Assembly (NCBI RefSeq): GCF_023897065.1
Contig: NZ_JAMHIV010000022.1
Location: 1-64,000 of the forward strand
Source of the DNA: Crossiella sp. SN42
Lineage (GTDB): Bacteria; Actinomycetota; Actinomycetes; Mycobacteriales; Pseudonocardiaceae
Length of the DNA stretch: 64,000 nucleotides
Reading direction: 5' to 3'
Both the position numbers and the translations under genes were made by a program. The first letter of the stretch is position 1; every line of letters begins with the position of its first letter. Positions 1 through 64,000 of the stretch are shown here, piece after piece. Below the pieces are notes generated by a model that did not search any database, had not been told where the DNA came from, and was given only the letters and a program-made list of their open reading frames with translations.

Positions 1-3000
1 TGGCCAGCTCGCCCACCGAGACGTCCAACTGGTGCTGCTGGATCGCCCGCGCGATCAGCGGCGCCGCCCGCTCCGGCGTGTGGTGATCGATCAGGAACCC
101 GGCGACCGCGATCAGGTGCTCGGCCCAGCCCGCGGCCTGTTCCGCCTCCTCAACCAGGTGGTCGCGCCGGTCGGGATCCGACTGGGCCCCGGCCAGCAGC
201 AGGATCGACCGCACCCGGGCATCCGGCGCGGTGATGCCTTGCGCGAACTGCTCGGCACGATGGAGATCACCGCGATCCACCAGCAGCCGGACGCACTCGC
301 CAAACGCCCGGCTCCGGTAGGTGTTGTCAGGCATCGCCTGGGCCAGTGCCTCGACCCTGTCGAACTCGCCCACGGTGGCGAATCCGGTGACGACCGCGGC
401 CCACGCTCTCGGACTGTCGTTGCTTGGCGCGTCCTCGGCGACCCGCTCCGCCTCCGTCAGCAGCGCCCTGGCTCGTTGTTGGTCACCGAGCCTGGCTTGA
501 CCCAGCGCGGCCGAGGTCAGCGCTTCGACCCGCACCCGGTGCACGGTCAGGGTCCGCGCGACGGTGACGGCCCGCTCGACCAGCTCAGCCGCCCGGGGAC
601 CCTCGTGCCTTGCCATGCTGTCGCCCATCCGCGCGAGCAGTTCCTCCGCGAACTCGTCCTCCGCACGATCGGCGGCGGAGTCGACCTCGTCGATCAGCTC
701 AGCCGCACCCCGTGCCGCGCGCGCGTCCGCGATGTCCAGCAGGCACCAGTACCTGGCCCGCTGGGTGGGGATGGTCCGCGCGATCTCCTCGGCCCGCGGC
801 AGGTCACCGGCCTGGACCAGGCTGTCCACGAGGCTGGTGGCCGCTACGTCCTGCCAGTCCGTGGGCACTCTGGCGGCGAACGCCCTGGCCTCGTCGAACT
901 CACCTGCTTCGAGCAGGGCGGCGGCCAGCTGGCACAGCAGGAACCCGCGGCCCACGCCGTCGTCGCCACCCCTGGCCAGGGGCTCGGCCTTGCGGACGAG
1001 ATCCGCGGCCCGCGCGTTGTCCCCGGCCTTGAGACAGGCCTTGGCGGTGGCCAGCAGTGTCTCCGCCTGGCGGAACCGGTCACCGCGAGTCCGGACCCGC
1101 GTGTACGCCTCGTTGGTCAGCGCGAACGCCTGGTCCACCGCTCCCCGGCGCGCCCGTGCCAGTGCCACGGAGACCAGCGCGGATGCGTTGATCCCGGAGT
1201 CCTCGATGGCGCAGGCGATGTCCTCGGCGCGGTCCAGGTCGTCGAGCCGCACCAGAGCCGTGGTGATTTGTGCCTGGGCGAGCGACCTGTCGTAGCTCTC
1301 CTCGATGGTGTCGGCGAGTGCGGTGGCCTCGGCGATGCAGTCGGCCAGGATCGGGGCGACCCGTGCCAGTGCCTCGACCTGCGTGCCGCGGTCGGTGATG
1401 CCTTGGATCGCCGCTCGGCTCCGCACCAGGTCGTGTTCGCGGGCGAACGCGATGGCGACCTCGCACAGAGCACCATCACGCTGGTGCCGGTCGGGGATGT
1501 CGGCGGCGACCCTCGCGGCCTGCCGGGTGTCTCCGCACCTCGCCAGCACCTTGGCCAGGTTCTTCCGCGGCTCGTCCTGTTCGTCCTCGGGTAGCGACGG
1601 CAGCAGCGCACCGGCCTCCTCGGCGAGCCGCCGCCCACCATCCAGGTCACCGGTGCGGGCGCGGATCTCGGCGAGGTCAAGCAACAGTGTGGCCCTATCC
1701 ACCGGTTCGGCGACGGCCCGGACCTCCGGCTCGGCGTCGGCGATGATCCCGGCGACTGGCGCTACCTCGCCACACCGGGACCGTGCCGCCGCGATGTCGA
1801 CCAGCCGCCAGGGCCGGTCCGCGGCGGACACTCGGTCTTCGATCTTCGCCATCAGGGCAGCCGCCTGGTGCTCATCGCCGATCCTGGTGAATGCCGCCCA
1901 CACCGACAGTTGGGTGCTGAAGCGGTCAAAGCGGGCCAGTTCCGCGGCCTCCTCCAGCAGGTTGATCGCCCGAGCGCGATCTCCCCGGGAGGCGATGACC
2001 TCCGCGAGCGAGATCCGCCCGTCGACGCGGTCCGACGAGTTGAGGAACCGCAGCAGCGCCTCGGCGCGATGGACCTGGCCGACCATCGCGCAGGCTGCCG
2101 GGAGGTCGGCCGGGATGTCGTTGTGCCGGTCGCGGAGGTGGTCGCGGTGGATGGCCAGGCGGGTGATGGCGGTCAGGTCCGGTGGATCCTGCTCGACCTG
2201 GGCCGCCAGCACCGAGACGATCTCCGCCAGCGCGGCGCTGTCGCTGCCCGAGTAGTCGTGCAGGCGTTCCTGCCGCGCCGGATCGGTGACCAGCGCGGTC
2301 AGCCGGGGCAGGTCGCCGGTCGCGGTGAGCATGGTGTGGTAGCCGCGGACCAGGTACTCCGGTGTGCCGGGTGGCCAGCCTCGGTCGTGGTAGGTGTCGG
2401 CCCAGGTGTGCAGGCGGTCGCGGTAGGTGGTCAGGCGGGTGGGGCCGAGCATGTCCTGGGCGGTGAGCTGGAGTTCCTCGTGGCCCAGCAGGAAGACCTC
2501 GGGGGCGGCGCCGGGGTGGTAGTAGGAGTCGCGGCGGGCGAAGCTGCGGCCGGTGACCGTGGTCAGGTGGTGGCCCACCTCCCAGGCCGAGCAGCCGGCG
2601 AGCTCGGCCAGGTCGTCGCCGGTGAGGCCACCGCCGGCGGCGGTGATCAGGCCGAGCAGGTCCTGTTCGAGCTGGGTGCCGCGGAGCAGGCCGTGCAGGT
2701 CGCGCTCCATCTCGTGCCGCATGGCCCGGGCGGCGGGGGAGGGGTCCAGGGCGCGGACGACCTCGCGGGCGCGCAGGGGGTGGTGCGGCGGGACGTCGGC
2801 GGGGACCGGCGGGTTGGGGCGGCCCGCGACGATCACCCGCATACCGGCTGGGGGGTCGGCGGGCAGCAGCGCGGCGATGCTGTGCGCGTCGGGGCCGGTG
2901 GTGACGCCCCGGTCCTCGTCCAGGCCGTCGACCAGCAGGACCAGGTGTTCGCCGCGGTCCCGGCAGAGCTGGGCGGCGGTGTCCAGCAGGCCCAGCAGGT

Positions 3001-3466
3001 GCGGTTCGCGGGTGGCCTCGGTGAGGAACGGGGGGACGGTTTCGCCGAGCAGCGCGAGGAGCTGTTCGAGCAGGTTGTCGATGAAGGCCGACCGGTTGTT
3101 CTGACCGGCCAGGCGGGCGGTGATGAAGAAGGAGACCAGTCGCACCCCGGGCGGCGGGTTGAGCACGAACCAGGACAGCAGCGCGGTCTTGCCGGACCAA
3201 GCGCCCGCCTGCCACCAGCGGTAGGCGCCCGAGGTGTCCGGAGAAGTGCAGAAGGCGGCCAGTTCGGCCAGTTCCTGGTCGCGGTCAACGAGTTCCGGGG
3301 GCGCGATGCGCTGGACCTGGTGCCGGTAGTTGGTGCGCACCGGGACGCCGGTGAGCAGGTTGACGTCGCCGATGTGCACGCCGGTGTTGGCGAAACCGCC
3401 CGCACTGGCCGTGGCCGGGCCGCTGTGGTCGACCTCGACCCGCCGGGGGCGGGGCTGGTCAGTCAA
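1..3466 (-). CDS. STAND/NLR-like P-loop NTPase with C-terminal helical repeats, 3' end beyond window
   Basis: The open frame runs from a TTG at 3466 to the left window edge (about 1155 codons), so the C-terminus is missing. Residues 18-36 form a Gly/Asn-rich segment ending NTGVHIGDVN. A Walker A (AGAWSGKT, Lys93) follows about 60 residues later, then a Walker B-like LVLLVDGLDED. The remaining ~750 residues are Ala/Arg-rich degenerate helical repeats with recurring R-A-x-x-L-x-x-x-A spacing, as in TPR-type sensors. This is the layout of STAND/NLR ATPases, whose known members are signalling switches in regulation, defence or cell death; which applies here is not shown. The TTG start overlaps the stop of the upstream small membrane-protein gene by 8 bp, so the two are probably cotranslated. 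The plus-strand frames over this stretch are high-GC shadows. Start codon is inferred from continuity and coupling. Confidence 0.75.
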   Translation of the reverse strand, partial: MTDQPRPRRVEVDHSGPATASAGGFANTGVHIGDVNLLTGVPVRTNYRHQVQRIAPPELVDRDQELAELAAFCTSPDTSGAYRWWQAGAWSGKTALLSWFVLNPPPGVRLVSFFITARLAGQNNRSAFIDNLLEQLLALLGETVPPFLTEATREPHLLGLLDTAAQLCRDRGEHLVLLVDGLDEDRGVTTGPDAHSIAALLPADPPAGMRVIVAGRPNPPVPADVPPHHPLRAREVVRALDPSPAARAMRHEMERDLHGLLRGTQLEQDLLGLITAAGGGLTGDDLAELAGCSAWEVGHHLTTVTGRSFARRDSYYHPGAAPEVFLLGHEELQLTAQDMLGPTRLTTYRDRLHTWADTYHDRGWPPGTPEYLVRGYHTMLTATGDLPRLTALVTDPARQERLHDYSGSDSAALAEIVSVLAAQVEQDPPDLTAITRLAIHRDHLRDRHNDIPADLPAACAMVGQVHRAEALLRFLNSSDRVDGRISLAEVIASRGDRARAINLLEEAAELARFDRFSTQLSVWAAFTRIGDEHQAAALMAKIEDRVSAADRPWRLVDIAAARSRCGEVAPVAGIIADAEPEVRAVAEPVDRATLLLDLAEIRARTGDLDGGRRLAEEAGALLPSLPEDEQDEPRKNLAKVLARCGDTRQAARVAADIPDRHQRDGALCEVAIAFAREHDLVRSRAAIQGITDRGTQVEALARVAPILADCIAEATALADTIEESYDRSLAQAQITTALVRLDDLDRAEDIACAIEDSGINASALVSVALARARRGAVDQAFALTNEAYTRVRTRGDRFRQAETLLATAKACLKAGDNARAADLVRKAEPLARGGDDGVGRGFLLCQLAAALLEAGEFDEARAFAARVPTDWQDVAATSLVDSLVQAGDLPRAEEIARTIPTQRARYWCLLDIADARAARGAAELIDEVDSAADRAEDEFAEELLARMGDSMARHEGPRAAELVERAVTVARTLTVHRVRVEALTSAALGQARLGDQQRARALLTEAERVAEDAPSNDSPRAWAAVVTGFATVGEFDRVEALAQAMPDNTYRSRAFGECVRLLVDRGDLHRAEQFAQGITAPDARVRSILLLAGAQSDPDRRDHLVEEAEQAAGWAEHLIAVAGFLIDHHTPERAAPLIARAIQQHQLDVSVGELA

Positions 3467-3800
3467 GCCGGATCCCGGTGCTGGCGTCACCGCCGTCGGC
3501 CTTCGCCTCACCGGTGTTCCTGACCTCGGCGGTGGTCCCGGACTTGCCGCGGAAACCGGTGTTCGCGCTGCCCCCGCCGCGCGCGGTCGCCTTGCCGGTG
3601 CCGGAGACGCGGATCGAGCCACCGGCCTTGGGCGCGCGCAGGGCGGTCCACACCGCGACGCCGACCGCAGCCACCGCACCGAGTGCCGAGGCGGCGGTGG
3701 CGATCTTGTTGGCGTCCTCCCAGCGGAGGACCGCGAGCCACCCCAGCAGACCCGCGACCGCGAGGAAGGTGATGATCAGGACGACCGGACCGCTCTTCAT
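3459..3800 (-). CDS. Small two-TM protein with Gly/Asn-rich tail, partner of the adjacent NTPase
   Basis: 113 residues from an ATG at 3800. Two hydrophobic segments (about 5-26 and 33-55) are separated by a short charged loop, so both ends should lie on the same side of the membrane. The tail after residue 60 is soluble, rich in Gly, Ser, Thr and Asn, and contains ATARGGGSANTG (71-82). That matches ATASAGGFANTG at residues 18-29 of the neighbouring NTPase at 9 of 12 positions. The stop codon overlaps the TTG start of the NTPase. I recognise no named family; the shared motif and coupling suggest a membrane partner of the NTPase. Longer upstream in-frame starts exist but lack hydrophobic or conserved character. 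Confidence 0.65.
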   Translation of the reverse strand: MKSGPVVLIITFLAVAGLLGWLAVLRWEDANKIATAASALGAVAAVGVAVWTALRAPKAGGSIRVSGTGKATARGGGSANTGFRGKSGTTAEVRNTGEAKADGGDASTGIRLD

Positions 3801-4015
3801 GCTCCTACCCTCGCACGCCCGCTCCCGCGGGGGCGCTGGCCGGCCAGGGGGGATGGGCAGACCAGCGCCCTTGCACGTGGGCCCGCCAAAGGGGGGAGGG
3901 ACAGGCCCACGAGGGAACAGCGTATCGGGAGTTGGCCCGGACTTCCGACGAGTTCGAACACCTCGCTCGAACGAGTTTTTCTGCTGGCGATCGCATAGCG
4001 TCGTTATGGCAGGGG

Positions 4016-4336
4016 CTAGCGAGACTGGTCGAGCAGTGCGCGCAGTCTTCTGACCTCGGCGACCAGCCGGGGGACGTCCGCCGCGGCATGCCCGATGAAG
4101 TCGACAACCGCGTCCATCCTGGTATCTGGCGAGATCCAATCCTCCTTACCGCGGTAGATGCTGACGTACAGCTCGTGGTCGATCTCGCTGTCGCCGTCCA
4201 AGGCGATGAAGCTGCAGCCCCCGGTGGCGTAGCGGGTCTCCAGGTACTCCAGCCACGGCAGGGGAGCCACCGCGAACGCCTCGTTGGCGCGGTGTTCGAT
4301 CTCGTCGAGTTCGGCTTCGGTGAGGATGTCGGCCAT
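4016..4336 (-). CDS. Conserved-looking hypothetical protein, 106 aa
   Basis: Starts at ATG 4336 (MADILTEAELDEIEHRAN) and ends in a Leu/Arg-rich helix (RLVAEVRRLRALLDQSR). The composition is that of a real soluble protein: acidic N-terminal helix, a central mixed region with FIALDGDSEIDHELYVS and a C-terminal amphipathic helix. No catalytic motif or named domain is apparent. It stands alone, divergent from the FKBP gene across a 93-bp gap. A much longer in-frame extension upstream would run through the FKBP gene and is rejected. Confidence 0.6.
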   Translation of the reverse strand: MADILTEAELDEIEHRANEAFAVAPLPWLEYLETRYATGGCSFIALDGDSEIDHELYVSIYRGKEDWISPDTRMDAVVDFIGHAAADVPRLVAEVRRLRALLDQSR

Positions 4337-4429
4337 GCACCCCATAGTGCCCACGCGCGCCACCCGGTGACGGCAAACGGCAGCGGTTACGGTGTGCGGG
4401 ATCCGCAGCCAAGTGAAGGGACACCGTGC

Positions 4430-4789
4430 ATGACCAAGCCCGAGATCGACTTCCAGGACGGTCCGGCCCCCACCGAACTGGTGGTCAAGGACCTGAAGCT
4501 GGGCGAGGGCGCGGAAGCGGTCCCCGGCGGCACCGTGGAGGTGCACTACGTCGGCGTGGAGTACGACACCGGGGAGGAGTTCGACTCCTCGTGGAACCGG
4601 GGCCAGACCATCGAGTTCCCGCTGAACAAACTGATCGCGGGCTGGCAGCAGGGCATTCCGGGCATGAAGAGCGGCGGGCGACGTCAGCTCACCGTCCCGC
4701 CGGAGCTGGCCTACGGTCCGGCCGGGGCCGGCCACCGGCTTTCCGGCAAGACGCTGGTGTTCGTGATCGACCTGGTCAACGCGCGCTGA
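4430..4789 (+). CDS. FKBP-type peptidyl-prolyl cis-trans isomerase
   Basis: 119 residues, cytosolic, no signal peptide. The single FKBP domain fills the protein: V(E)VHYVGVEYDTGEEFDSS, then IEFPLNKLIAGWQQGIPGMK, GGRRQLTVPPELAYG and LVFVIDLVNAR at the C-terminus, all standard FKBP strands and active-site wall. It should catalyse prolyl isomerisation in protein folding. Start at ATG 4430 follows a GAAGGGA ribosome site about 9 bases upstream. It converges with the glycosyltransferase gene and the two coding ends overlap by 14 bp. Confidence 0.9.
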   Translation: MTKPEIDFQDGPAPTELVVKDLKLGEGAEAVPGGTVEVHYVGVEYDTGEEFDSSWNRGQTIEFPLNKLIAGWQQGIPGMKSGGRRQLTVPPELAYGPAGAGHRLSGKTLVFVIDLVNAR

Positions 4790-5939
4790 GCGCGTTCCGG
4801 CAGACCTGAACCGGGTCGCTGACCTGGGCGGCGGTCGCGGCGGCCCGAGCCGCGGCCGCCGCGAAGCGCGGTTCGGCCAGGATGTGGCGGATCGCCGCGC
4901 GCAGGGCGGTTGGTTCCGATGGGCGGACGATCAGCGCGCTGCCCTGGCGGGTGGCGCGGTTGGCCAGCTCCCACTGGTCGCCGCCGCCGGGCACGATCAC
5001 CAGCGGTACCCCGGCGACCAGGGCCTTGGCCAGCACGCCGTGGCCGCCGCCGCCGACCACCACGGCCGCCTCGCGCAGCAGCTCGTCCTGCCTGCCCAGA
5101 CCGGCCCGCGCCCACTCCGGCAGGCCGGCCGGTGGCGGGCCGAAGGTGCACACCACGGCGCGAACTCCCAAGCCCCGCAACGCTTCCAGGGTCGCCTCCG
5201 CCACGCCGACGGCTCCGGCGGCCGCGGTCGAGGCGGAGATCAGCACCAGGGGCGCGGTGCCCGGCGGTGGGGTGAGCAGTTCCTGGGTCGGTTCCCACAG
5301 CAGGGGGCCGACCACGTGGGCGTTGGCCGGCCAGTCCGGGCGCGGGACCTCCAGCGCGGGCAGGGTCGCGATCAGCCGGGCGGCCGGACCCGGTCCGCGT
5401 ACGGGCAGGCCCAGGCCGAGGCGGGCCTTGGCCTGTTGCCGTTCGCCTTGGCGGATCGAGCGGGCGGTGGCCGCGCGCAGCAGGGTGTCCCGGAGCCGGC
5501 CGGTCAGGCCTTCGCCGACGGCCAGGCCGCTGCCCACCGGTGGCAGGCCGCGGGAGGGTTCGTAGAGCGGGTGCGGGGACAGCTTCGCCCAGGGCAGGCC
5601 GAGCAGTTCCGCGGCCAGGCCGCCGCCGGGGGCGAGCACGTCGCACACCACCAGGTCCGGGCGGGACTCGGCGATCCGCGGTGCGAGCGCGAGTGCCATC
5701 GCGGCGGCGCGTTCGTGCTGCCAGCGGCCCAGGTCCTCGCGGTCGTCCTCGGCGGTCAGGGGCAGCTCGGGCAGCGGGGGAGCAGGGATGCCCGCGTCCC
5801 TGGCGGCGTGGACCCAGCGGCCGACGGTGAACAGGGTGGGCTCGTCGCCGGCTTCGGCCAGGCGCAGGCACAGCGCGATGGCCGGGAAGACGTGGCCGGG
5901 TTCGCCCCCGGAGACAACAGCCACCCGCACGGCCGCCAC
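4776..5939 (-). CDS. GT1-family glycosyltransferase (MGT-like)
   Basis: 387 residues. The N-terminus has the GT-B acceptor-domain signature (VRVAVVSGGEPGHVFPAIAL). The C-terminal donor domain shows VVGGGGHGVLAKALVAGVPLVIVPGGGDQWELANR, a variant of the GT1 nucleotide-sugar signature (HGGxGT...P...DQ). Related enzymes glycosylate natural products or, in the MGT subgroup, inactivate macrolides; the substrate cannot be read here. The usual HGG is replaced by GGGGHG. The GTG start lies 1 bp after the TAG stop of the SARP regulator, so they are one transcription unit. With the divergent exporter this suggests modification and export of a small molecule (inference). Confidence 0.8.
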   Translation of the reverse strand: MAAVRVAVVSGGEPGHVFPAIALCLRLAEAGDEPTLFTVGRWVHAARDAGIPAPPLPELPLTAEDDREDLGRWQHERAAAMALALAPRIAESRPDLVVCDVLAPGGGLAAELLGLPWAKLSPHPLYEPSRGLPPVGSGLAVGEGLTGRLRDTLLRAATARSIRQGERQQAKARLGLGLPVRGPGPAARLIATLPALEVPRPDWPANAHVVGPLLWEPTQELLTPPPGTAPLVLISASTAAAGAVGVAEATLEALRGLGVRAVVCTFGPPPAGLPEWARAGLGRQDELLREAAVVVGGGGHGVLAKALVAGVPLVIVPGGGDQWELANRATRQGSALIVRPSEPTALRAAIRHILAEPRFAAAAARAAATAAQVSDPVQVCRNALSAR

Positions 5940-5940
5940 G

Positions 5941-8412
5941 CTACGGGCTGAGCCTGGACTCGGCCATCGCCTGGCCGCGCGGGTAGGCGCGGTCGACCGA
6001 GACGCGCAGGGCCCGCCGGTAGTGCCGCTGGGCCTCCTCTGCGGTGGGCGCGAGGTCGCCGAGCAGGCACAGGACGTCCACGGCTTCGGTCCACAGGCCG
6101 AGGTCCTCGGCGATGGCCAGGGCCGCCTTGGCGCGGGCCGGGTCGCCCTCGGCCAGGGCCCGATGTGCGCGGAGCAGGCCCCAGCCGTCGCCGAGCTCGC
6201 GGAAACGGGCCTCGGCCGCCTCGGGGTCGTGGTCGAGCAGGACCGCCGCGGACGCCCAGGGGTCGTCGCCGGTCAGCTCCGGATCGCGGTTGCCGAGGAA
6301 CCAGCGCAGCCGGGCCACCAGCGCGGGATCCTCGATGCCGCAAGGGAAACCGGCCGGGGCCACCTGCGATTCGAAGCCGCTCAGCCAGGCCGTGGCCACC
6401 GCCCGTTCCGCCGCGGTGCCACCGGGTGCGGCCAGCGCCGCGCGCAGCGACCGGCGGGCCTCGCTGACGCGGCCGCGCAGGAACCAGTACCAGGCAAGGG
6501 AGTTCGCCAGCGGGAGCGCGAGCGGACCCGCGATCTCCAAGGCCCGCCGCAGGTTCACGGTCTCGGCGTCCAGGATGTCCAGGCAGTGGCGCTGTTCCGG
6601 GCCGCGCAGGCGGGGTTCGGCCTGCTTGGCCAGGTCCAGGTAGCAGCGGGTGAACCGGGTGCGGGCCTCCTTCAACTCGCCGCACTCGGCGAGGCGGTCC
6701 AGGCAGTAGGCGGCCACCGACTCCAGCAGCCGGAACCGCTCCCCGTCCCGGACCACCAGGGAGCGATCAACCAAGCGGGACAACACTTCCAGCACCGGGA
6801 TGCCGGTGCCGGCGCACATCCGCACCGCGGCGGGCAGCACGCATCCGTCGGGGTGCACGGCCAGTTCGCTGAGCACCGTGCGCTCGGGTTCGGTGAGCAG
6901 CTCCCAGCTCCAGTCGATCATCGCGCGCAGGGTCTGCTGCCGGGCCGGGCGGCCCCGGCCGTTGCCGACCGGCAGGGCGAACCGGTCGTCCAGCCGCTCG
7001 GCCAGCTGGTCGGGGCTGAGCACGCGGAGCCGGGGCGCGAGCAGCTCCAGGGCCAGCGGGATGCCGTCCAGGCGGCGGCAGATGGTGGCCACCGCGGGTT
7101 CGGCCGCCGGGTCCAGCGGGCAGCCCGCCGCGGCGGCCAGTTGGCCGAACAACTCGACCGCGTCCGGCACGGCCAGCGGCGGCACCGGGCGCACCAGCTC
7201 ACCGGGGATGTCCAGTGGCTCGTGGCTGGTGACCAGCACCCGCACCCCGGCCGCCGCGGCCAGCAAATCGGTGACCAGCGCGGCGACCGGTTCCACCAGG
7301 TGCTCGCAGTTGTCCAGCAGCAGCAACGGTTTCCGCCCGGCCAGGGCCTGGCCCAGCCAGCGCGCGTTGCCGGCCGGGGCGGGTTCGGCGGTGGTGGTCT
7401 CGCACAGGCCGAGCGTGGCGATGATCCGCTCGGCGACGTCCTCGGTGGTGGCGCCGGGGCTGAGTCCGGCCAGCTCCACCAGCCAGACCCCGTCCGGGCA
7501 GTGTTCGATCAGGCCGTGCGCGGCCACCATGGCCAGCCGGGTCTTGCCGACTCCGCCCGGCCCGACCAGCGACACCGCCCGATGACCGGATCCCTCGGCC
7601 AGCAGCTCACGCAGCTCGGCGATCGCCTGCCGCCTGCCGACGAGCGTGGTCACCGGCGCGGGCAGGTTGGTCCGGCCCTGCCGTGGCGCGGCCAGTGCGG
7701 GCTCCTGACGCAGGATTGCCTGGTGCAGAGCCATGATCTCCGGGCCGGGGGCCACGCCCAGCTCCTCGTCCAACCGGCGCCGCAGGTCCTGGAAGCAGTC
7801 CAGCGCCTCGGTCTGCCGGCCGGCCCGGTACAGCGCGCGCATCAGGGCCAGCCGCGGCCGTTCCCGCAGCGGGTACCGCGCCACCAGCTCGGCCAGGCCC
7901 TCGGGCTGCTCACCCAGGTCCAGCCGCGCCAGGGCCAGGTCTTCCAGCGCGGTCAGCCGCAGCTCGGCCAGCCGGGCGATCTCGGCGCGGGCGAACGGCG
8001 CGTCGGCCAGCTCGGCGTAGGGCGCGCCCCGCCACAGTTCCAGCGCCCCGGCCAGCAGCTCCGCCCTGGCCCGCGGTTCGGCGGTGGTGTGCGCGCGGCA
8101 GAGCAGCTCCTGGAACCGCGTGGAATCCAGCTGGTCCGCGGCCAGCCGTAGCCGGTACCCGGCGGGCTGGTGCAGCACCTCGTCCCGGCCGAGCACCTGG
8201 CGCAGCCGGGAAACCTTGGCCTGCAACGCGTTCACCGGCCGACCCGGCGGGCAGCCGTCCCACAGGTCCTCCAGCAGCCGGTCCACCGGCACCGGGCCGC
8301 CGTTGTGCAGCAACAGGTTCGCCAGCAGCGCGCGCACCTTCGCCTCGGGCACCGGCAGCTCGTCGCCGTCGTGCCCCCACACGACCAGCGGGCCGAGGAC
8401 CCCGTAGCGCAT
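5941..8412 (-). CDS. AfsR-type SARP transcriptional regulator with NB-ARC ATPase domain
   Basis: 823 residues. The N-terminal OmpR-like winged helix (LGPLVVWGHDGDELPVPEAKVRALLANLLL) is followed by a bacterial transcription-activation domain (about 95-245, ending EELGVAPGPEIMALHQAIL). An NTPase domain follows with Walker A LVGPGGVGKTRLA near residue 285, Walker B KPLLLLDNCEHL and the LVTSHEPL sensor, then a helical C-terminal region without clear repeats. SARPs activate secondary-metabolite and export genes by binding heptamer direct repeats. The start at ATG 8412 is 52 bp from the divergent MFS start, and a matching direct repeat lies in that gap. The GT1 gene follows 1 bp after its stop. Confidence 0.88.
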   Translation of the reverse strand: MRYGVLGPLVVWGHDGDELPVPEAKVRALLANLLLHNGGPVPVDRLLEDLWDGCPPGRPVNALQAKVSRLRQVLGRDEVLHQPAGYRLRLAADQLDSTRFQELLCRAHTTAEPRARAELLAGALELWRGAPYAELADAPFARAEIARLAELRLTALEDLALARLDLGEQPEGLAELVARYPLRERPRLALMRALYRAGRQTEALDCFQDLRRRLDEELGVAPGPEIMALHQAILRQEPALAAPRQGRTNLPAPVTTLVGRRQAIAELRELLAEGSGHRAVSLVGPGGVGKTRLAMVAAHGLIEHCPDGVWLVELAGLSPGATTEDVAERIIATLGLCETTTAEPAPAGNARWLGQALAGRKPLLLLDNCEHLVEPVAALVTDLLAAAAGVRVLVTSHEPLDIPGELVRPVPPLAVPDAVELFGQLAAAAGCPLDPAAEPAVATICRRLDGIPLALELLAPRLRVLSPDQLAERLDDRFALPVGNGRGRPARQQTLRAMIDWSWELLTEPERTVLSELAVHPDGCVLPAAVRMCAGTGIPVLEVLSRLVDRSLVVRDGERFRLLESVAAYCLDRLAECGELKEARTRFTRCYLDLAKQAEPRLRGPEQRHCLDILDAETVNLRRALEIAGPLALPLANSLAWYWFLRGRVSEARRSLRAALAAPGGTAAERAVATAWLSGFESQVAPAGFPCGIEDPALVARLRWFLGNRDPELTGDDPWASAAVLLDHDPEAAEARFRELGDGWGLLRAHRALAEGDPARAKAALAIAEDLGLWTEAVDVLCLLGDLAPTAEEAQRHYRRALRVSVDRAYPRGQAMAESRLSP

Positions 8413-8424
8413 GGGCTCAGCATA

Positions 8425-8442
8425 TCGTCAGCGGCTCGTCAG
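8425..8442. promoter_or_regulatory. Candidate SARP binding site: TCGTCAG direct repeat, 11-bp period
   Basis: TCGTCAG occurs at 8425-8431 and again at 8436-8442, separated by CGGC. SARP regulators bind heptamer direct repeats of TCGA-like sequence with 4-bp spacers, one helical turn apart, so repeat and spacing fit. It sits in the 52-bp gap between the SARP gene and the MFS exporter start, so it could control both. Confidence 0.5.
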
Positions 8443-8464
8443 CGACCGCGTCCACGGTGCCGTC

Positions 8465-10018
8465 ATGACTGTTCTGACCACCCGGAAGGCAGGTCCGCGG
8501 GAGTGGGCCGGGCTCGCGGTGCTGGCGCTGCCCACCGCGCTGCTGGGCCTGGACGTGACCGTGCTGTACCTGACCATGCCGAGCCTGGCCGCCGACCTGA
8601 ACCCCACCGGCACCCAAGTGCTGTGGATCATGGACGCCTACGGGTTCCTGATCGCCGGGTTCCTCATCGCCATGGGCACCCTCGGCGACCGGATCGGCAG
8701 GCGCAGGCTGCTGATGATCGGCGCGGTGGCCTTCGGCCTGGTGTCGGTGGCCGCCGCCTACGCGCCCAGCGCCGAGCTGCTGATCGCGGCCAGGGCGGCC
8801 CTGGGCATCGCCGGCGCCACCCTGATGCCCTCCACCCTGGCGCTGGTCAGCACGCTGTTCCCGGAGGCGGCCCAGCGGGCGCTGGCGATCGGGCTGTGGG
8901 TGACCGCGTTCGCGCTGGGCATGGCCGCCGGGCCGGTGGTGGGCGGCCTGCTGGTGCGTTACCACTGGTGGGGCGCGGCCTTCCTGGTCGCGGTGCCGAT
9001 CGTGGTGCTGCTGCTGGTCACCGCGCCGCTGCTGCTGCCGGAACACCGGGCCCCGGCCACCGGCCGGTTCGACCTGGTCAGCGTCGCGCTCTCGCTGCTG
9101 GCCCTGCTGCCGCTGATCTTCGCGGTCAAGCACGCCGCCAAGGCAGGCCCCGACCTGGCCACCGGGCTGGCGCTGCTGCTCGGCGCGGTCTGCGCGGTGC
9201 TGTTCGTCCGCCGCCAGCTCCGGCTGCCCGACCCGCTGGTCGACGTGCGCCTGTTCACCGGCCGCACCTTCAGCGCCGCGCTGGGCATCCTGACCGTCGG
9301 CCTGGTCGGCGTCGGCGGGGTGATGCTGCTGGTCACCCAGCACCTGCAACTGGTGGCCGCGCTGCCGCCGCTGACCGCGGGCGCCTGGATGGGCCCGCCG
9401 GCGCTGATGATGCTGCTGGCGGCCATCGCCACCCCGCTGCTGGCCCGCCGGATCCGCCCCGCCCACGTGGTCGCGGGCACCCTGCTGCTCTCCGCGGTCG
9501 GCTACCTGCTGCTCGCCCAGGTCCGCCAGCCGGAGGAGGTGCTGCCGGTGGTGCTCGGTTTCGGCCTGGTCTACCTGGGCCTGGGCGCGATCGCCGCGCT
9601 GGGCACCGACCTGGTGGTCGGCGCCGCGCCACCGGCGAACGCGGGCGGGGCCGCCGCGCTGACCGAGACCGTGCAGGAGCTCGGCCTGGCTCTCGGCGTC
9701 GCCCTGCTCGGCACCCTGGCCACCGCCGCCTACCGCGCCCAGCTCACCCCGCAGCTGCCGGCCGGCCTCCCGCCCGGCGTCGCCGACCCCCTGCGCGACA
9801 GCCTGGCCGGAGCGCACTCGGTGGCCGCCCAGCTGCCGCCGGAGGTGTTGCGGCAGGCCAAAGAAGCCGCCATCACCGGGTTGAACACCGCCGCGCTGAC
9901 CGCCGGCGCCGGCATCGTGCTGCTGGCCCTGCTCGCGGCCGTGGTGCTGCGGCACATCGGCACCCTCGGCGGCTCCGGCTACGGGACCCCGCAGGAGTCA
10001 GTCGCGCGCCGCGGCTGA
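8465..10018 (+). CDS. MFS drug exporter, DHA2 (14-TM) type
   Basis: 517 residues from ATG 8465 (MTVLTTRKAG). The long hydrophobic segments fit a 14-helix H+-driven antiporter. LDVTVLYLTMPSLAADL is the typical TM1 motif of this subfamily, GDRIGRRRLL is the loop 2-3 motif A, and motif C-like glycines lie in ALGMAAGPVVGG. Likely role: proton-coupled export of a drug or metabolite. It is divergent from the SARP gene, with a candidate SARP site between them. Its 3' end overlaps the converging HxlR gene by 21 bp. An upstream in-frame start at 8411 would run into the SARP coding region and is less likely. Confidence 0.87.
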   Translation: MTVLTTRKAGPREWAGLAVLALPTALLGLDVTVLYLTMPSLAADLNPTGTQVLWIMDAYGFLIAGFLIAMGTLGDRIGRRRLLMIGAVAFGLVSVAAAYAPSAELLIAARAALGIAGATLMPSTLALVSTLFPEAAQRALAIGLWVTAFALGMAAGPVVGGLLVRYHWWGAAFLVAVPIVVLLLVTAPLLLPEHRAPATGRFDLVSVALSLLALLPLIFAVKHAAKAGPDLATGLALLLGAVCAVLFVRRQLRLPDPLVDVRLFTGRTFSAALGILTVGLVGVGGVMLLVTQHLQLVAALPPLTAGAWMGPPALMMLLAAIATPLLARRIRPAHVVAGTLLLSAVGYLLLAQVRQPEEVLPVVLGFGLVYLGLGAIAALGTDLVVGAAPPANAGGAAALTETVQELGLALGVALLGTLATAAYRAQLTPQLPAGLPPGVADPLRDSLAGAHSVAAQLPPEVLRQAKEAAITGLNTAALTAGAGIVLLALLAAVVLRHIGTLGGSGYGTPQESVARRG

Positions 10019-10405
10019 CCGGGCGGCGGCCATCTCCGGCTCGTGCCGCACCGCCCATTCGGCCAAGGCGGACAACGGTTCCAGCAGCGAGCGGCCGAGC
10101 GGGGTGAGGCTGTACTCAACGGTGGGCGGCACCGTCGGGTGCACCTCGCGCCGGACCAGGCCGTCGGTCTCCAAGCCGCGCAGGGTGCGGGTGAGCATGC
10201 GCTGGCTGATGTCCTCGATGCTGCGGCGCAGCTCGTTGTACCGGTGCGCCCGCCCGCCGAGCAGGATCACCACCAGCGCGCTCCACTTGTCCCCGACCAG
10301 CCGGAACACGTCCCCGACCGGGCAGGCCGCGAGCTCGGCCCGCGGCACCGGCCGGGGCAGCTCGTGCGCGAGCACCGCGGGCACCCCCGTGTTCGTCCCG
10401 GACAT
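9998..10405 (-). CDS. HxlR-family winged-helix regulator
   Basis: 135 residues. The HxlR pattern is clear: CPVGDVFRLVGDKWSALVV, then RYNELRRSIEDISQRMLTRTLRGLETDGLVRREVHPTVPPTVEYSLTPLGRSL. The N-terminal Cys before PV is the conserved one that acts as a redox or electrophile sensor in some members. Such proteins usually repress neighbouring oxidoreductase or exporter genes, so the convergent MFS gene is a plausible but unproven target. Starts at ATG 10405. Confidence 0.85.
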   Translation of the reverse strand: MSGTNTGVPAVLAHELPRPVPRAELAACPVGDVFRLVGDKWSALVVILLGGRAHRYNELRRSIEDISQRMLTRTLRGLETDGLVRREVHPTVPPTVEYSLTPLGRSLLEPLSALAEWAVRHEPEMAAARSAAARD

Positions 10406-10670
10406 GGCGCCACCCCCTTCTGCCCCGACCCTACGCCGACGGCGATTTTGCCGGTATTGGGCGGTATCGCGAGGTTTGTGCCGCTATCTGCGAGCAGAGT
10501 ATTGCCGCCCCGGAGGTGAGGTGGTTACCCTTCCCCATAGAAGTTAGGCTACCTTCCTTACTAACTAGGTCGCGCCGGGAACTCCTGCTCCCGCCCCGGT
10601 CCAAACGATTGTGCACAAACCTCTGCCGCCCTCGGAATGCACCATCCCTGCCCGACTAGGAGGACCCTCG

Positions 10671-11507
10671 ATGCGCAACGCGTCCAGGTGGCACATCCGC
10701 GCGCTCGCCGCGATCGCGGTGGCCGGTCTCGCCCTGACTGCCGCGAGCACGTCCGCCCAGGCCGGTTCCCCGGTCCCCGGCAGCGCGACCGCGGCCGCGC
10801 CCGGCTTGACCGACCCGGCCAAGAAGGAAATCGCCATGAAGATCGTCTCCAGCGCGGAGAACTCCTCGCTGGACTGGCGGGCCCAGTTCAAGTACATCGA
10901 GGACATCAAGGACGGCCGCGGCTACACCGCCGGCATCATCGGCTTCTGCTCCGGCACGCACGACATGCTGGAGCTGGTGCAGGAGTACACCAAGCGCAAG
11001 CCCGGCAACATCCTGGCCAGGTACCTGCCCGCGCTGAAGAAGGTCGACGGCAGCGCCTCGCACGAGGGCCTGGACCCGAACTACCCCAAGGACTGGCGCA
11101 CCGCGGCCGGTGACAAGGTCTTCCAGCAGGCCCAGGAAGACGAACGCGACCGCGTCTACTTCACCCCCGCCGTGACCCGCGCCCAGCAGGACGGCCTGCG
11201 CGCCCTCGGCCAGTTCATCTACTACGACGCGATCGTCATGCACGGCGACGGCGGCGACAAGACCAGCTTCACCAACATCCGCAAGCGCGCGCTGGCCAAG
11301 GCCAAGCCCCCGGCCCAGGGCGGCGACGAGACCACCTATCTCAACGCCTACCTGGACGCCAGGGTGTGGGCGATGAAGCAGGAAGCCGCGCACGAGGACA
11401 CCAGCCGCGTGGACACCGCCCAGCGGGTGTTCCTGAGGAACAAGAACTTCGACCTCGGCACCCCGCTGAGCTGGAAGGTCTACGGGGACTCCTACTCCAT
11501 CAAGTAA
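10671..11507 (+). CDS. Secreted chitosanase, glycoside hydrolase family 46
   Basis: 278 residues with a signal peptide (charged start, hydrophobic core 10-29, AxA-type site TSAQAG). The mature enzyme matches GH46 throughout: EIAMKIVSSAENSSLDW, YIEDIKDGRGYTAGIIGFC, and a C-terminal DARVWAMKQEAAHEDTSRVDTAQR. Glu63 and Asp81 are 18 residues apart, the same spacing as the catalytic Glu22/Asp40 pair of the well-studied Streptomyces chitosanase, so it should be active. It cleaves chitosan outside the cell. ATG 10671 follows a strong AGGAGGA site, which decides the start. The 265 bp upstream contain an A+T-richer patch (about 10525-10565) likely holding the promoter. Confidence 0.93.
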   Translation: MRNASRWHIRALAAIAVAGLALTAASTSAQAGSPVPGSATAAAPGLTDPAKKEIAMKIVSSAENSSLDWRAQFKYIEDIKDGRGYTAGIIGFCSGTHDMLELVQEYTKRKPGNILARYLPALKKVDGSASHEGLDPNYPKDWRTAAGDKVFQQAQEDERDRVYFTPAVTRAQQDGLRALGQFIYYDAIVMHGDGGDKTSFTNIRKRALAKAKPPAQGGDETTYLNAYLDARVWAMKQEAAHEDTSRVDTAQRVFLRNKNFDLGTPLSWKVYGDSYSIK

Positions 11508-11567
11508 CCGCGACAAGGCCGGGGACAGCTTCGCCACCAGAGGGGCCCGCTGAAACCCTGACCCTCG

Positions 11568-12248
11568 TTACGGCCGCACGCGCACACAGCAGTGCCCGGC
11601 CGCCGGAGCCAGCTCGGCCCGCGCCCCGGTGGCGCCCAGCCCGGCCAGCAGCCCGCTGAGCAGGCACAGGTTCATCCCGCAGACCAGCGCGGTGTGCGCG
11701 TGCGCGAGCGAGTGGAAGGGGCAGTTGCCCAGCGCGATCCCGTCGTCGGTCACCCGTGGCTCGAACCCGTGCCGCTCCAGCACCGCCAGCACCGACTCGG
11801 CCCCCGCCCGACCCTGCCCGCGCGCCGCCTCGCCGAGGCTCCGCCCCAGCTCCTCGGCCCGCCGGTCCAGTGCGGTCCTGGGCGTCTCGCCGGTGCGCTC
11901 GGCGTCCTCGACCGCCGCCGCGAGCAGCAGCCCGGCCAGTTCGTACCGCCGCTCTGGCAGGGTGACCTCCACCTGTCGCGCCGACCGCCGGTACAGCTTC
12001 GCCGGCCGTCCGGCGCCCGGCCCGCTGCGCCCGGTCCGCCGCTCGAAGACCACGTCCAGCAGGCCCTGCTCAGCCAGCCGGTCCAGGTGGAAGGCCGCGG
12101 TCGTGCGCGGCAGGTCGCAGGCGCCGGCGACCTCGTCCTTGGTCACCGCCTCGCCCTGGCGCGCGACGTGGTCGTACACCCGGCGCCGGGTCGGTTCCTC
12201 CAGCGCCGCCACCGCGGCCACCCGCGCGTCCAGAGAGTCAGCCATCAC
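11568..12248 (-). CDS. HTH regulator with Cys/His-rich C-terminal domain (SufR/ArsR-like)
   Basis: 226 residues. The N-terminal winged helix reads EEPTRRRVYDHVARQGEAVT then DLPRTTAAFHLDRLAEQGLL. The C-terminal domain contains NCPFHSLAHAHTALVCGMN and ends with GHCCVRV. The spaced Cys and His residues could bind a metal or Fe-S cluster, as in SufR-type regulators; that is inference. It is divergent from folE, and the 82-bp gap contains TCTAAAA and TTTTAGA inverted elements that could be its operator. The start is GTG 12248 or ATG 12245. Confidence 0.8.
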   Translation of the reverse strand: MMADSLDARVAAVAALEEPTRRRVYDHVARQGEAVTKDEVAGACDLPRTTAAFHLDRLAEQGLLDVVFERRTGRSGPGAGRPAKLYRRSARQVEVTLPERRYELAGLLLAAAVEDAERTGETPRTALDRRAEELGRSLGEAARGQGRAGAESVLAVLERHGFEPRVTDDGIALGNCPFHSLAHAHTALVCGMNLCLLSGLLAGLGATGARAELAPAAGHCCVRVRP

Positions 12249-12253
12249 CCCAG

Positions 12254-12320
12254 TCTAAAACCAATCGGCGTTGACGGAACCTCGACGCTCCTTCTAAAGT
12301 CAGCCAAAGTCGATTTTAGA
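12254..12320. promoter_or_regulatory. Divergent promoter/operator region with TCTAAA repeats
   Basis: TCTAAAA at 12254-12260 faces TTTTAGA at 12314-12320, forming an inverted pair across the intergenic gap; a third TCTAAA lies at 12293-12298. This is the only A+T-rich sequence locally and sits between the HTH regulator and folE. The proximal copy is just before the folE ribosome site (GAGGAGGG), so binding there could block folE expression. Confidence 0.4.
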
Positions 12321-12330
12321 GGAGGGCGCC

Positions 12331-12930
12331 ATGGCTACCCCGCACCGTCGCCTGCGCGTCATTCACGGCCGGGACGACATCGACCTGCCCGCCGCCGAGA
12401 AAGCCGTGGCCGACCTGCTCACCGCCCTGGGCAAGGACCCCGGCACCGAACACCTGGCCGACACCCCGCGCCGGGTCGCCCAGTCCTACGCCGAGCTCCT
12501 CACCCCGCGCGAGTTCAACCTGACCACCTTCCCCAACGACGAGGGCTACGACGAACTGGTGCTGGCCAAGGAGATCCCGGTCCAGTCCCTGTGCGAACAC
12601 CACCTGCTGCCCTTCCACGGCCGCGCCTACGTCGGCTACCTGCCCGGCGAACGCATCCTGGGCCTGTCCAAACTGGCCAGGGTCGTCGAGCTCTTCGCCC
12701 GCGACCTCCAGGTCCAGGAACGCCTCACCAAACAGATCGCCAACTGGCTGCAGGAACACCTGTCCCCCAAGGGAGTCGGCGTGGTCATCGAGGCCGAACA
12801 CCTGTGCATGGCGCTGCGCGGCGTGCGGGCCGCGGGCTCCCGCACGGTGACCTCGGCCCTGCACGGCGTGCTGCGCGAGAACCCGGCCTCCCGCCAGGAG
12901 TTCTTCGCCCTCAGCGGCCTGCGCGCCTGA
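12331..12930 (+). CDS. folE: GTP cyclohydrolase I
   Basis: 199 residues, the usual bacterial length. It converts GTP to 7,8-dihydroneopterin triphosphate, the entry to folate and pterin synthesis. Zinc ligands are visible: Cys88 and His91 in SLCEHHLLPFHG, and Cys159 in EHLCMALRGV. The family signature GYLPGERILGLSKLARVVE is intact and the C-terminal SRTVTSALHG is conserved. ATG 12331 follows a GAGGAGGG ribosome site. It stands alone rather than in a folate operon, divergent from a regulator, so it may be a regulated second copy serving a special pterin need (inference). Confidence 0.93.
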   Translation: MATPHRRLRVIHGRDDIDLPAAEKAVADLLTALGKDPGTEHLADTPRRVAQSYAELLTPREFNLTTFPNDEGYDELVLAKEIPVQSLCEHHLLPFHGRAYVGYLPGERILGLSKLARVVELFARDLQVQERLTKQIANWLQEHLSPKGVGVVIEAEHLCMALRGVRAAGSRTVTSALHGVLRENPASRQEFFALSGLRA

Positions 12931-12945
12931 ACCGGGGTTCGCGGG

Positions 12946-13113
12946 CTAGTGTCCTGAGTCGGAAGTTCGGTGGCGGTATCGGCGGTCCAGCTTTCCGCTG
13001 GGCGCGCCGCAGGGAAGCCCTCGTACCGGGTTGTACGTGGGCTTGCCGGCGGTGCGGTCAGCGGGAAGCTGGGCCGTCGAGACCGCTGGCGAACTTCCGA
13101 CTCAGGACACTAG
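12946..13113. mobile_element. MITE-like 168-bp palindromic element
   Basis: The ends are perfect inverted repeats: CTAGTGTCCTGAGTCGGAAG at the left, continuing TTCG to 12969, mirrored exactly at 13090-13113. Beyond the first 24 bases similarity continues inward imperfectly for roughly 45 more, so the whole element is a near-palindrome that could fold into one long hairpin. No open frame lies inside. This is the form of a non-autonomous miniature inverted-repeat element moved by a transposase elsewhere. CTAG at each outer end may include the target duplication (TA). Confidence 0.75.
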
Positions 13114-13367
13114 CGTCCGGAGGTGCTCTCACGCATGCTCGCGGGCAGCCGGGGGAACGGTCCGCGCCGGATGTAGCGCCACTGTGAAACGAACACGACG
13201 ATGGTCACCCCGAGGCCCAGCGAGCCGCTGGCCAGAAGAGTCGTCCAGTCCTCGAACAGGAAAACCCCCGCGACGATCGCGAAAACCAGGACTGCGCCAC
13301 CGGTCAGCACTCCTCGGCGGGTCAACCGCTTGAGGTCGTGCATCCGCTCGCGCTGTTCGTCGTCCAT
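13110..13367 (-). CDS. Small two-TM membrane protein of unknown function
   Basis: 85 residues from ATG 13367. A basic N-terminus (RMHDLKRLTRRG) precedes two hydrophobic helices, about 18-36 and 40-60, then a basic tail RYIRRGPFPRLP. No family recognised. Its TAG stop lies inside the terminal CTAG of the MITE-like element, so insertion may have replaced the original C-terminus. A GTG 15 bases upstream is an alternative start. Confidence 0.5.
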   Translation of the reverse strand: MDDEQRERMHDLKRLTRRGVLTGGAVLVFAIVAGVFLFEDWTTLLASGSLGLGVTIVVFVSQWRYIRRGPFPRLPASMRESTSGR

Positions 13368-13443
13368 CTCGCGCTTGCCCACCCACGAACTTTCCCACAT
13401 CAGGCCGGGTCGCAGGACGATTCCGGGAGACGCGCGTGGGAAC

Positions 13444-13470
13444 GGGGAGCCCGGGATCGCCGGGCTCCCC
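13444..13470 (-). terminator. Strong hairpin downstream of the secreted hydrolase gene
   Basis: GGGGAGCCCGG at 13444-13454 pairs perfectly with CCGGGCTCCCC at 13460-13470 around a 5-base loop. It lies 16 bp beyond the stop of the hydrolase gene read on the minus strand. No T-run follows, which is common for actinomycete terminators. It could also end transcription from the small membrane-protein side. Confidence 0.65.
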
Positions 13471-13486
13471 GCTGTCCTGACCGGCC

Positions 13487-15058
13487 TCAGGAGCCGGGAA
13501 CCGCCTGGGCCTTCGCGTTGCGTTCGAAGACCGACCAGAACGAGGACGAGCAGTAGGCGCAGTTCGGGCCGAAGTACAGCCCGCGGGCCTGTTCGTCGCC
13601 CATCAGGTGGAAGCGGAACCACGCGGTGATCGGGCCGTGCAGGGCGGCGATGCCGTAGTGGTCGGCGCCGCGCTGTTCGGCGTAGATGGCGGGCACCTGG
13701 GTGGCTTGGGCGTAGGTCCGGCGGACCGTGGCCGGCTGGACGGTGGGGTCGTTCTGGCCCGCGTAGAACACCGCGGGGCCGCGCACCCGGCCCGCGTTGC
13801 TGAAGGCCAGGGGGTAGATCGGCGCGATGGTGTCCACCCGGGGGTCGGCCCCGGCGTCGACCGCGGCGCCGCCGCCGAAGGAGTGGCCGGTGGCGCCGAC
13901 CTTGTCCAGGTCGACCTTGCCCTGGAAGTCGCTGCCCGCCCGGCCGTTCTCGGTGGTCAGGTGGTCAAGGCCCTGGAGCATGGGGCCGCCGGTGCCCGCG
14001 TTGCCCTCGGCCGCGGCGACGAGGAAACCGTGCGAGGCCAGGTGGTTCAGCAGCGGGGCGTACCGGTCGAGCTTGGAGACCGCGCCGTTGTTCCACAGCA
14101 GGACCGGGTGCTTGAAGCAGCCCAGCGTGCCCAGGTTGACCGGCCGGAACACCGTCGTGCCCCGTCCGTTGGAGGCGGAGGTCACCGCGAACGGGCCCGC
14201 CGCGGCCCACTGGCCGTTGACCGAGGTGCAGGGCGAGACCGGCGGCGTGCTGGTGGTCGTGGTCGGGGTGGTGGAGCTGGTCGGCGTGCTGGTGGGGGTG
14301 GTCTCGTGCTCGGTGATGATGGTCTTGATCTGGTTGAACACCCCGGCGTCACTGGGGAAGGCGAGGTGGTCGATGCAGGTGGGGGTTTGGCGGTTGCCTG
14401 CTCCGGCGAGCTCGGCCGAGACGCTCGGGTTGACGTTCCAGTCGCAGGTCGAGCGCAGCGTCGTGTACCGCACCGCGGGGGAGCCCGGCACCTCGGTGCC
14501 GGAGTTGAGCGCGGCCAGCCAGGGGGAGCCGATGGCGAACTGCCGGCACGAGGTGTAGAGGTTCTGGCACATGGACGCGGTGGTGGTCCCGTGGTGCGGG
14601 CCCGCCATGGAGAAGTACATCGACACCTTGTCCTGCGCGCCGGAGACGTGCTTCAGATAGGAACGCGCGGCCAGGGTGGAGGCCGACCAGGTCACCAGGA
14701 CGACTTTGCGCGCGCCGCTCTGCGCGAGCACGCTGTCGACCTTCTGCCCGATCTCGACACCCGCTTTGGTGAGGTCGCCCTTCATGTTGAAACTGTCGGT
14801 CCAGGTGTGCACCCGGTCCGGCCGCCAGCCGGCGCTGACGAAGTTGCGTTTCATCGGTTCCATGGCCGAGGCCTGGGCCGTCATACCGGGAATGAGAATG
14901 ACCGGATCGTGCTCCACCGCGGACAACGGCGCCGGTTTCGCGCTGGCCTGAGCGGAAATTCCGGTTATCGCCAATACCGCGGCCGCCAGCAAAGCCAGCA
15001 CGGCGAGAAGTGCCGCGGCAGGGGCGCGCAGACCGGCGAAGGCTTGATTTTGTGGCAT
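13487..15058 (-). CDS. Secreted two-domain alpha/beta-hydrolase: lipase-like plus dienelactone-hydrolase-like
   Basis: 523 residues. A signal peptide (hydrophobic 12-35, then QASAKPAP) is followed by a lipase-like domain (about 45-235) opening HDPVILIPGM. A Thr/Pro/Ser-rich linker of about 30 residues (TPTSTPTSSTTPTTTTSTPP) leads to a second alpha/beta-hydrolase. The second has an intact triad: Ser in ATGHSFGGGAAV, Asp in AGQNDPTV and His in GADHYGI, as in secreted polyester or dienelactone hydrolases. In the first, the nucleophile elbow reads VTWSAST, not GxSxG, so it may be inactive or a binding module. Both are extracellular. A perfect hairpin ends the gene, and an ATGTG-N6-CACAT palindrome lies about 100 bp upstream. 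Confidence 0.8.
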   Translation of the reverse strand: MPQNQAFAGLRAPAAALLAVLALLAAAVLAITGISAQASAKPAPLSAVEHDPVILIPGMTAQASAMEPMKRNFVSAGWRPDRVHTWTDSFNMKGDLTKAGVEIGQKVDSVLAQSGARKVVLVTWSASTLAARSYLKHVSGAQDKVSMYFSMAGPHHGTTTASMCQNLYTSCRQFAIGSPWLAALNSGTEVPGSPAVRYTTLRSTCDWNVNPSVSAELAGAGNRQTPTCIDHLAFPSDAGVFNQIKTIITEHETTPTSTPTSSTTPTTTTSTPPVSPCTSVNGQWAAAGPFAVTSASNGRGTTVFRPVNLGTLGCFKHPVLLWNNGAVSKLDRYAPLLNHLASHGFLVAAAEGNAGTGGPMLQGLDHLTTENGRAGSDFQGKVDLDKVGATGHSFGGGAAVDAGADPRVDTIAPIYPLAFSNAGRVRGPAVFYAGQNDPTVQPATVRRTYAQATQVPAIYAEQRGADHYGIAALHGPITAWFRFHLMGDEQARGLYFGPNCAYCSSSFWSVFERNAKAQAVPGS

Positions 15059-15157
15059 CGCAGAGCCTCCAGGAAACAGGGGAAACGCAGGGGGTGAAAA
15101 CAGGTGTCCTAGGTCACGCTGTTTCCTTGACGCTACGAAAAGGTGAACTCGGGCACC

Positions 15158-15173
15158 ATGTGTGCGCCCACAT
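15158..15173. promoter_or_regulatory. Palindrome ATGTG-N6-CACAT upstream of the secreted hydrolase
   Basis: ATGTG (15158-15162) and CACAT (15169-15173) flank TGCGCC. The same half-sites with the same 6-base gap recur at 18802-18817 between the CoA-transferase A gene and the MFS carrier. It lies 100 bp upstream of the hydrolase start and just beyond the end of the dehydrogenase gene, suggesting a shared regulator, perhaps the PucR protein encoded between the sites (inference). Confidence 0.45.
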
Positions 15174-15187
15174 TCCTGCGGGACCCG

Positions 15188-16102
15188 CTATGTGCCGGAC
15201 TCCAGGTTGCGCTGGATACCGGCGACGAGGCGGTGCGCCACGTCCTCGCCGCGACCGGGCGGCCAGCTGAGCAGGCCCGCACCGGAGGCCATGCCGCGGT
15301 GGCCGTCGGCGAGCAGTTCGTCCAGGCCGGGAAAGGGTCCCGCGGCGGTGGACAAGCTGGGGGAGAGGCTGGTCAGGATGGAGCGGGTGAGGTCGAGGCC
15401 GATGTAGTCGGCGTTCTCCATCGGCCCGACCGAGGCCAGCCGCAGACCGAAGCTGGACCGCACCACGGTGTCGATGGTGGCGGCGTCGCAGACGTTGTCC
15501 CGCACCAGGTTCAGCGCCTCCCGGAGCAGGGCGAACTGGAGCCGGTTGCCGATGAAGCCGGGCACGTCGCGGTGCAGGCGGACCGTGGTCTTGCCCAGCG
15601 CGCCGAGCAGTTCCTCGGCCTGGCACACCAGCTTCGGCTTGGTCTCCGCGCTGGGCGCGAGCTCCACCAGCGGGATGAGGTGCGGCGGGTTCCACCAGTG
15701 CACGCCGACCAGCCGGCCGGGATGCCGCATCACCGACCCGACCTCGGTGAGGGACAGCACGGAGGTGTTCGACCACACCGGCACATCGGGGGAGACGGCC
15801 GCTTCCACCGCCGCGATCACCTCGTGCTTGACGGACAACCGTTCCGGCACCGCCTCGATGACGAACTCGGCCGGGCGCAAGGCTTCCGTGAGCCGGGGCG
15901 TGGCGGTGATCAGGCTGCGCGCCCGCTCGCTCGCCTCCTCGGACGCGCCGCACAACCGCAGGGCGGTGCCGATGCGGCCGGGCAGGCTGTCCAGGGTCGC
16001 CGGGTCGGAATCGTGGATGTGCACCTGGTGGCCGCCGCTGGCGAGCGCGACCGCGATGCCGTGTCCCATGAGCCCGGCACCGATGATGCCGAATCGCGCC
16101 AT
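15188..16102 (-). CDS. 3-hydroxyacyl-CoA dehydrogenase
   Basis: 304 residues. The NAD-binding Rossmann start is FGIIGAGLMGHGIAVALASGG, followed by VIEAVPERLSVKHEVIAAV, SNTSVLSL and GVHWWNPPHLIPLVEL; the C-terminal helical domain has VPGFIGNRLQFALLREAL. It oxidises an L-3-hydroxyacyl-CoA (or a close analogue) to the 3-oxo form. It follows the CoA-transferase subunit A and PucR genes on the same strand, so hydroxyacid oxidation then CoA transfer is a consistent catabolic route. Carnitine dehydrogenase and hydroxybutyryl-CoA dehydrogenase belong to the same fold; the substrate is undetermined. Confidence 0.85.
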   Translation of the reverse strand: MARFGIIGAGLMGHGIAVALASGGHQVHIHDSDPATLDSLPGRIGTALRLCGASEEASERARSLITATPRLTEALRPAEFVIEAVPERLSVKHEVIAAVEAAVSPDVPVWSNTSVLSLTEVGSVMRHPGRLVGVHWWNPPHLIPLVELAPSAETKPKLVCQAEELLGALGKTTVRLHRDVPGFIGNRLQFALLREALNLVRDNVCDAATIDTVVRSSFGLRLASVGPMENADYIGLDLTRSILTSLSPSLSTAAGPFPGLDELLADGHRGMASGAGLLSWPPGRGEDVAHRLVAGIQRNLESGT

Positions 16103-16139
16103 GACTTCTCCTCTGCTTCTGGGAAAGATCCCAAGATCT

Positions 16140-17924
16140 CTACAGGTCTCGCAGCGCGTGCAGGCGAAGCGCGAGCTGGATCTCCAGCAGCCGGTCCGGG
16201 GACTGCCAGTCCGGGCCGAGCAGGCTGCCGATCCGGTCCAGGCGCTGGCCGACCGTGTTGGCGTGGATGTGCAGCCGGTCCTTGGTGCGGGGCACGTGGC
16301 AGCCGCTGGCGAAGTAGGCCGTCAGGGTGCGGATGAGCTCGGTGCCGCGGTCGCGGTCGTAGTCCAGGACTGGTCCCAGGGCCTGCCGGATGAAACCGGT
16401 GTGGTCGGCCCGGTCGGCCAGCACCAGACCGAGGAAACCCACCTCGGCCATCGAGGCGCCCGAACCCTCGCGGCCCAGGCGGAGCAGCGCGCGCAGGCAC
16501 CGCTCGGCCTCCCGGTAGGCCGCGGCCAGGGCAGCGGGGCCGCGCGCCGGGCCGCCGGCCGCGACCGTCACCGGGCAGCCGGCCTGGGCGCCGAGCGCGG
16601 CGGCGATCTGGGCGGCCAGCGCACCCGGCGCGTCGGTGCGCGCCAGCAGCACGACCTGCTCGGCGTGGATCCCGCACAGCACGGCGTACTGCGCGGCGGA
16701 TGCGGCCAGCCGCCGCCGGGACACCCCGTCGGCGTGCACCACGAGCACCGCGTGCTCGGCGGTCAGGTCCACGCCGAGGCGCTTGCCGCGGTCGACCAGC
16801 GTGCCGGGTTTGCGCTCCGGCGCGGTGAGCAGGTCGGTGAGCAGCTCGCCGCGGACCTCGTCCTCGGCCTTGGCCACCGACCGGCGCAGCAGCTGCAGCA
16901 GCGCGGTGACCACCGCGGCGCGCTCGAACAGCCGCCGGTCGGCGTCGGTGAGCGCGGCCCCGGTGCGCAGCACGATGCTGCCCAGCAGCTCCGGCCCGGC
17001 CTGCACCGCGCACACCCAGCCGTGCTCGGTGGCGGTGGCCCGGCCGGAGTTGTAGGAGGCGGTGACCGTCTCCGGGGCCGGGGCCGCGGTGGGCAGCCCG
17101 GCGTGCGCGAGCTCCGTGCCGCCCGCGGTGTAGACGCCGATGCCGCCGCGCAGCACATCGGCCACGGCGGCGGCCACCGCGGGCAGTTCGCCGCCGCGCA
17201 GCACCAGGTCCATCAGCCGGTCGTGCGCCTGCTCGGCCCGCTCCACGTCCTGGCTGTGCGCGCTGACCTCGGCCAGCAGCCGCGCGTTGTCCAGCGCGAC
17301 CGCCGCGTGGTCGGCCAGCGAGGACAGCAGCGCGATCTCCTCCGGGCTGAACTCCCGCGCGGCGCGCTCGGCCGCGTACAGCACGCCGATGACGGTCTCG
17401 CCCACCGCGAGCGGCACCGCCAGCAGCGCGGTCAGCCCCTCGTCGCGCACCGCCTCGTCCACCGGCCCGGAGTGCAGGAAGTGCTCGTCGGAGAGGTAGT
17501 CGGGGGTGGTGTAGGGCAGCGCCGTCTGCGCCACCAGCCCGCCCAGCCCCACGCCCATCTTCATCCGCACCTCGGGGAACAGCGTGGACACCGAGCCGTC
17601 GGTCACCCGCATGTAGGTGATGCCGGCCTCGGCGTCGTTGAGCGTGAGGTAGGACAGGTCGACGCCGAGCAGCCTGCGCGCGCGGCGCACGATGGAGCGC
17701 AGCACCTCATCTGGGTCGCGCAACCGCGCCAGGTCGCCCGCGGTGTCCACCAGCGCGGACAGTTCGGCCTCCCGCCGCCGGTGGCCGTGCACCGTGGCGT
17801 TGATCCGCAGCGCCAGGTCCACCGCGGCCGCCGACCGGGGCTCGGCCACCGCGAAACGCGCCAGCTCGGCGCTGTCCGCCCCGCCCGCGAGCAGCTCCAG
17901 CAACCGGAAAGCGAAGTCCTCCAC
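16140..17924 (-). CDS. GAF-domain PucR/CdaR-type transcriptional activator
   Basis: 594 residues from GTG 17924, preceded by GAGGAGG. The N-terminal ~70 residues are helical. A GAF sensor domain follows (about 85-230: GDLARLRDPDEVLRSIVRRARRLLG to SLADHAAVALDNARLLAEV). A long central region leads to the PucR C-terminal HTH (TLTAYFASGCHVPRTKDRLHIHANTVGQRLDRIGSLLG), where HANTV is the family signature. Such proteins activate adjacent catabolic genes in response to a ligand. It lies 14 bp after the CoA-transferase A gene in the same transcription unit and is a good candidate to bind the ATGTG-N6-CACAT palindromes. Confidence 0.85.
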   Translation of the reverse strand: MEDFAFRLLELLAGGADSAELARFAVAEPRSAAAVDLALRINATVHGHRRREAELSALVDTAGDLARLRDPDEVLRSIVRRARRLLGVDLSYLTLNDAEAGITYMRVTDGSVSTLFPEVRMKMGVGLGGLVAQTALPYTTPDYLSDEHFLHSGPVDEAVRDEGLTALLAVPLAVGETVIGVLYAAERAAREFSPEEIALLSSLADHAAVALDNARLLAEVSAHSQDVERAEQAHDRLMDLVLRGGELPAVAAAVADVLRGGIGVYTAGGTELAHAGLPTAAPAPETVTASYNSGRATATEHGWVCAVQAGPELLGSIVLRTGAALTDADRRLFERAAVVTALLQLLRRSVAKAEDEVRGELLTDLLTAPERKPGTLVDRGKRLGVDLTAEHAVLVVHADGVSRRRLAASAAQYAVLCGIHAEQVVLLARTDAPGALAAQIAAALGAQAGCPVTVAAGGPARGPAALAAAYREAERCLRALLRLGREGSGASMAEVGFLGLVLADRADHTGFIRQALGPVLDYDRDRGTELIRTLTAYFASGCHVPRTKDRLHIHANTVGQRLDRIGSLLGPDWQSPDRLLEIQLALRLHALRDL

Positions 17925-17937
17925 CCAGCCCGCCTCC

Positions 17938-18705
17938 TCACTCCCTGGCGCGGACCGTCCGCCGCTCGATCCGCTTGTCCACATCCCGGCCGACGTGCAC
18001 CACCCGCTGCACGAACACCCCGGGCAGGTGGACCTGGTCGGGGTCCAGCTCACCGGGCTCGACCAGGTCCTCCACCTCGGCGATGGTGACGCGGCCGGCC
18101 ATCGCGCACAGCGGGTTGAAGTTGCGGGCCGACCGGGAGAACACCAGGTTGCCGTGCCGGTCCCCGGCCGCGGCGTGCACCAGGGCGTAGTCGCAGGTGA
18201 TGGCGTGTTCGAGCACAAACTGCTCGCGTCGCCCGCCGACGGCGAAGGCACGGACCTCCTTGGCCGGTGAGGCGATGAGGACCGCGCCGTCCAGGCCGTA
18301 GCGCAGCGGAACACCACCCTCGGCGACCTGCGTGCCCAGGCCCGTCGCGGTGTAGAAGGCGGGAATGCCCGCGCCGCCGGCGCGCAACCGCTCCGCGAGG
18401 GTGCCCTGCGGCACCAGCTCGACCTCCAGCTCCCCGGCGCTGAACTGCCGGGCGAACTCCTTGTTCTCCCCGACATAGGAGCTGGTCATGCGCGCGATGC
18501 GGTGGTCGGCGAGCAGCACGCCCAGCCCGAAGTCGGCCACCCCGCAGTTGTTCGACACCACCCGCAGCTCGCCGACCCCGCTGGCGTGCAGGGCCGTGAT
18601 CAGCTCCACCGGGATGCCGCACAGCCCAAAACCGCCCACCGCCAGGCTCGCGCCGGCGGGGATGTCGGCCACGGCGGCGGCCGCGGAGTCGACCAGCTTG
18701 TCCAT
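17938..18705 (-). CDS. 3-oxoacid CoA-transferase, subunit A
   Basis: 255 residues from ATG 18705 with an AAGGGG ribosome site. It shows the alpha-subunit pattern: [52 protein letters not shown] and [23 protein letters not shown]. With the beta subunit it moves CoA from succinyl-CoA or another donor to a 3-oxoacid. Unusually, the beta subunit is not next to it but on the opposite strand, beyond the MFS carrier. The two halves are driven from the same divergent promoter region. Confidence 0.9.
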
Positions 18706-18801
18706 GCTGTCCCCTTCGCCCAAGGTCATGTGGACGACAACACTGCTGACCCGGCGACCACCGCGGCAATGTCCGGCGAGCACATGGCTGAGCAGGTCAT
18801 T

Positions 18802-18817
18802 ATGTGTCGGCGCACAT
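18802..18817. promoter_or_regulatory. Palindrome ATGTG-N6-CACAT in the CoA-transferase/MFS divergent promoter
   Basis: ATGTG (18802-18806) and CACAT (18813-18817) flank TCGGCG, 38 bp before the MFS carrier start and about 97 bp before the CoA-transferase A start. It shares half-sites and spacing with 15158-15173. The position in a divergent promoter fits an operator controlling both directions. Confidence 0.5.
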
Positions 18818-18854
18818 TGGTTCGCGAGGGGAGCCGGACCTAGCGTTCCGCGGC

Positions 18855-20180
18855 ATGAGCACTGCCGCCGCCTCGCCAGCGCGAGCACAGACCCGGATCG
18901 GCCGCGTGCTGGCCGCCAGCCTCGTCGGCACCGCCGTGGAGTGGTACGACTTCTTCCTCTACGGCTCCGCCGCCGCGCTGGTGTTCAACAAGCTGTTCTT
19001 CCCGGAGAGCGATCCCCTGGTCGGCACCATGCTGGCCTTCCTCACCTACGCCCTCGGTTTTGTCGCCCGGCCACTGGGCGGGCTCGTCTTCGGCCACTAC
19101 GGCGACCGCCTGGGCCGCAAGAAGCTGCTGATGGTCAGCCTCGTGATGATGGGGGTGGCCACCGCGGCGATCGGCCTGCTGCCCACCTACGCCAGCATCG
19201 GGATCTGGGCCGCGGTCCTGCTCACCGCGCTGCGGCTGGTCCAGGGCTTCGCCATCGGCGGCGAGTGGGGCGGGGCGGTGCTGCTGGTCAGCGAGCACGG
19301 CTCGGCCCGGCACCGCGGGTTCTGGGCCAGCTGGCCGCAAGCCGGTGTCCCGGTGGGCAACCTGCTGGCCACCGCCGTGCTCGCGGTCCTGGCCGCGACC
19401 ATGGACGACGCGGCGTTCGAGAGCTGGGGCTGGCGGATCCCGTTCCTGCTGTCCGCGGTGCTGATCATCCTCGGCTACTGGATCCGCTCCTCCATCGAGG
19501 ACGCGCCCGTGTTCACCGAGGCCCGCGCGAAGGCCGAGGCCGCGGGCGGGCCGAAGCGGGCGCCCGCGCTGGAGGCGTTGCGGCGCTACCCCAAGGAGAT
19601 CGGCGTCTGCATCGCGGCGCGGCTGGTGGAGAACATCTCCTACTACGTGCTCACCGCGTTCGTGCTCACCTACGTCACCACCCACCTCAAGCTCGACAAA
19701 AGCCTGGTGCTCAACGCGTTGCTGGTGGCCAACGTCGTGCACCTGGTCGCCATCCCCGCCTTCGGCGCGCTCTCGGACCGCCTCGGCCGCAAACCGGTCT
19801 ACCTGGCGGGCACGATCGGCATGGGCCTGTGGGCGCTGGTGTTCTTCCCACTGCTGGACACCCGCAACGCCTGGCTGATCACCCTGGCCATCGCGGGCGG
19901 GCTGATCGCGCACGCGGCGATGTACGGGCCGCAGGCGGCGTTCTTCGCCGAACAGTTCGACACCAGCGTCCGCTACTCCGGCACCTCCATCGGCTACCAG
20001 GTCACCTCCATCATCGCCGGCTCGCTGGCGCCGCTGATCGCCACCGCCCTGCTCACCAGCTACGGCGGCCCCGCCCCGGTGGCCCTCTACGTCATCATCG
20101 CCGCGATCATCTCCACCGCGGGCGTGCTGATGGCCACCGAAACCCGTTCCCGCGACCTGTCGGAGGTGCCCGCCCGATGA
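18855..20180 (+). CDS. MFS metabolite:H+ symporter
   Basis: 441 residues, 12 predicted helices. It has the metabolite-symporter signature [21 protein letters not shown] near the N-terminus, [14 protein letters not shown] as motif A and [22 protein letters not shown] after TM4, as in shikimate/alpha-ketoglutarate-type carriers. It should import an organic acid. Its stop overlaps the start of the CoA-transferase B gene (ATGA), so uptake and CoA activation are cotranslated; the substrate is probably an oxo- or hydroxy-acid (inference). ATG 18855 fits conserved family N-termini. Confidence 0.88.
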
Positions 20181-20830
20181 GCCTCACCCGCGCGCAGATG
20201 GCCGCCCGCGCCGCCCGCGAACTGCCCGACGACGGCTACGTCAACCTCGGCATCGGCCTGCCCACCCTCATCGCCGACCACCTCCCCCCAGGCAAACACG
20301 TCGTGCTGCAGTCGGAGAACGGCATCCTGGGCGTCGGCCCGTACCCCGTCGACGGCGCCGAGGACCCAGACCTGATCAACGCGGGCAAGGAGACCGTCAC
20401 CGTCCAGGCAGGGGCCGCCTACTTCGACTCCGCGCTGTCCTTCGCGATGATCCGCGGCGGCCACATCGACGTCGCCGTGCTCGGCGCCATGCAGGTCTCC
20501 GCCACCGGCGACCTGGCGAACTGGATGATCCCCGGCGCCATGGTCAAGGGCATGGGCGGCGCCATGGACCTGGTGCACGGCGCGAAGAAGGTCATCGTCC
20601 TGATGGAACACACCGCCAAGGACGGCACCCCGAAGCTGGTGCGCACCTGCACCCTGCCCACCACCGGCCGCCGCGTCGTGCACCGGGTGATCACCGACCT
20701 CGCGGTCATCGACATCACCCCCGACGGCCCGGCCCTGCGCGAGCTCGCCCCCGGCGTCACCATCCCCGACGTCCAGTCCGCCACCGAAGCCGACCTGCAC
20801 GTCCCCGCCTACCTGGGCGCCATGCGGTGA
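20177..20830 (+). CDS. 3-oxoacid CoA-transferase, subunit B
   Basis: 217 residues. Beta-subunit features are clear: [24 protein letters not shown], the catalytic glutamate in [40 protein letters not shown] and [22 protein letters not shown]. The active-site Glu forms the glutamyl-CoA intermediate. It overlaps the MFS gene by ATGA at its start and the next small gene by GTGA at its end, making a three-gene + strand operon. Its alpha partner is on the minus strand. Confidence 0.92.
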
Positions 20831-21090
20831 CCGGCACAAGATTCTCCTGGGACCAGGAGCAACAGACCGCCGCCCGCTACGCCGCCCGCCACCTCCCACA
20901 CGGCCAAGCCGACCCAGCCGAGTTCGGCGTGGTCTGGGCGAACATGGCACGCGGCTTCCACCTCGGCGAGCTCCGCGAACTGCCCCGGCTGGCGGAGGCC
21001 TTTCACGAGTGGCTCAACGAGTTCCGGCCGACCCGGCCGGAGCGGCAGCGGTGCACAACCCGGATCCGCCTGCCCCGCCAACGCCGATGA
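20827..21090 (+). CDS. Small hypothetical protein coupled to CoA-transferase B
   Basis: 87 residues, GTG start overlapping the upstream stop. A helical, acidic body ([19 protein letters not shown] then [18 protein letters not shown]) ends in a basic tail. No known domain. The GTGA overlap and same strand favour a real gene, but function is unknown. Confidence 0.5.
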
Positions 21091-21252
21091 GCCACCGGGC
21101 CGGTTTCGCGGCGGGCAGTCCATCCGCCTTTTATGAATTCTGTGCCCGAAAAGTCCTGACGGTGATTGAGGGGTAGACATGTCGACACTCGGGTCTGACG
21201 CGTCCATCTGGTACGCTCCGGACCATTATCAGGTTTTTGCCGGGGTGTAATA

Positions 21253-21732
21253 GTGACAATTCTTGATTCCGTTTTTGCCCGTGAACGCCCGTGGGTGCAC
21301 GTGTTGGCCGAGTCAGCAGCGGACGGCCTGCACGCGGTGCGTCTACCCGATTCGGCGCTGGTGGTGCACCTTGACGGGATGAGGATGCTCGATGTCGACG
21401 AGCTGTTCGATCAGTTCGCCAGCAGCTTCCGCTTCCCGGAGTACTTCGGTCGAAACTGGCCCGCCTTCGACGAGTGCATCAACGATCTCAAGTGGCTTCC
21501 GGCGCGCGCATACCTGGTGATCATCGACAATGCCGAGCATCTTCTAGCGCGCGCTCCCCTCGATCGGCCCACTTTGATCCGGAACGTTCACGACGCAGGA
21601 CGACGCTGGGCGAACTCGTTCGCACTCGGCGAAGAATGGGGAGGTGGCGAAGTTCCCTTCAACTTCGTTCTTGTGTGCCCCGACAATCAGCAGGTCACGC
21701 TGAGGAGCGCTGTCAGCGAAGCTCTGCGCTAG
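21253..21732 (+). CDS. Barstar-family protein
   Basis: 159 residues from GTG 21253. The barstar core is visible: VVHLDGMRMLDVDELFDQFASSFRFPEYFGRNWPAFDECINDLKWL, where the Y-F-G-x-N-W-x-A-x-x-E/D pattern is the family hallmark, followed by YLVIIDNAEHLL. Barstar proteins inhibit barnase-type ribonucleases. No RNase gene is adjacent, so it may be an orphan immunity protein or protect against toxins of related strains (inference). The 160 bp upstream are A+T-richer and likely hold its promoter. Confidence 0.8.
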   Translation: MTILDSVFARERPWVHVLAESAADGLHAVRLPDSALVVHLDGMRMLDVDELFDQFASSFRFPEYFGRNWPAFDECINDLKWLPARAYLVIIDNAEHLLARAPLDRPTLIRNVHDAGRRWANSFALGEEWGGGEVPFNFVLVCPDNQQVTLRSAVSEALR

Positions 21733-21830
21733 CCCTCCGCCAGTGACGCCACCGGCGACGCTGATCCGTTGACCACCGCGATTCCAGTCCCGTCGAGAAC
21801 AACCGTTCGAGCTTGGAAGGCGAGTACCGC

Positions 21831-22382
21831 TCAGCGCCCGAATGTCCCGCGGTGGACCGAGACGGCGTAGTCACCCCCGGTGAACGGCTTCCGGTCCCAG
21901 GTGGCATAGCGCTCGACCAGCGTGAGCCCCGCAGTCGCGCAGTGGGCGTCGTAGTCCTCGGCGGTGTAGCCGCGATCGAGGGAGAAGCCCGCGATGAGCA
22001 CGCCGCCGGGCGCGACGTGGCCGGCCACCCCGGCGACGAGGGCCTGCTGGGTGCCCTCCGGGGTGAACAGGGGGACGTTGCCCGCCATGACGACGACGTC
22101 GAAGCGGCGGCCGAGGGCCAGGCTCGTGAGATCGCGGCGGTGCCAGGTGACGTGCGGCGCGCGTTTCCTGGCGACCTCGAGCATGGAGGCGTCCACGTCG
22201 ACCCCGACGACGTCGATGTCGTGCCGGGCGAGCTCGATGGCGACCCGGCCGGTGCCACAGCCCGCGTCGAGCACGGAGCCAGGCCGATACGAGCGAACGA
22301 AGCCGGCCTCGCCGTGCACGTCGGTGCCGGTGCCGGCCAGGCGGTCGAAGCGGCGCTGGTAGTCCTCGCCATCCCAGGTCAT
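21831..22382 (-). CDS. Class I SAM-dependent methyltransferase
   Basis: 183 residues. SAM-binding motif I is SVLDAGCGTGRVAIELARHD, with an acidic residue after strand 2 (VVGVDVDASML) and RFDVVVMAGNVPLFTP as motif IV. The C-terminal region resembles small ubiE-like methyltransferases. Substrate unknown. The start is ATG 22382 (GGGTGGA upstream) or GTG 22391. Stands alone, divergent from the DUF4342 gene. Confidence 0.82.
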   Translation of the reverse strand: MTWDGEDYQRRFDRLAGTGTDVHGEAGFVRSYRPGSVLDAGCGTGRVAIELARHDIDVVGVDVDASMLEVARKRAPHVTWHRRDLTSLALGRRFDVVVMAGNVPLFTPEGTQQALVAGVAGHVAPGGVLIAGFSLDRGYTAEDYDAHCATAGLTLVERYATWDRKPFTGGDYAVSVHRGTFGR

Positions 22383-22508
22383 GGTGTCCACCCTGGCACA
22401 GGACCGGGGCGGGTAAGTCAGGTGAGGTCAGGGACAAACCCTGATGGCAGGGCGCCGGGCCGAGGGCACCATGGTCGTGTCAGGCAGTTCCGCAGCACGA
22501 GGAGAATC

Positions 22509-22799
22509 ATGAGCGAGCCCAACTCCGAGTCCACCCGTTCCGCCGCCGACTCCGTGGTCGACGCCGTTCGCGGGCTGGTCAGCGAAGGCCTCAACCGTCG
22601 CGTGGTCGTGCGTGACAGCAAGGACGACGTGGTCCTGGAGGTGCCGGTGGCCGTCGGCCTGGTCGCGGCGCTGGCCGCTCCGGTGGCGATGACGATCGGC
22701 GCCGGCGTCGCCCTGGTCGGCAAGTGCGGCATCAAGCTCGAGAACCGCCAGCAGCCCGGCGCCGCACCCGCGACCACGGTCGACGCCGAGCGCGTGTAG
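22509..22799 (+). CDS. DUF4342-like small membrane-associated protein
   Basis: 96 residues. An N-terminal amphipathic helix (SVVDAVRGLVSEGLNRRVVV) precedes LEVPVAVGLVAALAAPVAMTIGAGVALVGKCGIKLE, the conserved strand plus hydrophobic segment and Cys of DUF4342 proteins. Function of the family is not known. ATG 22509 has a good ribosome site (AGGAGAAT across 22499-22507). Confidence 0.7.
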   Translation: MSEPNSESTRSAADSVVDAVRGLVSEGLNRRVVVRDSKDDVVLEVPVAVGLVAALAAPVAMTIGAGVALVGKCGIKLENRQQPGAAPATTVDAERV

Positions 22800-22979
22800 T
22801 CAGCCGAGGGTCACCGCAACAACGACGGCCCCGCCCGCACCAGCCAGGCCTGGCCCCACCGAGAACCGGCGAGCCCCTTGCACCGCAACGGGTCCGCCCG
22901 CTTCCGGTGGGGCTGGCACAGGCTGCCCCGGGCGGGGCCAGACACGCACGTGAATCGCGCACATCCCAGGGGGTGTGGG

Positions 22980-23519
22980 GTGAGCTTCTTCGACGAGCCC
23001 GGTGTGCGGGCCAGCGGCTTCATGTGGGCGCCACCGGTCGACCGGGTGGTGCCAGCCGTGTGGCCCGTGACCGATGTCGTCTTCCGCGGCCCCCGCACAC
23101 TGATCGCGGTGGAGAGCGTGCGGTGCTGGCCGGACGGGCTGTCCCTGGCCGTCACCGTGCTCACCCGCGACCGGGAACCCCCGGAAAGCCTCGTCCCGCA
23201 CCCGCGCGACCCGGCACCGGTCACCCCAGGCCTCGACCTCGGCCTCCGCTACGCCGACGGCCGCAAGGCCACCACCCTGGACCGCCTCAACCCGGTGCGG
23301 ACCCGGGCCTTCACCGACGACCTCGCGCTCTACCCGAGTGCCGCCACCCGCGGCCCACGACATCTCCGCCAGACCGTGGACGTTCGGCCGCTGCCGCCCG
23401 CGGGACCGGTGCTGTTCGTCGTCCGCTGGCCCGCGAACGGCCTCCCCGAGAGCAGCGCGACGCTGCCCGGCGACCAGCTTCACGCGCTCGCCCAGCGCGC
23501 CGTCGAACTGGGCGATTGA
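22980..23519 (+). CDS. Hypothetical protein, 179 aa
   Basis: GTG start at 22980 after a GGGGGTGTGGG stretch; VSFFDEPGVRASGFMWAPPV begins the protein. The composition is mixed alpha/beta with LYPSAATRGPRHLRQTVDVRPLPPAGPVLFVVRWPANGL in the middle, and it ends in a helix (GDQLHALAQRAVELGD). Several actinobacteria carry proteins of this general form with unknown role. An earlier in-frame GTG at 22950 is possible. No motif supports a function. Confidence 0.6.
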   Translation: MSFFDEPGVRASGFMWAPPVDRVVPAVWPVTDVVFRGPRTLIAVESVRCWPDGLSLAVTVLTRDREPPESLVPHPRDPAPVTPGLDLGLRYADGRKATTLDRLNPVRTRAFTDDLALYPSAATRGPRHLRQTVDVRPLPPAGPVLFVVRWPANGLPESSATLPGDQLHALAQRAVELGD

Positions 23520-23714
23520 GGGCCCGCACCAAATCATCCACAGTGGTCCTGTCGGGTCCTTTGTGGCGGGTCGAGTCCGGTGTCAACAGGTCCGTGAGAC
23601 GCCTGCGAGACGGGACCCGAGCGCCAGGGGTCCTGTTCACGATGAGTACCACCCACTCCCTCACACCACTACGCCGCTCCGACGGCCACTGCAGCGCCTT
23701 CGCCACCCCTCGAC

Positions 23715-23945
23715 ATGGAGGACAGCGGGTCCTTCGACAGCCAGCAGCCGGACGAGACCACCGAACAGAGTGGCGCGCTCGCCGCCACGCCAACCGCGTC
23801 ACCGCTTTCCTGGAGCCGCTGGACGGCGTCGAACTGGGCGAGCACGACCGACACCTCATCGAATGGCTGGCTACCCACGACATCTCGGTGGTCGGCACCA
23901 TCCAGCCTCCTCTACCGCGCCCGCGCCACAGGCGGCGCCTGGTGA
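23715..23945 (+). pseudogene. Frameshifted small protein of an integrative element
   Basis: The natural-looking protein is split over two frames. MEDSGSFDSQQPDETTEQSG reads in one frame, RRHANRVTAFLEPLDGVELG through LIEWLATHDISVVGTI in another, and SLLYRARATGGAW returns to the first before a TGA. Two compensating indels would rebuild one continuous product of about 75 residues. It marks the left part of the decayed mobile island. Confidence 0.5.
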
Positions 23946-23966
23946 GCACCGAAGCTATCGACCCGG

Positions 23967-24400
23967 TTGCTCAACCGCACCCTCATCCCCACTGACCGCA
24001 AGGACGCCTCGACGCTGGCGATCACGCTGATCGCGCTCGCCAAACACGCCGACCCCGATGGTCGCGACGCGTTGCCGTCGGTCGACCGGATGATGCGCTA
24101 CACCCGTCTGTCCCGACGGACCATCCAGCGTTCGTTGGAGGAACTGGGCCTGATCAGGCCGGGCAATACGCAGGTGCGCGACGCCAAGGTCCCGGAAGCC
24201 AACTCACGGCCCCAGGTCTACAACCTCGCGCTGTCCACCAGGTTGCCCACAGTCCTTGATGAGAGGCGTCAGGGTGGCGCCCCACTGACCGGCGGGGGCG
24301 TCAGCAGCGACCGTCGGGGCATCACCACCACGCCCAAACCGTCCTGCAACCGTCCAGATAACCGTCCCGCGCCGAGCGCGCCCCTACCGGGCGCTCGGCG
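23967..24400 (+). pseudogene. HTH protein remnant from an integrative element
   Basis: The first ~90 residues look genuine: DASTLAITLIALAKHADPDGRDALPSV and MMRYTRLSRRTIQRSLEELG, a winged helix typical of replication or transfer regulators on actinobacterial elements. After about residue 110 the frame loses protein-like composition and runs without a stop through unrelated genes to 25319. The real C-terminus is probably lost or frameshifted. The end given is approximate. Confidence 0.45.
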
Positions 24401-24538
24401 GTGCCGCCGGTGTACGGGCAGTGCGACGCCCGCGACTCCGACCCGGTCAGCGCCCACGCCGTGTGGCTGGACGAGGACCGCACGCGGTCGATGCCATGTT
24501 CGCGCTGTGCGCCACAGCGAAGCGGGGGCGCCCGATGA
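24401..24538 (+). CDS. Small zinc-ribbon-like protein of an integrative element
   Basis: 45 residues from GTG 24401: VPPVYGQCDARDSDPVSAHA and then WLDEDRTRSMPCSRCAPQRS. Cys residues at QCD and CSRC suggest a zinc site. Its TGA overlaps the ATG of the next small gene (ATGA). Short proteins of this type occur in transfer regions of actinobacterial integrative elements (recalled, not searched). Confidence 0.5.
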   Translation: MPPVYGQCDARDSDPVSAHAVWLDEDRTRSMPCSRCAPQRSGGAR

Positions 24539-24693
24539 GCCGGGTGCACCTGTTCTACAAGGAGCCGCCGAGCTTCGGGCACCCCAAGGGCTGCGGGACG
24601 CCACGAACCTGCTGGCGGGCCGCAGCCGCTGCCGCGCGCCGCATCCGGCACATCGTGGACTGCCCCGGCGGCGACTGCAGAGTGCAGCGATGA
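24535..24693 (+). CDS. Small basic protein of an integrative element
   Basis: 52 residues (MSRVHLFYKEPPSFGHPKGC to CPGGDCRVQR), basic with several Cys. It overlaps both neighbours by ATGA, forming a coupled run of three small genes. No function recognised. Confidence 0.4.
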   Translation: MSRVHLFYKEPPSFGHPKGCGTPRTCWRAAAAAARRIRHIVDCPGGDCRVQR

Positions 24694-25455
24694 ACACCTC
24701 CACGCCCTTCCCCGAGCCGAACGACGACGACGTGGAGCGCGCTGTGGCCGAGTTGGAGAACTACGTCGCCGCCCACGCTCCGGCCGCAGCCGACCCGGCT
24801 CCACCCGCCGCCGCACCGGCCACCGAGCGGCCCCGAGACCTCCATGCCGAGGTCGACGAGGTCCACGTCCTGCTGGAATTGCAGGCCGACGCCGCGCCGC
24901 TGCTTGTGGACACCGATCGAGTCCGGCGCAGCCGCAAGCGCGCCGCTGAGGCCGCCCGCCTCCACATCCTCGCCCAGGACCCGGCCGCACGGGCCTGGCA
25001 GGCGTCGCGGGTGCGCCTGGTGCTCACCGCCGCGGCGCTGACGGCACTGGTCGGGGCGCTGGCGGTGACACTGACCCTGGACGTGTGGCTGGCTCCTGGG
25101 CACGGTTCGACCCGATGTAGCTCCTTGCCCACGCCGTCGGCCCGCTGGTCGCGGTCGGCGCCGTGGCCGTGCTGCCAATCATCTGGGCGGCGTTCGCGAC
25201 CTCGACACGGCCTACCGGTAGGCCCTATTCCTGCCCGCACCAAGCCGAAGTACAGGCAGAACGCGCCTGCACCGCAGCGGCATAGCGCGGAACCACCGGC
25301 GACCGAGCGGCCCTACTGATAGACCACGCCCGCTGGATGGTCGCCGCCAGTCAGCTGTCCGCCGACCCATCCGCCCTGCGGCTGCGGGAGGCGCTGGGGT
25401 GCGGAACCGACACGGGCCGCGAGGTCCGTAATGCCCTCCGCCGCGACGAGGCGTG
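24690..25455 (+). pseudogene. Spd/transfer-type membrane protein, broken
   Basis: Starts MNTSTPFPEPNDDDVERAVA with a charged coiled region (VDTDRVRRSRKRAAEAARLH) and a TM helix (VRLVLTAAALTALVGALAV). After LDVWLAP the sequence continues in another frame, with an in-frame TAG, as LLAHAVGPLVAVGAVAVLPI (a second TM). A third frame ends LRLREALGCGTDTGREVRNA before a TGA near 25455. At least two indels or a nonsense change break it. The N-terminus and TM pair resemble spread proteins of conjugative actinobacterial elements. Confidence 0.5.
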
Positions 25456-25638
25456 AGCTGGGTCGTCTGCGACGACCCGGCCGGGCTGCCAAACGGCGGT
25501 GACCAGCGTGTACTCACACCGGCACCACAACGTATCCGGGCAAGCCCATAGACTCATCCACTCAGGGGAGCGGGCCTGACCGAGCAAGGCGGACGAGCCC
25601 GTTCACCGGATCTTCGCGCTCGACCGGCCAGGCCGGTG

Positions 25639-26302
25639 ACGACTGCTCTATCTGATCTTCGTCCGGCTCGGTGGCTGGCTGGTCTGCTCAGTCGGTCATC
25701 AACGGCCAAGGACGTGGAGTTACTAGTGCTGCGGCACGAAGTCGCCGTTCTGCGCCGGGTCACCCTCATCCGCGGTTGGAGTGGGTCATCGGCGGTGATC
25801 GCCGCATTGTGCGCATCGCAGACTCCCCCGTTAGGTGCGCGATCACCGAGTGATGACACCGGGCACCGTCCTGCGATGGCACCGACGCCTGATCGCGTAG
25901 AAGGGGGACAACAGCAGTTGGGGCTGCCGTCGGATCCAGGGCGAGTTGCTCATGCGCATGCGAACGCCGCCTGGGCTCCAGCGTGACACCGACACCTTCT
26001 GGCGACGGTTCCTGTGCGCGCAGGCCACGAGCGCGTTGGCCTGCGACTTCATCACATCCTCGGCACCACCACGAACCCGGACAGCCCTTGGGCAACGCAA
26101 CAAGCCCGCAACCTACTCATAGGCATCGGCGACCGGGCAGAAGACTTCCGATTCCTCATCCGCGATCGGGCCGGCCAGTTCACCGCCTCGTTCGACGCGG
26201 TCTTCTCCGGCGCAGGCATCCAGGTCGTGAAGACCCCCCACGGCGTTCCCCGAGCCAGACCTCAGTGGCCTGATCAGCGAGTACGCACCCACAGCAGTGT
26301 AA
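25639..26302 (+). pseudogene. Degenerate IS transposase/integrase (DDE type)
   Basis: Pieces of one transposase appear in different frames. LLYLIFVRLGGWLV is followed, one frame over, by TAKDVELLVLRHEVAVLRR; farther on lies HILGTTTNPDSPWATQQARN, then DFRFLIRDRAGQFTASFDAV and AGIQVVKTP; the terminal LISEYAPTAV ends at TAA 26300-26302. These match the core of integrase-type transposases. The middle and the stretch after VVKTP are deleted, so it is inactive. Confidence 0.65.
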
Positions 26303-26368
26303 GCGCAGATCAGGCCGTGTGGCCGACTTAGGCACCCATAGGGGTGTGCCGCCGTTTCGGCACTGCGG

Positions 26369-26398
26369 TTGCGTGTTGTTTCAAAATTTCGGTATGGT
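26369..26398 (+). promoter_or_regulatory. Candidate promoter of the ParB-helicase pair
   Basis: TTGCGT (26369-26374) and TATGGT (26393-26398) are separated by 18 bp in an unusually A+T-rich stretch (TTTCAAAATTTC), 34 bp before the ATG at 26432. It resembles a housekeeping sigma promoter. Confidence 0.4.
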
Positions 26399-26431
26399 GG
26401 TGTCGGCCTGTTCCAGGACAACGACTCATGG

Positions 26432-27703
26432 ATGAGAAACATCATGGAGAAGTACCTGCGGTCCCCGGTCATGGTGCCGATCACGGCCTGCCACCCCGAC
26501 CCCAACAACCCACGCCTCGCGCTGTCCGACGCGCCGGGCTACGCCGACGAGGCTGCGCTCTTCGACGAGACCCTGCGCAAGCAGATCCTCGAGGAGATCG
26601 GCAACGAGGCCTACGGCATCGCCGATCTGGCCGAGGCGATCGCCGGCCAGGGCTGGATGCCGATCGACAACATGCTCGGCTGGCAGCACCCGGACAACCC
26701 GAAGCGCTGGGTGATCGTGGAGGGCAACCGTCGGCTTGTCACCCTGAACCGGCTGCGTACCGACGACCTGCCGAAGGCACGCAAGAAGCTCGCGCGCGTG
26801 GAGGCCAAGGCGTCGAGCTACCCCAAGAGCGAGATCGAGGACTACCGGGCGCAGGTCCAGCGCCTGGAGCAGGTCATCGCCGACACCGAGACCCTGTCAA
26901 TCGTGCCCATCGACGCTTCAACTCCCGAGGAGTTGGAGCACAAGCTGCCCCGGGTCCTCGCCGTGCGGCACATCACCGGCGCCAAGGAGTGGGGCAACTA
27001 CGCCGAGGACATCTGGCTGCTCAACCGGTACGAGCACCTGTTCGCCGACACCTACGGCGAGAAAGCGGACCTCTCCTGGGACTCCGCGACCCTCAAGCGC
27101 GTGGCCCACGAGGCCTCGCTCGGCGAGACCACCACCAGGCGCCAGCTCCGGGCGGCGAAGTGGTTCAGCCACTTCCGCGCCGAGTGGGAGGACGAGTTGC
27201 CTGAGGGGGAAACGTTCGGCAAGACCGACTACTACCTGTTCGAGAACATCTCCAAGAAGCCGTGGGTCCGCCAGAAGTTCGGCATCAGCGAGGACGCCAT
27301 GGCGATCCCCGAGCAGGGGGAAACGGCGCTGTTCACCTGGGTGTTCAAGGAGCCGCGGACCAAGAAGGCCGAGACCAATCCGAACATCTTCTACCGGCAC
27401 GAGAACATCCTGGTCTGGGACCAGATGAACCGGTACGACGAGGCCCAGGGCACGTCGTTCGCCAGCCGGTTCGACGTGGAGAACCCGGGCGAGGCGCCGA
27501 CCATGCACGAGGTCGAGGCCGAGTATCTGATGCACAAGGCGACCAAGAAGCCTCACGCCGTCCTGGACGACCTGTTGCGGCGGCTGAACGAGTTCTCGGC
27601 GAGCCAACTCACGTCTGAGGGGCACTTCCTGCGTCCGCAACTGGAGCAGGTGCGCGACGTGGCGGCCAAGTTCATCAAGATGATCGACGCCTCGGAGGCC
27701 TGA
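26432..27703 (+). CDS. ParB/Srx-like domain protein, partner of SF2 helicase
   Basis: 423 residues from ATG 26432 (alternative ATG 26444 with GGATGAG upstream). The N-terminal domain opens with a ParB-like segment (VPITACHPDPNNPRLALSD), then IADLAEAIAGQGWMPIDNML and WVIVEGNRRLVTLNRL; the EGNRR motif (97-101) is the ParB/Srx signature seen in nuclease- and NTP-binding members. The rest (130-423) is helical and unfamiliar, with a coiled region near 120-150. Its stop overlaps the helicase start (TGATG), so the proteins are made together. No parA or centromere-like repeats are nearby, so chromosome partitioning is unlikely; a role in defence or DNA processing is inferred from the partner and mobile setting. 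Confidence 0.75.
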   Translation: MRNIMEKYLRSPVMVPITACHPDPNNPRLALSDAPGYADEAALFDETLRKQILEEIGNEAYGIADLAEAIAGQGWMPIDNMLGWQHPDNPKRWVIVEGNRRLVTLNRLRTDDLPKARKKLARVEAKASSYPKSEIEDYRAQVQRLEQVIADTETLSIVPIDASTPEELEHKLPRVLAVRHITGAKEWGNYAEDIWLLNRYEHLFADTYGEKADLSWDSATLKRVAHEASLGETTTRRQLRAAKWFSHFRAEWEDELPEGETFGKTDYYLFENISKKPWVRQKFGISEDAMAIPEQGETALFTWVFKEPRTKKAETNPNIFYRHENILVWDQMNRYDEAQGTSFASRFDVENPGEAPTMHEVEAEYLMHKATKKPHAVLDDLLRRLNEFSASQLTSEGHFLRPQLEQVRDVAAKFIKMIDASEA

Positions 27704-30078
27704 TGCCCCGCCACAGCATCACCGAGTCTCGCGTGCAGGCGGTTATCCACCGCCTGGCCGACATGGTGCTTCGCCTCGGCAGCGTCAACGCCGTCGCCCA
27801 GGGCCTCTCCCAGGCCCTGGGCGACCAGGCGGGGCGCATCTACCCGAACCGGATCCATGGACTCCTTACCGACGATCCGTCCCGAGGGGTGAACACCGCG
27901 ACCCTGAATCTGCTCGAGCAGGCCTGTGCCGCTTTCCAACCCGAGGCGCCGGTCGCGGAGTGGGTGTTCAGCCCGGACGCCATCCGCTCGATGGTGGCGG
28001 CCCACGCCGCCAGACTGTCCCGTCGCGAGGCGCTGGCGACGGTGGCCGACGAGCTTGGCATTCCCGTCGGCGTCGTCGCGGCGACTGCCCCCGAAAGCGC
28101 GAAACCGGCCGTCGCCGTCCAGCAGGACTCCCGCCTGATCCCCGACTGGTCCTGGCAAGACGACGCGGTGGAGGCATCGCTGAAGTCTTTGTCGCAGGGC
28201 GCTATCAAGGCCGGCTTGATCGTGCCTACCGGCGGTGGCAAGACGCGCATCGCACTGCGGATCGCCCTTGAGTGGCTCACCGCCCAGGAGCCGAGTCGCA
28301 CTGTTCTCTGGGTTACTCACCGTCACCTGCTCAAGACGCAGGCCAGGAGAACGCTGCAGGCCTTGATGCGTGAGTCAGGGCTTGGGTCCGATGAGGCGAC
28401 TCAGGCCTTCGAGCGGGTCCACTTTGCGATGACGAGCAACCTCAACGGGACCCTGGCGAACCTCGGCGACTCGCTGTCCCTAGCGATCGTGGACGAGGCG
28501 CACCACGCTGCGGCGTCCTCTTACGCGCCCATCCTCAACCTCAAGAGCGTTCCGGGCCTGTTCCTGACCGCCACGCCGAATCGGTCAGACGTCCTGCCGA
28601 TCGGCATCGACGAGATCACGTACACGATCACCTATCGCGAACTGTTCCGCCGGGGCTGCGTCATCGAGCCGGTCTTCGACCCTCCGGAGAACATGCCGGA
28701 TCTGGATTGGCACTCGCCCGGAGGACTGCGCGATCTTGCGGACTACCTGCTCGAGCGGACTGACACCGACTTCGCGAAGCCACTCGTCGCTGTATCGCTG
28801 CGCGAGCGTGCCGAGAACCTGTACAGGGCTCTCCTCGAGCAGTTGGAGATGAGAGACTCGCACCCCCTGGTGAGCGATGACATCGCCTTCGTTCACGGCG
28901 ACGCCAACAGTCGCGGCCTGCCCACACCGGGAGAATTCCTGGACGAGTTCGCGGCACGGCCAGCTGGGATTCTCATCGCGACCAGCCAACTCGTCGGTGA
29001 GGGGTTCGACGATCCATCCATCGACGCCGCCGTCATCACGTACCCCTCCTCCAGTATCGGCCACCTCATGCAGGTGGCGGGTCGGGCGCTACGCGCAGCG
29101 CCAGGAAAATCCACCGCCCACGTCGTGCAAGTCCACGATTCAACTCTCGAGTACCACTTCGAGCAGCGGTGGCTCTATCAGGACATCTCGGATGCCCTGC
29201 GCCCGGCCCTCGTCGACTTGACCTACTCATCGCCGGCGGACCTCGAGGTACAGGTTCGTCGGCAATTGGAAGAACACCACGTGCCTGGACGCATTGCCGC
29301 CGACCTCCTGGAGGAACTCCGAACTGTGCCGGCGAGCGCCCCGATCCATCTCATGCTCACCGGCCTTCCCTACTTCGGCGGCGTGGACGACTTCGAGGCC
29401 CAGGCCTCGTGGAGTGCACTACTTGTTACGCCGACCGAGCGGCACCGGTTCGTGCACGCCTTCAACGAGTTGTCCTCCCGGACGGAAGATCTCCGAGACC
29501 AGGCCGCATGGTTGTTGCAGCGACTGGGCAGAACGACGTCATCTCAACACCTGCGCACGTCCTACGCCAACCTCGTGCCGGCAACTGAACACGCTCGCAG
29601 GGAGATCGCCGGCACGCCCTACTACGGGAGCGAGAGTCGGGGCTATCGGCCAGGGCGAAATACGACGTGGCTCAAATATGTGACGTTCACGTTCGCCCCC
29701 GCGGTTCCGTCAGCGCTCGAGAAGTTGTTCGCAGACTCGTACAACCGTAATCCCGTTCTTGCCCAATATGTCGCTCAACCTGAGAAGTGGCGCTCAGCGC
29801 TCCGCCTGGAATTGCCTATTCACGGATCAGAGGCATTCCTCTTGGACGCAGAACAAGCTGTCTGGCTGAACGAGCAACTGAGCGAACTCGAACGCAAGCT
29901 CGCAGCGAGTAGTCGGCCCCGAGTGTTCATTGACCTTGAGGCGTGGCGAGTTGCGATCGACCGCTGTTCGCTTCCCCGCCGCGTCATCGAGCACATCGAG
30001 CAGTTGCTACGACCGGAGCGACGTGAGCATCACCTGCTCGCCCTCGACGCAGAGCCCACTGCGAAAACGACGGAGTAG
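27703..30078 (+). CDS. SF2 DEAH-box helicase of a two-gene candidate defence module
   Basis: 791 residues. The N-terminal ~140 residues form an accessory, mostly helical domain of unknown type. The helicase core follows: WQDDAVEASL (Q-like), Walker A VPTGGGKTRIAL (Lys180), ILWVTH-type Ia region (VLWVTHRHLLKTQARRTL), DEAHH (264-268), FLTATPNR (motif III), then domain 2 with FVHGDANSRG, ILIATSQLVGEGFDDPSIDA and the QVAGRALRA motif VI. All catalytic motifs are intact. About 300 C-terminal residues are unassigned and include a long stretch from YYGSESRGYRPGRNTTWLKY onward. Translationally coupled to the ParB-like gene by a 1-bp overlap. Likely acts on DNA in phage or plasmid defence (inference). 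Base composition is less GC-biased than the flanks, fitting transfer. Confidence 0.85.
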   Translation: MPRHSITESRVQAVIHRLADMVLRLGSVNAVAQGLSQALGDQAGRIYPNRIHGLLTDDPSRGVNTATLNLLEQACAAFQPEAPVAEWVFSPDAIRSMVAAHAARLSRREALATVADELGIPVGVVAATAPESAKPAVAVQQDSRLIPDWSWQDDAVEASLKSLSQGAIKAGLIVPTGGGKTRIALRIALEWLTAQEPSRTVLWVTHRHLLKTQARRTLQALMRESGLGSDEATQAFERVHFAMTSNLNGTLANLGDSLSLAIVDEAHHAAASSYAPILNLKSVPGLFLTATPNRSDVLPIGIDEITYTITYRELFRRGCVIEPVFDPPENMPDLDWHSPGGLRDLADYLLERTDTDFAKPLVAVSLRERAENLYRALLEQLEMRDSHPLVSDDIAFVHGDANSRGLPTPGEFLDEFAARPAGILIATSQLVGEGFDDPSIDAAVITYPSSSIGHLMQVAGRALRAAPGKSTAHVVQVHDSTLEYHFEQRWLYQDISDALRPALVDLTYSSPADLEVQVRRQLEEHHVPGRIAADLLEELRTVPASAPIHLMLTGLPYFGGVDDFEAQASWSALLVTPTERHRFVHAFNELSSRTEDLRDQAAWLLQRLGRTTSSQHLRTSYANLVPATEHARREIAGTPYYGSESRGYRPGRNTTWLKYVTFTFAPAVPSALEKLFADSYNRNPVLAQYVAQPEKWRSALRLELPIHGSEAFLLDAEQAVWLNEQLSELERKLAASSRPRVFIDLEAWRVAIDRCSLPRRVIEHIEQLLRPERREHHLLALDAEPTAKTTE

Positions 30079-30293
30079 AACATGCATCTTCAGTCAGGCC
30101 AGCGAGTCAAGCGCAAGGACCTTGCATCAACAGTACGGCGGCAGCTGGCAGGCTGACGGGCTATTCCACTGCACCGGCGAAGGCCAACGCGGAGATCGGC
30201 AAGTGATGGTACATCCGCAGGGCTCGTGAGCTTGGCCTGTTGCCCTCTTTGGGTTCGCCCGAGGGGGAGCGATAACGAAGGAGCACCACTGCA
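30079..30293 (+). other. Short-fragment stretch between helicase and integrase remnant
   Basis: No intact gene. A 24-codon frame starts MHLQSGQRVKRKDLASTVRR just after the helicase. A second fragment, PAKANAEIGK then WYIRRARELGLLPSLGSPEG, is split by a TGA and ends at TAA, like a broken excisionase or regulator preceding the integrase. These read as decayed element DNA. Confidence 0.35.
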
Positions 30294-30951
30294 GTGGGGG
30301 ACCCGATCGAGAAGATCGAGCTGAAGGACGGTACGACGAGGTACCGGTTCGTGATCGACATCGGGCGCGACCCGGCGACCGGCAAGCGTAGGCAGTTGAC
30401 GAAGACCTACGACACCAAGAAGGCAGCCCGCGCCGAGTACGCCAAGGTCAAGCGCCAGACCGACGAGGGGACGTTCGTCGGGCCGGACAAGACCACCGTG
30501 TCGGCATGGCTGGACACCTGGTTGAAGTCCACGACGGTGGGCGTTGAAAAGGCCACCGCCGCCAACTACGCCGACGCCCTGCTGCCGGTGCGCGAGCGGC
30601 TCGGCGAGAAACGGCTCCAGGAGGTCACCGAGGAGGACGCGGACGAGTTGGTGAGCTGGATGCTCACCTCCGGTCGCAAGCGCGGCGGGAAGGTCGGCAG
30701 CGGGCTCAGCGTGCGTTCCGTGCAGCCCACGCTAGGGCGCTTCAGATCATCGCGGAACGTAGCGTCGCGGCGCGGGCTGGTCGTCCGCAACATCGCTTGG
30801 TACACGCAGATCCCGCGCGAGGCGCGGCGCAAGGCGGCGGCTGCGGCGGGTGCCCTGGAGTGAGGCGGAGGTGAGACAGTTCCTCGCCTCGATCCGCGAC
30901 CACAGATGGAGCGCCGTCGACCTCGACGCCGGGACGCTGTGGAAGGACTGA
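30294..30951 (+). pseudogene. Tyrosine recombinase (integrase), truncated and frameshifted
   Basis: GTG start. The N-terminal arm-binding domain (RYRFVIDIGRDPATGKRRQL, TYDTKKAARAEYAKVKRQTD) and SAM-like core-binding domain (TVSAWLDTWLKSTT, ANYADALLPVRERLGEKRL) are recognisable. Near 30850 the frame shifts: RVPWSEAEVRQFLASIRDHR continues in another frame, then jumps by deletion to AVDLDAGTLWKD and stops at TGA 30949-30951. The catalytic Arg-His-Arg-Tyr half is missing, so it is dead. It marks the right side of the mobile island. Confidence 0.75.
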
Positions 30952-31449
30952 GCGGCATGCTCCGGCCTGTTCTTCGAGGTCAGCCTCCAGCTTAACCGGC
31001 CGAGTAAAGGAGTCCGTTGTTCGCCCGAACCCCCGGTGATGGCTTATGGCACGAGGTTCTCCAGCGCAGCCAGTCAGTGGTCATCGCTGACCTCAGCGCA
31101 CCCGCTGACCATGTGTCGTATCGGGAGGCTGTCGGGTGGGCGGTTTCGGGTCGTGTCGCGGCCCGAGACCACTGCTGCTGTGCCACACCGCCGCGCCATG
31201 ACTCCTGTCGCCTCCTGAGTCAGGGATTGGGTGCTCGGGGCGTGCACCCATGACCGTCCCCGACTACGCCAGCGCCGGACATGCCTCGCGAAACAGCGTC
31301 ATCCCTGATCGTTCCGTGTCAGCGTGGCCATCCAGATACAGAAATCAGGGCTGGTTCAACAGGTCTGAATGGTCTAGTAGCGCGGCATGCGACACTGCCC
31401 CGAACGGCGCTATGGTCAATTTAACCAATTCAGGTAATTTGTTCGCCGA
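30952..31449. other. Gene-free stretch before the regulator
   Basis: About 500 bp with no convincing gene. Open frames (for example 31017-31253) are short, overlap in several frames and lack recognisable motifs. The right end from about 31395 is A+T-rich (TCAATTTAACCAATTCAGGTAATTTG) and probably holds the promoter of the LAL regulator. Confidence 0.4.
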
Positions 31450-31497
31450 GGCATCTTTGGGGTAGATGCCGGACGAGGCATCTCGGGGGTAGATGCC
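31450..31497. repeat. Tandem pair of inverted repeats upstream of the LAL regulator (candidate operator)
   Basis: GGCATCT-N7-AGATGCC occurs twice, at 31450-31470 and 31477-31497, 27 bp apart start to start. The loops are TTGGGGT and CGGGGGT, so each unit also contains a G-rich core (GGGGTAG). It lies 65 bp before the preferred GTG start of the regulator, a position suited to autoregulation. The 8-bp core TGGGGTAG recurs inverted at 34492-34499, ahead of the biosynthetic operon. Confidence 0.55.
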
Positions 31498-31561
31498 GGG
31501 ATTCCCGTGCAGAAGATCCTTTCCGGATTTCTGTCCGGATGAGATCACCCGGGGGGGACAC

Positions 31562-34213
31562 GTGGAACTGGTCGGGCGTGAGCGCGAACTGGAACTACTG
31601 AATGATGCGGTGCGGTCAGCCGGCGGAATGCTCGACGGCACCTTCGTGGTCACCGGACCCGGGGGTGCTGGCAAGACCGCGCTTCTCAGCGCCTTCGCCC
31701 GGGGACTCGATGAGGGCCTGGTCCTGTTCGCCGCCGGCTCGCGGGCCGAGCGTGACATCGGACTCGGTGTGCTACGCCAGCTCATGGCGCACCCGAGACT
31801 GCCGCCAGCCGCGGCGCAACTCGTCGACCGCATGGCGGGGGTGGACCGGCTCGCGCCGGACGGGGCCACATCGGTCCGCGGTCGTCCCCGCTCGACCGTG
31901 CACCGATCTGACGCGCTGCTGCTCGACGAACTGTGCCGCGTGCTTACCGTGGAGTCCGAGCGCCATCGCGTCGTGATCATGATCGACGACGTGCACGAGG
32001 CCGACAAGCTGTCCCTTACCGCGCTGGCCTACCTGCAGCGTCGCTTCCGCCTCAGTCGCGTAGTTTTCGTGCTAGCGCAGCCGTTCCTGCCAGCGGGCAG
32101 CGTCGACGTCGACGGCCAGTTGCCCGGCAAGCGCCTGGTGCTCTCGCCGATGTCGCCCGCGGCCGTCGGCACCCTGGTCGCCGCCGAGCTGGGTGGCGCG
32201 TGGGCCGCTGAGCACGCGGCCGAGGTCCACGAGATCACCGGCGGGAATCCTGGCCTGGTCACCGCGGTCATCGACGACCAACTTGCCGTCCACTGCGCGC
32301 ACTCGCCCACGGACCGGGTCGCTCCTGGCCCGATGTTCGCTCAGGCATACCTGACCTACCTGCACCGCTTGGGCGCGCCGACCGTCGCCATCGCGTATCG
32401 CCTCGCGCTGCTCGACGAGCAGCTGACCAGCGCGACTTCCGCCACGGCGTTACTCGTCGCCGTCATGCCGTCCCGGGCCGACCAGATCGCGTGCGCCGTC
32501 AACGAACTTGAAAGCGCTGGCCTGCTGCACGGCGGGCGCTTCCGCCACCCCGCGGTCCGTGCGGCCGTGGAGCGCAGCACGCGGAAGAGATCCACCGAGG
32601 CAGACGCCCCGGGAACGGTGACAGGGCTGCATCTGGTCCGGCCCGACGCCGAACTCGTCAACGCGGGCGTCGAGGCAGTCGACTGGAGCCAGCCGCGATG
32701 GCTTCTCGACGACACCCCGGCGGAGCTGGCCCTCCTGGACCGGCCGCGCGACGGCGAGGCCGGCGGCCGGCATCCCGAACGGGAGGCAACGGACTGCGCG
32801 GCCACCGGCAAGCGCGCCGCCCAGAGCCGACACCGGCTGCGTCCCAACGTCCGGGGGACCGCGGCCGGGTCCGCCGTGGCGTCCCCGGATGCCGATGGGG
32901 AATCCGCGGCGCTGGCACCCGCACGGCCCGGTCTCGACACTGACGACGCCACGTCCGAAGTGACCCGCGACCGGTCGGCACCGCCAGTAGGGACACCGGG
33001 GTCCCGGCACGACGATCCGTCGCCGCGCACGGCTGCTGGGCTGTCGTCGCGCGTTGTCGCCCTGTCACTGCACGCTGCCGATCCGTCGTCGGACGCTACC
33101 GGCGGACTGTCACCCCGCGACGAACCGTTCGCACAGTTCGTTCCCCTGGCCCACCGCTATGCCGACGGGCAGGTGGCGCGGTCGCGCCTGTCACCGAGCG
33201 AAGTCGCGAGCCGCCGCGCCCTCGCCGGAGAGACCGGCCGCCTGGTCTGGCAGGCCGAGGCCAAGCGGCGTCGCGGCGAGCTGCGCGAAGCCGTCCAGAT
33301 GGTGGAGACCGCGCTTCGGATGCTTCCCGCGGGCGAATGGGGCCCGGCACTCGCCGGCCCTCTGTCGGTCGCGGTCACGGCCAATACCGCGATGGGACGG
33401 CTGGACAGCGCCGAGCACCTGCTGCGGGCAGCCATGTCGGAGTCGCTGCTCGACACCCACTTCGGGCTGCGGCTGCTCTGGTCGCTCGGCCAATACCAGA
33501 TCGCGCGTCGGCGGCCGGGCGAGGCGCTGGACACGTTCTTCCGCTGCGCACAGACGATGGTCGGGCGAGGACTGGACCGACCGGCCCTCGCGCCGTGGCG
33601 CACCAGCGCGGCGGAGGCCCAGTTCATGCTCGGCAACGAGCGTGTGGCTCGCTCGCTCGCCGCGCTGGAGCTGGAGCGGGCAGGGCGCGAGGCACCCCGT
33701 ACCCGAGGGCGCGCCCTGCGCGTGCTGGCCTCGACCTGCCGGCCCCGGGACCGGCTGGGGCTGCTGAAGGAGTCGGTGCAGCTGCTCAGCGGCAGCGGCG
33801 ATCGCGTCGAGGTCGCGCACTCCCTACGGGAGCTGAGCCGCGCGCACAAGCTGGTCGGGGCCGCGCGCGAAGCGCACTCCGCCGCGGCACGGGCCTTCGA
33901 TCTCGCGCGGGCATGCGGCCTCCAGCCTCTGGTGGAGGATCCACTCCTCGTTGAACTGATCGGCCCGCTGGGGCAGCCGGCCCCACAGACCGATCCGCTC
34001 ACCGAGACCGAGCGCAAGGTCGCGACACTCGCGGTCCGCGGACACACCAACCGGCAGATCAGCAAGAAGCTCTTCATCACGGTGAGCACCGTCGAGCAGC
34101 ACCTCACCCGTATCTACCGGAAGCTCAACGTCACCGGACGCGCGACGCTGGCCCAGCTGCTGACCGACGAGATGGGTCGCCTGCGCGGCGTGGACGGCTG
34201 CCAAGCCGGATAA
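31562..34213 (+). CDS. LAL-family LuxR regulator, likely cluster-specific activator
   Basis: 883 residues from GTG 31562, just after GGGGGGGA; the start VELVGRERELELLNDAVRSA is the conserved LAL N-terminus. A longer frame from ATG 31493 would begin inside the upstream repeat and is less likely. Walker A TGPGGAGKTALL lies near residue 37; Walker B VVIMIDDVHEADKLSLTALAYL follows. The C-terminal LuxR HTH reads LTETERKVATLAVRGHTNRQ then ISKKLFITVSTVEQHLTRIY. Such proteins activate neighbouring PKS clusters. Residues about 340-530 are an unusually long low-complexity linker rich in Arg, Asp, Ser and Pro. Leu at 32450-32452 is encoded by TTA, implying dependence on the bldA tRNA. Confidence 0.88.
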   Translation: MELVGRERELELLNDAVRSAGGMLDGTFVVTGPGGAGKTALLSAFARGLDEGLVLFAAGSRAERDIGLGVLRQLMAHPRLPPAAAQLVDRMAGVDRLAPDGATSVRGRPRSTVHRSDALLLDELCRVLTVESERHRVVIMIDDVHEADKLSLTALAYLQRRFRLSRVVFVLAQPFLPAGSVDVDGQLPGKRLVLSPMSPAAVGTLVAAELGGAWAAEHAAEVHEITGGNPGLVTAVIDDQLAVHCAHSPTDRVAPGPMFAQAYLTYLHRLGAPTVAIAYRLALLDEQLTSATSATALLVAVMPSRADQIACAVNELESAGLLHGGRFRHPAVRAAVERSTRKRSTEADAPGTVTGLHLVRPDAELVNAGVEAVDWSQPRWLLDDTPAELALLDRPRDGEAGGRHPEREATDCAATGKRAAQSRHRLRPNVRGTAAGSAVASPDADGESAALAPARPGLDTDDATSEVTRDRSAPPVGTPGSRHDDPSPRTAAGLSSRVVALSLHAADPSSDATGGLSPRDEPFAQFVPLAHRYADGQVARSRLSPSEVASRRALAGETGRLVWQAEAKRRRGELREAVQMVETALRMLPAGEWGPALAGPLSVAVTANTAMGRLDSAEHLLRAAMSESLLDTHFGLRLLWSLGQYQIARRRPGEALDTFFRCAQTMVGRGLDRPALAPWRTSAAEAQFMLGNERVARSLAALELERAGREAPRTRGRALRVLASTCRPRDRLGLLKESVQLLSGSGDRVEVAHSLRELSRAHKLVGAAREAHSAAARAFDLARACGLQPLVEDPLLVELIGPLGQPAPQTDPLTETERKVATLAVRGHTNRQISKKLFITVSTVEQHLTRIYRKLNVTGRATLAQLLTDEMGRLRGVDGCQAG

Positions 34214-34230
34214 TCCGACGGCACCTCTAC

Positions 34231-34246
34231 GGTGGGGCAACCCACC
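34231..34246. terminator. Short hairpin after the LAL regulator
   Basis: GGTGGG and CCCACC pair around a GCAA tetraloop, 17 bp after the regulator stop codon. Without a T-run it is only a possible terminator. Confidence 0.3.
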
Positions 34247-34715
34247 ACGGGCCCTGGGAGCCGTTTCGGCTCCACCCGTGTCCGCGCTCGACGGCCGGTG
34301 ACCTCTCGTGTGGCGGCCTGCCGCGGCGCTCTCGCAGACCTGCCGCGAACTCCGCTCCGTCCGCGTCCCCGGACGGTGGCGAACTCGCGCCACCGTGCCC
34401 ACGGCTGGTGACACCGGGCACGCCGCCGTAGTCGCCGACCAGGCTCGTCCCATCGCGACGATCCCTGATCCCGCATCTTCCGGCAGCACCCCTACCCCAG
34501 GCCCGGACTGGGGTCCCCTCTTCGGCGATTAAGGGGTGTTCAGCCGGTCGCCGCCCCGCAGATCGTGGGCGCATCGAACCGCCGACCCGGGGAGCCGACA
34601 TGATCGATCGATCGCAGCACGGTGCGCGCCCGTTCGACCCCATGGCGGCCACAACAGGATTCCCAGGCGGCCGGGCGACGCCCGGTCCCGGCACCGCGAC
34701 AGCCCGGCGGGGGTG
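34247..34715. other. Gene-free upstream region of the biosynthetic operon
   Basis: About 470 bp with no supportable gene; open frames here lack protein-like composition. It should contain the promoter of the operon starting with the 3-hydroxyacyl-CoA dehydrogenase. CTACCCCA at 34492-34499 is the complement of the TGGGGTAG core in the repeats upstream of the LAL gene, and GCATCTT lies 13 bp before it, so LAL binding here is plausible. Confidence 0.4.
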
Positions 34716-35579
34716 ATGGCGATGCCGACGGTGGGGATTGTCGGAGCCGGGGTGATGGGCAAGGACGTGGCCATCACCTGCGCCGCTTACGGGTACGACG
34801 TGGTGCTCTGCGATCACGACCCCGGGGTCCTGGCCTCGGCGGCCCGCGACATCCGAACCCTCGTGCGGCGCTACCGGCTCATGGCACCGGACGAGCCTTG
34901 CTGGAACGACCCGGGGATTCCCGGTCGCATCCGGATCGGCGAGGACCTGGCCGTGCTCGCCGGCGCCGATTGGATCGTCGAGAACGTCGTCGAGGACGTC
35001 GCTGTCAAGGAGCAGGTACACCGCGAACTGCGCGAGGTGGGTGGGGCGGGTTCCCGGATCGCGGTGAACACCAGTTGCGTCTCGATCACGAGGATCGCCG
35101 CCCTCGCCGCGCGGCCCGAGGAGGTGATCGGCATGCACTTCATGAATCCGGTCCCCCTCATCAAGTGCGTGGAGCTGGTGCGTGGACACCACACCTCCGA
35201 TGAGACGACGAAGCAGGCTGAGGCCTTCGTGAGCGTGCTGGGCAAGCGGCCGGTCGTCGTGCGCGACATGCCGGGATTCGTCTCCAACCGGCTGTCCCAC
35301 CTGTTCATGAACGAGGCGGCGTTCCTCGTCCAGGAGGGGGTCGCCGAACCTGAACAGATCGACGCGATATTCACCCTCGGCTACGGCCACAAGATGGGTC
35401 CCCTGGCCACCGCGGATCTCATCGGTCTGAACACCGTCGTCGACTCGTTGCAGGTGCTCTACGACGACATGCAGGACCCGAAGTTCCGTTGCTGCCCATT
35501 GTTGAAAAGGATGGTGGCCGCCGGACTGGTCGGCCGCAAGAGCGGCCAGGGATTCTATACCTACACCGCTTCTCGATGA
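34716..35579 (+). CDS. 3-hydroxyacyl-CoA dehydrogenase of the hydroxymalonyl-ACP pathway
   Basis: 287 residues. NAD site VGIVGAGVMGKDVAITCAAYG, catalytic region INTSCVSI-like (VNTSCVSITRIAALAARPEE), GMHFMNPVPLIKCVELVRG and C-terminal VRDMPGFVSNRLSHLFMNEA are all in place. In methoxymalonyl- and hydroxymalonyl-ACP pathways this enzyme oxidises the C3 alcohol of glyceryl-ACP. It is first in a run with an FkbH-like protein, ACP and acyl-CoA dehydrogenase, which supports that assignment over fatty-acid degradation. Start: ATG 34716, with GTG 34713 and ATG 34722 also possible. Confidence 0.85.
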   Translation: MAMPTVGIVGAGVMGKDVAITCAAYGYDVVLCDHDPGVLASAARDIRTLVRRYRLMAPDEPCWNDPGIPGRIRIGEDLAVLAGADWIVENVVEDVAVKEQVHRELREVGGAGSRIAVNTSCVSITRIAALAARPEEVIGMHFMNPVPLIKCVELVRGHHTSDETTKQAEAFVSVLGKRPVVVRDMPGFVSNRLSHLFMNEAAFLVQEGVAEPEQIDAIFTLGYGHKMGPLATADLIGLNTVVDSLQVLYDDMQDPKFRCCPLLKRMVAAGLVGRKSGQGFYTYTASR

Positions 35580-35622
35580 CCGTGAAAAGTACCTGACGGG
35601 TCGGAGCAGGAAATTGGAACGG

Positions 35623-36648
35623 ATGAAGATGGCAAAGTGTGTCGTATGGGATCTCGACGACACGCTCTGGCGAGGGACGCTCTCGGCGGGGGACGACGTC
35701 GTTGTTGAACCACAGGTCATCAAGATCGTCAGAACTCTCGACGCGCGCGGGATCCTGCAGTCCATCGCGAGCAAGAACAATCACGACGACGCCATGCAGA
35801 AGCTCGACGAGTTCGGCATCGTCGAGTATTTCCTCCATCCACAGATCAACTGGAACAGCAAGTCCAGTTCCATCACCGTGCTGCAGGAAAAGCTGAACAT
35901 CGGGCTGGACACCTTGGTCTTCGTTGACGACCAGGAGTTCGAACGTGATGAAGTCGCCTTCGTCCACCCTGACGTCGAGACGATCGACGCCGCGGACCGC
36001 CTCTCGCTCGTGACGCTGCCCCGGTTGTCCCCGGCTCACGTCACCGAGGACGCACGGCGTCGGCGGCTGATGTACCAGCAGGGCGAGCAACGCGACCGAT
36101 CCGAACTCGCGTTCCAGGGACCCCGGGACGAATTCCTGCGCAGCCTCGGCATGATCCTCACCATCTCCCAGGCAGGCGGGGACGACCTGCTGCGGCTGGA
36201 GGAACTGATCCAGCGGACCAGTCAGCTCAACTCGACCGGTGTCCACTACTCCCACGACGAACTCGAGAAGCTCCTCGACGACCCGGACCACGACCTGTGG
36301 GTATGCGAGCTGACTGATCGCTACGGCGGTTACGGCAAGATCGGGATGGCACTGGTCGAGAAGGCCGAAGACTGCTGGACGATCGCGCTTCTGCTCATGT
36401 CCTGCCGGACGGTCTCCAAGGGCGTGGGGACCGTACTCCTGCACTTCTTGATCAAAGAGGGCGCAGCGCGGGGCGTCCGCCTCTTCGCCAGGTTCCGGCG
36501 CACTGATCGCAATCGCCAGATGCTGTTCACATACCAGTTGGCGAACTTCCGCGTTGTCTCCCAGGTCGGTGCCGAGCACCTCTTTGAGAACGATCTCACG
36601 ATCGTTCGTGACTATCCCGACCACGTAAGGGTGAACGTCGATGCATGA
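35623..36648 (+). CDS. FkbH-like HAD-family glyceryl-S-ACP synthase
   Basis: 341 residues from ATG 35623 (TTG 35614 and ATG 35629 are alternatives). HAD motif I is VVWDLDDTLW (Asp10, Asp12), with IASKNNHDDAMQKLDEFGI and FVDDQEFERDEV as later HAD motifs. A C-terminal GNAT-like half contains YGGYGKIGMALVEK and LLMSCRTVSKGVGTVLLHFL. Family members take 1,3-bisphosphoglycerate, remove phosphate and load the glyceryl group on an ACP. The stop overlaps the ACP start by 8 bp. Confidence 0.9.
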   Translation: MKMAKCVVWDLDDTLWRGTLSAGDDVVVEPQVIKIVRTLDARGILQSIASKNNHDDAMQKLDEFGIVEYFLHPQINWNSKSSSITVLQEKLNIGLDTLVFVDDQEFERDEVAFVHPDVETIDAADRLSLVTLPRLSPAHVTEDARRRRLMYQQGEQRDRSELAFQGPRDEFLRSLGMILTISQAGGDDLLRLEELIQRTSQLNSTGVHYSHDELEKLLDDPDHDLWVCELTDRYGGYGKIGMALVEKAEDCWTIALLLMSCRTVSKGVGTVLLHFLIKEGAARGVRLFARFRRTDRNRQMLFTYQLANFRVVSQVGAEHLFENDLTIVRDYPDHVRVNVDA

Positions 36649-36934
36649 CAGCGGATCTTCAGTCGATGCGGCCGGCGGCATGGACGTCCGCGACAGCATT
36701 CGTGAGTTCGTCAGGGCCAACATCACCGCGCTGGGCGACACCGAACTGAGCGACGACGACCACATCTTCGACAAGGGGTTCGTCACCTCCATTTTCGCCA
36801 TGCAACTGCTGGCTCACATCGAGGGCGCTTTCGGTGTCGAGGTCCCGGACAACTACCTCAACCTCCGCAACTTCAGCTCGGTCGAGCGGATGGCGCGGAT
36901 GGTGGACGAACTGAGGGCAGCGCGCCGTGGCTGA
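36641..36934 (+). CDS. Free-standing acyl carrier protein for glyceryl/hydroxymalonyl
   Basis: 97 residues with a single ACP domain: IREFVRANITALGDTELSDD, then FDKGFVTSIFAMQLLAHIEG. The phosphopantetheine Ser is Ser50, in the variant context KGFVTS rather than LGxDS, as usual for the glyceryl-ACP carriers of these pathways. Overlaps both neighbours by 8 bp, so FkbH-like protein, ACP and dehydrogenase are cotranslated. A second in-frame ATG at residue 14 is possible. Confidence 0.88.
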   Translation: MHDSGSSVDAAGGMDVRDSIREFVRANITALGDTELSDDDHIFDKGFVTSIFAMQLLAHIEGAFGVEVPDNYLNLRNFSSVERMARMVDELRAARRG

Positions 36935-38063
36935 CGGTTCCCCGATTCCGATCATGACGCGGGCCGTGGCCTTCGCCGCCGAACTGGCACCCCGCGCGGC
37001 GGAGTTCGACCGCGCGGAACGCCTCCCGCACGAGGTGATCGAGCAGATGGCGGATTCGGGATTCCTCGGTGCGACGGTGCCGGTCGAGTGGGGGGGCCTT
37101 GGCCTGACCCCGCTCGAGTATGGCGAACTCACCGAGGTGATCGGCAAGGCATGCGCCTCGACCCGTGCTCTGCTGACCGTCCACACGTCACTGGTCGCCG
37201 AGACGCTGGCCGGCCGGGCGTCCTGGCGGATCAAGGAGAAGTACCTGCCCGACCTTGCGAGCGGGCGACGGATCGCGTGCTTCGCGCTGTCGGAGGCCGG
37301 TGCGGGCTCCGATGCGGCGTCGATGTCCACCAGCTACCTGAAGAAGGGCGAGGACTTCGTCCTCAACGGCCGCAAGAAATGGATCTCGTTTGCGGGGATC
37401 GCAGACGTCTTCCTCGTCTTCGCAGCGGACAACGGCGTCGTCAGTGCGTTCCTTGTCGACCGGGAGACGGCCGGTGTCGAGATCCGGCCGATGTCGGGAA
37501 TGCTCGGTAATCGCGCTACGCACATGGCTGAGGTCGTGCTTTCCGACGTGAAGGTCCCGGCCGAGAACCTCGTCTGCGGAATCGGATCCGGATTTGCCTT
37601 CGTCGCCAACACGGCGCTGCTCCTCGGGCGCTACAGCATCGCGTGGGCGGGCGTCGGGATCGCCCAAGCGGCTCTGGAGGAGATGTGCAGCCATGCTGCC
37701 CGGCGCGAACAGTTCGGTTGCAAGATCGGCTCGTTCCAGCTGGTACAGAAGATGATCGCGGACGCCGTCACCGGCGTCTCCGCCGCGCGCGAGCTGTGCA
37801 GGCGGGCCGGTCGGCTGCGCGCCGAACGCAGCCCGGACGCGATCGCGGCGACAAGCATTGCCAAGTACTTCTCCTCGACCGTCGCCGGACGCGTCACGTC
37901 GGACGCGGTCCAGGTGCTCGGCGGAAGTGGGTGTTGGAGCGGTTATCCGGTCGAACGCCTTTTCCGGGAGGCGAAGATTCTGGAAATCATCGAGGGCACC
38001 TCGCAGGTTCAGCAGACGCTGATCGCTGATTTTGGCCTGACCACATTCGCCAGGAAAGGCTAG
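36927..38063 (+). CDS. Acyl-CoA dehydrogenase of the hydroxymalonyl-ACP pathway
   Basis: 378 residues, GTG start. Flavin/substrate signatures are CFALSEAGAGSDAASM and QVLGGSGCWSGYPVERLFRE; the catalytic Glu356 lies in LEIIEGTSQ. It should complete oxidation of the ACP-bound C3 unit to the carboxylate, giving hydroxymalonyl-ACP. Methoxymalonyl clusters add an O-methyltransferase; none is found between 31 and 64 kb, so the unit may stay hydroxylated (or the gene is outside the window). Confidence 0.88.
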   Translation: MADGSPIPIMTRAVAFAAELAPRAAEFDRAERLPHEVIEQMADSGFLGATVPVEWGGLGLTPLEYGELTEVIGKACASTRALLTVHTSLVAETLAGRASWRIKEKYLPDLASGRRIACFALSEAGAGSDAASMSTSYLKKGEDFVLNGRKKWISFAGIADVFLVFAADNGVVSAFLVDRETAGVEIRPMSGMLGNRATHMAEVVLSDVKVPAENLVCGIGSGFAFVANTALLLGRYSIAWAGVGIAQAALEEMCSHAARREQFGCKIGSFQLVQKMIADAVTGVSAARELCRRAGRLRAERSPDAIAATSIAKYFSSTVAGRVTSDAVQVLGGSGCWSGYPVERLFREAKILEIIEGTSQVQQTLIADFGLTTFARKG

Positions 38064-38076
38064 GTCCGGGAGAGTC

Positions 38077-38130
38077 ATGAACAGCTTCGTGCTTCTGATC
38101 GATAGCCGGTACGGGAGGCGGCGCCGATGA
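38077..38130 (+). CDS. Seventeen-residue leader ORF coupled to the first PKS gene
   Basis: MNSFVLLIDSRYGRRRR, from ATG 38077 after GGGAGA, ends at a TGA that overlaps the PKS ATG (ATGA, 38127-38130). The PKS ribosome site (GGGAGGCGG) lies inside it. It ends in four Arg codons. The perfect coupling is the evidence; it could be a translational leader or chance. Confidence 0.35.
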   Translation: MNSFVLLIDSRYGRRRR

Positions 38131-41100
38131 CGGCTCCGTGGATTCTGAGCGCACCGAGCAGCCAGGCCTTACGTGACCACGCGGATCGGCTGCGGCGGCA
38201 GATCGAGGACGGTGTCGCCGACCCGCGCGATGCGACCGGGTCCCTGGCCTCGGCGCGGCGCGCGCCAGCCCACCGGGCCGTCCTGCTCGCGCACGGTGAC
38301 GACTGGCTCGAGCCGCTGACCGCGGTGGCCCAGGGGCGCCCGAGCGCACGGGCGGTGCGCGGCGTCGCCGCGGACGAGGTCCACCCGGTGTTCGTCTTCC
38401 CCGGCCAGGGCACGGTATTTCCGGGCATGGGCGCTGACCTGCTGGACTCCTCTCCAGTGTTCGTCAGGCAGATCAGCGACTGCGCTGAGGCCCTCGCCCC
38501 GCACGTTGACTGGTCACTTGTCGACGTCATGCGCGCCGACGGCCCGGCACCGGAGCTGCACCGGCCAGACGTGGTGGAGCCGATGCTCTTCGCGATCATG
38601 GTCTCGCTGGCCGGCCTGTGGCGCTGGCACGGGGTCGAGCCGGGTGCAGTGGCCGGCTTCAGTCTCGGTGAGATCGCGGCGGCGTACGTGGCCGGTGCGC
38701 TACCCCTCGATGAGGCCGCGCGTATCGCCGTGCTGTGGAGCCGGGCGCACGTGCCGCTGGTGGGCCAGGGCACCATGGCGATGGTCGGTCTGACCGTCGC
38801 CGAGGCCAAGGACCGCTTCGACGCCCGCGGCGCCGACCCTTGCGACGCCGTCGACATCGCCGGGGTGTTCGCGCCTCGGTCGGTGGTGATCGCCGGAGCC
38901 GGCCCGGTCATCGCCCGCGTTGTCGAGGACCTGCGCGATGAGGGGACCTACGCCCAGAAGCTGTCCGTCGACTTCCCCGCGCACTCGCCGCAGGTGGAGC
39001 AGCAGCGCGAGGCTCTGCTCGCTTCCCTGGGCCGGATCGTCCCGCGCTCGACGGAACTCCCCTTCTATTCCAGCACCACCGGCGGGCGGCTGGACACCGG
39101 CGAGTTGGACGCCGAGTACTGGTACCGCAACCTCCGCAGCCCGGTGATGTTCGAGCAGGCGGCCCAGGCCGCGCTCGCCGACGGCCACCGGGCGCTGGTC
39201 GAGCTCAGCGTGCACCCGGTGCTGATCGGCCCGATGCGCGAGATCGTGACCGCCACCGGCGGTGACGTGCCGGTGATCGGCACGCTGCGCCGCGACCAGC
39301 AGGGTCCGGCCCGCGTCGTCTCCTCGCTGGCGGAGGCATGGGTGCACGGCGTGCCGGTCGACTGGGAACGTGCTCTGCCGGAACCCGGTCACGGCACCGA
39401 CCCGCCCGCGCCCGTCGATCCAGTGGTCCCGGGTTCCGGTGACCTGGTCGAGGCGATTGCCTCCTGCATCCTCAACGAGCTGGAGAACGCTTCGCCCGGC
39501 GGCGCCTCAGACCCGGCCCTCCTCGGCGCGAACCTGTTCGACCTCGGCCTCGACTCGGTGCAACTGGTCTCTCTGCAGGCCAGGCTTGAGCGTCGGCTGG
39601 GAGTCCGGCTGGAGAGCACCTGCATCATCGACCATCCCGAGCCGGCCGCGCTGGTCGAGGAGATCCGGCGGACGCTCACCGCCCGCAACGGCGCGCAGAC
39701 GGCCCCACCCCGTGCGGTCGCAGCCGCGTCCCCGACCTCGCCGTCCGGGCCGATCGCGGTGATCGGGATGGCGCTACGACTGCCCGGTGGCATCGGAACC
39801 CGGCAGCAACTCTGGGAGGCACTGAGCGAGCAGATCGACGTCGTGGAGCCGGTTCCGGACGGCAGGTGGGCGCACAGCCCGCTCGACACCACCGAGGTGA
39901 CGACCACCCGAGGCGGCTACCTGCGCGGCATCGACCTGTTCGACCCGACCTTCTTCGCCATCTCGCCGAGCGAGGCCGAGTTGATGGACCCGCAGCAGCG
40001 GCTGCTCCTGGAGCTGACCTGGGAGGCGTTCGAGGATGCCGGCATCGACCCGTACACCGCAGGCGCGGCCGGCCGAGTCGGGACGTTCGTCGGGATCTAC
40101 AACAACGACTACCGCCAGGTCGGGCAGAACCTCGGGTACTCCCACGAGGCGTACACCTACACCGGCAACATGGCGAACGCGGCCGCCGGACGGATCTCCT
40201 ACACCTTCGGTTTCGAGGGTCCCAGCATGGCGATCGACACCGCCTGCTCGTCCTCTCTCTACGCCCTGCACATGGGTAGCCGGGAGCTGAAGCACGGCGG
40301 ATGTGACCTGGTCGTCGCCGCAGGGGTGAACCTGATTCTCAGCCCCGAGGGGCACCTGTCGTGGTCGCGACTGGGCGCGCTGTCGCCGTCGGGCCGGTGC
40401 CGCAGCTTCGACGACGGCGCAGACGGCTACATCCGGAGCGAAGGCGGTGTCGTCGTTCTCCTCAAACGCCTGGCCGACGCCGAACACGACGGCGACGACG
40501 TCCTCGCCGTGCTGCGCGGTTCGGCGGTCAGCCACAACGGCCGCAGTGGCGGCTTCACCGTCCCCAGCGGTATCGCCCAGAGCCGGGTGATCGAGGAGGC
40601 GATGGCCGAGGCCGGTGTCGGGATCGAGGACGTCTCCTACGTCGAGGCCCACGGTTCCGGGACGCCGATCGGCGATCCGCAGGAGATCAACGCCCTGGCC
40701 CGGGTCTTCACCGGTCGCACGACCAAGGTCGGCCTCGGCAGCGTCAAGTCCAACCTGGGGCACCTGGAGTCGGCCGCCGGCATGGCGGCGCTCTGCAAGG
40801 TCGTTGTCTCCCTCCAGAACGAGCGCCTGCCGGCCACGTTGCACTTCCGCAGCGGCAACCACCTCGTCGACTGGGACCGCGTCCCCGTCGAGGTGGTCGC
40901 CGAGGAGATCCCATGGGAGCCTTCGGGCGGGCGACGCCGGGCGGGAATCAGCTCCTTCGGGATCAGCGGGACCAATGCCCACATCGTCGTCGAGGAGTAC
41001 AAGCACCGGGCGGAACCGCGCCGTGCCGCGCCCGCCCCCGCGATCCCCCGCCTGCTGCCGGTCTCGGCGAACTCCGACGCGGCGCTGCGGACCGCGCTGC

Positions 41101-44100
41101 GCGACCTTGCCGACTGGAGCGCCGGCACCACGGCCGATCTCGATGACATCGCGCACACCCTGGGCAGGCGACGCGGCCTCAAGCACCGCAAAGCCCTGGT
41201 CTGCGCCACGACGGACGACCTGCGGGCCGCCGCCGGCGTGGACCTGAACAAGGACCCGGCCGACGTCGACCACCGCGCGGCGAGCCCGGTGTTCCTCTTC
41301 TCCGGCCAGGGGACGCAGTACCCGGGGATGGCCCGGGAGCTGTATGGCCACGCCGAGGTCTTCCGCCGCGAGTTGGACGAGCTGGACCGCGAGTTCCGTC
41401 GGGCCGCGGACATCTCTCTGCTGAAGGTCATGTTCTCCGAGGAGGCCGGGGAGCACTTCCGGTCACCACTGCACACCCAACCAATGATCTTCGCCGTCGG
41501 GCTGGCGCTCGCCCGGTACTGGAAAAGCTGGGGCATCACCCCCGCCGCGGTCATCGGGCACAGCATCGGCGAGTACGCCGCGGCCTGCTTCGCCGGCGTC
41601 ATGACCCGTGCACAGGCCGTCGACCTGGTCGTGTGCCGGGCGCGGGTCGTCGCGGACTCCTCGGCCGACGGGTCGATGGCGACCCTGCTGTGCTCCCCAG
41701 AGCGGGCACGGGAACTGCTCGACGGCTACCCGGACGTCTCGCTGGCGGCAGTGAATTCCTCGGCCAATGTCACCGTCTCCGGCCCGGCCGAGAGCCTGGC
41801 CGCCGTGCTGAAGGCCGCGCGTGGGCAGCGCGTCTTCGTCGAGCGACTGGACGTGTCACACCCCTTCCACTCGGCGCGGATGGTCTCGGCGGCCGAGCGC
41901 CTGCACGCCCAGATCCACGATCGGCGCTTCGACGACCCGTCAGTCACCTGGATTTCCGCGCAGACCGCCCGGCCAGTGGCAGCAGGGGCCCCGATCGATG
42001 CCGGCCATTGGAGCCGGCACCTGGTCGAGCCCGTCCTGTTCCGGGACGCCGTCGCCTCGGCCGTCGGGTCGGGACTCCGCACCTTCGTGGAGATCGGTGC
42101 CACGGCGACGCTCGGCGGGCTCGTCGCCCAGGAGTTCGGTGACGACGTGGTGGTCCTTCCGAGCCTGCGTAAGGGCAGGTCCGATCTGCGGCAGCTGCTC
42201 GGCACCGCCGGTCGGCTGTGGGAGCTGGGCGCCGAGTTGGACCCCCGCCACCTCGCGGGCGCCGGGCGAGTGGTCCATGACCTCCCGCACACCCCGTTCG
42301 ACAGGCAACGGATCTGGTACCGGGACCGCACCGGAGAAGGCAGCGCGCCCATGAACACCGGAGTCGACGGCCCTCCGGCGAACGGCTCCGTCAACGTCGG
42401 CGCCACCGCGACCGACGCACGCCGGGCGGTTGAGGAGAAGGCGGTCGGGCTGGTCGTCACGCAGGTGCTGAGCGAGGTCACCGGTGTGGCGACCACGGCG
42501 CTGGGCCGCGGCGTCGAACTATTCTCACTCGGTGTCGACTCGCTCATGCTGGTGCAGGTAGGCAAGCGCATCGAGAAGGCGTTCGCACTCGACATCCCGG
42601 TCACGACCTTCTTCCAATCGCTCCACACGGTGGGGCAGCTGATCGACTTCGTCGCCCGGAACCGCCCGGTGGAGGAGAGCTCTCCCGAGCCGAATCTGCC
42701 GGTCGCCCCGTCGGACACTGCCGTAAGCGTTCACCAGGGGAGCACCGCGGCGTCCGGGGCGCCCTCGGGCACCGGCCGAACCGGTCCGCCCGGCTTCGGC
42801 CTGGAGGCGGTGATCCACTCCCAGTTGGCCCTCATGCGGCAACAGCTCCAGGCCCTCTCCAGCACCGCGCCGGCCGACGGGCCCGCGCCGCAACGCCGGC
42901 CGTCGCGGACGGTCCGGAAGGTCGGCTCCTACAACAACAACATCTCGCTGCGCGAGGACCGGCTCACCGCGCGGCAGCAGCGGTTCGTCGACGACTTCGT
43001 CACCCGCTACACCGCCAGGACCGCGGGGTCGAAGAAGTACGCGCGCTCCCACCGGCAGATGCTCGCCGACTGGATCGCCTCGCTCAACTTCGACACGAGC
43101 CTGAAGGAGACGGCCTATCCGCTGGTGTCCGCCCGGTCTCGGGGCGCCGAGTTCTGGGACGTGGACGGCAACGAGTACATCGACACCGGGATTGGGTACG
43201 GCGTCCACTTTTTCGGCCACCAGCCCGACTTCGTCATGCGTGCGGTGCGGGATCAGCTCGAGGCCGGATATGAGCTGGGGCCCCAGAACAAGGTCGCCGG
43301 CGAGGTCGCGGAACTGATCCACGACATGACCGGCGCCGAGCGGGTCACGTTCTGCAACACCGGCACCGAGGCCGTGATGGTGTCCCTGCGGCTGGCCAGG
43401 GCGGTCAGCGGGCGCGACAAGATCGTGCGGTTCACCGACTCCTACCACGGCAGCTCCGATGGCGTCCTGGCCGAGAGCGACGGGACCGGTAGCGTTCCGC
43501 TGACCATAGGCATCCCGCCAGCCATGATCGAGAACACCCTCGTGCTCAGCTACGGCGCCGAGGACTCGCTGGACCGGATCCGGCAGCACGGCGAGGAGTT
43601 GGCCGCCGTGCTGGTCGAGCCGGTGCAGTCACGCAACCCGGGCCTGCAGCCCGCGGGCTTTCTCCGGGAACTCCGGCGGATCTGCACTGAGCATGGGATC
43701 GCGCTGATCTTCGACGAGATGATCGTCGGCTTCCGGGTCGAGCTGGGGGGCGCGCAGTCGTACTTCGGGGTCGAGTCCGATATGTCGCTGTACGGCAAGC
43801 TCGTCGGCGGGGGGATGCCGGTGGGTATCGTCGCCGGCCGGAGCAAGTACCTCGACGCCGTCGACGGCGGGGCCTTCTCCGACGCCGACGACTCCCGGCC
43901 GGCGGTGCCGACGACATTTTTCGCCGGGACGTTCTGCAAACACCCGCTCACCATGGCGGCCTGCCGGGCGGTGCTGACGAACCTGAAGGAGGGCGGTGCG
44001 GAGCGGCTAGCCCGACTGAACCGGTTCACCGACGACTTCGTCCAGCGGGCCAACGACTACTTCGACCGCGACGACGTGCCGATCCGGCTGTCGCACTTCG

Positions 44101-47100
44101 CCTCGATGTACAAGTACGAGACGGTGGCGCCGCGCGACGTGGTCACCATGACCCTCACCGCGAACCTCTTCTTCAAGCTGCTGGCCCACCATGGCGTCTA
44201 CGTGTGGGAGCGGCGCTCGGGGTACTTCTCGCTGGCCCACACCGAGGAGCACAAAGACCGCATCCTCGAGGCATTCCGTGTTGCCGTGCAGGCGATCCGG
44301 GCCGGAGGCTTCGACTTCCGGCGAGCTAGGTCGGCTGGTCGCACCGGTGATGGTGCAACCGGCGCGCGGCGCGTGCCCGCCGCGACGCCGCAGCCCCCCG
44401 GCCTGATGGCGCTCTCGGCCGAGGAGAAGCGCGTCTACGTGCTCTCCCGCATGCGCGGCGGGAACGCGGCCTACCAGGTTCCGGCCCGGCTGCGCTTCGA
44501 CGGCCCGCTGGATCCGGCCCAGGTCGATGCGGCGTTCCGGGCTGTGGCCCGCAGGCACCCGAAGTTGCGCTGTCGCTACGAGATCGACTCCACCGACGTC
44601 ATCTGCCGGGTCCAGCCGGACGTCGAGCCGGAGTTCCACCTCTTCGACGGAGCCAGCGCCGAGGAGGTAGCCGCGGTGATGAACGCGCCGCTGGAGTTGT
44701 CCAGGGCGCCGTTGTGGCGCTACGGGATCGTCGTCGGCGAGGACGGCACCCACGATCTCGTGGTCTCCTTTCACCACATCATCGTCGACGGCCGCGCGCT
44801 GGAACTGATCATCGACGAGCTCGCCGACCACCTGACGCACGGGCGGCTGACGAGCACCGGCGAGCCCGCGGACTACGCCGAGCACGTCCGCCGGCGGTCC
44901 GAGTTGCCCGGCGGGGCCGGCTACGAGGACCACCGGCGGTGGTGGCTGGGCGAGTTCGAGACCCTGCCCTCGCCCCTGTCCGTTCCGACCGACGCTCCCC
45001 TCCCGGTCGTCAACGACTTCAACGGACGCCACTTCTACGCCGAGATCGACCGTGAGGTGCACGAGGCGGCCAAGGCGGTGATCCGTCGGCACCGGACGAC
45101 GCCGTTCGTCTTCTACCTGTCCTTGTGGTCGGTGCTGCTGGCCAAGACGGGCGGCGAGACGGATCTGTGCGTCGGCGTGCCTCTGGACCAGCGGATCCTG
45201 GGCCCGTTCGACGGCACGGTCGGAATGTTCGCCCAGTCGTTGCCATTGCGCTTGCGCCCGACGCCCGAGACCCGGCTGTCGGACTTCCTCCGGCAGGTCC
45301 GCGACACCAGCGTCGCGGCGATCGAGCACTCGCACTACTCCTACGACGCGCTGATCGAGGAGTTGGAGCTGGAGCGCGATTACGGTCGCAACGCGCTGTT
45401 CGACACGATGTTCATCTACACGAACGCGCGGAAGCGCGCTCGCCGGTTCGGTGCGCTCACTGGCACGACCGTGGACTTTGGCATGCGCGGCTCGATGCTC
45501 GCCATGACGCTCGAACTGGTCGAGCGCGACGGTGGCCTGTTCGTCGACCTGAACCACTCCGACGTCTACGGCGAGCAGCGGATCGCCGACCTGATGGACA
45601 TGTACCGCGCCCTGCTCGCGAGAGCGGTGGAGGACCCCGACCGCAAGATCGGCGAGATACCGCTCGTCGAGGAAGCCACGGCCGAACGTCTCCTGTCCTG
45701 GGGCGCCGGTCCGTCCGTACCGGACGTGCCGCGCCTCGGGGAGCTGTTCGACCGAGCGTTCGCCACACACGCCCGGCGGCCGGCGATCCGCTTCCGTGGC
45801 GAGGAGACGACCTACGCGCAGTTGGCCGAGCGCGCAGGCCGGCTCGCCGCCCGGCTCCGCGACTCCGGAGTCGGGAAGGGGGACCTGGTCGCGCTACTGC
45901 TGCCGCGATCACCGGACCTCGTCGCGGCCATGCTGGCCGTGCACCGCGTCGGTGCCGCCTGGCTGCCGCTGGAGGTCACGAACCCTCCGGAGCGGCTGCG
46001 CTCGATGATCAAGACTGCCGCCCCGGCGAAAGTCCTGTGTGCTCCGGGGATCGCGGAGACCCTGGAACTGGGCGCGATGACGATGACCATCGGCGAGGAG
46101 GACCTGCCGGATGCGGCGGCGCCGGCGCCGGAGTCCGACAAGCCGGAGGACCTCGCGTACGTCATCTTCACCTCCGGCTCCACCGGCCGGCCGAAGGGCG
46201 TCACGGTGACCAACCGTGCGCTGGCGAACTTCCTGTGGGGCATGCCGAGGGCGCTCGGCTGGGCGGAGAACGCCACGGTGGCGTGCCTGACCACCCCGTC
46301 GTTCGACATCCACCTCCTGGAGACCCTGATGACGCTGGTCACCGGTGGGACCGTGGTCCTGGCCGACGAGGCGGACACCCGCACGCCGGCGGCGATCGCG
46401 GAGTTCGTCGATGGCAACGGCGTGCGGTACCTGCAGATGACGCCGAGCCGGTTGCGGATGTTGTGTGCAGATCCGGACGCGGCTCGGGTGGCACTGGAAC
46501 CGCTGGACAAGCTGGTCGTCGGCGGCGAGGCATTCCCGGAGGACCTGCTGCCGGACTTGTGGGCCCGGTCGTCGTGCCAGGTCTTCAATGTCTACGGGCC
46601 CACCGAGACCTGCATCTGGTCCAGCGTCAAGGAGCTCACCCGCGACGCGTCCGTCAGCATCGGCACGCCCATTTCCAACACCACTTTCTACGTGCTCGAC
46701 GGCGACCTTCAGCTCGTTCCGGAGGGAGCGGTCGGTGACCTGTGGATCGGCGGCCACGGCGTGTCACCCGGGTACCTGCACCGGCCCGAGCTCTCCCGCG
46801 AGGTGTTCCGCGAGAACCCCTTCGGCGAGGGACGGATCTACCGCAGCGGGGACCGGGCGCGGTGGCGGGATGGCGAGGTCCACTGCCTGGGCCGGGTGGA
46901 CAACCAGGTCAAGGTCCGCGGCTACCGGATCGAGCTGGAGGAGATCGAGCTGGCGATCACCGGGCACGAACTGGTGGCTGGGGCCGGGGCGGTCGTCGAC
47001 GAGATCTCGCCGGGGAACCGGGTCATCCGCGGGTTCTACGCGGTGCGCGGGGACGCGGACCTGAACCCGCAGTCGCTGAAGGACTTCCTGTCCCGGACGC

Positions 47101-48140
47101 TGCCCGGCTACATGGTCCCCGCCACGCTCACGGCGGTGCCCGAGGTGCCCATGACGACAAGCGGCAAGGTCGATCGCACGGCACTGGCACGCCAAGGCAC
47201 CCCGCCGCCCGGACCGGGGCGGACGGAGGTGTCCCCGGCGGTGAGCGAGGACCTGCTCAAAGCCTGGAAGTCGGTTCTCGGTGACGTCTCGTTCGGCCCG
47301 GACGACAGCTTCCTCGATCTCGGCGGCAACTCCTTCAGCCTCGTCCTGTTGCTGGAACAGCTGAACGTCGCATACCCCGGGGTGCTCGACGTGAGCGACT
47401 TGTTCGCCGAGCCCACCCTTGGCGGCCTGCAGGAACTCCTGCAGCGGAAGCTGGCGCGGCACGGGCAGGCTGGCTCCCTGCCCGAGGTCGGTGTGCGACT
47501 GCCCGAGTCCTGGTTCGCACCGGAGCGGGGCGCCGAGCGGGCCGACGGGACCGTCGAGGTCGTGCTGCCTGCCCGGGTCCGGGCCGCGCTGAACCGGGCG
47601 GGCGAGGGCGGTGAGCGCGCGGCGCAGGCGCTGGCCCATGCCGCGTTCGCCCTGACCGTCGGCAAGACGCTCTCCTGCGACGATGTCACGCTCTGCGTAG
47701 TGCTCGGGCGCGACCGGGCGGTCCCGGTTCGCCTCGATGTCCTCGGCCGGGCCGACCTGTCCGACCTGGTGGACGACTACCTGCGCCTGGTCGCTCTGCC
47801 GGGCGGCGAGGTGCACCTCGACCGGATCCGTCCCGGCCGCGGCGCCGGCGGCATGGTGACCATCGCCTGTGCGGACCGCCTGCGCGCCGGGGAGAGCGAC
47901 ATCCTCCGGCACGCCGACATCGTCCTGGGCACCGCCGTGACCGCGCAGTCTGCCGCCGTGGCTCTCGCGCACCGGCGCGAGATCGACCCCGGAGCCGCGC
48001 ACCGGCTGTTCGACAGCTACGTGCGGCTGCTGGGAGTCCTCGAATCCCCCACGGCCCCGGTCGGCTCCCACGCCCCACCCCACACATCCGGCGCCACACC
48101 GGGACACCTGCACGCATCGGCACGGAAGGACCAGACATGA
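38127..48140 (+). CDS. Hybrid PKS-NRPS: AT-ACP-KS-AT-ACP-AMT-C-A-PCP with truncated C-like tail
   Basis: 3337 residues. Domains: loading-type AT (about 85-385, GFSLGE, substrate motif FPAHS); ACP (Ser477); KS (540-965, Cys707 in DTACSSS, HGSGT, NLGH); AT (1055-1350, Ser1146 in GHSIGE, motif HPFHS, malonyl-like); ACP (Ser1472); class III PLP aminotransferase (about 1600-2060, Lys1891 in YGKLVGGGMPVG); condensation (from 2090, HHIIVDG 2216-2222); adenylation (TSGSTGRPKG near 2682); PCP (Ser3069, LGGNS). The last ~230 residues resemble only the C-lobe of a condensation domain, without HHxxxDG. The A-domain pocket residues read D-I-L-Q-V-G-V-I-W, close to glycine codes. Predicted action: load a starter, add malonyl, convert the beta-keto group to an amine, join to glycine. 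Codon 15 (38169) is TTA, so translation may need bldA. The gene ends by ATGA overlap with the free AT. Confidence 0.9.
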   Translation: MTAPWILSAPSSQALRDHADRLRRQIEDGVADPRDATGSLASARRAPAHRAVLLAHGDDWLEPLTAVAQGRPSARAVRGVAADEVHPVFVFPGQGTVFPGMGADLLDSSPVFVRQISDCAEALAPHVDWSLVDVMRADGPAPELHRPDVVEPMLFAIMVSLAGLWRWHGVEPGAVAGFSLGEIAAAYVAGALPLDEAARIAVLWSRAHVPLVGQGTMAMVGLTVAEAKDRFDARGADPCDAVDIAGVFAPRSVVIAGAGPVIARVVEDLRDEGTYAQKLSVDFPAHSPQVEQQREALLASLGRIVPRSTELPFYSSTTGGRLDTGELDAEYWYRNLRSPVMFEQAAQAALADGHRALVELSVHPVLIGPMREIVTATGGDVPVIGTLRRDQQGPARVVSSLAEAWVHGVPVDWERALPEPGHGTDPPAPVDPVVPGSGDLVEAIASCILNELENASPGGASDPALLGANLFDLGLDSVQLVSLQARLERRLGVRLESTCIIDHPEPAALVEEIRRTLTARNGAQTAPPRAVAAASPTSPSGPIAVIGMALRLPGGIGTRQQLWEALSEQIDVVEPVPDGRWAHSPLDTTEVTTTRGGYLRGIDLFDPTFFAISPSEAELMDPQQRLLLELTWEAFEDAGIDPYTAGAAGRVGTFVGIYNNDYRQVGQNLGYSHEAYTYTGNMANAAAGRISYTFGFEGPSMAIDTACSSSLYALHMGSRELKHGGCDLVVAAGVNLILSPEGHLSWSRLGALSPSGRCRSFDDGADGYIRSEGGVVVLLKRLADAEHDGDDVLAVLRGSAVSHNGRSGGFTVPSGIAQSRVIEEAMAEAGVGIEDVSYVEAHGSGTPIGDPQEINALARVFTGRTTKVGLGSVKSNLGHLESAAGMAALCKVVVSLQNERLPATLHFRSGNHLVDWDRVPVEVVAEEIPWEPSGGRRRAGISSFGISGTNAHIVVEEYKHRAEPRRAAPAPAIPRLLPVSANSDAALRTALRDLADWSAGTTADLDDIAHTLGRRRGLKHRKALVCATTDDLRAAAGVDLNKDPADVDHRAASPVFLFSGQGTQYPGMARELYGHAEVFRRELDELDREFRRAADISLLKVMFSEEAGEHFRSPLHTQPMIFAVGLALARYWKSWGITPAAVIGHSIGEYAAACFAGVMTRAQAVDLVVCRARVVADSSADGSMATLLCSPERARELLDGYPDVSLAAVNSSANVTVSGPAESLAAVLKAARGQRVFVERLDVSHPFHSARMVSAAERLHAQIHDRRFDDPSVTWISAQTARPVAAGAPIDAGHWSRHLVEPVLFRDAVASAVGSGLRTFVEIGATATLGGLVAQEFGDDVVVLPSLRKGRSDLRQLLGTAGRLWELGAELDPRHLAGAGRVVHDLPHTPFDRQRIWYRDRTGEGSAPMNTGVDGPPANGSVNVGATATDARRAVEEKAVGLVVTQVLSEVTGVATTALGRGVELFSLGVDSLMLVQVGKRIEKAFALDIPVTTFFQSLHTVGQLIDFVARNRPVEESSPEPNLPVAPSDTAVSVHQGSTAASGAPSGTGRTGPPGFGLEAVIHSQLALMRQQLQALSSTAPADGPAPQRRPSRTVRKVGSYNNNISLREDRLTARQQRFVDDFVTRYTARTAGSKKYARSHRQMLADWIASLNFDTSLKETAYPLVSARSRGAEFWDVDGNEYIDTGIGYGVHFFGHQPDFVMRAVRDQLEAGYELGPQNKVAGEVAELIHDMTGAERVTFCNTGTEAVMVSLRLARAVSGRDKIVRFTDSYHGSSDGVLAESDGTGSVPLTIGIPPAMIENTLVLSYGAEDSLDRIRQHGEELAAVLVEPVQSRNPGLQPAGFLRELRRICTEHGIALIFDEMIVGFRVELGGAQSYFGVESDMSLYGKLVGGGMPVGIVAGRSKYLDAVDGGAFSDADDSRPAVPTTFFAGTFCKHPLTMAACRAVLTNLKEGGAERLARLNRFTDDFVQRANDYFDRDDVPIRLSHFASMYKYETVAPRDVVTMTLTANLFFKLLAHHGVYVWERRSGYFSLAHTEEHKDRILEAFRVAVQAIRAGGFDFRRARSAGRTGDGATGARRVPAATPQPPGLMALSAEEKRVYVLSRMRGGNAAYQVPARLRFDGPLDPAQVDAAFRAVARRHPKLRCRYEIDSTDVICRVQPDVEPEFHLFDGASAEEVAAVMNAPLELSRAPLWRYGIVVGEDGTHDLVVSFHHIIVDGRALELIIDELADHLTHGRLTSTGEPADYAEHVRRRSELPGGAGYEDHRRWWLGEFETLPSPLSVPTDAPLPVVNDFNGRHFYAEIDREVHEAAKAVIRRHRTTPFVFYLSLWSVLLAKTGGETDLCVGVPLDQRILGPFDGTVGMFAQSLPLRLRPTPETRLSDFLRQVRDTSVAAIEHSHYSYDALIEELELERDYGRNALFDTMFIYTNARKRARRFGALTGTTVDFGMRGSMLAMTLELVERDGGLFVDLNHSDVYGEQRIADLMDMYRALLARAVEDPDRKIGEIPLVEEATAERLLSWGAGPSVPDVPRLGELFDRAFATHARRPAIRFRGEETTYAQLAERAGRLAARLRDSGVGKGDLVALLLPRSPDLVAAMLAVHRVGAAWLPLEVTNPPERLRSMIKTAAPAKVLCAPGIAETLELGAMTMTIGEEDLPDAAAPAPESDKPEDLAYVIFTSGSTGRPKGVTVTNRALANFLWGMPRALGWAENATVACLTTPSFDIHLLETLMTLVTGGTVVLADEADTRTPAAIAEFVDGNGVRYLQMTPSRLRMLCADPDAARVALEPLDKLVVGGEAFPEDLLPDLWARSSCQVFNVYGPTETCIWSSVKELTRDASVSIGTPISNTTFYVLDGDLQLVPEGAVGDLWIGGHGVSPGYLHRPELSREVFRENPFGEGRIYRSGDRARWRDGEVHCLGRVDNQVKVRGYRIELEEIELAITGHELVAGAGAVVDEISPGNRVIRGFYAVRGDADLNPQSLKDFLSRTLPGYMVPATLTAVPEVPMTTSGKVDRTALARQGTPPPGPGRTEVSPAVSEDLLKAWKSVLGDVSFGPDDSFLDLGGNSFSLVLLLEQLNVAYPGVLDVSDLFAEPTLGGLQELLQRKLARHGQAGSLPEVGVRLPESWFAPERGAERADGTVEVVLPARVRAALNRAGEGGERAAQALAHAAFALTVGKTLSCDDVTLCVVLGRDRAVPVRLDVLGRADLSDLVDDYLRLVALPGGEVHLDRIRPGRGAGGMVTIACADRLRAGESDILRHADIVLGTAVTAQSAAVALAHRREIDPGAAHRLFDSYVRLLGVLESPTAPVGSHAPPHTSGATPGHLHASARKDQT

Positions 48141-49378
48141 CCGACCTCGCGCTCGTGTTCCCCGGCCAGGGATCCCAGTTCTCCGGGATGGGCCGCCGCT
48201 GGTTCGAGTCGGAGAGCAGCGTGCGGGAACGTTTCGCGCAGGCGTCCGACCTCGTGGGCTACTCCCTCGCCGACCTCTGTTTCACCGAGTCCCCGGCCGA
48301 GCTCACCCGGTCCCGGCACGCGCAGATGTCGTTGCTGGTCCTGAGCTTCGCGATGTACGAGGTGCTCGGCCGGGACCGGCAGCTGCCGGTCTCCTACCTG
48401 GCCGGGCACAGCCTGGGTGAGATCACCGCGCTGCTCGCGGCAGGAGCAGTGGGCTTCGAGGACGCGGTGCGCCTGGTCAAGGTCCGCGGCGAGGCCATGG
48501 AGTCATGCACGGCTGCCGCCGACACCGGGATGATCGCCGCGCTCCGGATGCCGGTGGCCGAGGTCGAGAGGTGCGTCGAGGAGTTCAACTCCGGCGGCCG
48601 CACGGTGCAGGTGTCCAACTACAACGCCGAGCGGCAAACCGTCCTGTCCGGGACGCTCGCGGACCTGCAAGGGATCACCACCCTGCTGGAGGACCGGGGC
48701 GGCAGGGTTGCCACGCTCAACGTCGCAGGCGCCTTCCACAGCGTGTTCATGGCCGATGCCGTGCCCGCCTACGTGGCGGAGATCGAGAAGATCGAGTTCA
48801 CACGGCCGGGTGTCCCAGTTTGCAGCACCGTCACCGGCCGGCTGTACGAGAGCGCACAGGAGATCAGGGACGCCCTCGCCGTCCAGCTCACCAGCCCGGT
48901 CCGGTGGGACGCCGTGGTGTCCACGCTCACCGCCCGAGGGGTGACACTGTGGATCGAGGTGGGGCCGAAGAACGTGCTCACCAGAATGATCACCGGTGCC
49001 GGGGCGGTGGCCCACAGCCTCGACGAGGACACCGACGGAGCCCACAAGGCGCTCGAGCGGGCTATCGAGGAGCGGAGGAACCGTCCCGGTCTCGTCGGGC
49101 TGTGCCTCGGCGCGGCCGCCGCGACCCGGAACAGGAACTTCGACGACGACGAGTACGCCGCCGGTGTGATCACGCCCTACCGCCGACTCCAGCAGTTGTC
49201 CTCGACCGAGGAGGACGAGCTCACCGGCGAGCAGCGGCGGGAAGCCCTTGACCTCCTGCGCGGGATCATGCGGACAAAGGGCGTGCCGGAGGCCGAGCAG
49301 CAGGAGCGGATCGCGTCGATCCTGCGGCGCGCCGGTGACACTGAACTGTTCGTGCCGATCCGGGCGACCGGGTCATGA
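48137..49378 (+). CDS. Free-standing acyltransferase (trans-AT)
   Basis: 413 residues with one AT domain: FPGQGSQFSGMGRRWF, active Ser92 in AGHSLGEITAL, and AGAFHS in the substrate region, nearest to malonyl-type. A C-terminal extension of ~100 residues (GLCLGAAAATRNRNFDDDEY onward, including AAGVITPYRRLQQL) is typical of trans-ATs of AT-less PKSs. It should load the three following proteins, which have no AT. In zwittermicin biosynthesis a discrete AT uses hydroxymalonyl-ACP, so that substrate is possible here. ATGA overlaps couple it to the genes on both sides. Confidence 0.88.
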   Translation: MTDLALVFPGQGSQFSGMGRRWFESESSVRERFAQASDLVGYSLADLCFTESPAELTRSRHAQMSLLVLSFAMYEVLGRDRQLPVSYLAGHSLGEITALLAAGAVGFEDAVRLVKVRGEAMESCTAAADTGMIAALRMPVAEVERCVEEFNSGGRTVQVSNYNAERQTVLSGTLADLQGITTLLEDRGGRVATLNVAGAFHSVFMADAVPAYVAEIEKIEFTRPGVPVCSTVTGRLYESAQEIRDALAVQLTSPVRWDAVVSTLTARGVTLWIEVGPKNVLTRMITGAGAVAHSLDEDTDGAHKALERAIEERRNRPGLVGLCLGAAAATRNRNFDDDEYAAGVITPYRRLQQLSSTEEDELTGEQRREALDLLRGIMRTKGVPEAEQQERIASILRRAGDTELFVPIRATGS

Positions 49379-52300
49379 ACCCGCTGCTGGCCATCGGTGA
49401 CCTGGACCTGGCGGAACTTCCCGAGGCCGCCGACGTGCGGATCGCCCGATCCGACCCAGGACGCGGTGACGTCCCGGTCGCGATCATCGGGATGAGCGGG
49501 CGGGTGGGCGAGGCCGTGGACCTCGAGGAGTTCTGGCAGATGACGGTCCGCGGCGAACGGGGCCGGCGTGACCTGTCCGAGGAGCGACGCGCCGACGTCG
49601 ACGCCTACCTGGCCGCGCGCGGGGCGCCGTCGCGGCCCTCGCGGGAACGCTACTGGGGCGGCACCCGGCTGCCCTCCGTGGCGGAGTTCGACTACCCGTT
49701 CTTCTCGATGTCCCGCCAGGAGGCACGGGCCCTCGACCCGAACCAGCGGATCTTCCTGGAGACCGCGTGGGCCGCGCTCGAGGACGCCGGCCACCTCAAC
49801 GCCGAGATCCGGGGCCAGCAGGTGGGGGTCTACGTGGGCATGTCGACCGACTTCGGCGACGACTACCGGACGATGATCCAGGCAATCGCCCCCGACGCCC
49901 CGGAGATCTCCGTCGCCGGGAACGTCAAGTCGATCATCGGCAGCAGGATCGCCTACCTGCTGAACCTGCGAGGACCGTCGATGCTCATCGACACGGCGTG
50001 CTCGTCCGGTCTGGTCGCCGCCTACACGGCCTGCCGCGCGATCCAGCGCGGGGACTGCACGATGGCGCTCGTCGGCGCTGTGAACTGCGACCTGCTCCCG
50101 GTCGTGGCCGACAGTTCCGGCATCGGCATCAAGGACATCCAGGGCACCTCGTCCCGGGATGGCCACACGCGGACCTTCGACCGCAGGAGTGACGGCACGA
50201 GCCCGGCTGAGGGCTGCATCGTCCTCGTGCTGAAGGCGCTCGACCGGGCGCAGCGCGACGGCGACACCATCCGCGCGGTCATCCTCGGCGGCGCGATCAA
50301 CCAGGACGGCGCCTCCAACGGTATAACCGCCCCCAACGCGCAAGCGCAGGCCGACCTGATCGACTCGGCACTCGCCGACGCGGGCGTCCGGGCGGATCAG
50401 ATCAGCTTCATCGAGGCACACGGCACGGCGACCCGCCTCGGCGATCCGGTCGAGATCGGCGGGATCGAGCGGGCCTTTGCCCGGCACACCTCCCGGAAGC
50501 AGTTCTGCGGCATCGGCACCGTGAAGACCAACATCGGCCACATGGACAACGCGTCCGGCCTGGCGGGGCTGGCCAAGCTCGTGCTGTCGATGCGACACCG
50601 GACCCTGCCGGCGAGTCTCGGATTCGACGAGCCCAACCCGAACATCGTGTTCCCGCTGTCACCGGTCTACGTCAACGACCGCACGGTGCCGTGGGGCGAC
50701 GACCGGACCGAGACCCTGTACGCGGGCATCAACAGCTTCGGCCTGAGCGGGACGAACTGCCATCTCGTCGTGCGCAGTGCCGACCCGGTCCCCGAGCCGG
50801 AGCGGGTGGCTGCTCCGGCCCCGGTGCTGCTCCCGCTGAGCGCGCCGGACACCGCGGGCCTGAAACGGCTCGTGGCGCGTTACCTAGCGTTCTTGAGCGC
50901 GAACGAGGTGGATCTGGCCGACCTCGGCTTCACCGCGTCGACCGGGCGCCTGCACCACCGGGCACGTGTCGCGTTCGTGTTCGAGGAGCGGCAGGAGCTG
51001 CTCGCGCTTCTCGCGCGTCACCTCGAGGATGGCCCCGGCACGGCACCGAACGGGGACCTCACCGCCGGGGAGTTCCGACTCGTGGTCGGTGGCGGCGAGC
51101 CGCGTGACCCGCGTGATCTCACCCCCGAGGAGCAGAAGCGGTTAAGCCGCGAGGCGGCGCTGCTGCTCGACGGGACACTCGCTCGTGACGGCTTGCGACG
51201 GCTCGCCTCACTTTATGTCCGCGGCGCCGACATCGACTGGCGGGCTGCGGCGCGGGGCGAGCGCCGTATCCCGCTGCCGACCTACCCGTTCGAGCCGTTG
51301 CGGTGCTGGATCAAGGCCGACGGTCCGACTCCCCGCGGCGGGCCGGCCGCCGGCGCCCACCTGGTGCGGACGCTGGACCGGGACATCGCCGTGTGCCGGC
51401 TCTCCCCGCACCGGTTCTGGGAGCTGGCCGAGCATCGCATCGACGGGCTCAGCGTGCTCCCCGGTACCGGACTGGTGGAGATGATCGTGCAGGTCGCCAG
51501 GCGGCTGGGCCATACCGGCTCCGCGATGACGCTGCGGAGGGTGCAGTTCGCCGCGCCGCTCGCGGTTGACGACGGTGCGGAAGCCGAGGTCCACGTCATC
51601 ATCGGGGCCGGGGCCGGTCCGGGGACCGCCGAGGTCACCGTCGCCGCCCAGAGCACGGACGGGATCTGGGTGCGCCACGCCACCGCGGAACTCGTCACGG
51701 AGATCGCCGCAGCGGCGGCCGGACCGATCGATCCGGACGGCCTGCGGCGCCGGTTGACTCGCGAGCTGGGCTACGACGACCAGCTCGACCGGTCCAAGGG
51801 GCTGACCCTCGGCGAGCGCTGGACCGGGAGTCTGCGCGGCGGCTGGGCGGATCGTGAGCTGACCGAGATGCTCTACGAGCTCGAGTTGCCGGTGCGGTTC
51901 CGCGACGAGATCGACGACTACGCCCTGCACCCGGCACTGCTCGACACGCTGATCAACGCACCCAGCAACCTCTACGACGAGGACCGGCTCTACCTGCCGC
52001 TGTCCTACGGCCGGCTGACGATTCACGGCCCGTTGCCAGCCCACGTCCTGGCGCACTTCCGGAAACGGCCCGCCTCGGTCGAGGGTCGGCTGTACGCGTT
52101 CGACGTGACGGTCGCCGACCCCACCGGTCGGGTCGTGCTGACGGTGGAGAACTACTGCATCAAGTCGGCGGTCGACCTCGACCTGGGCGGTGCCGGCGGC
52201 TACGGGTACGTGCAGGCCTATCAGTTGACCGACCCGCCAGTCGACGCCGGCGCCGGCCGGGGTGGCACCGTCCTGCTCTGTGGCGGCTTCGGTCCGATGC

Positions 52301-53940
52301 TTGCCACCCTCACCAGCGAGATCCGGGCGGCGGGCTACGACTTTCTGCACGTGGCCGACGCCGCTGACGACCAGCTCGGCGAGGGCCGTGAATTCGCCTT
52401 CGGGATTCTCGCTGGCATTCCGGATGACTCCGTCGCACCGCTGGCAGAGCGGGTGGTCGAGCCCGTCGACAGGACTGTCGCGCTCGTGCAGTTCCTCGCC
52501 GCCCGCCGTCCGGAACTCGCCGGTGGCCTGGTGGTCCTGACCCACACCGCGCTCGCGGTCACCGGCGAGGAGCCCGCACCTGATCCGGGGCAGGCCGGCG
52601 TGCTCGGCCTGATGCGCGTCGCCGGCCTTGAACACCGGGCGCTGGGCATCCGCTGCGTCGATATCGACGAACGCACTCCGCCGAGGGTCCTGATCGACGA
52701 GGCGCGCGGCCTCGACCGACCGGCGTTGCTGTTCTACCGGGACGCGCGGCCGTACGAGCCGGTGATCGAGCGGCGCGGGATTTCGATGCGGGACGGGACG
52801 CGCGGTCCGGTCCCGCCTGACGGGCTCACCGTCGTCTCCGGCGGTACGGGCGGGCTGGGCACCGCCGTGGCGCAGGACCTGGCCCGGCAGGGGTTCCGGC
52901 GCATCGTCCTGCTGGGCTCGGAGCGGGAGGGCGTCGCGCCCGGCCCCGGATCAGGGCCGGAGGGCGACCCCGCCGTCACCGAGGTCGTCCGGCTGGACAT
53001 GGCGGACCCGCGGGCGGTCGAGCGCGCCGTCGTCGACCTGAGGGAGCGGTACGGCCGGATCAGCGGGGTGCTGCACCTGGCCGGTCGGCCGGGGATCGGG
53101 TTCCTGCACACCAAGAGCATTGACGAGTTCATGGCCGTGTACCGCCCGAAGGCGGTCGGCGGGGTCGCTCTCCACGAGGCCACCCTGGGTGACGACCTGG
53201 ACTTCTTCGTGGCGTTCTCCAGCATCTCCGGGCTCCTGCTGAACCAGGGCCAGTCCGACTACACCGCCGCGAACCTGGTGCTCGACAGCCTGGCCCAGTA
53301 CCGCAGGGCCCGGAGCCTGCCCGCGCTGAGCATCCAGTGGCCCGCGTGGCGGGAGACCGGGATGGCCGCGCGCCTGCACGCCGTGGACGAGGACGAGCTC
53401 TTCCCGCCGGTCGGCCCGAGCGAGGGGACCGGGCTGCTCCGGGCACTCATGGCTGAGCGTGACCACCCGCCGGTCGTCATGCCAGGCCGGAGACGTGCGG
53501 TGACGGCGGCGGCCACCGCGCGGGCGAGCCGCACGACCGACGCCGCCGGCGCGCCGGCCGTCGCGCTCTACGGGCTGGATGGCGTCGGCGCAGTCGAGCA
53601 GGCCGTCGCCGAGATCTGGGCGCGGACGCTCGATGTCACGGAACTGGACGCCCACGACAAGTTCGACGACCTCGGCGGCAACTCTCTGCTGGCCTCGCAG
53701 ATGTTGAGGCATTACGACGAGCGTTTTCCGGACCTCATGGACATCACCGACCTGTTCCGGTTCACCACGATCGCCGATCAGGCGGCGTGCGTCGCCTCCC
53801 GGCTCGGCGCCGAGAGCACCGGTGCGGCCGGTGCGCCGGCACGAGCGACCGACATGGCCGGTGCGGACGACATCGACCGGCTGCTGGACATGGTGGAGCA
53901 AGGCGAGATCACGGTGGAGGAGTCCCGTGGCCTGCTGTAA
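49375..53940 (+). CDS. Trans-AT PKS module: KS-DH-KR-ACP
   Basis: 1521 residues. KS (about 38-465, Cys209 in DTACSSG, IEAHGTAT, TNIGHMDN), then a KS-flanking linker with no AT. DH has His687 in EHRIDGLSVLPGT (HxxxGxxxxP intact) and HPALLDTLI. KR has VSGGTGGLG near 1153, FSSIS and SDYTAANL, so YxxxN is intact. ACP Ser1437 is in LGGNSL. The C-terminal IDRLLDMVEQGEITVEES resembles docking/linker helices of trans-AT systems. The module should extend by two carbons, reduce and dehydrate to an enoyl unit. Leu codon at 51142-51144 is TTA. Gap to the next gene is 36 bp. Confidence 0.9.
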   Translation: MNPLLAIGDLDLAELPEAADVRIARSDPGRGDVPVAIIGMSGRVGEAVDLEEFWQMTVRGERGRRDLSEERRADVDAYLAARGAPSRPSRERYWGGTRLPSVAEFDYPFFSMSRQEARALDPNQRIFLETAWAALEDAGHLNAEIRGQQVGVYVGMSTDFGDDYRTMIQAIAPDAPEISVAGNVKSIIGSRIAYLLNLRGPSMLIDTACSSGLVAAYTACRAIQRGDCTMALVGAVNCDLLPVVADSSGIGIKDIQGTSSRDGHTRTFDRRSDGTSPAEGCIVLVLKALDRAQRDGDTIRAVILGGAINQDGASNGITAPNAQAQADLIDSALADAGVRADQISFIEAHGTATRLGDPVEIGGIERAFARHTSRKQFCGIGTVKTNIGHMDNASGLAGLAKLVLSMRHRTLPASLGFDEPNPNIVFPLSPVYVNDRTVPWGDDRTETLYAGINSFGLSGTNCHLVVRSADPVPEPERVAAPAPVLLPLSAPDTAGLKRLVARYLAFLSANEVDLADLGFTASTGRLHHRARVAFVFEERQELLALLARHLEDGPGTAPNGDLTAGEFRLVVGGGEPRDPRDLTPEEQKRLSREAALLLDGTLARDGLRRLASLYVRGADIDWRAAARGERRIPLPTYPFEPLRCWIKADGPTPRGGPAAGAHLVRTLDRDIAVCRLSPHRFWELAEHRIDGLSVLPGTGLVEMIVQVARRLGHTGSAMTLRRVQFAAPLAVDDGAEAEVHVIIGAGAGPGTAEVTVAAQSTDGIWVRHATAELVTEIAAAAAGPIDPDGLRRRLTRELGYDDQLDRSKGLTLGERWTGSLRGGWADRELTEMLYELELPVRFRDEIDDYALHPALLDTLINAPSNLYDEDRLYLPLSYGRLTIHGPLPAHVLAHFRKRPASVEGRLYAFDVTVADPTGRVVLTVENYCIKSAVDLDLGGAGGYGYVQAYQLTDPPVDAGAGRGGTVLLCGGFGPMLATLTSEIRAAGYDFLHVADAADDQLGEGREFAFGILAGIPDDSVAPLAERVVEPVDRTVALVQFLAARRPELAGGLVVLTHTALAVTGEEPAPDPGQAGVLGLMRVAGLEHRALGIRCVDIDERTPPRVLIDEARGLDRPALLFYRDARPYEPVIERRGISMRDGTRGPVPPDGLTVVSGGTGGLGTAVAQDLARQGFRRIVLLGSEREGVAPGPGSGPEGDPAVTEVVRLDMADPRAVERAVVDLRERYGRISGVLHLAGRPGIGFLHTKSIDEFMAVYRPKAVGGVALHEATLGDDLDFFVAFSSISGLLLNQGQSDYTAANLVLDSLAQYRRARSLPALSIQWPAWRETGMAARLHAVDEDELFPPVGPSEGTGLLRALMAERDHPPVVMPGRRRAVTAAATARASRTTDAAGAPAVALYGLDGVGAVEQAVAEIWARTLDVTELDAHDKFDDLGGNSLLASQMLRHYDERFPDLMDITDLFRFTTIADQAACVASRLGAESTGAAGAPARATDMAGADDIDRLLDMVEQGEITVEESRGLL

Positions 53941-53976
53941 CGGAATCGGGTCGTTTCGACAGAATCGGGATGCCAG

Positions 53977-56900
53977 ATGGACAGTGTGAAGGCTTTCATC
54001 CTTGAGCAGGTCGCGCAGCGGCGGATCAGCAAGGGAGAGGCGAAGGCGCTGCTGCTGGAACTGACGGCCGCGCCGACGACCCCTCGTGACATCGCCATCA
54101 TCGGCCTGGCCGGGCGCTATTCCGCGGCGGGCAGCGTCGATGAGTTCTGGGATTTCCTGCGGCTGGGCAGGAACTGCGTCCGGGACTTCCCGCAGGCACG
54201 CAAGGCCGACATGTACGACATCCTGCGGAACCCGTACTACTCCGAGGTCATCCTCGGCGCGATCGTGGCCGAGTCCGATCTGGACCGCATCTATTCGATG
54301 AGCGGCTACCTGGACCGGATCGACCGGTTCGACGCGCGCTTCTTCGGCATCCCGCCGCTGGAAGCGGATTACCTGGATCCGCATCAGCGGATCGGCCTGG
54401 AGGTCGCGTACGAGACACTCGAAAACGCCGGATACGGCGGTGAGAGCGTCCGAGGCACCCGAACCGGGGTCTTCCTCGGTCGTGACCAGACGAACTACTC
54501 GTACTACCGCATGTTTTCCGAGCGCAGTCCGATGCAGCTCGCCGGATCCTGGGAAGGGCTGGTGGCAAGCCGGATCTCCTACTTGATGGACCTCACCGGC
54601 CCGTGCGTCATGATCGACACCGCGTGCTCCGCCGGCGCGGTGAGCATCCACCAGGCCGTCCAGTCACTGCAAGCCGGCGAGTGCGACATGGCGCTGGCAG
54701 GCGGCCTCAACCTGTCGCAGGCCGGTGAGGTGAAGGCCGCGTACATGACCGGGGCGACGATGGACAGCGTCGAGTCCCCCGACCACACCGTGCGCACCTT
54801 CGACGCCAGGGCCGACGGGACCGTGTGGGGCGAAGGCGTCGGCATGGTCATGTTGAAGCCGCTCGCGCGCGCACTCGCCGACCGGGACCACATCCGCGCG
54901 GTCATCAAGGGCTCGGCCATCAACAACGACGGCATGTCCGGCGGTATCACCGCACCGCGGGCGCAGATGCAGGAGCAGGTGATCCTCGACGCCTGGGCCA
55001 GGGCTGGCGTCGAGCCCGAGACGATCAGCTACGTCGAGGCCCACGGCACTGGGACGGCACTCGGCGACCCGATCGAGGCGAAAGGCCTGTCGGAGGCGTT
55101 TCGGCGGCACACTTCGCGCCGGCAGTTCTGCGGGATCGGTTCGCTGAAGACCACCATGGGGCACATGGTGGGCGCCTCCGGCGTGGCCGCTGTCACCAAG
55201 GTGGTCAAGGCGCTGGAGACGGGTGTGCTGCCCCCGTCGGCGAACTTCGATGTGCCCAATCCCTACATCGACTTCGCCGACAGCCCGCTTTACGTCCACG
55301 ACCGGCTGGCGGCATGGGACACCTCCGCAACCCCGCGGCGTGCCGGGGTCAGCTCGTTCGGCTTCGTCCGGACGAACTGCCACCTGGTGCTGGAGGAGGC
55401 CCCCGCCTACCGCGGCGCGGACCAGGGTCGGCCGCGCTACTGCCTGACCGTCAGCGCCCGGACCGAGGAAGCCCTGCGCGAGCTACTGGACCGCTACGAC
55501 GAGCTGCTCGCGGGCAGCCCGTGGTCCTTCGCCGACATCTGCTACACCTCCAACATCGGGCGTGCGCACCACGAGCACCGGCTTCTGATCATCGCGGCGA
55601 GCAGGGAACAGCTCGCGGAGTCGATCGATCGCGTCCGCGCTCGCGGCCTCGGCACCGACGAGCGGCAGGGCGTCCACTACGGAGCGCACGTCGTCGTCAG
55701 TGACAAGAAGGGCACGTTCGCCCCTGGCGACGTCACCAGGCAGACCCTCGAACGCCTGTCGGCGGAGGCGGACGCGGTCATCGCCGCCGGCACGGCGCCC
55801 GGTGAGGACGACGTGCTGACCGGACTGGCCACCCGCTACGTCCGGGGCGCGCGCGTCGACTTCGCGCGGTACCACGCGGGAGACGCCCGTCGGCGGGTGC
55901 CGCTACCGAGCTACCCGTTCGCGCGGACCCGCCACTGGGCCCGGCCGCTGCGGACTCGGGTGCGGAGTTTTGGCGCCCCACGAGAGCACCCCCTGCTCGG
56001 TGCGGAGACCAGCCGGTCGGACTCCCGCGTCGTGTTCGAGAACACGCTGTCGGTGGAACGGCACTGGGTGCTGGCGGACCATCGGATCGACCGCAGGGCA
56101 GTGGTGCCGGGCACCACGTACCTGGAGATGGCTCGGGCGGCCCACGCCGCGGTCGCGGGCGCCGGGGCCGTGCGGTTCCAGGACGTGGTCTTCCGCGTGC
56201 CCCTCTCTGTGGCCGCCGGCACCGACGCGACCGTGCGGACCCGGCTCGAACGGTCCGCGGACGGTTACACGTTCCAGGTGGTCAGCAGGCAGGGCGACGA
56301 CTGGGTCCCACACGTCGAGGGCAGAGTCGGCAGAGCGGTCGCCACGGAGCAGGAGACGATCGTCGACGTCGCGGCGGTGCAGCGCGCGGCGACCACGGTG
56401 GCCGACCCGGTCGACTTCGAGGCAGACACCGGAGTCTTCCAGTTCGGTCCGCACTGGAATTCCGTGCGCGCGCAATGGCACGGTGACGGAGCGGCGCTGG
56501 CTTTGCTACGGCTGCCCCTGGGGATCGACGCCGAGACCACGACCTACGGGCTGCATCCGGCGATGCTCGACAACGCGGTCAACGTGAGCTCGCAGGTCGG
56601 CGGCCGAACCTACCTGCCGTACCTGTACAAGAACTTCGTCCTGCACCGGCCGGCGCCCGAGTCGTATTACTCGCGGGTCCGCACGGTTCGCGATGGTGGC
56701 CCCGGTGGCGAGACGATCACCTTCGACGTGGACCTGATCGACCTCGACGGCAGGGTGTTCGGTCAGATCAGCGGCTACACCGTCAAGAAGGTCGACTGGA
56801 CGCGCTTCAGTGTGGCTGGCCCGCGCCGGTTTCTGCGGGTGACCTGGGAGCAGACCGCTCCGGCCGAGCTGCGGACGAACCAGGAGGCGGCCTGGGCGGT

Positions 56901-58632
56901 GCTGGTGCGCGACACCGTGACCGGCCGCGATCTCATCGAGGCGCTCACCGGGGCGGGGGTACGCGTCGTGCCGTGCTACCTCGGGGCCGGCGTCGGACCG
57001 GGTGGCGAGGTGTTCACTCCCGACGAGGACGGCGTGCGGGTGCTGTGCACCCGGCTGCGCTCGGCGGAGGTCCAGGGCCTGCTGTTCGCCACCGACTTCA
57101 CGGCCGGCTCCGAACTGTCCCACGCGGACCGGCGCGGTGGTGGCGTCGACGCGCTGTTCGAGCTGTACCGCGGCCTGCTGGCGTACCGGGTCAAGCTCCC
57201 CCTCGGGTTGCGGGTGCTCGGCAGCAACGCCTGGCGGGTGGTCGGCGCCGACGCCGTCACGGACCCCTATGCCGCGGCCACCGCGGCGCTGGCCGTGGTG
57301 ATCGGACAGGAACACCTGCCGGTGGGGGTCCTCGACGCGCACCCCGGCGTGCCCGCGGACCTGCTGGCCCACGAGTGCCTGGGCGCTCACGGCGCCTCGC
57401 CGCGCGCGATCCGCGGATCAGAGGTGCACGTGCGGCGCTTGGAGCCCGTCACCGTCGACGAGGAGGACGACACGGAGTCGCCCTATGCCGGGGGCGCCTT
57501 CCTCATCAGCGGTGGTGCGGGCGGCCTGGGCCTGTGCGTCGCCGAGGAGATGGCGGCGCGGGGAGCCGACCGGATCTTCTTGCTCGGCCGCACAGAACTC
57601 GACGAACCGACGAGGCGTCGCGTCGAGCAACTGGGGGTGGCCGACTACATCCGCTGCGACGTGTCGCGGATTGACGATGTCCGGAGCCTGGACGAGCGCC
57701 TGCGGGCCGACGGCGTGCGCCTGTCCGGCATCGTCCACGCGGCGGGTGTCGCCGGTGACGGCTTCCTCTCGACCAAACAGCGGGCGGACTACAACGCCGT
57801 GCTCGCCCCGAAAGTCGACGGGAGCATCGCGCTGCTGGAACTGGCGCGGGCCCACCCGGACCCGTTCGTCGTGTTCTTCTCCTCGATCGCCTCGGTCATG
57901 GGCGGGCACGGCCAGGGCGACTACTGCGCCGCCAACGCCTTCATGGACTCCCTGGCCACCGGCGCACGGGCGGCGGGCGTGCGCGCCCTGTCGGTCAACT
58001 GGCCGACCTGGACCGGGGCTGGAATGGCCGTCGATCGTGGCGTGCCAGCGGACGACACCCCGTTCACGCCAGTGTCGGTGCGGGAGGGACTGGCCTGGCT
58101 GGCGTACTTCCTGCGCCACCCGGCCGACGGCGCCGTCCCGGCCGAGTTCAACCTCCCGGTGTTGCGGCGTGAGTGGAGGACTCTCCCCTTCACCGTCCCG
58201 GCCGAGGTCGCCGACGCTGCCGACACCACGCCGGAGCCCGGTGACGCGATGGCCGATGTCACCCTGACCGGCCTGCCGGACCCGACCCCGACCCAGCGCC
58301 GGATCGCAGCCATCTACGGGGCGGTGCTCGGTCTCGTGGAGATCGATGCCCACGCCGGTTTCCAGGAACTCGGTGGCAACTCGCTGATGACCGCGGACCT
58401 GCTGTCGAAGGTGGAGGTGGCCTATCCGGAGACGGTGGACGTCGCCGACCTGTTCTCCTTCTCCACCGTCGTCGATCTCGCCGCCTACATCGACGAGCGA
58501 CTCGGCCCGGATGCGGACGGGACCGCTGACCCGGGAGCGGACCCGGCACTGCGGGAGGTGCTGGCCGAGATCGGCGACACGGAGCTGCTCTCCGCTTTCG
58601 GCGACACCGGGGTCCATGGGGAGCGACCGTGA
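53977..58632 (+). CDS. Trans-AT PKS module: KS-DH-KR-ACP with atypical DH motif
   Basis: 1551 residues. The N-terminal helix VKAFILEQVAQRRISKGEAK is followed by KS (Cys217 in DTACSAG, EAHGTGT, TTMGHMVG). DH: His702 is present but the motif is HRIDRRAVVPGT, with Arg in place of the conserved Gly; HPAMLDNAV keeps the second acidic residue. KR: ISGGAGGLG near 1175, FSSIASVMGG, GDYCAANAF, intact. ACP Ser1469 is in LGGNSL. No AT. Expected extension, ketoreduction and perhaps dehydration. Its stop overlaps the next gene (GTGA). Confidence 0.9.
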   Translation: MDSVKAFILEQVAQRRISKGEAKALLLELTAAPTTPRDIAIIGLAGRYSAAGSVDEFWDFLRLGRNCVRDFPQARKADMYDILRNPYYSEVILGAIVAESDLDRIYSMSGYLDRIDRFDARFFGIPPLEADYLDPHQRIGLEVAYETLENAGYGGESVRGTRTGVFLGRDQTNYSYYRMFSERSPMQLAGSWEGLVASRISYLMDLTGPCVMIDTACSAGAVSIHQAVQSLQAGECDMALAGGLNLSQAGEVKAAYMTGATMDSVESPDHTVRTFDARADGTVWGEGVGMVMLKPLARALADRDHIRAVIKGSAINNDGMSGGITAPRAQMQEQVILDAWARAGVEPETISYVEAHGTGTALGDPIEAKGLSEAFRRHTSRRQFCGIGSLKTTMGHMVGASGVAAVTKVVKALETGVLPPSANFDVPNPYIDFADSPLYVHDRLAAWDTSATPRRAGVSSFGFVRTNCHLVLEEAPAYRGADQGRPRYCLTVSARTEEALRELLDRYDELLAGSPWSFADICYTSNIGRAHHEHRLLIIAASREQLAESIDRVRARGLGTDERQGVHYGAHVVVSDKKGTFAPGDVTRQTLERLSAEADAVIAAGTAPGEDDVLTGLATRYVRGARVDFARYHAGDARRRVPLPSYPFARTRHWARPLRTRVRSFGAPREHPLLGAETSRSDSRVVFENTLSVERHWVLADHRIDRRAVVPGTTYLEMARAAHAAVAGAGAVRFQDVVFRVPLSVAAGTDATVRTRLERSADGYTFQVVSRQGDDWVPHVEGRVGRAVATEQETIVDVAAVQRAATTVADPVDFEADTGVFQFGPHWNSVRAQWHGDGAALALLRLPLGIDAETTTYGLHPAMLDNAVNVSSQVGGRTYLPYLYKNFVLHRPAPESYYSRVRTVRDGGPGGETITFDVDLIDLDGRVFGQISGYTVKKVDWTRFSVAGPRRFLRVTWEQTAPAELRTNQEAAWAVLVRDTVTGRDLIEALTGAGVRVVPCYLGAGVGPGGEVFTPDEDGVRVLCTRLRSAEVQGLLFATDFTAGSELSHADRRGGGVDALFELYRGLLAYRVKLPLGLRVLGSNAWRVVGADAVTDPYAAATAALAVVIGQEHLPVGVLDAHPGVPADLLAHECLGAHGASPRAIRGSEVHVRRLEPVTVDEEDDTESPYAGGAFLISGGAGGLGLCVAEEMAARGADRIFLLGRTELDEPTRRRVEQLGVADYIRCDVSRIDDVRSLDERLRADGVRLSGIVHAAGVAGDGFLSTKQRADYNAVLAPKVDGSIALLELARAHPDPFVVFFSSIASVMGGHGQGDYCAANAFMDSLATGARAAGVRALSVNWPTWTGAGMAVDRGVPADDTPFTPVSVREGLAWLAYFLRHPADGAVPAEFNLPVLRREWRTLPFTVPAEVADAADTTPEPGDAMADVTLTGLPDPTPTQRRIAAIYGAVLGLVEIDAHAGFQELGGNSLMTADLLSKVEVAYPETVDVADLFSFSTVVDLAAYIDERLGPDADGTADPGADPALREVLAEIGDTELLSAFGDTGVHGERP

Positions 58633-61600
58633 CCGAAGTGGGGGAACAGACGCGCAAGGAACTGCTGAAGTACCTGCTGACGCAGGTGCGGCAGGACCGC
58701 CTCGACGCCGAGCGGGCCAAGGAGTTCATCCGCGCGGTCGGGCGGCCCGGCACCCGGCCTGACCGCGCGGTGGGACCCGGCGGCGACCCGATCGCCGTCG
58801 TGGGGATCGCCTGTCGACTGCCCGGGGCGCCGGACAAGGAGCGGTTCTGGGACAACCTCGTCTCGGGGCGTGAATCCATCGGAGACTTCCCGCAGGCCCG
58901 TCTGGATGACCTCCGCCGGGTCCTGCCGAACCCCGCCGGCCTCGGCCGGGGCGGCTTCCTGGACCGGATCGACCTCTTCGACCCCGAGTACTTCGGTATC
59001 TCGCCGCGGGCGGCCAGGGAACTCGATCCTTACCACCGGCACATGATGGAAGTCCTCGTCGAGACGATGGAGGACGCGGGGTACGCCCGCGGCGACCTGG
59101 ACGGCGCGGCGATCGGTGTCTTCGTCGGCAACGACCACTCGCACCGGCTGAGCATGTCCTACCTGCCGTTCCTGTCAGAGGTGGATTTCTCCGCGTTCGC
59201 GGGCTCGTGGCCGGGCACCCTGGCGAGCCGCATCTCATACCACCTGAACCTGCGGGGCCCCGCGTCGGTCACCGACACTGGCTGCTCGTCCGGGCTGGTG
59301 GCGCTGGACACGGCGATGAAGGCCATCCGCCAGGGTGACTGCGACAGCGCCCTTGTCGCCGGGATCAACCTCTTCCTCTCCCCGGGGAGTCTCGGCAGCG
59401 AGACCGAGTCCGGCGAGTGCCGGGTGCGGGCCTTCGACGCCGGAGCCGACGGCACGGTCTGGAGCGAGGGGGTGGTCGCCGTCCACGTCAAGCCGCTGGC
59501 TCGGGCCACGGCCGACGGAGACCATGTCTACGGCGTCATCGTCGGCAACGCGGTGAACAACGACGGCCGCAGCAACGGCATCACCGCCCCCAACGCTCGG
59601 GCGCAGAAGGACGTGCTCGTCGCGGCATGGAAGCGGGCCGGTATCGAGCCGGAGTCGCTGTCCTACGTCGAGGCGCACGGCACCGGGACGGCCCTCGGCG
59701 ATCCGATCGAGGTCAAGGGCCTCAAGGCCGCCTTTGGTCAGTTCACCAGCCGCAGGCAGTTCTGTGCGCTGGGTTCGGTGAAGTCGAACATCGGGCACAC
59801 GGTCGGGTCCGCGGGCCTGGCGTCATTGGTCAAGACGGTGCTGTGCCTCGACCGCCGGATGCTCCCGCCGTCGTTGCATTTCGAGAGCCCGAACCGCCAC
59901 CTCGACCTCGTCGACTCGCCGGTGTACGTGATCGACCGGCTCACCCCGTGGGAGCCAGGCGTGACGCCCCGGCGGGCGGGGGTGAGCAGCTTCAGCCTGA
60001 CCGGGACCAACACTCACGTGGTGCTCCAGGAGGCGCCGGAGACGCCGCCGCGACCACTGGCCGGGCCGGGAGTCCATCTCTACGTGATCTCCGCGCGGAG
60101 CGAGGAACTCCTCGTGCGGTCCGTGGCTCGTCAGTTGGACTTCCTTGACACCCATCCCGAGTTCCACCTCATCGACATCTGCCACACCATGCGGGTGGGC
60201 CGGGAGCACCAGCCGGTACGGGCCGTCATCCTCTGCCACGATCGCGTCGGCCTGCGGGCGGGCCTGGCGCGCCTGCTCCGCCCACGCGGCGCGCACGAGG
60301 AGCCATTCCCGGACAGGCGCACGGCCGTCCTGCGCGGACGCCCCGAGTCCCCTGCGGCCAATCACGGACCGCAGGACGGAGGCACGACCTTGCCTCCCGG
60401 CGCCGGAACCGGTCGGCGGGCCGACCTCCCCGAGTGGTTCCGGCGCCACCGCGCCGCGGCGACCGCCTATCTCGCCGGTCACGCCCGGCCGTTCGCCGAC
60501 ACCACACCGGTCGGCGGAGCCCGGAGGGTCCCGCTGCCGCCGCAGCCCTTCGACCACGCCCGCTACTGGGACGAGACCGTGCGGGTCGGCCCGCCGTCCC
60601 CGGCCGGGGACGGGCCGGTGCTGCCAGGGGGTACGGACCCGGCACGGTCGGCGCATCCGGACGGCAAGCCCGAGCCGCCCACAACGCGGTCCGTCATCGC
60701 GTCAGTGTGGTCGGAGGTCCTCGGCTACCCCGAGTTCGCCGGATCCGAGAGCTTCTTCGCCCTGGGCGGCGACTCCGTCTCGTCCTTGAAGATCATTCAG
60801 CGGCTGAACGCGGAGTTCGACCTTGAGATCCCCGCGCCACTGCTGCTGAGAAAGCCGGTCTTCGACGACTTCGCCGACGCCGTCGCCGGCGAGTTCGGGC
60901 TCAGCGACGAGCCGGTCCGCGGCCGCCCCGACCGCGGCTCGGACGGCACCGGGACCGAGGACGACGCCACGGAGTACGAGCTCCCGCTCACCGCGTCCCA
61001 GCGGGGCATGCTGTTCTCCGGCGGGCTGGACGGCGACTCGGTCGCGTACAACATCACCGGACTGACGATCGGCGAGGGCACCCTCGACGTGGCCCGTCTT
61101 GAGGCGGGCTTGCACTGTCTCGTGAGCCGCCACGACAGCCTGCGTGCCACGTTCCACCTCGTTGACGGCGAACCGGTGCAGCGCATCCACGCCGAGGTCG
61201 AGGTGGCGGTAGAACGCCTCCACCTCGACGCCCCGGGACCGGGGGAGAGCCACGAAGACCGGGCACGGGAGCAGATGACGCGCTTCGTCCGGCCCTTCCG
61301 GCTCGACGAGGGCCCCCTGTTCCGCGTCGGCTGCTTCGAGTTCGGCGACGGCGTGAGCTGCGTGGCGATCGACTTCCACCACATCGTCACCGATGGCACG
61401 TCGATGGGGATCCTGTTCCGCGACCTCGCCGCGATCGTCGACGGGGCCGAACTCCCTCCACCGGCCCGCGGGTACCGCTCGGCCGTACGAGAGCTGCTCG
61501 AACGCGAGACGGGCGCCGACGTGCTGCGTGGGCGCCACTACTGGTGTTCCCGATTCGCCGAAGGCGTCCCGACGCTGCACCTGGCCACCGACCGGCAGCG

Positions 61601-64000
61601 CACCGATGCCGTGGCCGGTGCAGGCGCGACGCTGTTCACCGAGTTGGACGCGGAGACGCTCAAGGCGGTGAAGGACTACGCGCGCACACGCGACCTGACG
61701 CCCTCCATGGTGCTGCTCGGGGTCTTCCACCAGTTGCTGAGCCGGCTGAGCGGGCAGACCGACCTCGTCGTCGGTACCCCAGTCGCCGGTAGACCGGACC
61801 TCAGCTACGCCGACGTCGTCGGCATGTTCGTCAACACGCTGCCACTGCGGATCTCCGCCGACCCCGCCGACGGGATAGGGCAGTTCTTCTCCGGGCTGCG
61901 GTCGACGGTGCTGGAGGCGTTCGAGCACCAGGCATGCCCGCTGGAACTGGTGATCGAGGACCTGGACCCGCCGCGCGAACCCGGGCGGCGCCCGCTGTTC
62001 GACGTCTGCTTCGTCTACCAGAACACCGACCTGGGTCTGGAACACGCCGGGGAACGGGTGGTCACCTTCGACGACGGCAGTGCCAAGTACGACATCACGC
62101 TCAGCGCCCGCGAGAGCGGCGGGCGGCTGCTGATGGAGTGGGAGTACTCCACCACCCTGTTCCGCGAGGAGACGCTGCTGCTGCACGTCGAGCGCTACGC
62201 GACGCTGCTGCGGTCCGTCCTCGCCGCGGCCGACGCGGATCCGGTGGGCGCGCTCCGGCTGGTGCCGGAGCAGGAGATCGAGCAGATCCGGCGACTCGCC
62301 ACAACTCCGGCCCCGCCGCTGGAGAACTGTGGCGTCGCCCGGCTCTTCGAGCAGCAGGCCATTGCCGGCCCCGACCGGACGGCGTTGATCACCGACTCCG
62401 GGCGGGTCTCCTACGGCGAACTCAACGCGCGGGCGAACCGGCTCGCGCACCGCCTGTCCCGGCTGGGGGTGGTGCCCGGCTCACCGGTCGCGATTCTCGC
62501 GGACCGTTCCGCGGGCCTGGTCGTCGCCGTTCTCGGAGTGCTCAAGGCCGGCTGCCACTACGTCCCGCTCAATGTCGAGTTTCCGGGCGAACGTCTCCGG
62601 CTGGTGCTTCGGGACTCGGGGGCGGAGCTCATCGTGGTGACGGCCGGACGCGCGGAGCAGGCCGGCGAACTCGCCGGCGACCGGCTCCAGGTCCTCGACC
62701 TGTCCACGGGCCCGGAGCCGGCCGCGGACAGTGCTGACCCCGGGCTGCCGAGCAGCAGCGAGGACCCGATCTACATCATGTACACCTCCGGCACCACCGG
62801 GGCGCCGAAGGGCTCGACGATCCGGCAGAAAGGCGTGCTGCGCGTGGTGCGCCAGTCGGTGTTCTACCCCGCCGGGCCCGACGACGTCTTCCTCATGCTG
62901 TCGGACTACTCCTTCGACGGGTCGGTCTACGACATGTTCGCCGCGCTGACGAACGGCGCCGCGCTCGTGGTCCTGGACAAGCCGGACGTGCTGGATCTCG
63001 ACCGGCTCGGCGCGGCGATCGAACGCCACGGTGTCACCAGCTTCTTCATCACCGCCGCCATGTTCCACGCCCTGATCGACAACATCCCGGAACGCCTGGC
63101 CGGCATCCGCAAGTTGATCTTCGGAGGGGAGGCGGCGTCACCGGCCCACGTCGCGCGGGCGTTCCGGCTCCTTGGACCAGGACGGATCGCCAACGGCTAC
63201 GGGCCGACGGAGTCAACGGTCTTCGCCGCGGTGCACACGTTCGACTCCTGCGACGAGCGCGACGCCGTCCCCATCGGGCGACCCATCAACGACACCTCGC
63301 TGTGGGTTGTCGACGAGAACCTGGAACCGCGACCGATCGGCGTCCCCGGCGAACTCTGCATCGGCGGCGCCGGGCTGGCCGACGGCTACCTGAACCAGCC
63401 GGGTCTGACTGCCGAGCGGTTCGTGGAGTCACCCGCTCTGCCCGGGCAGCGGCTGTACCGGACCGGCGACCTGGTCACCCTGCGGAGCAACGGGTTGTTC
63501 TACTACTCCGGCCGCATGGACGACCAGGTCAAGCTACGGGGCTATCGCATCGAGACCGCGGAGATCGTCCATGTCGCGGTGGGGGAGCCGACGGTCCGAT
63601 GGGCGCACGCCGCGGTGCACGAGACCGGCAGGAGCCTGTGCCTCTGGGTCCGTTACGAGGACGGCGCCGAACCCGACGACGCGCGCCTGCGCGCCGCGCT
63701 GGCACGGCGGCTGCCGGGCTACATGGTGCCCGCGTTCATCGTCCGAGTCGATGCCGTCCCGCTTACCGGCAACGGCAAGCTGGACACGGCGGCACTGCCC
63801 GCCCCGGACCTCGCCACCCCCGCGTCAGCGACCAGGCCGGCGACCGACGCCCAGCGACGAATCGCCGTGGCCTGGTCGCTCGCGCTCGGGACGGAGGTGG
63901 CCGACATCGATGCGAACTTCTTCGCCCTCGGCGGAGACTCGATCAAGGCGATCCAGATCGCGGCCGCGCTCAAGAGACATGGCATGGCGATCCGGGCCTC
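58629..64000 (+). CDS. Hybrid trans-AT PKS-NRPS: KS-ACP-C-A-PCP, open at the right edge
   Basis: At least 1790 residues, 3' end beyond the window. GTG start in GTGA overlap. Domains: N-terminal docking helix (RKELLKYLLTQVRQDRLDAE); KS (about 55-485, Cys219 in DTGCSSG, VEAHGTGT, SNIGHTVG); AT-less linker; ACP (Ser716 in LGGDSVSS); condensation (from 784, HHIVTDG 917-923); adenylation (MYTSGTTGAPKG near 1384); PCP (Ser1771 in LGGDSI). No KR or DH lies between KS and ACP, so a beta-keto acyl chain is passed to the C domain. The A pocket residues read D-G-Y-F-I-G-G-V-F, nearest to branched aliphatic (Ile/Val-like) codes; this call is tentative. Confidence 0.88.
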   Translation, partial: MTEVGEQTRKELLKYLLTQVRQDRLDAERAKEFIRAVGRPGTRPDRAVGPGGDPIAVVGIACRLPGAPDKERFWDNLVSGRESIGDFPQARLDDLRRVLPNPAGLGRGGFLDRIDLFDPEYFGISPRAARELDPYHRHMMEVLVETMEDAGYARGDLDGAAIGVFVGNDHSHRLSMSYLPFLSEVDFSAFAGSWPGTLASRISYHLNLRGPASVTDTGCSSGLVALDTAMKAIRQGDCDSALVAGINLFLSPGSLGSETESGECRVRAFDAGADGTVWSEGVVAVHVKPLARATADGDHVYGVIVGNAVNNDGRSNGITAPNARAQKDVLVAAWKRAGIEPESLSYVEAHGTGTALGDPIEVKGLKAAFGQFTSRRQFCALGSVKSNIGHTVGSAGLASLVKTVLCLDRRMLPPSLHFESPNRHLDLVDSPVYVIDRLTPWEPGVTPRRAGVSSFSLTGTNTHVVLQEAPETPPRPLAGPGVHLYVISARSEELLVRSVARQLDFLDTHPEFHLIDICHTMRVGREHQPVRAVILCHDRVGLRAGLARLLRPRGAHEEPFPDRRTAVLRGRPESPAANHGPQDGGTTLPPGAGTGRRADLPEWFRRHRAAATAYLAGHARPFADTTPVGGARRVPLPPQPFDHARYWDETVRVGPPSPAGDGPVLPGGTDPARSAHPDGKPEPPTTRSVIASVWSEVLGYPEFAGSESFFALGGDSVSSLKIIQRLNAEFDLEIPAPLLLRKPVFDDFADAVAGEFGLSDEPVRGRPDRGSDGTGTEDDATEYELPLTASQRGMLFSGGLDGDSVAYNITGLTIGEGTLDVARLEAGLHCLVSRHDSLRATFHLVDGEPVQRIHAEVEVAVERLHLDAPGPGESHEDRAREQMTRFVRPFRLDEGPLFRVGCFEFGDGVSCVAIDFHHIVTDGTSMGILFRDLAAIVDGAELPPPARGYRSAVRELLERETGADVLRGRHYWCSRFAEGVPTLHLATDRQRTDAVAGAGATLFTELDAETLKAVKDYARTRDLTPSMVLLGVFHQLLSRLSGQTDLVVGTPVAGRPDLSYADVVGMFVNTLPLRISADPADGIGQFFSGLRSTVLEAFEHQACPLELVIEDLDPPREPGRRPLFDVCFVYQNTDLGLEHAGERVVTFDDGSAKYDITLSARESGGRLLMEWEYSTTLFREETLLLHVERYATLLRSVLAAADADPVGALRLVPEQEIEQIRRLATTPAPPLENCGVARLFEQQAIAGPDRTALITDSGRVSYGELNARANRLAHRLSRLGVVPGSPVAILADRSAGLVVAVLGVLKAGCHYVPLNVEFPGERLRLVLRDSGAELIVVTAGRAEQAGELAGDRLQVLDLSTGPEPAADSADPGLPSSSEDPIYIMYTSGTTGAPKGSTIRQKGVLRVVRQSVFYPAGPDDVFLMLSDYSFDGSVYDMFAALTNGAALVVLDKPDVLDLDRLGAAIERHGVTSFFITAAMFHALIDNIPERLAGIRKLIFGGEAASPAHVARAFRLLGPGRIANGYGPTESTVFAAVHTFDSCDERDAVPIGRPINDTSLWVVDENLEPRPIGVPGELCIGGAGLADGYLNQPGLTAERFVESPALPGQRLYRTGDLVTLRSNGLFYYSGRMDDQVKLRGYRIETAEIVHVAVGEPTVRWAHAAVHETGRSLCLWVRYEDGAEPDDARLRAALARRLPGYMVPAFIVRVDAVPLTGNGKLDTAALPAPDLATPASATRPATDAQRRIAVAWSLALGTEVADIDANFFALGGDSIKAIQIAAALKRHGMAIRA

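What the first reader, a model, noticed from the sequence alone, without database searches (positions are those of the whole stretch)
34716..64000. Apparently unassigned hybrid assembly line mixing cis-AT and trans-AT modules with an amination step and a hydroxymalonyl supply
Seen: hydroxymalonyl-ACP gene set, then AT-ACP-KS-AT-ACP-AMT-C-A(Gly-like)-PCP, free AT, two AT-less KS-DH-KR-ACP proteins, and KS-ACP-C-A-PCP. Known: AMT domains of this class make beta-amino acyl units, as in mycosubtilin and microcystin systems; hydroxymalonyl-ACP feeds zwittermicin-type lines. Inference: a beta-amino-acyl-glycyl chain is extended twice with reduction, then once without, and joined to an aliphatic amino acid. 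I recall no described actinomycete cluster with this order.
Basis: partly seen in the sequence, partly recalled or inferred. Interest (0 to 1): 0.72.

Follow-up and report, generated by a model that had tools for sequence, protein, structure and literature searches.

The report
Unassigned beta-amino acid assembly line
This is an intact bacterial gene cluster for making an unknown small molecule, of a rare type shared with some other soil bacteria, and it may build an unusual hydroxy-amino acid by an uncommon route.

Summary
In detail: a hydroxymalonyl-ACP gene set, AT-ACP-KS-AT-ACP-AMT-C-A(Gly)-PCP, a free AT, two AT-less KS-DH-KR-ACP proteins and KS-ACP-C-A-PCP. The contig continues and the line is open to its end: an epimerase, C-A-PCP, KS-AT-(no recognised KR)-ACP-C, thioesterase, methyltransferase, exporter. 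It is not unique: eleven other genomes carry it, nine completely, including two Paenibacillaceae. Eight literature searches showed no product. The loader is a starter-type AT in six complete clusters and a fatty-acyl-AMP ligase in four, so the chain starts on a monocarboxylic acid. The AT before the aminotransferase has an unusual F-x-E carrier site in 10 of 10 readable members and in 0 of 35 other AMT-linked ATs; the other cis-AT is dead in two members and malonyl-like in two. So I infer, without proof, that hydroxymalonyl enters there and gives a 2-hydroxy-3-amino acyl unit, not made by an oxygenase as in puwainaphycin. Against this, the last module's AT is the one that resembles the hydroxymalonyl AT ZmaA. 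New variant of a known kind; product unknown.

The parts
34716..35579 (+). 3-hydroxyacyl-CoA dehydrogenase-like gene, hydroxymalonyl-ACP set
   Evidence: NCBIfam, below curated cut-offs; orthologues 66-71% identical in seven actinomycete clusters, 49% in the Microbacterium bin, 59% and 61% in Paenibacillaceae
35614..36648 (+). FkbH-type protein
   Evidence: TIGR01686, 264 bits, cut-off 147
36641..36934 (+). stand-alone ACP, 97 aa
   Evidence: read from sequence; orthologue at the same place in 9 of 9 complete relatives, 47-67%
36927..38063 (+). acyl-CoA dehydrogenase-like oxidase of the hydroxymalonyl set
38127..48140 (+). protein A: AT1-ACP-KS-AT2-ACP-AMT-C-A(Gly)-PCP
   Evidence: Pfam; Gly code
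38367..39386 (+). AT1, starter-type AT (Trp at the extender-Arg site, PAHS motif)
   Evidence: Trp in 6 of 6 AT1; same Trp and PAHS in the AVES1 loading AT 4rl1, which ranks fourth among PDB matches behind extender ATs
41247..42326 (+). AT2, proposed entry point of hydroxymalonyl (F-x-E at the RXR site)
   Evidence: rule from PMC4207774 passages
42912..44306 (+). AMT, class III PLP aminotransferase
   Evidence: PF00202, 159 bits; motif Lys kept in 10 of 10 relatives: GKLVGGG in own and 6, GKL[IL]GGG in 2, GKLVAGG in 2
48137..49378 (+). free FabD-like AT, taken to serve the AT-less modules
   Evidence: first RXR residue R or K in own and 10 of 10 relatives
49375..53940 (+). protein B: KS-DH-KR-ACP, no AT
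   Evidence: active-site motifs in 10 of 10 relatives
53977..58632 (+). protein C: KS-DH-KR-ACP, no AT
   Evidence: KS motifs in 10 of 10 relatives, DH and KR in the 9 that could be read
58629..64000 (+). protein D: KS-ACP-C-A-PCP-E, continues to contig position 65450; then on the same contig E (C-A-PCP, about 65543-68830), F (KS-AT-about 400 residues without a recognised domain-ACP-C, 68802-74753), type II thioesterase 74794-75528, methyltransferase 75580-76350, ABC exporter 77213-78998

Best explanation
It is an open, apparently complete hybrid NRPS/PKS line for a peptide-polyketide that starts with a beta-amino acid. AT1 loads a monocarboxylic acyl starter (a fatty-acyl-AMP ligase does so in sister clusters). 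AT2 takes hydroxymalonyl from the dedicated ACP, the KS condenses it and the AMT turns the ketone into an amine, giving a 2-hydroxy-3-amino acyl unit. The C domain joins glycine. The free AT feeds malonyl to B, C and D: two reduced and dehydrated extensions give a diene, one stays a ketone. D adds and epimerises an amino acid, E adds another (valine-like code in seven of ten relatives read; unassigned here), F adds a last unreduced ketide, and the terminal C domain releases the chain, most simply by closing on the beta-amine (about a 21-membered lactam by my atom count). Shown by sequence: domain order, open frames, motifs, conservation. Inferred: substrates, hydroxymalonyl entry at AT2, release chemistry.
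For: Domain order. Same order in nine other complete clusters. AT1: Trp at the extender-Arg site in 6 of 6, as in the AVES1 loading AT; a ligase instead in 4 of 10 complete clusters (best NCBIfam model 'fatty acyl-AMP ligase' for the three scanned, below its cut-off). AT2: F-x-E in 10 of 10 readable members against 0 of 35 other AMT-linked ATs; the three hydroxymalonyl enzymes occur together in 7 of 80 loci, all members. F's AT has lost its catalytic Ser in A. pegani and S. albida and is malonyl-like (R-T-R, HAFH) in both Paenibacillaceae, yet all four keep the set. Epimerase. Terminal C keeps D-H-x-x-F-D in own, 10 of 10 relatives and G772.
Against: F's AT, not AT2, has the hydroxymalonyl-specific ZmaA AT as its best match among solved structures (238 bits; AT2 against ZmaA 112 bits, its best being CurL at 163). 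F-x-E has an acidic third residue, unlike M-C-M or I-A-I of ZmaA-AT and ZmaF. The ten members are related, so F-x-E may be one inherited, neutral change. AT1's three best PDB matches are extender-type ATs. The terminal C domain matches solved C domains only weakly (best E 1.8e-6). The DH of C lacks Gly in HxxxGxxxxP in own and the nine relatives read, so its dehydration is less sure. No expression or product data.
Confidence: 0.55

Rival explanations
1. Hydroxymalonyl is used by the last module F. The beta-amino acyl unit has no 2-hydroxyl, and the chain ends in an alpha-hydroxy-beta-keto unit before release.
For: F's AT matches ZmaA-AT best of all PDB chains, 1.3e-69, ahead of 5yda at 1.2e-64; its own RXR site is non-basic (A-F-T).
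Against: The catalytic Ser of F's AT is lost in A. pegani (GHDTG) and S. albida (GHGVG plus a deletion that takes the catalytic His), and the site is R-T-R with HAFH in both Paenibacillaceae, while the hydroxymalonyl genes stay. Its top plasmid hits are cyanobacterial type I PKS at 42-43%, so the ZmaA match is not specific.
Confidence: 0.25
2. The free AT carries hydroxymalonyl to an AT-less module, or all units are malonyl and the set serves something else.
For: Free ATs can take ACP-bound units (ZmaF, OzmC; passage in PMC6164871).
Against: The free AT is FabD-like with a basic first RXR residue in own and 10 of 10 relatives; the set sits directly upstream of protein A in all ten complete clusters.
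Confidence: 0.15
3. A question apart from the entry point: release by the terminal C domain gives a small ring (an N-acyl pyrrolinone or tetramate from the last amide) or a linear product, not a macrolactam.
For: The last steps, amino acid then one unreduced ketide, would allow such a ring; a methyltransferase is near.
Against: None decisive. In the iturin family the beta-amino acid is held by two peptide bonds (PMC4219810 passage), so closure on the beta-amine has a precedent.
Confidence: 0.35

Closest known systems
Mycosubtilin/iturin synthetases (MycA type)
   Same: acyl loader, KS, AMT and first NRPS module in one protein, giving a beta-amino acyl-amino acid (PMC4219810 passages; exact domain order recalled)
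   Different: glycine instead of asparagine, hydroxymalonyl supply, trans-AT polyketide middle, terminal C domain
Puwainaphycin synthetase (Puw)
   Same: loader, PKS and AMT giving a 3-amino-2-hydroxy fatty acyl unit (PMC4219810 passages)
   Different: there the 2-hydroxyl is assigned to a monooxygenase domain; here no oxygenase matched in the line and a hydroxymalonyl set is present
Zwittermicin hydroxymalonyl-ACP pathway
   Same: FkbH-type, dehydrogenase, ACP and FAD oxidase set for an ACP-bound extender (PMC4207774 passages; gene roles partly recalled)
   Different: AT2 is not ZmaA-like overall (112 bits); zwittermicin's serine start and aminomalonyl branch (recalled) were not sought here
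Streptogramin A / griseoviridin lines (recalled)
   Same: glycine extended by trans-AT modules to a diene in actinomycetes
   Different: no AMT start; later residues differ; not compared by sequence here

Membership tests
Iturin/mycosubtilin-type beta-amino-acyl starter line | acyl loader + ACP + KS + class III AMT followed directly by a C-A-PCP module in one protein | tested here: met
   fatty-acyl-AMP ligase loader in 4 of 10 complete clusters, AT loader in own
Iturin/mycosubtilin-type beta-amino-acyl starter line | integrated TE closing the peptide (recalled) | tested here: not met
   no integrated TE match; the last protein ends in a C domain
Zwittermicin-type hydroxymalonyl-ACP supply | FkbH, HBDH-like, stand-alone ACP and ACAD-like genes together | tested here: met
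Zwittermicin-type hydroxymalonyl-ACP supply | a PKS AT specific for hydroxymalonyl-ACP | tested here: inconclusive
   AT2 F-x-E site against F's AT resembling ZmaA
trans-AT PKS | AT-less modules plus a free AT | tested here: met
   proteins B, C and the KS-ACP part of D have no AT match; free AT 48137-49378
trans-AT PKS | KS grouping in trans-AT clades | not tested
   no reference KS set used
Puwainaphycin-type 2-hydroxy-3-amino fatty acyl line | monooxygenase domain next to the AMT | tested here: not met
   no oxygenase match in proteins A to F or the neighbours scanned
[quoted passage not shown]
   PMC11204786 part 1 of 3 read against three A domains, Gly first

The most novel reading that the evidence does not exclude
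A 2-hydroxy-3-amino acyl unit is built from a hydroxymalonyl-ACP extender and an in-line aminotransferase, a second route beside the AMT-plus-monooxygenase route of cyanobacteria, in a family spanning Actinomycetota and Paenibacillaceae whose members also show loader exchange, a nested adenylation-domain exchange and decay of one cis-AT.
Probability: 0.5. Interest if true: 0.68.

Novelty: new variant of a known kind. Interest (0 to 1): 0.55.

Why it matters
It points to an unassigned natural-product family with named carriers to test (for example Saccharothrix carnea, Streptomyces lomondensis, Micromonospora rosaria). If AT2 is the hydroxymalonyl AT, polyketide engineering gains a route to 2-hydroxy-3-amino acids without an oxygenase. 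The A. pegani and S. albida clusters seem to preserve intermediate stages of domain exchange.

Tried and rejected
Product guesses dropped: solanimycin (PMC10204066, parts 1 and 2 of 7 read: Dha-rich peptide with one Ser module) and enamidonin/autucedine/olenamidonin (search listing; PMC11204786 part 1 of 3; PMC12843350 passages: Phe-Dpr-Dpr-Gly). The Saccharothrix espanaensis genome paper (PMC3469384, passages and section 9) names hydroxymalonyl-ACP genes in a figure legend without a matching cluster description. Passages of PMC5932044, PMC9581180 and PMC9755354 gave nothing. No paper naming this line was seen in the listings of eight searches; a ninth was on adenylation-domain recombination and its papers were not opened. 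The library holds open-licence PMC papers only; MIBiG was not available.

An early reading, hydroxymalonyl into F because of the ZmaA match, was demoted after the orthologue check. The RXR rule (PMC4207774 passages) does not settle F's AT: its first residue is A, K, D, S, T or R in the ten members where it could be read. The epimerase model TIGR01720 was not among the 25 of 117 NCBIfam rows shown; PDB matches served instead. No second copy of the tRNA-Pro end was found in contig C15 1-121999, so no element boundary is claimed. The ACP query was out of frame and gave no rows; one search repeats it in frame. Structure prediction was not run. Alignment was mis-specified and not used.
Full report
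The window is positions 1-64000 of contig C15 (189,872 bases) of a 9.72 Mb genome. The described genes are all there. The contig goes on past 64 kb and so does the line: D runs to 65450 and ends in an epimerisation domain (motifs HHLAVDVVSW and VNYLGE; PDB matches include the TycA and GrsA E domains; motif kept in 9 of 9 relatives read). E is C-A-PCP; its real start is probably the ATG near 65543 by alignment with G295. F is KS-AT, then about 400 residues with no recognised domain, which I read as a degenerate KR, then ACP and a terminal C-type domain. A thioesterase, a methyltransferase with an NPPL motif and an ABC exporter follow. The frames are open.

The same line occurs elsewhere. A search of 397 genomes of the order, own included, gave two others, G204 and G295. 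A scan of the GTDB species collection found 288 relatives and kept the best 80. Nine of these belong to this family: Saccharothrix carnea, Streptomyces lomondensis, Micromonospora rosaria, S. globisporus, Actinophytocola xinjiangensis, A. pegani, Spirillospora albida, Paenibacillus tyrfis and a Microbacterium metagenome bin. Of 104 genomes of the P. tyrfis family four matched: P. tyrfis, one further member (G772), and two weaker hits (32-33%) not examined. A class-wide draw of 394 gave two hits besides own, not examined and possibly species already counted. So eleven members besides own: nine complete from the hydroxymalonyl set to the terminal C domain (G295, A. pegani, S. carnea, S. lomondensis, A. 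xinjiangensis, S. albida, Microbacterium, P. tyrfis, G772), and M. rosaria and S. globisporus cut by contig ends. The terminal ACP-C part was found in 8 of 8 named genomes searched. G295 is very close to M. rosaria in the tree.

Starter. AT1 has Trp where extender ATs have Arg, in 6 of 6 AT1 domains (own; G295, S. carnea, S. lomondensis, A. xinjiangensis and Microbacterium). The other five AT1 rows landed on other ATs, because those clusters have a ligase or are cut, and were dropped. The AVES1 loading AT shows the same Trp and PAHS in the printed alignment, though it ranks fourth behind extender-type ATs by score. That FabD's Arg 117 holds the carboxylate is in PMC4207774 (passages); that starter ATs replace it by Trp is recalled. 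In A. pegani, S. albida, P. tyrfis and G772 a ligase takes AT1's place; for the three scanned the best NCBIfam model is a fatty acyl-AMP ligase, below its cut-off. So the chain most likely starts on a monocarboxylic acid, as in iturin-type lines. If the tree is rooted on the Paenibacillaceae, the actinomycete ligase clusters lie inside AT1 clusters and the loader changed at least twice.

Where hydroxymalonyl enters. Park et al. (PMC4207774, passages) propose that ATs using ACP-bound extenders have hydrophobic instead of basic residues at an RXR site. There AT2 has F-x-E in 10 of 10 readable members (own, eight, G772; the M. rosaria and S. globisporus rows fell on other ATs and were dropped). 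Of the 42 AMT-linked ATs that could be read in the 80 loci, 7 are members and have it, and 0 of the other 35 do. The three enzymes of the hydroxymalonyl set occur together in 7 of 80 loci within the fetched flanks, all members; the two member loci without them are cut upstream. F's AT points the other way: its best PDB match is ZmaA-AT. But its top plasmid matches are cyanobacterial type I PKS at 42-43%. In A. pegani its catalytic Ser is Asp; in S. albida it is Gly, with a stretch including the catalytic His missing; in both Paenibacillaceae the site is R-T-R with HAFH. All four keep the hydroxymalonyl set. I therefore favour AT2 (0.55) and keep F as the main rival (0.25). The members are related by descent, so these counts are not independent.

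Building blocks. A1 reads as glycine in own and 11 relatives. D reads DGY[FT][ILV]G[GA]VFK, or DGIFMGGVFK in both Paenibacillaceae; I could not match it to a listed code (none in the main text of PMC12283262, find). E reads exactly DAFWIGGTFK in G295 and P. tyrfis, one change away in S. carnea, M. rosaria, Microbacterium and G772, and two in A. xinjiangensis (valine code, recalled): seven of ten relatives. S. lomondensis reads DAFWLGFVFK and own DGLTCVGVFK, both unassigned. In A. pegani and S. albida, E carries a nested second A domain with code DFWNIGMVHK, which PMC12283262 lists under threonine-type substrates.

Locus. Of five genomes of the genus, own included, only own gave a match; one of the others is called the same species, G864. 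Own and G864 are collinear (93-96%) with gaps up to window 22954, and again (94%) from C15:91882 at a tRNA-Pro. Between these points own has 68.9 kb and G864 36.6 kb with no match between them at 1e-10; the G864 stretch holds a second 43-base copy of the tRNA end. The cluster is thus strain-variable. The region also holds a helicase-like gene and a short integrase-like gene at 30294-30863.

Judgement. The finding is real and its frames are open; it belongs to a rare orphan family and is a new variant of known assembly-line kinds. Its most interesting part, a hydroxymalonyl route to a 2-hydroxy-3-amino acid, is inferred from motifs and elimination and needs a loading assay.

Noticed in passing
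L023 12912-18056 minus (A. pegani) and L117/L122 (S. albida), E-module protein: A full A domain with a Thr-type code (74% identical between the two) sits inside the original A domain after about 90 residues, preceded in A. pegani by a 193-residue stretch with weak C-domain likeness; the rest of the old A domain remains behind it and is more divergent (39% identical). It looks like a preserved step of an A-domain exchange.
   Followed up: partly
F protein of A. pegani and S. albida: The cis-AT domain has lost its catalytic Ser in frame (with a large deletion in S. albida) while the rest of the module is kept, a possible snapshot of a cis-AT to trans-AT change.
   Followed up: partly
window 22955 to contig C15:91881: Region not shared with a same-species genome, bordered on the right by tRNA-Pro(ggg); that genome has other DNA there with a second 43-base copy of the tRNA end.
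   Followed up: partly
window 47457-48140: About 227 residues of unknown function at the end of protein A; 38-44% identical in seven of nine named members, not found in the Paenibacillus and Microbacterium loci; no significant match to the line's own C domains.
   Followed up: no
window 63167-63260: ARAGORN reports a tRNA-Arg inside the coding sequence of protein D; probably a false positive.
   Followed up: no
window 31493-34213: Large LuxR-type regulator with AAA domain just upstream; no blastp match at 1e-10 among the ORFs of the G295 and G204 regions.
   Followed up: no
L118 548-7681 minus (P. tyrfis F protein): A methyltransferase domain lies between the AT and the ACP, while own has a separate methyltransferase gene whose relative is fused to F in A. 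pegani and lies upstream in G295.
   Followed up: no
genome G000: 71 matches to the ketosynthase N-terminal family in one genome, many on contigs C12 and C45.
   Followed up: no
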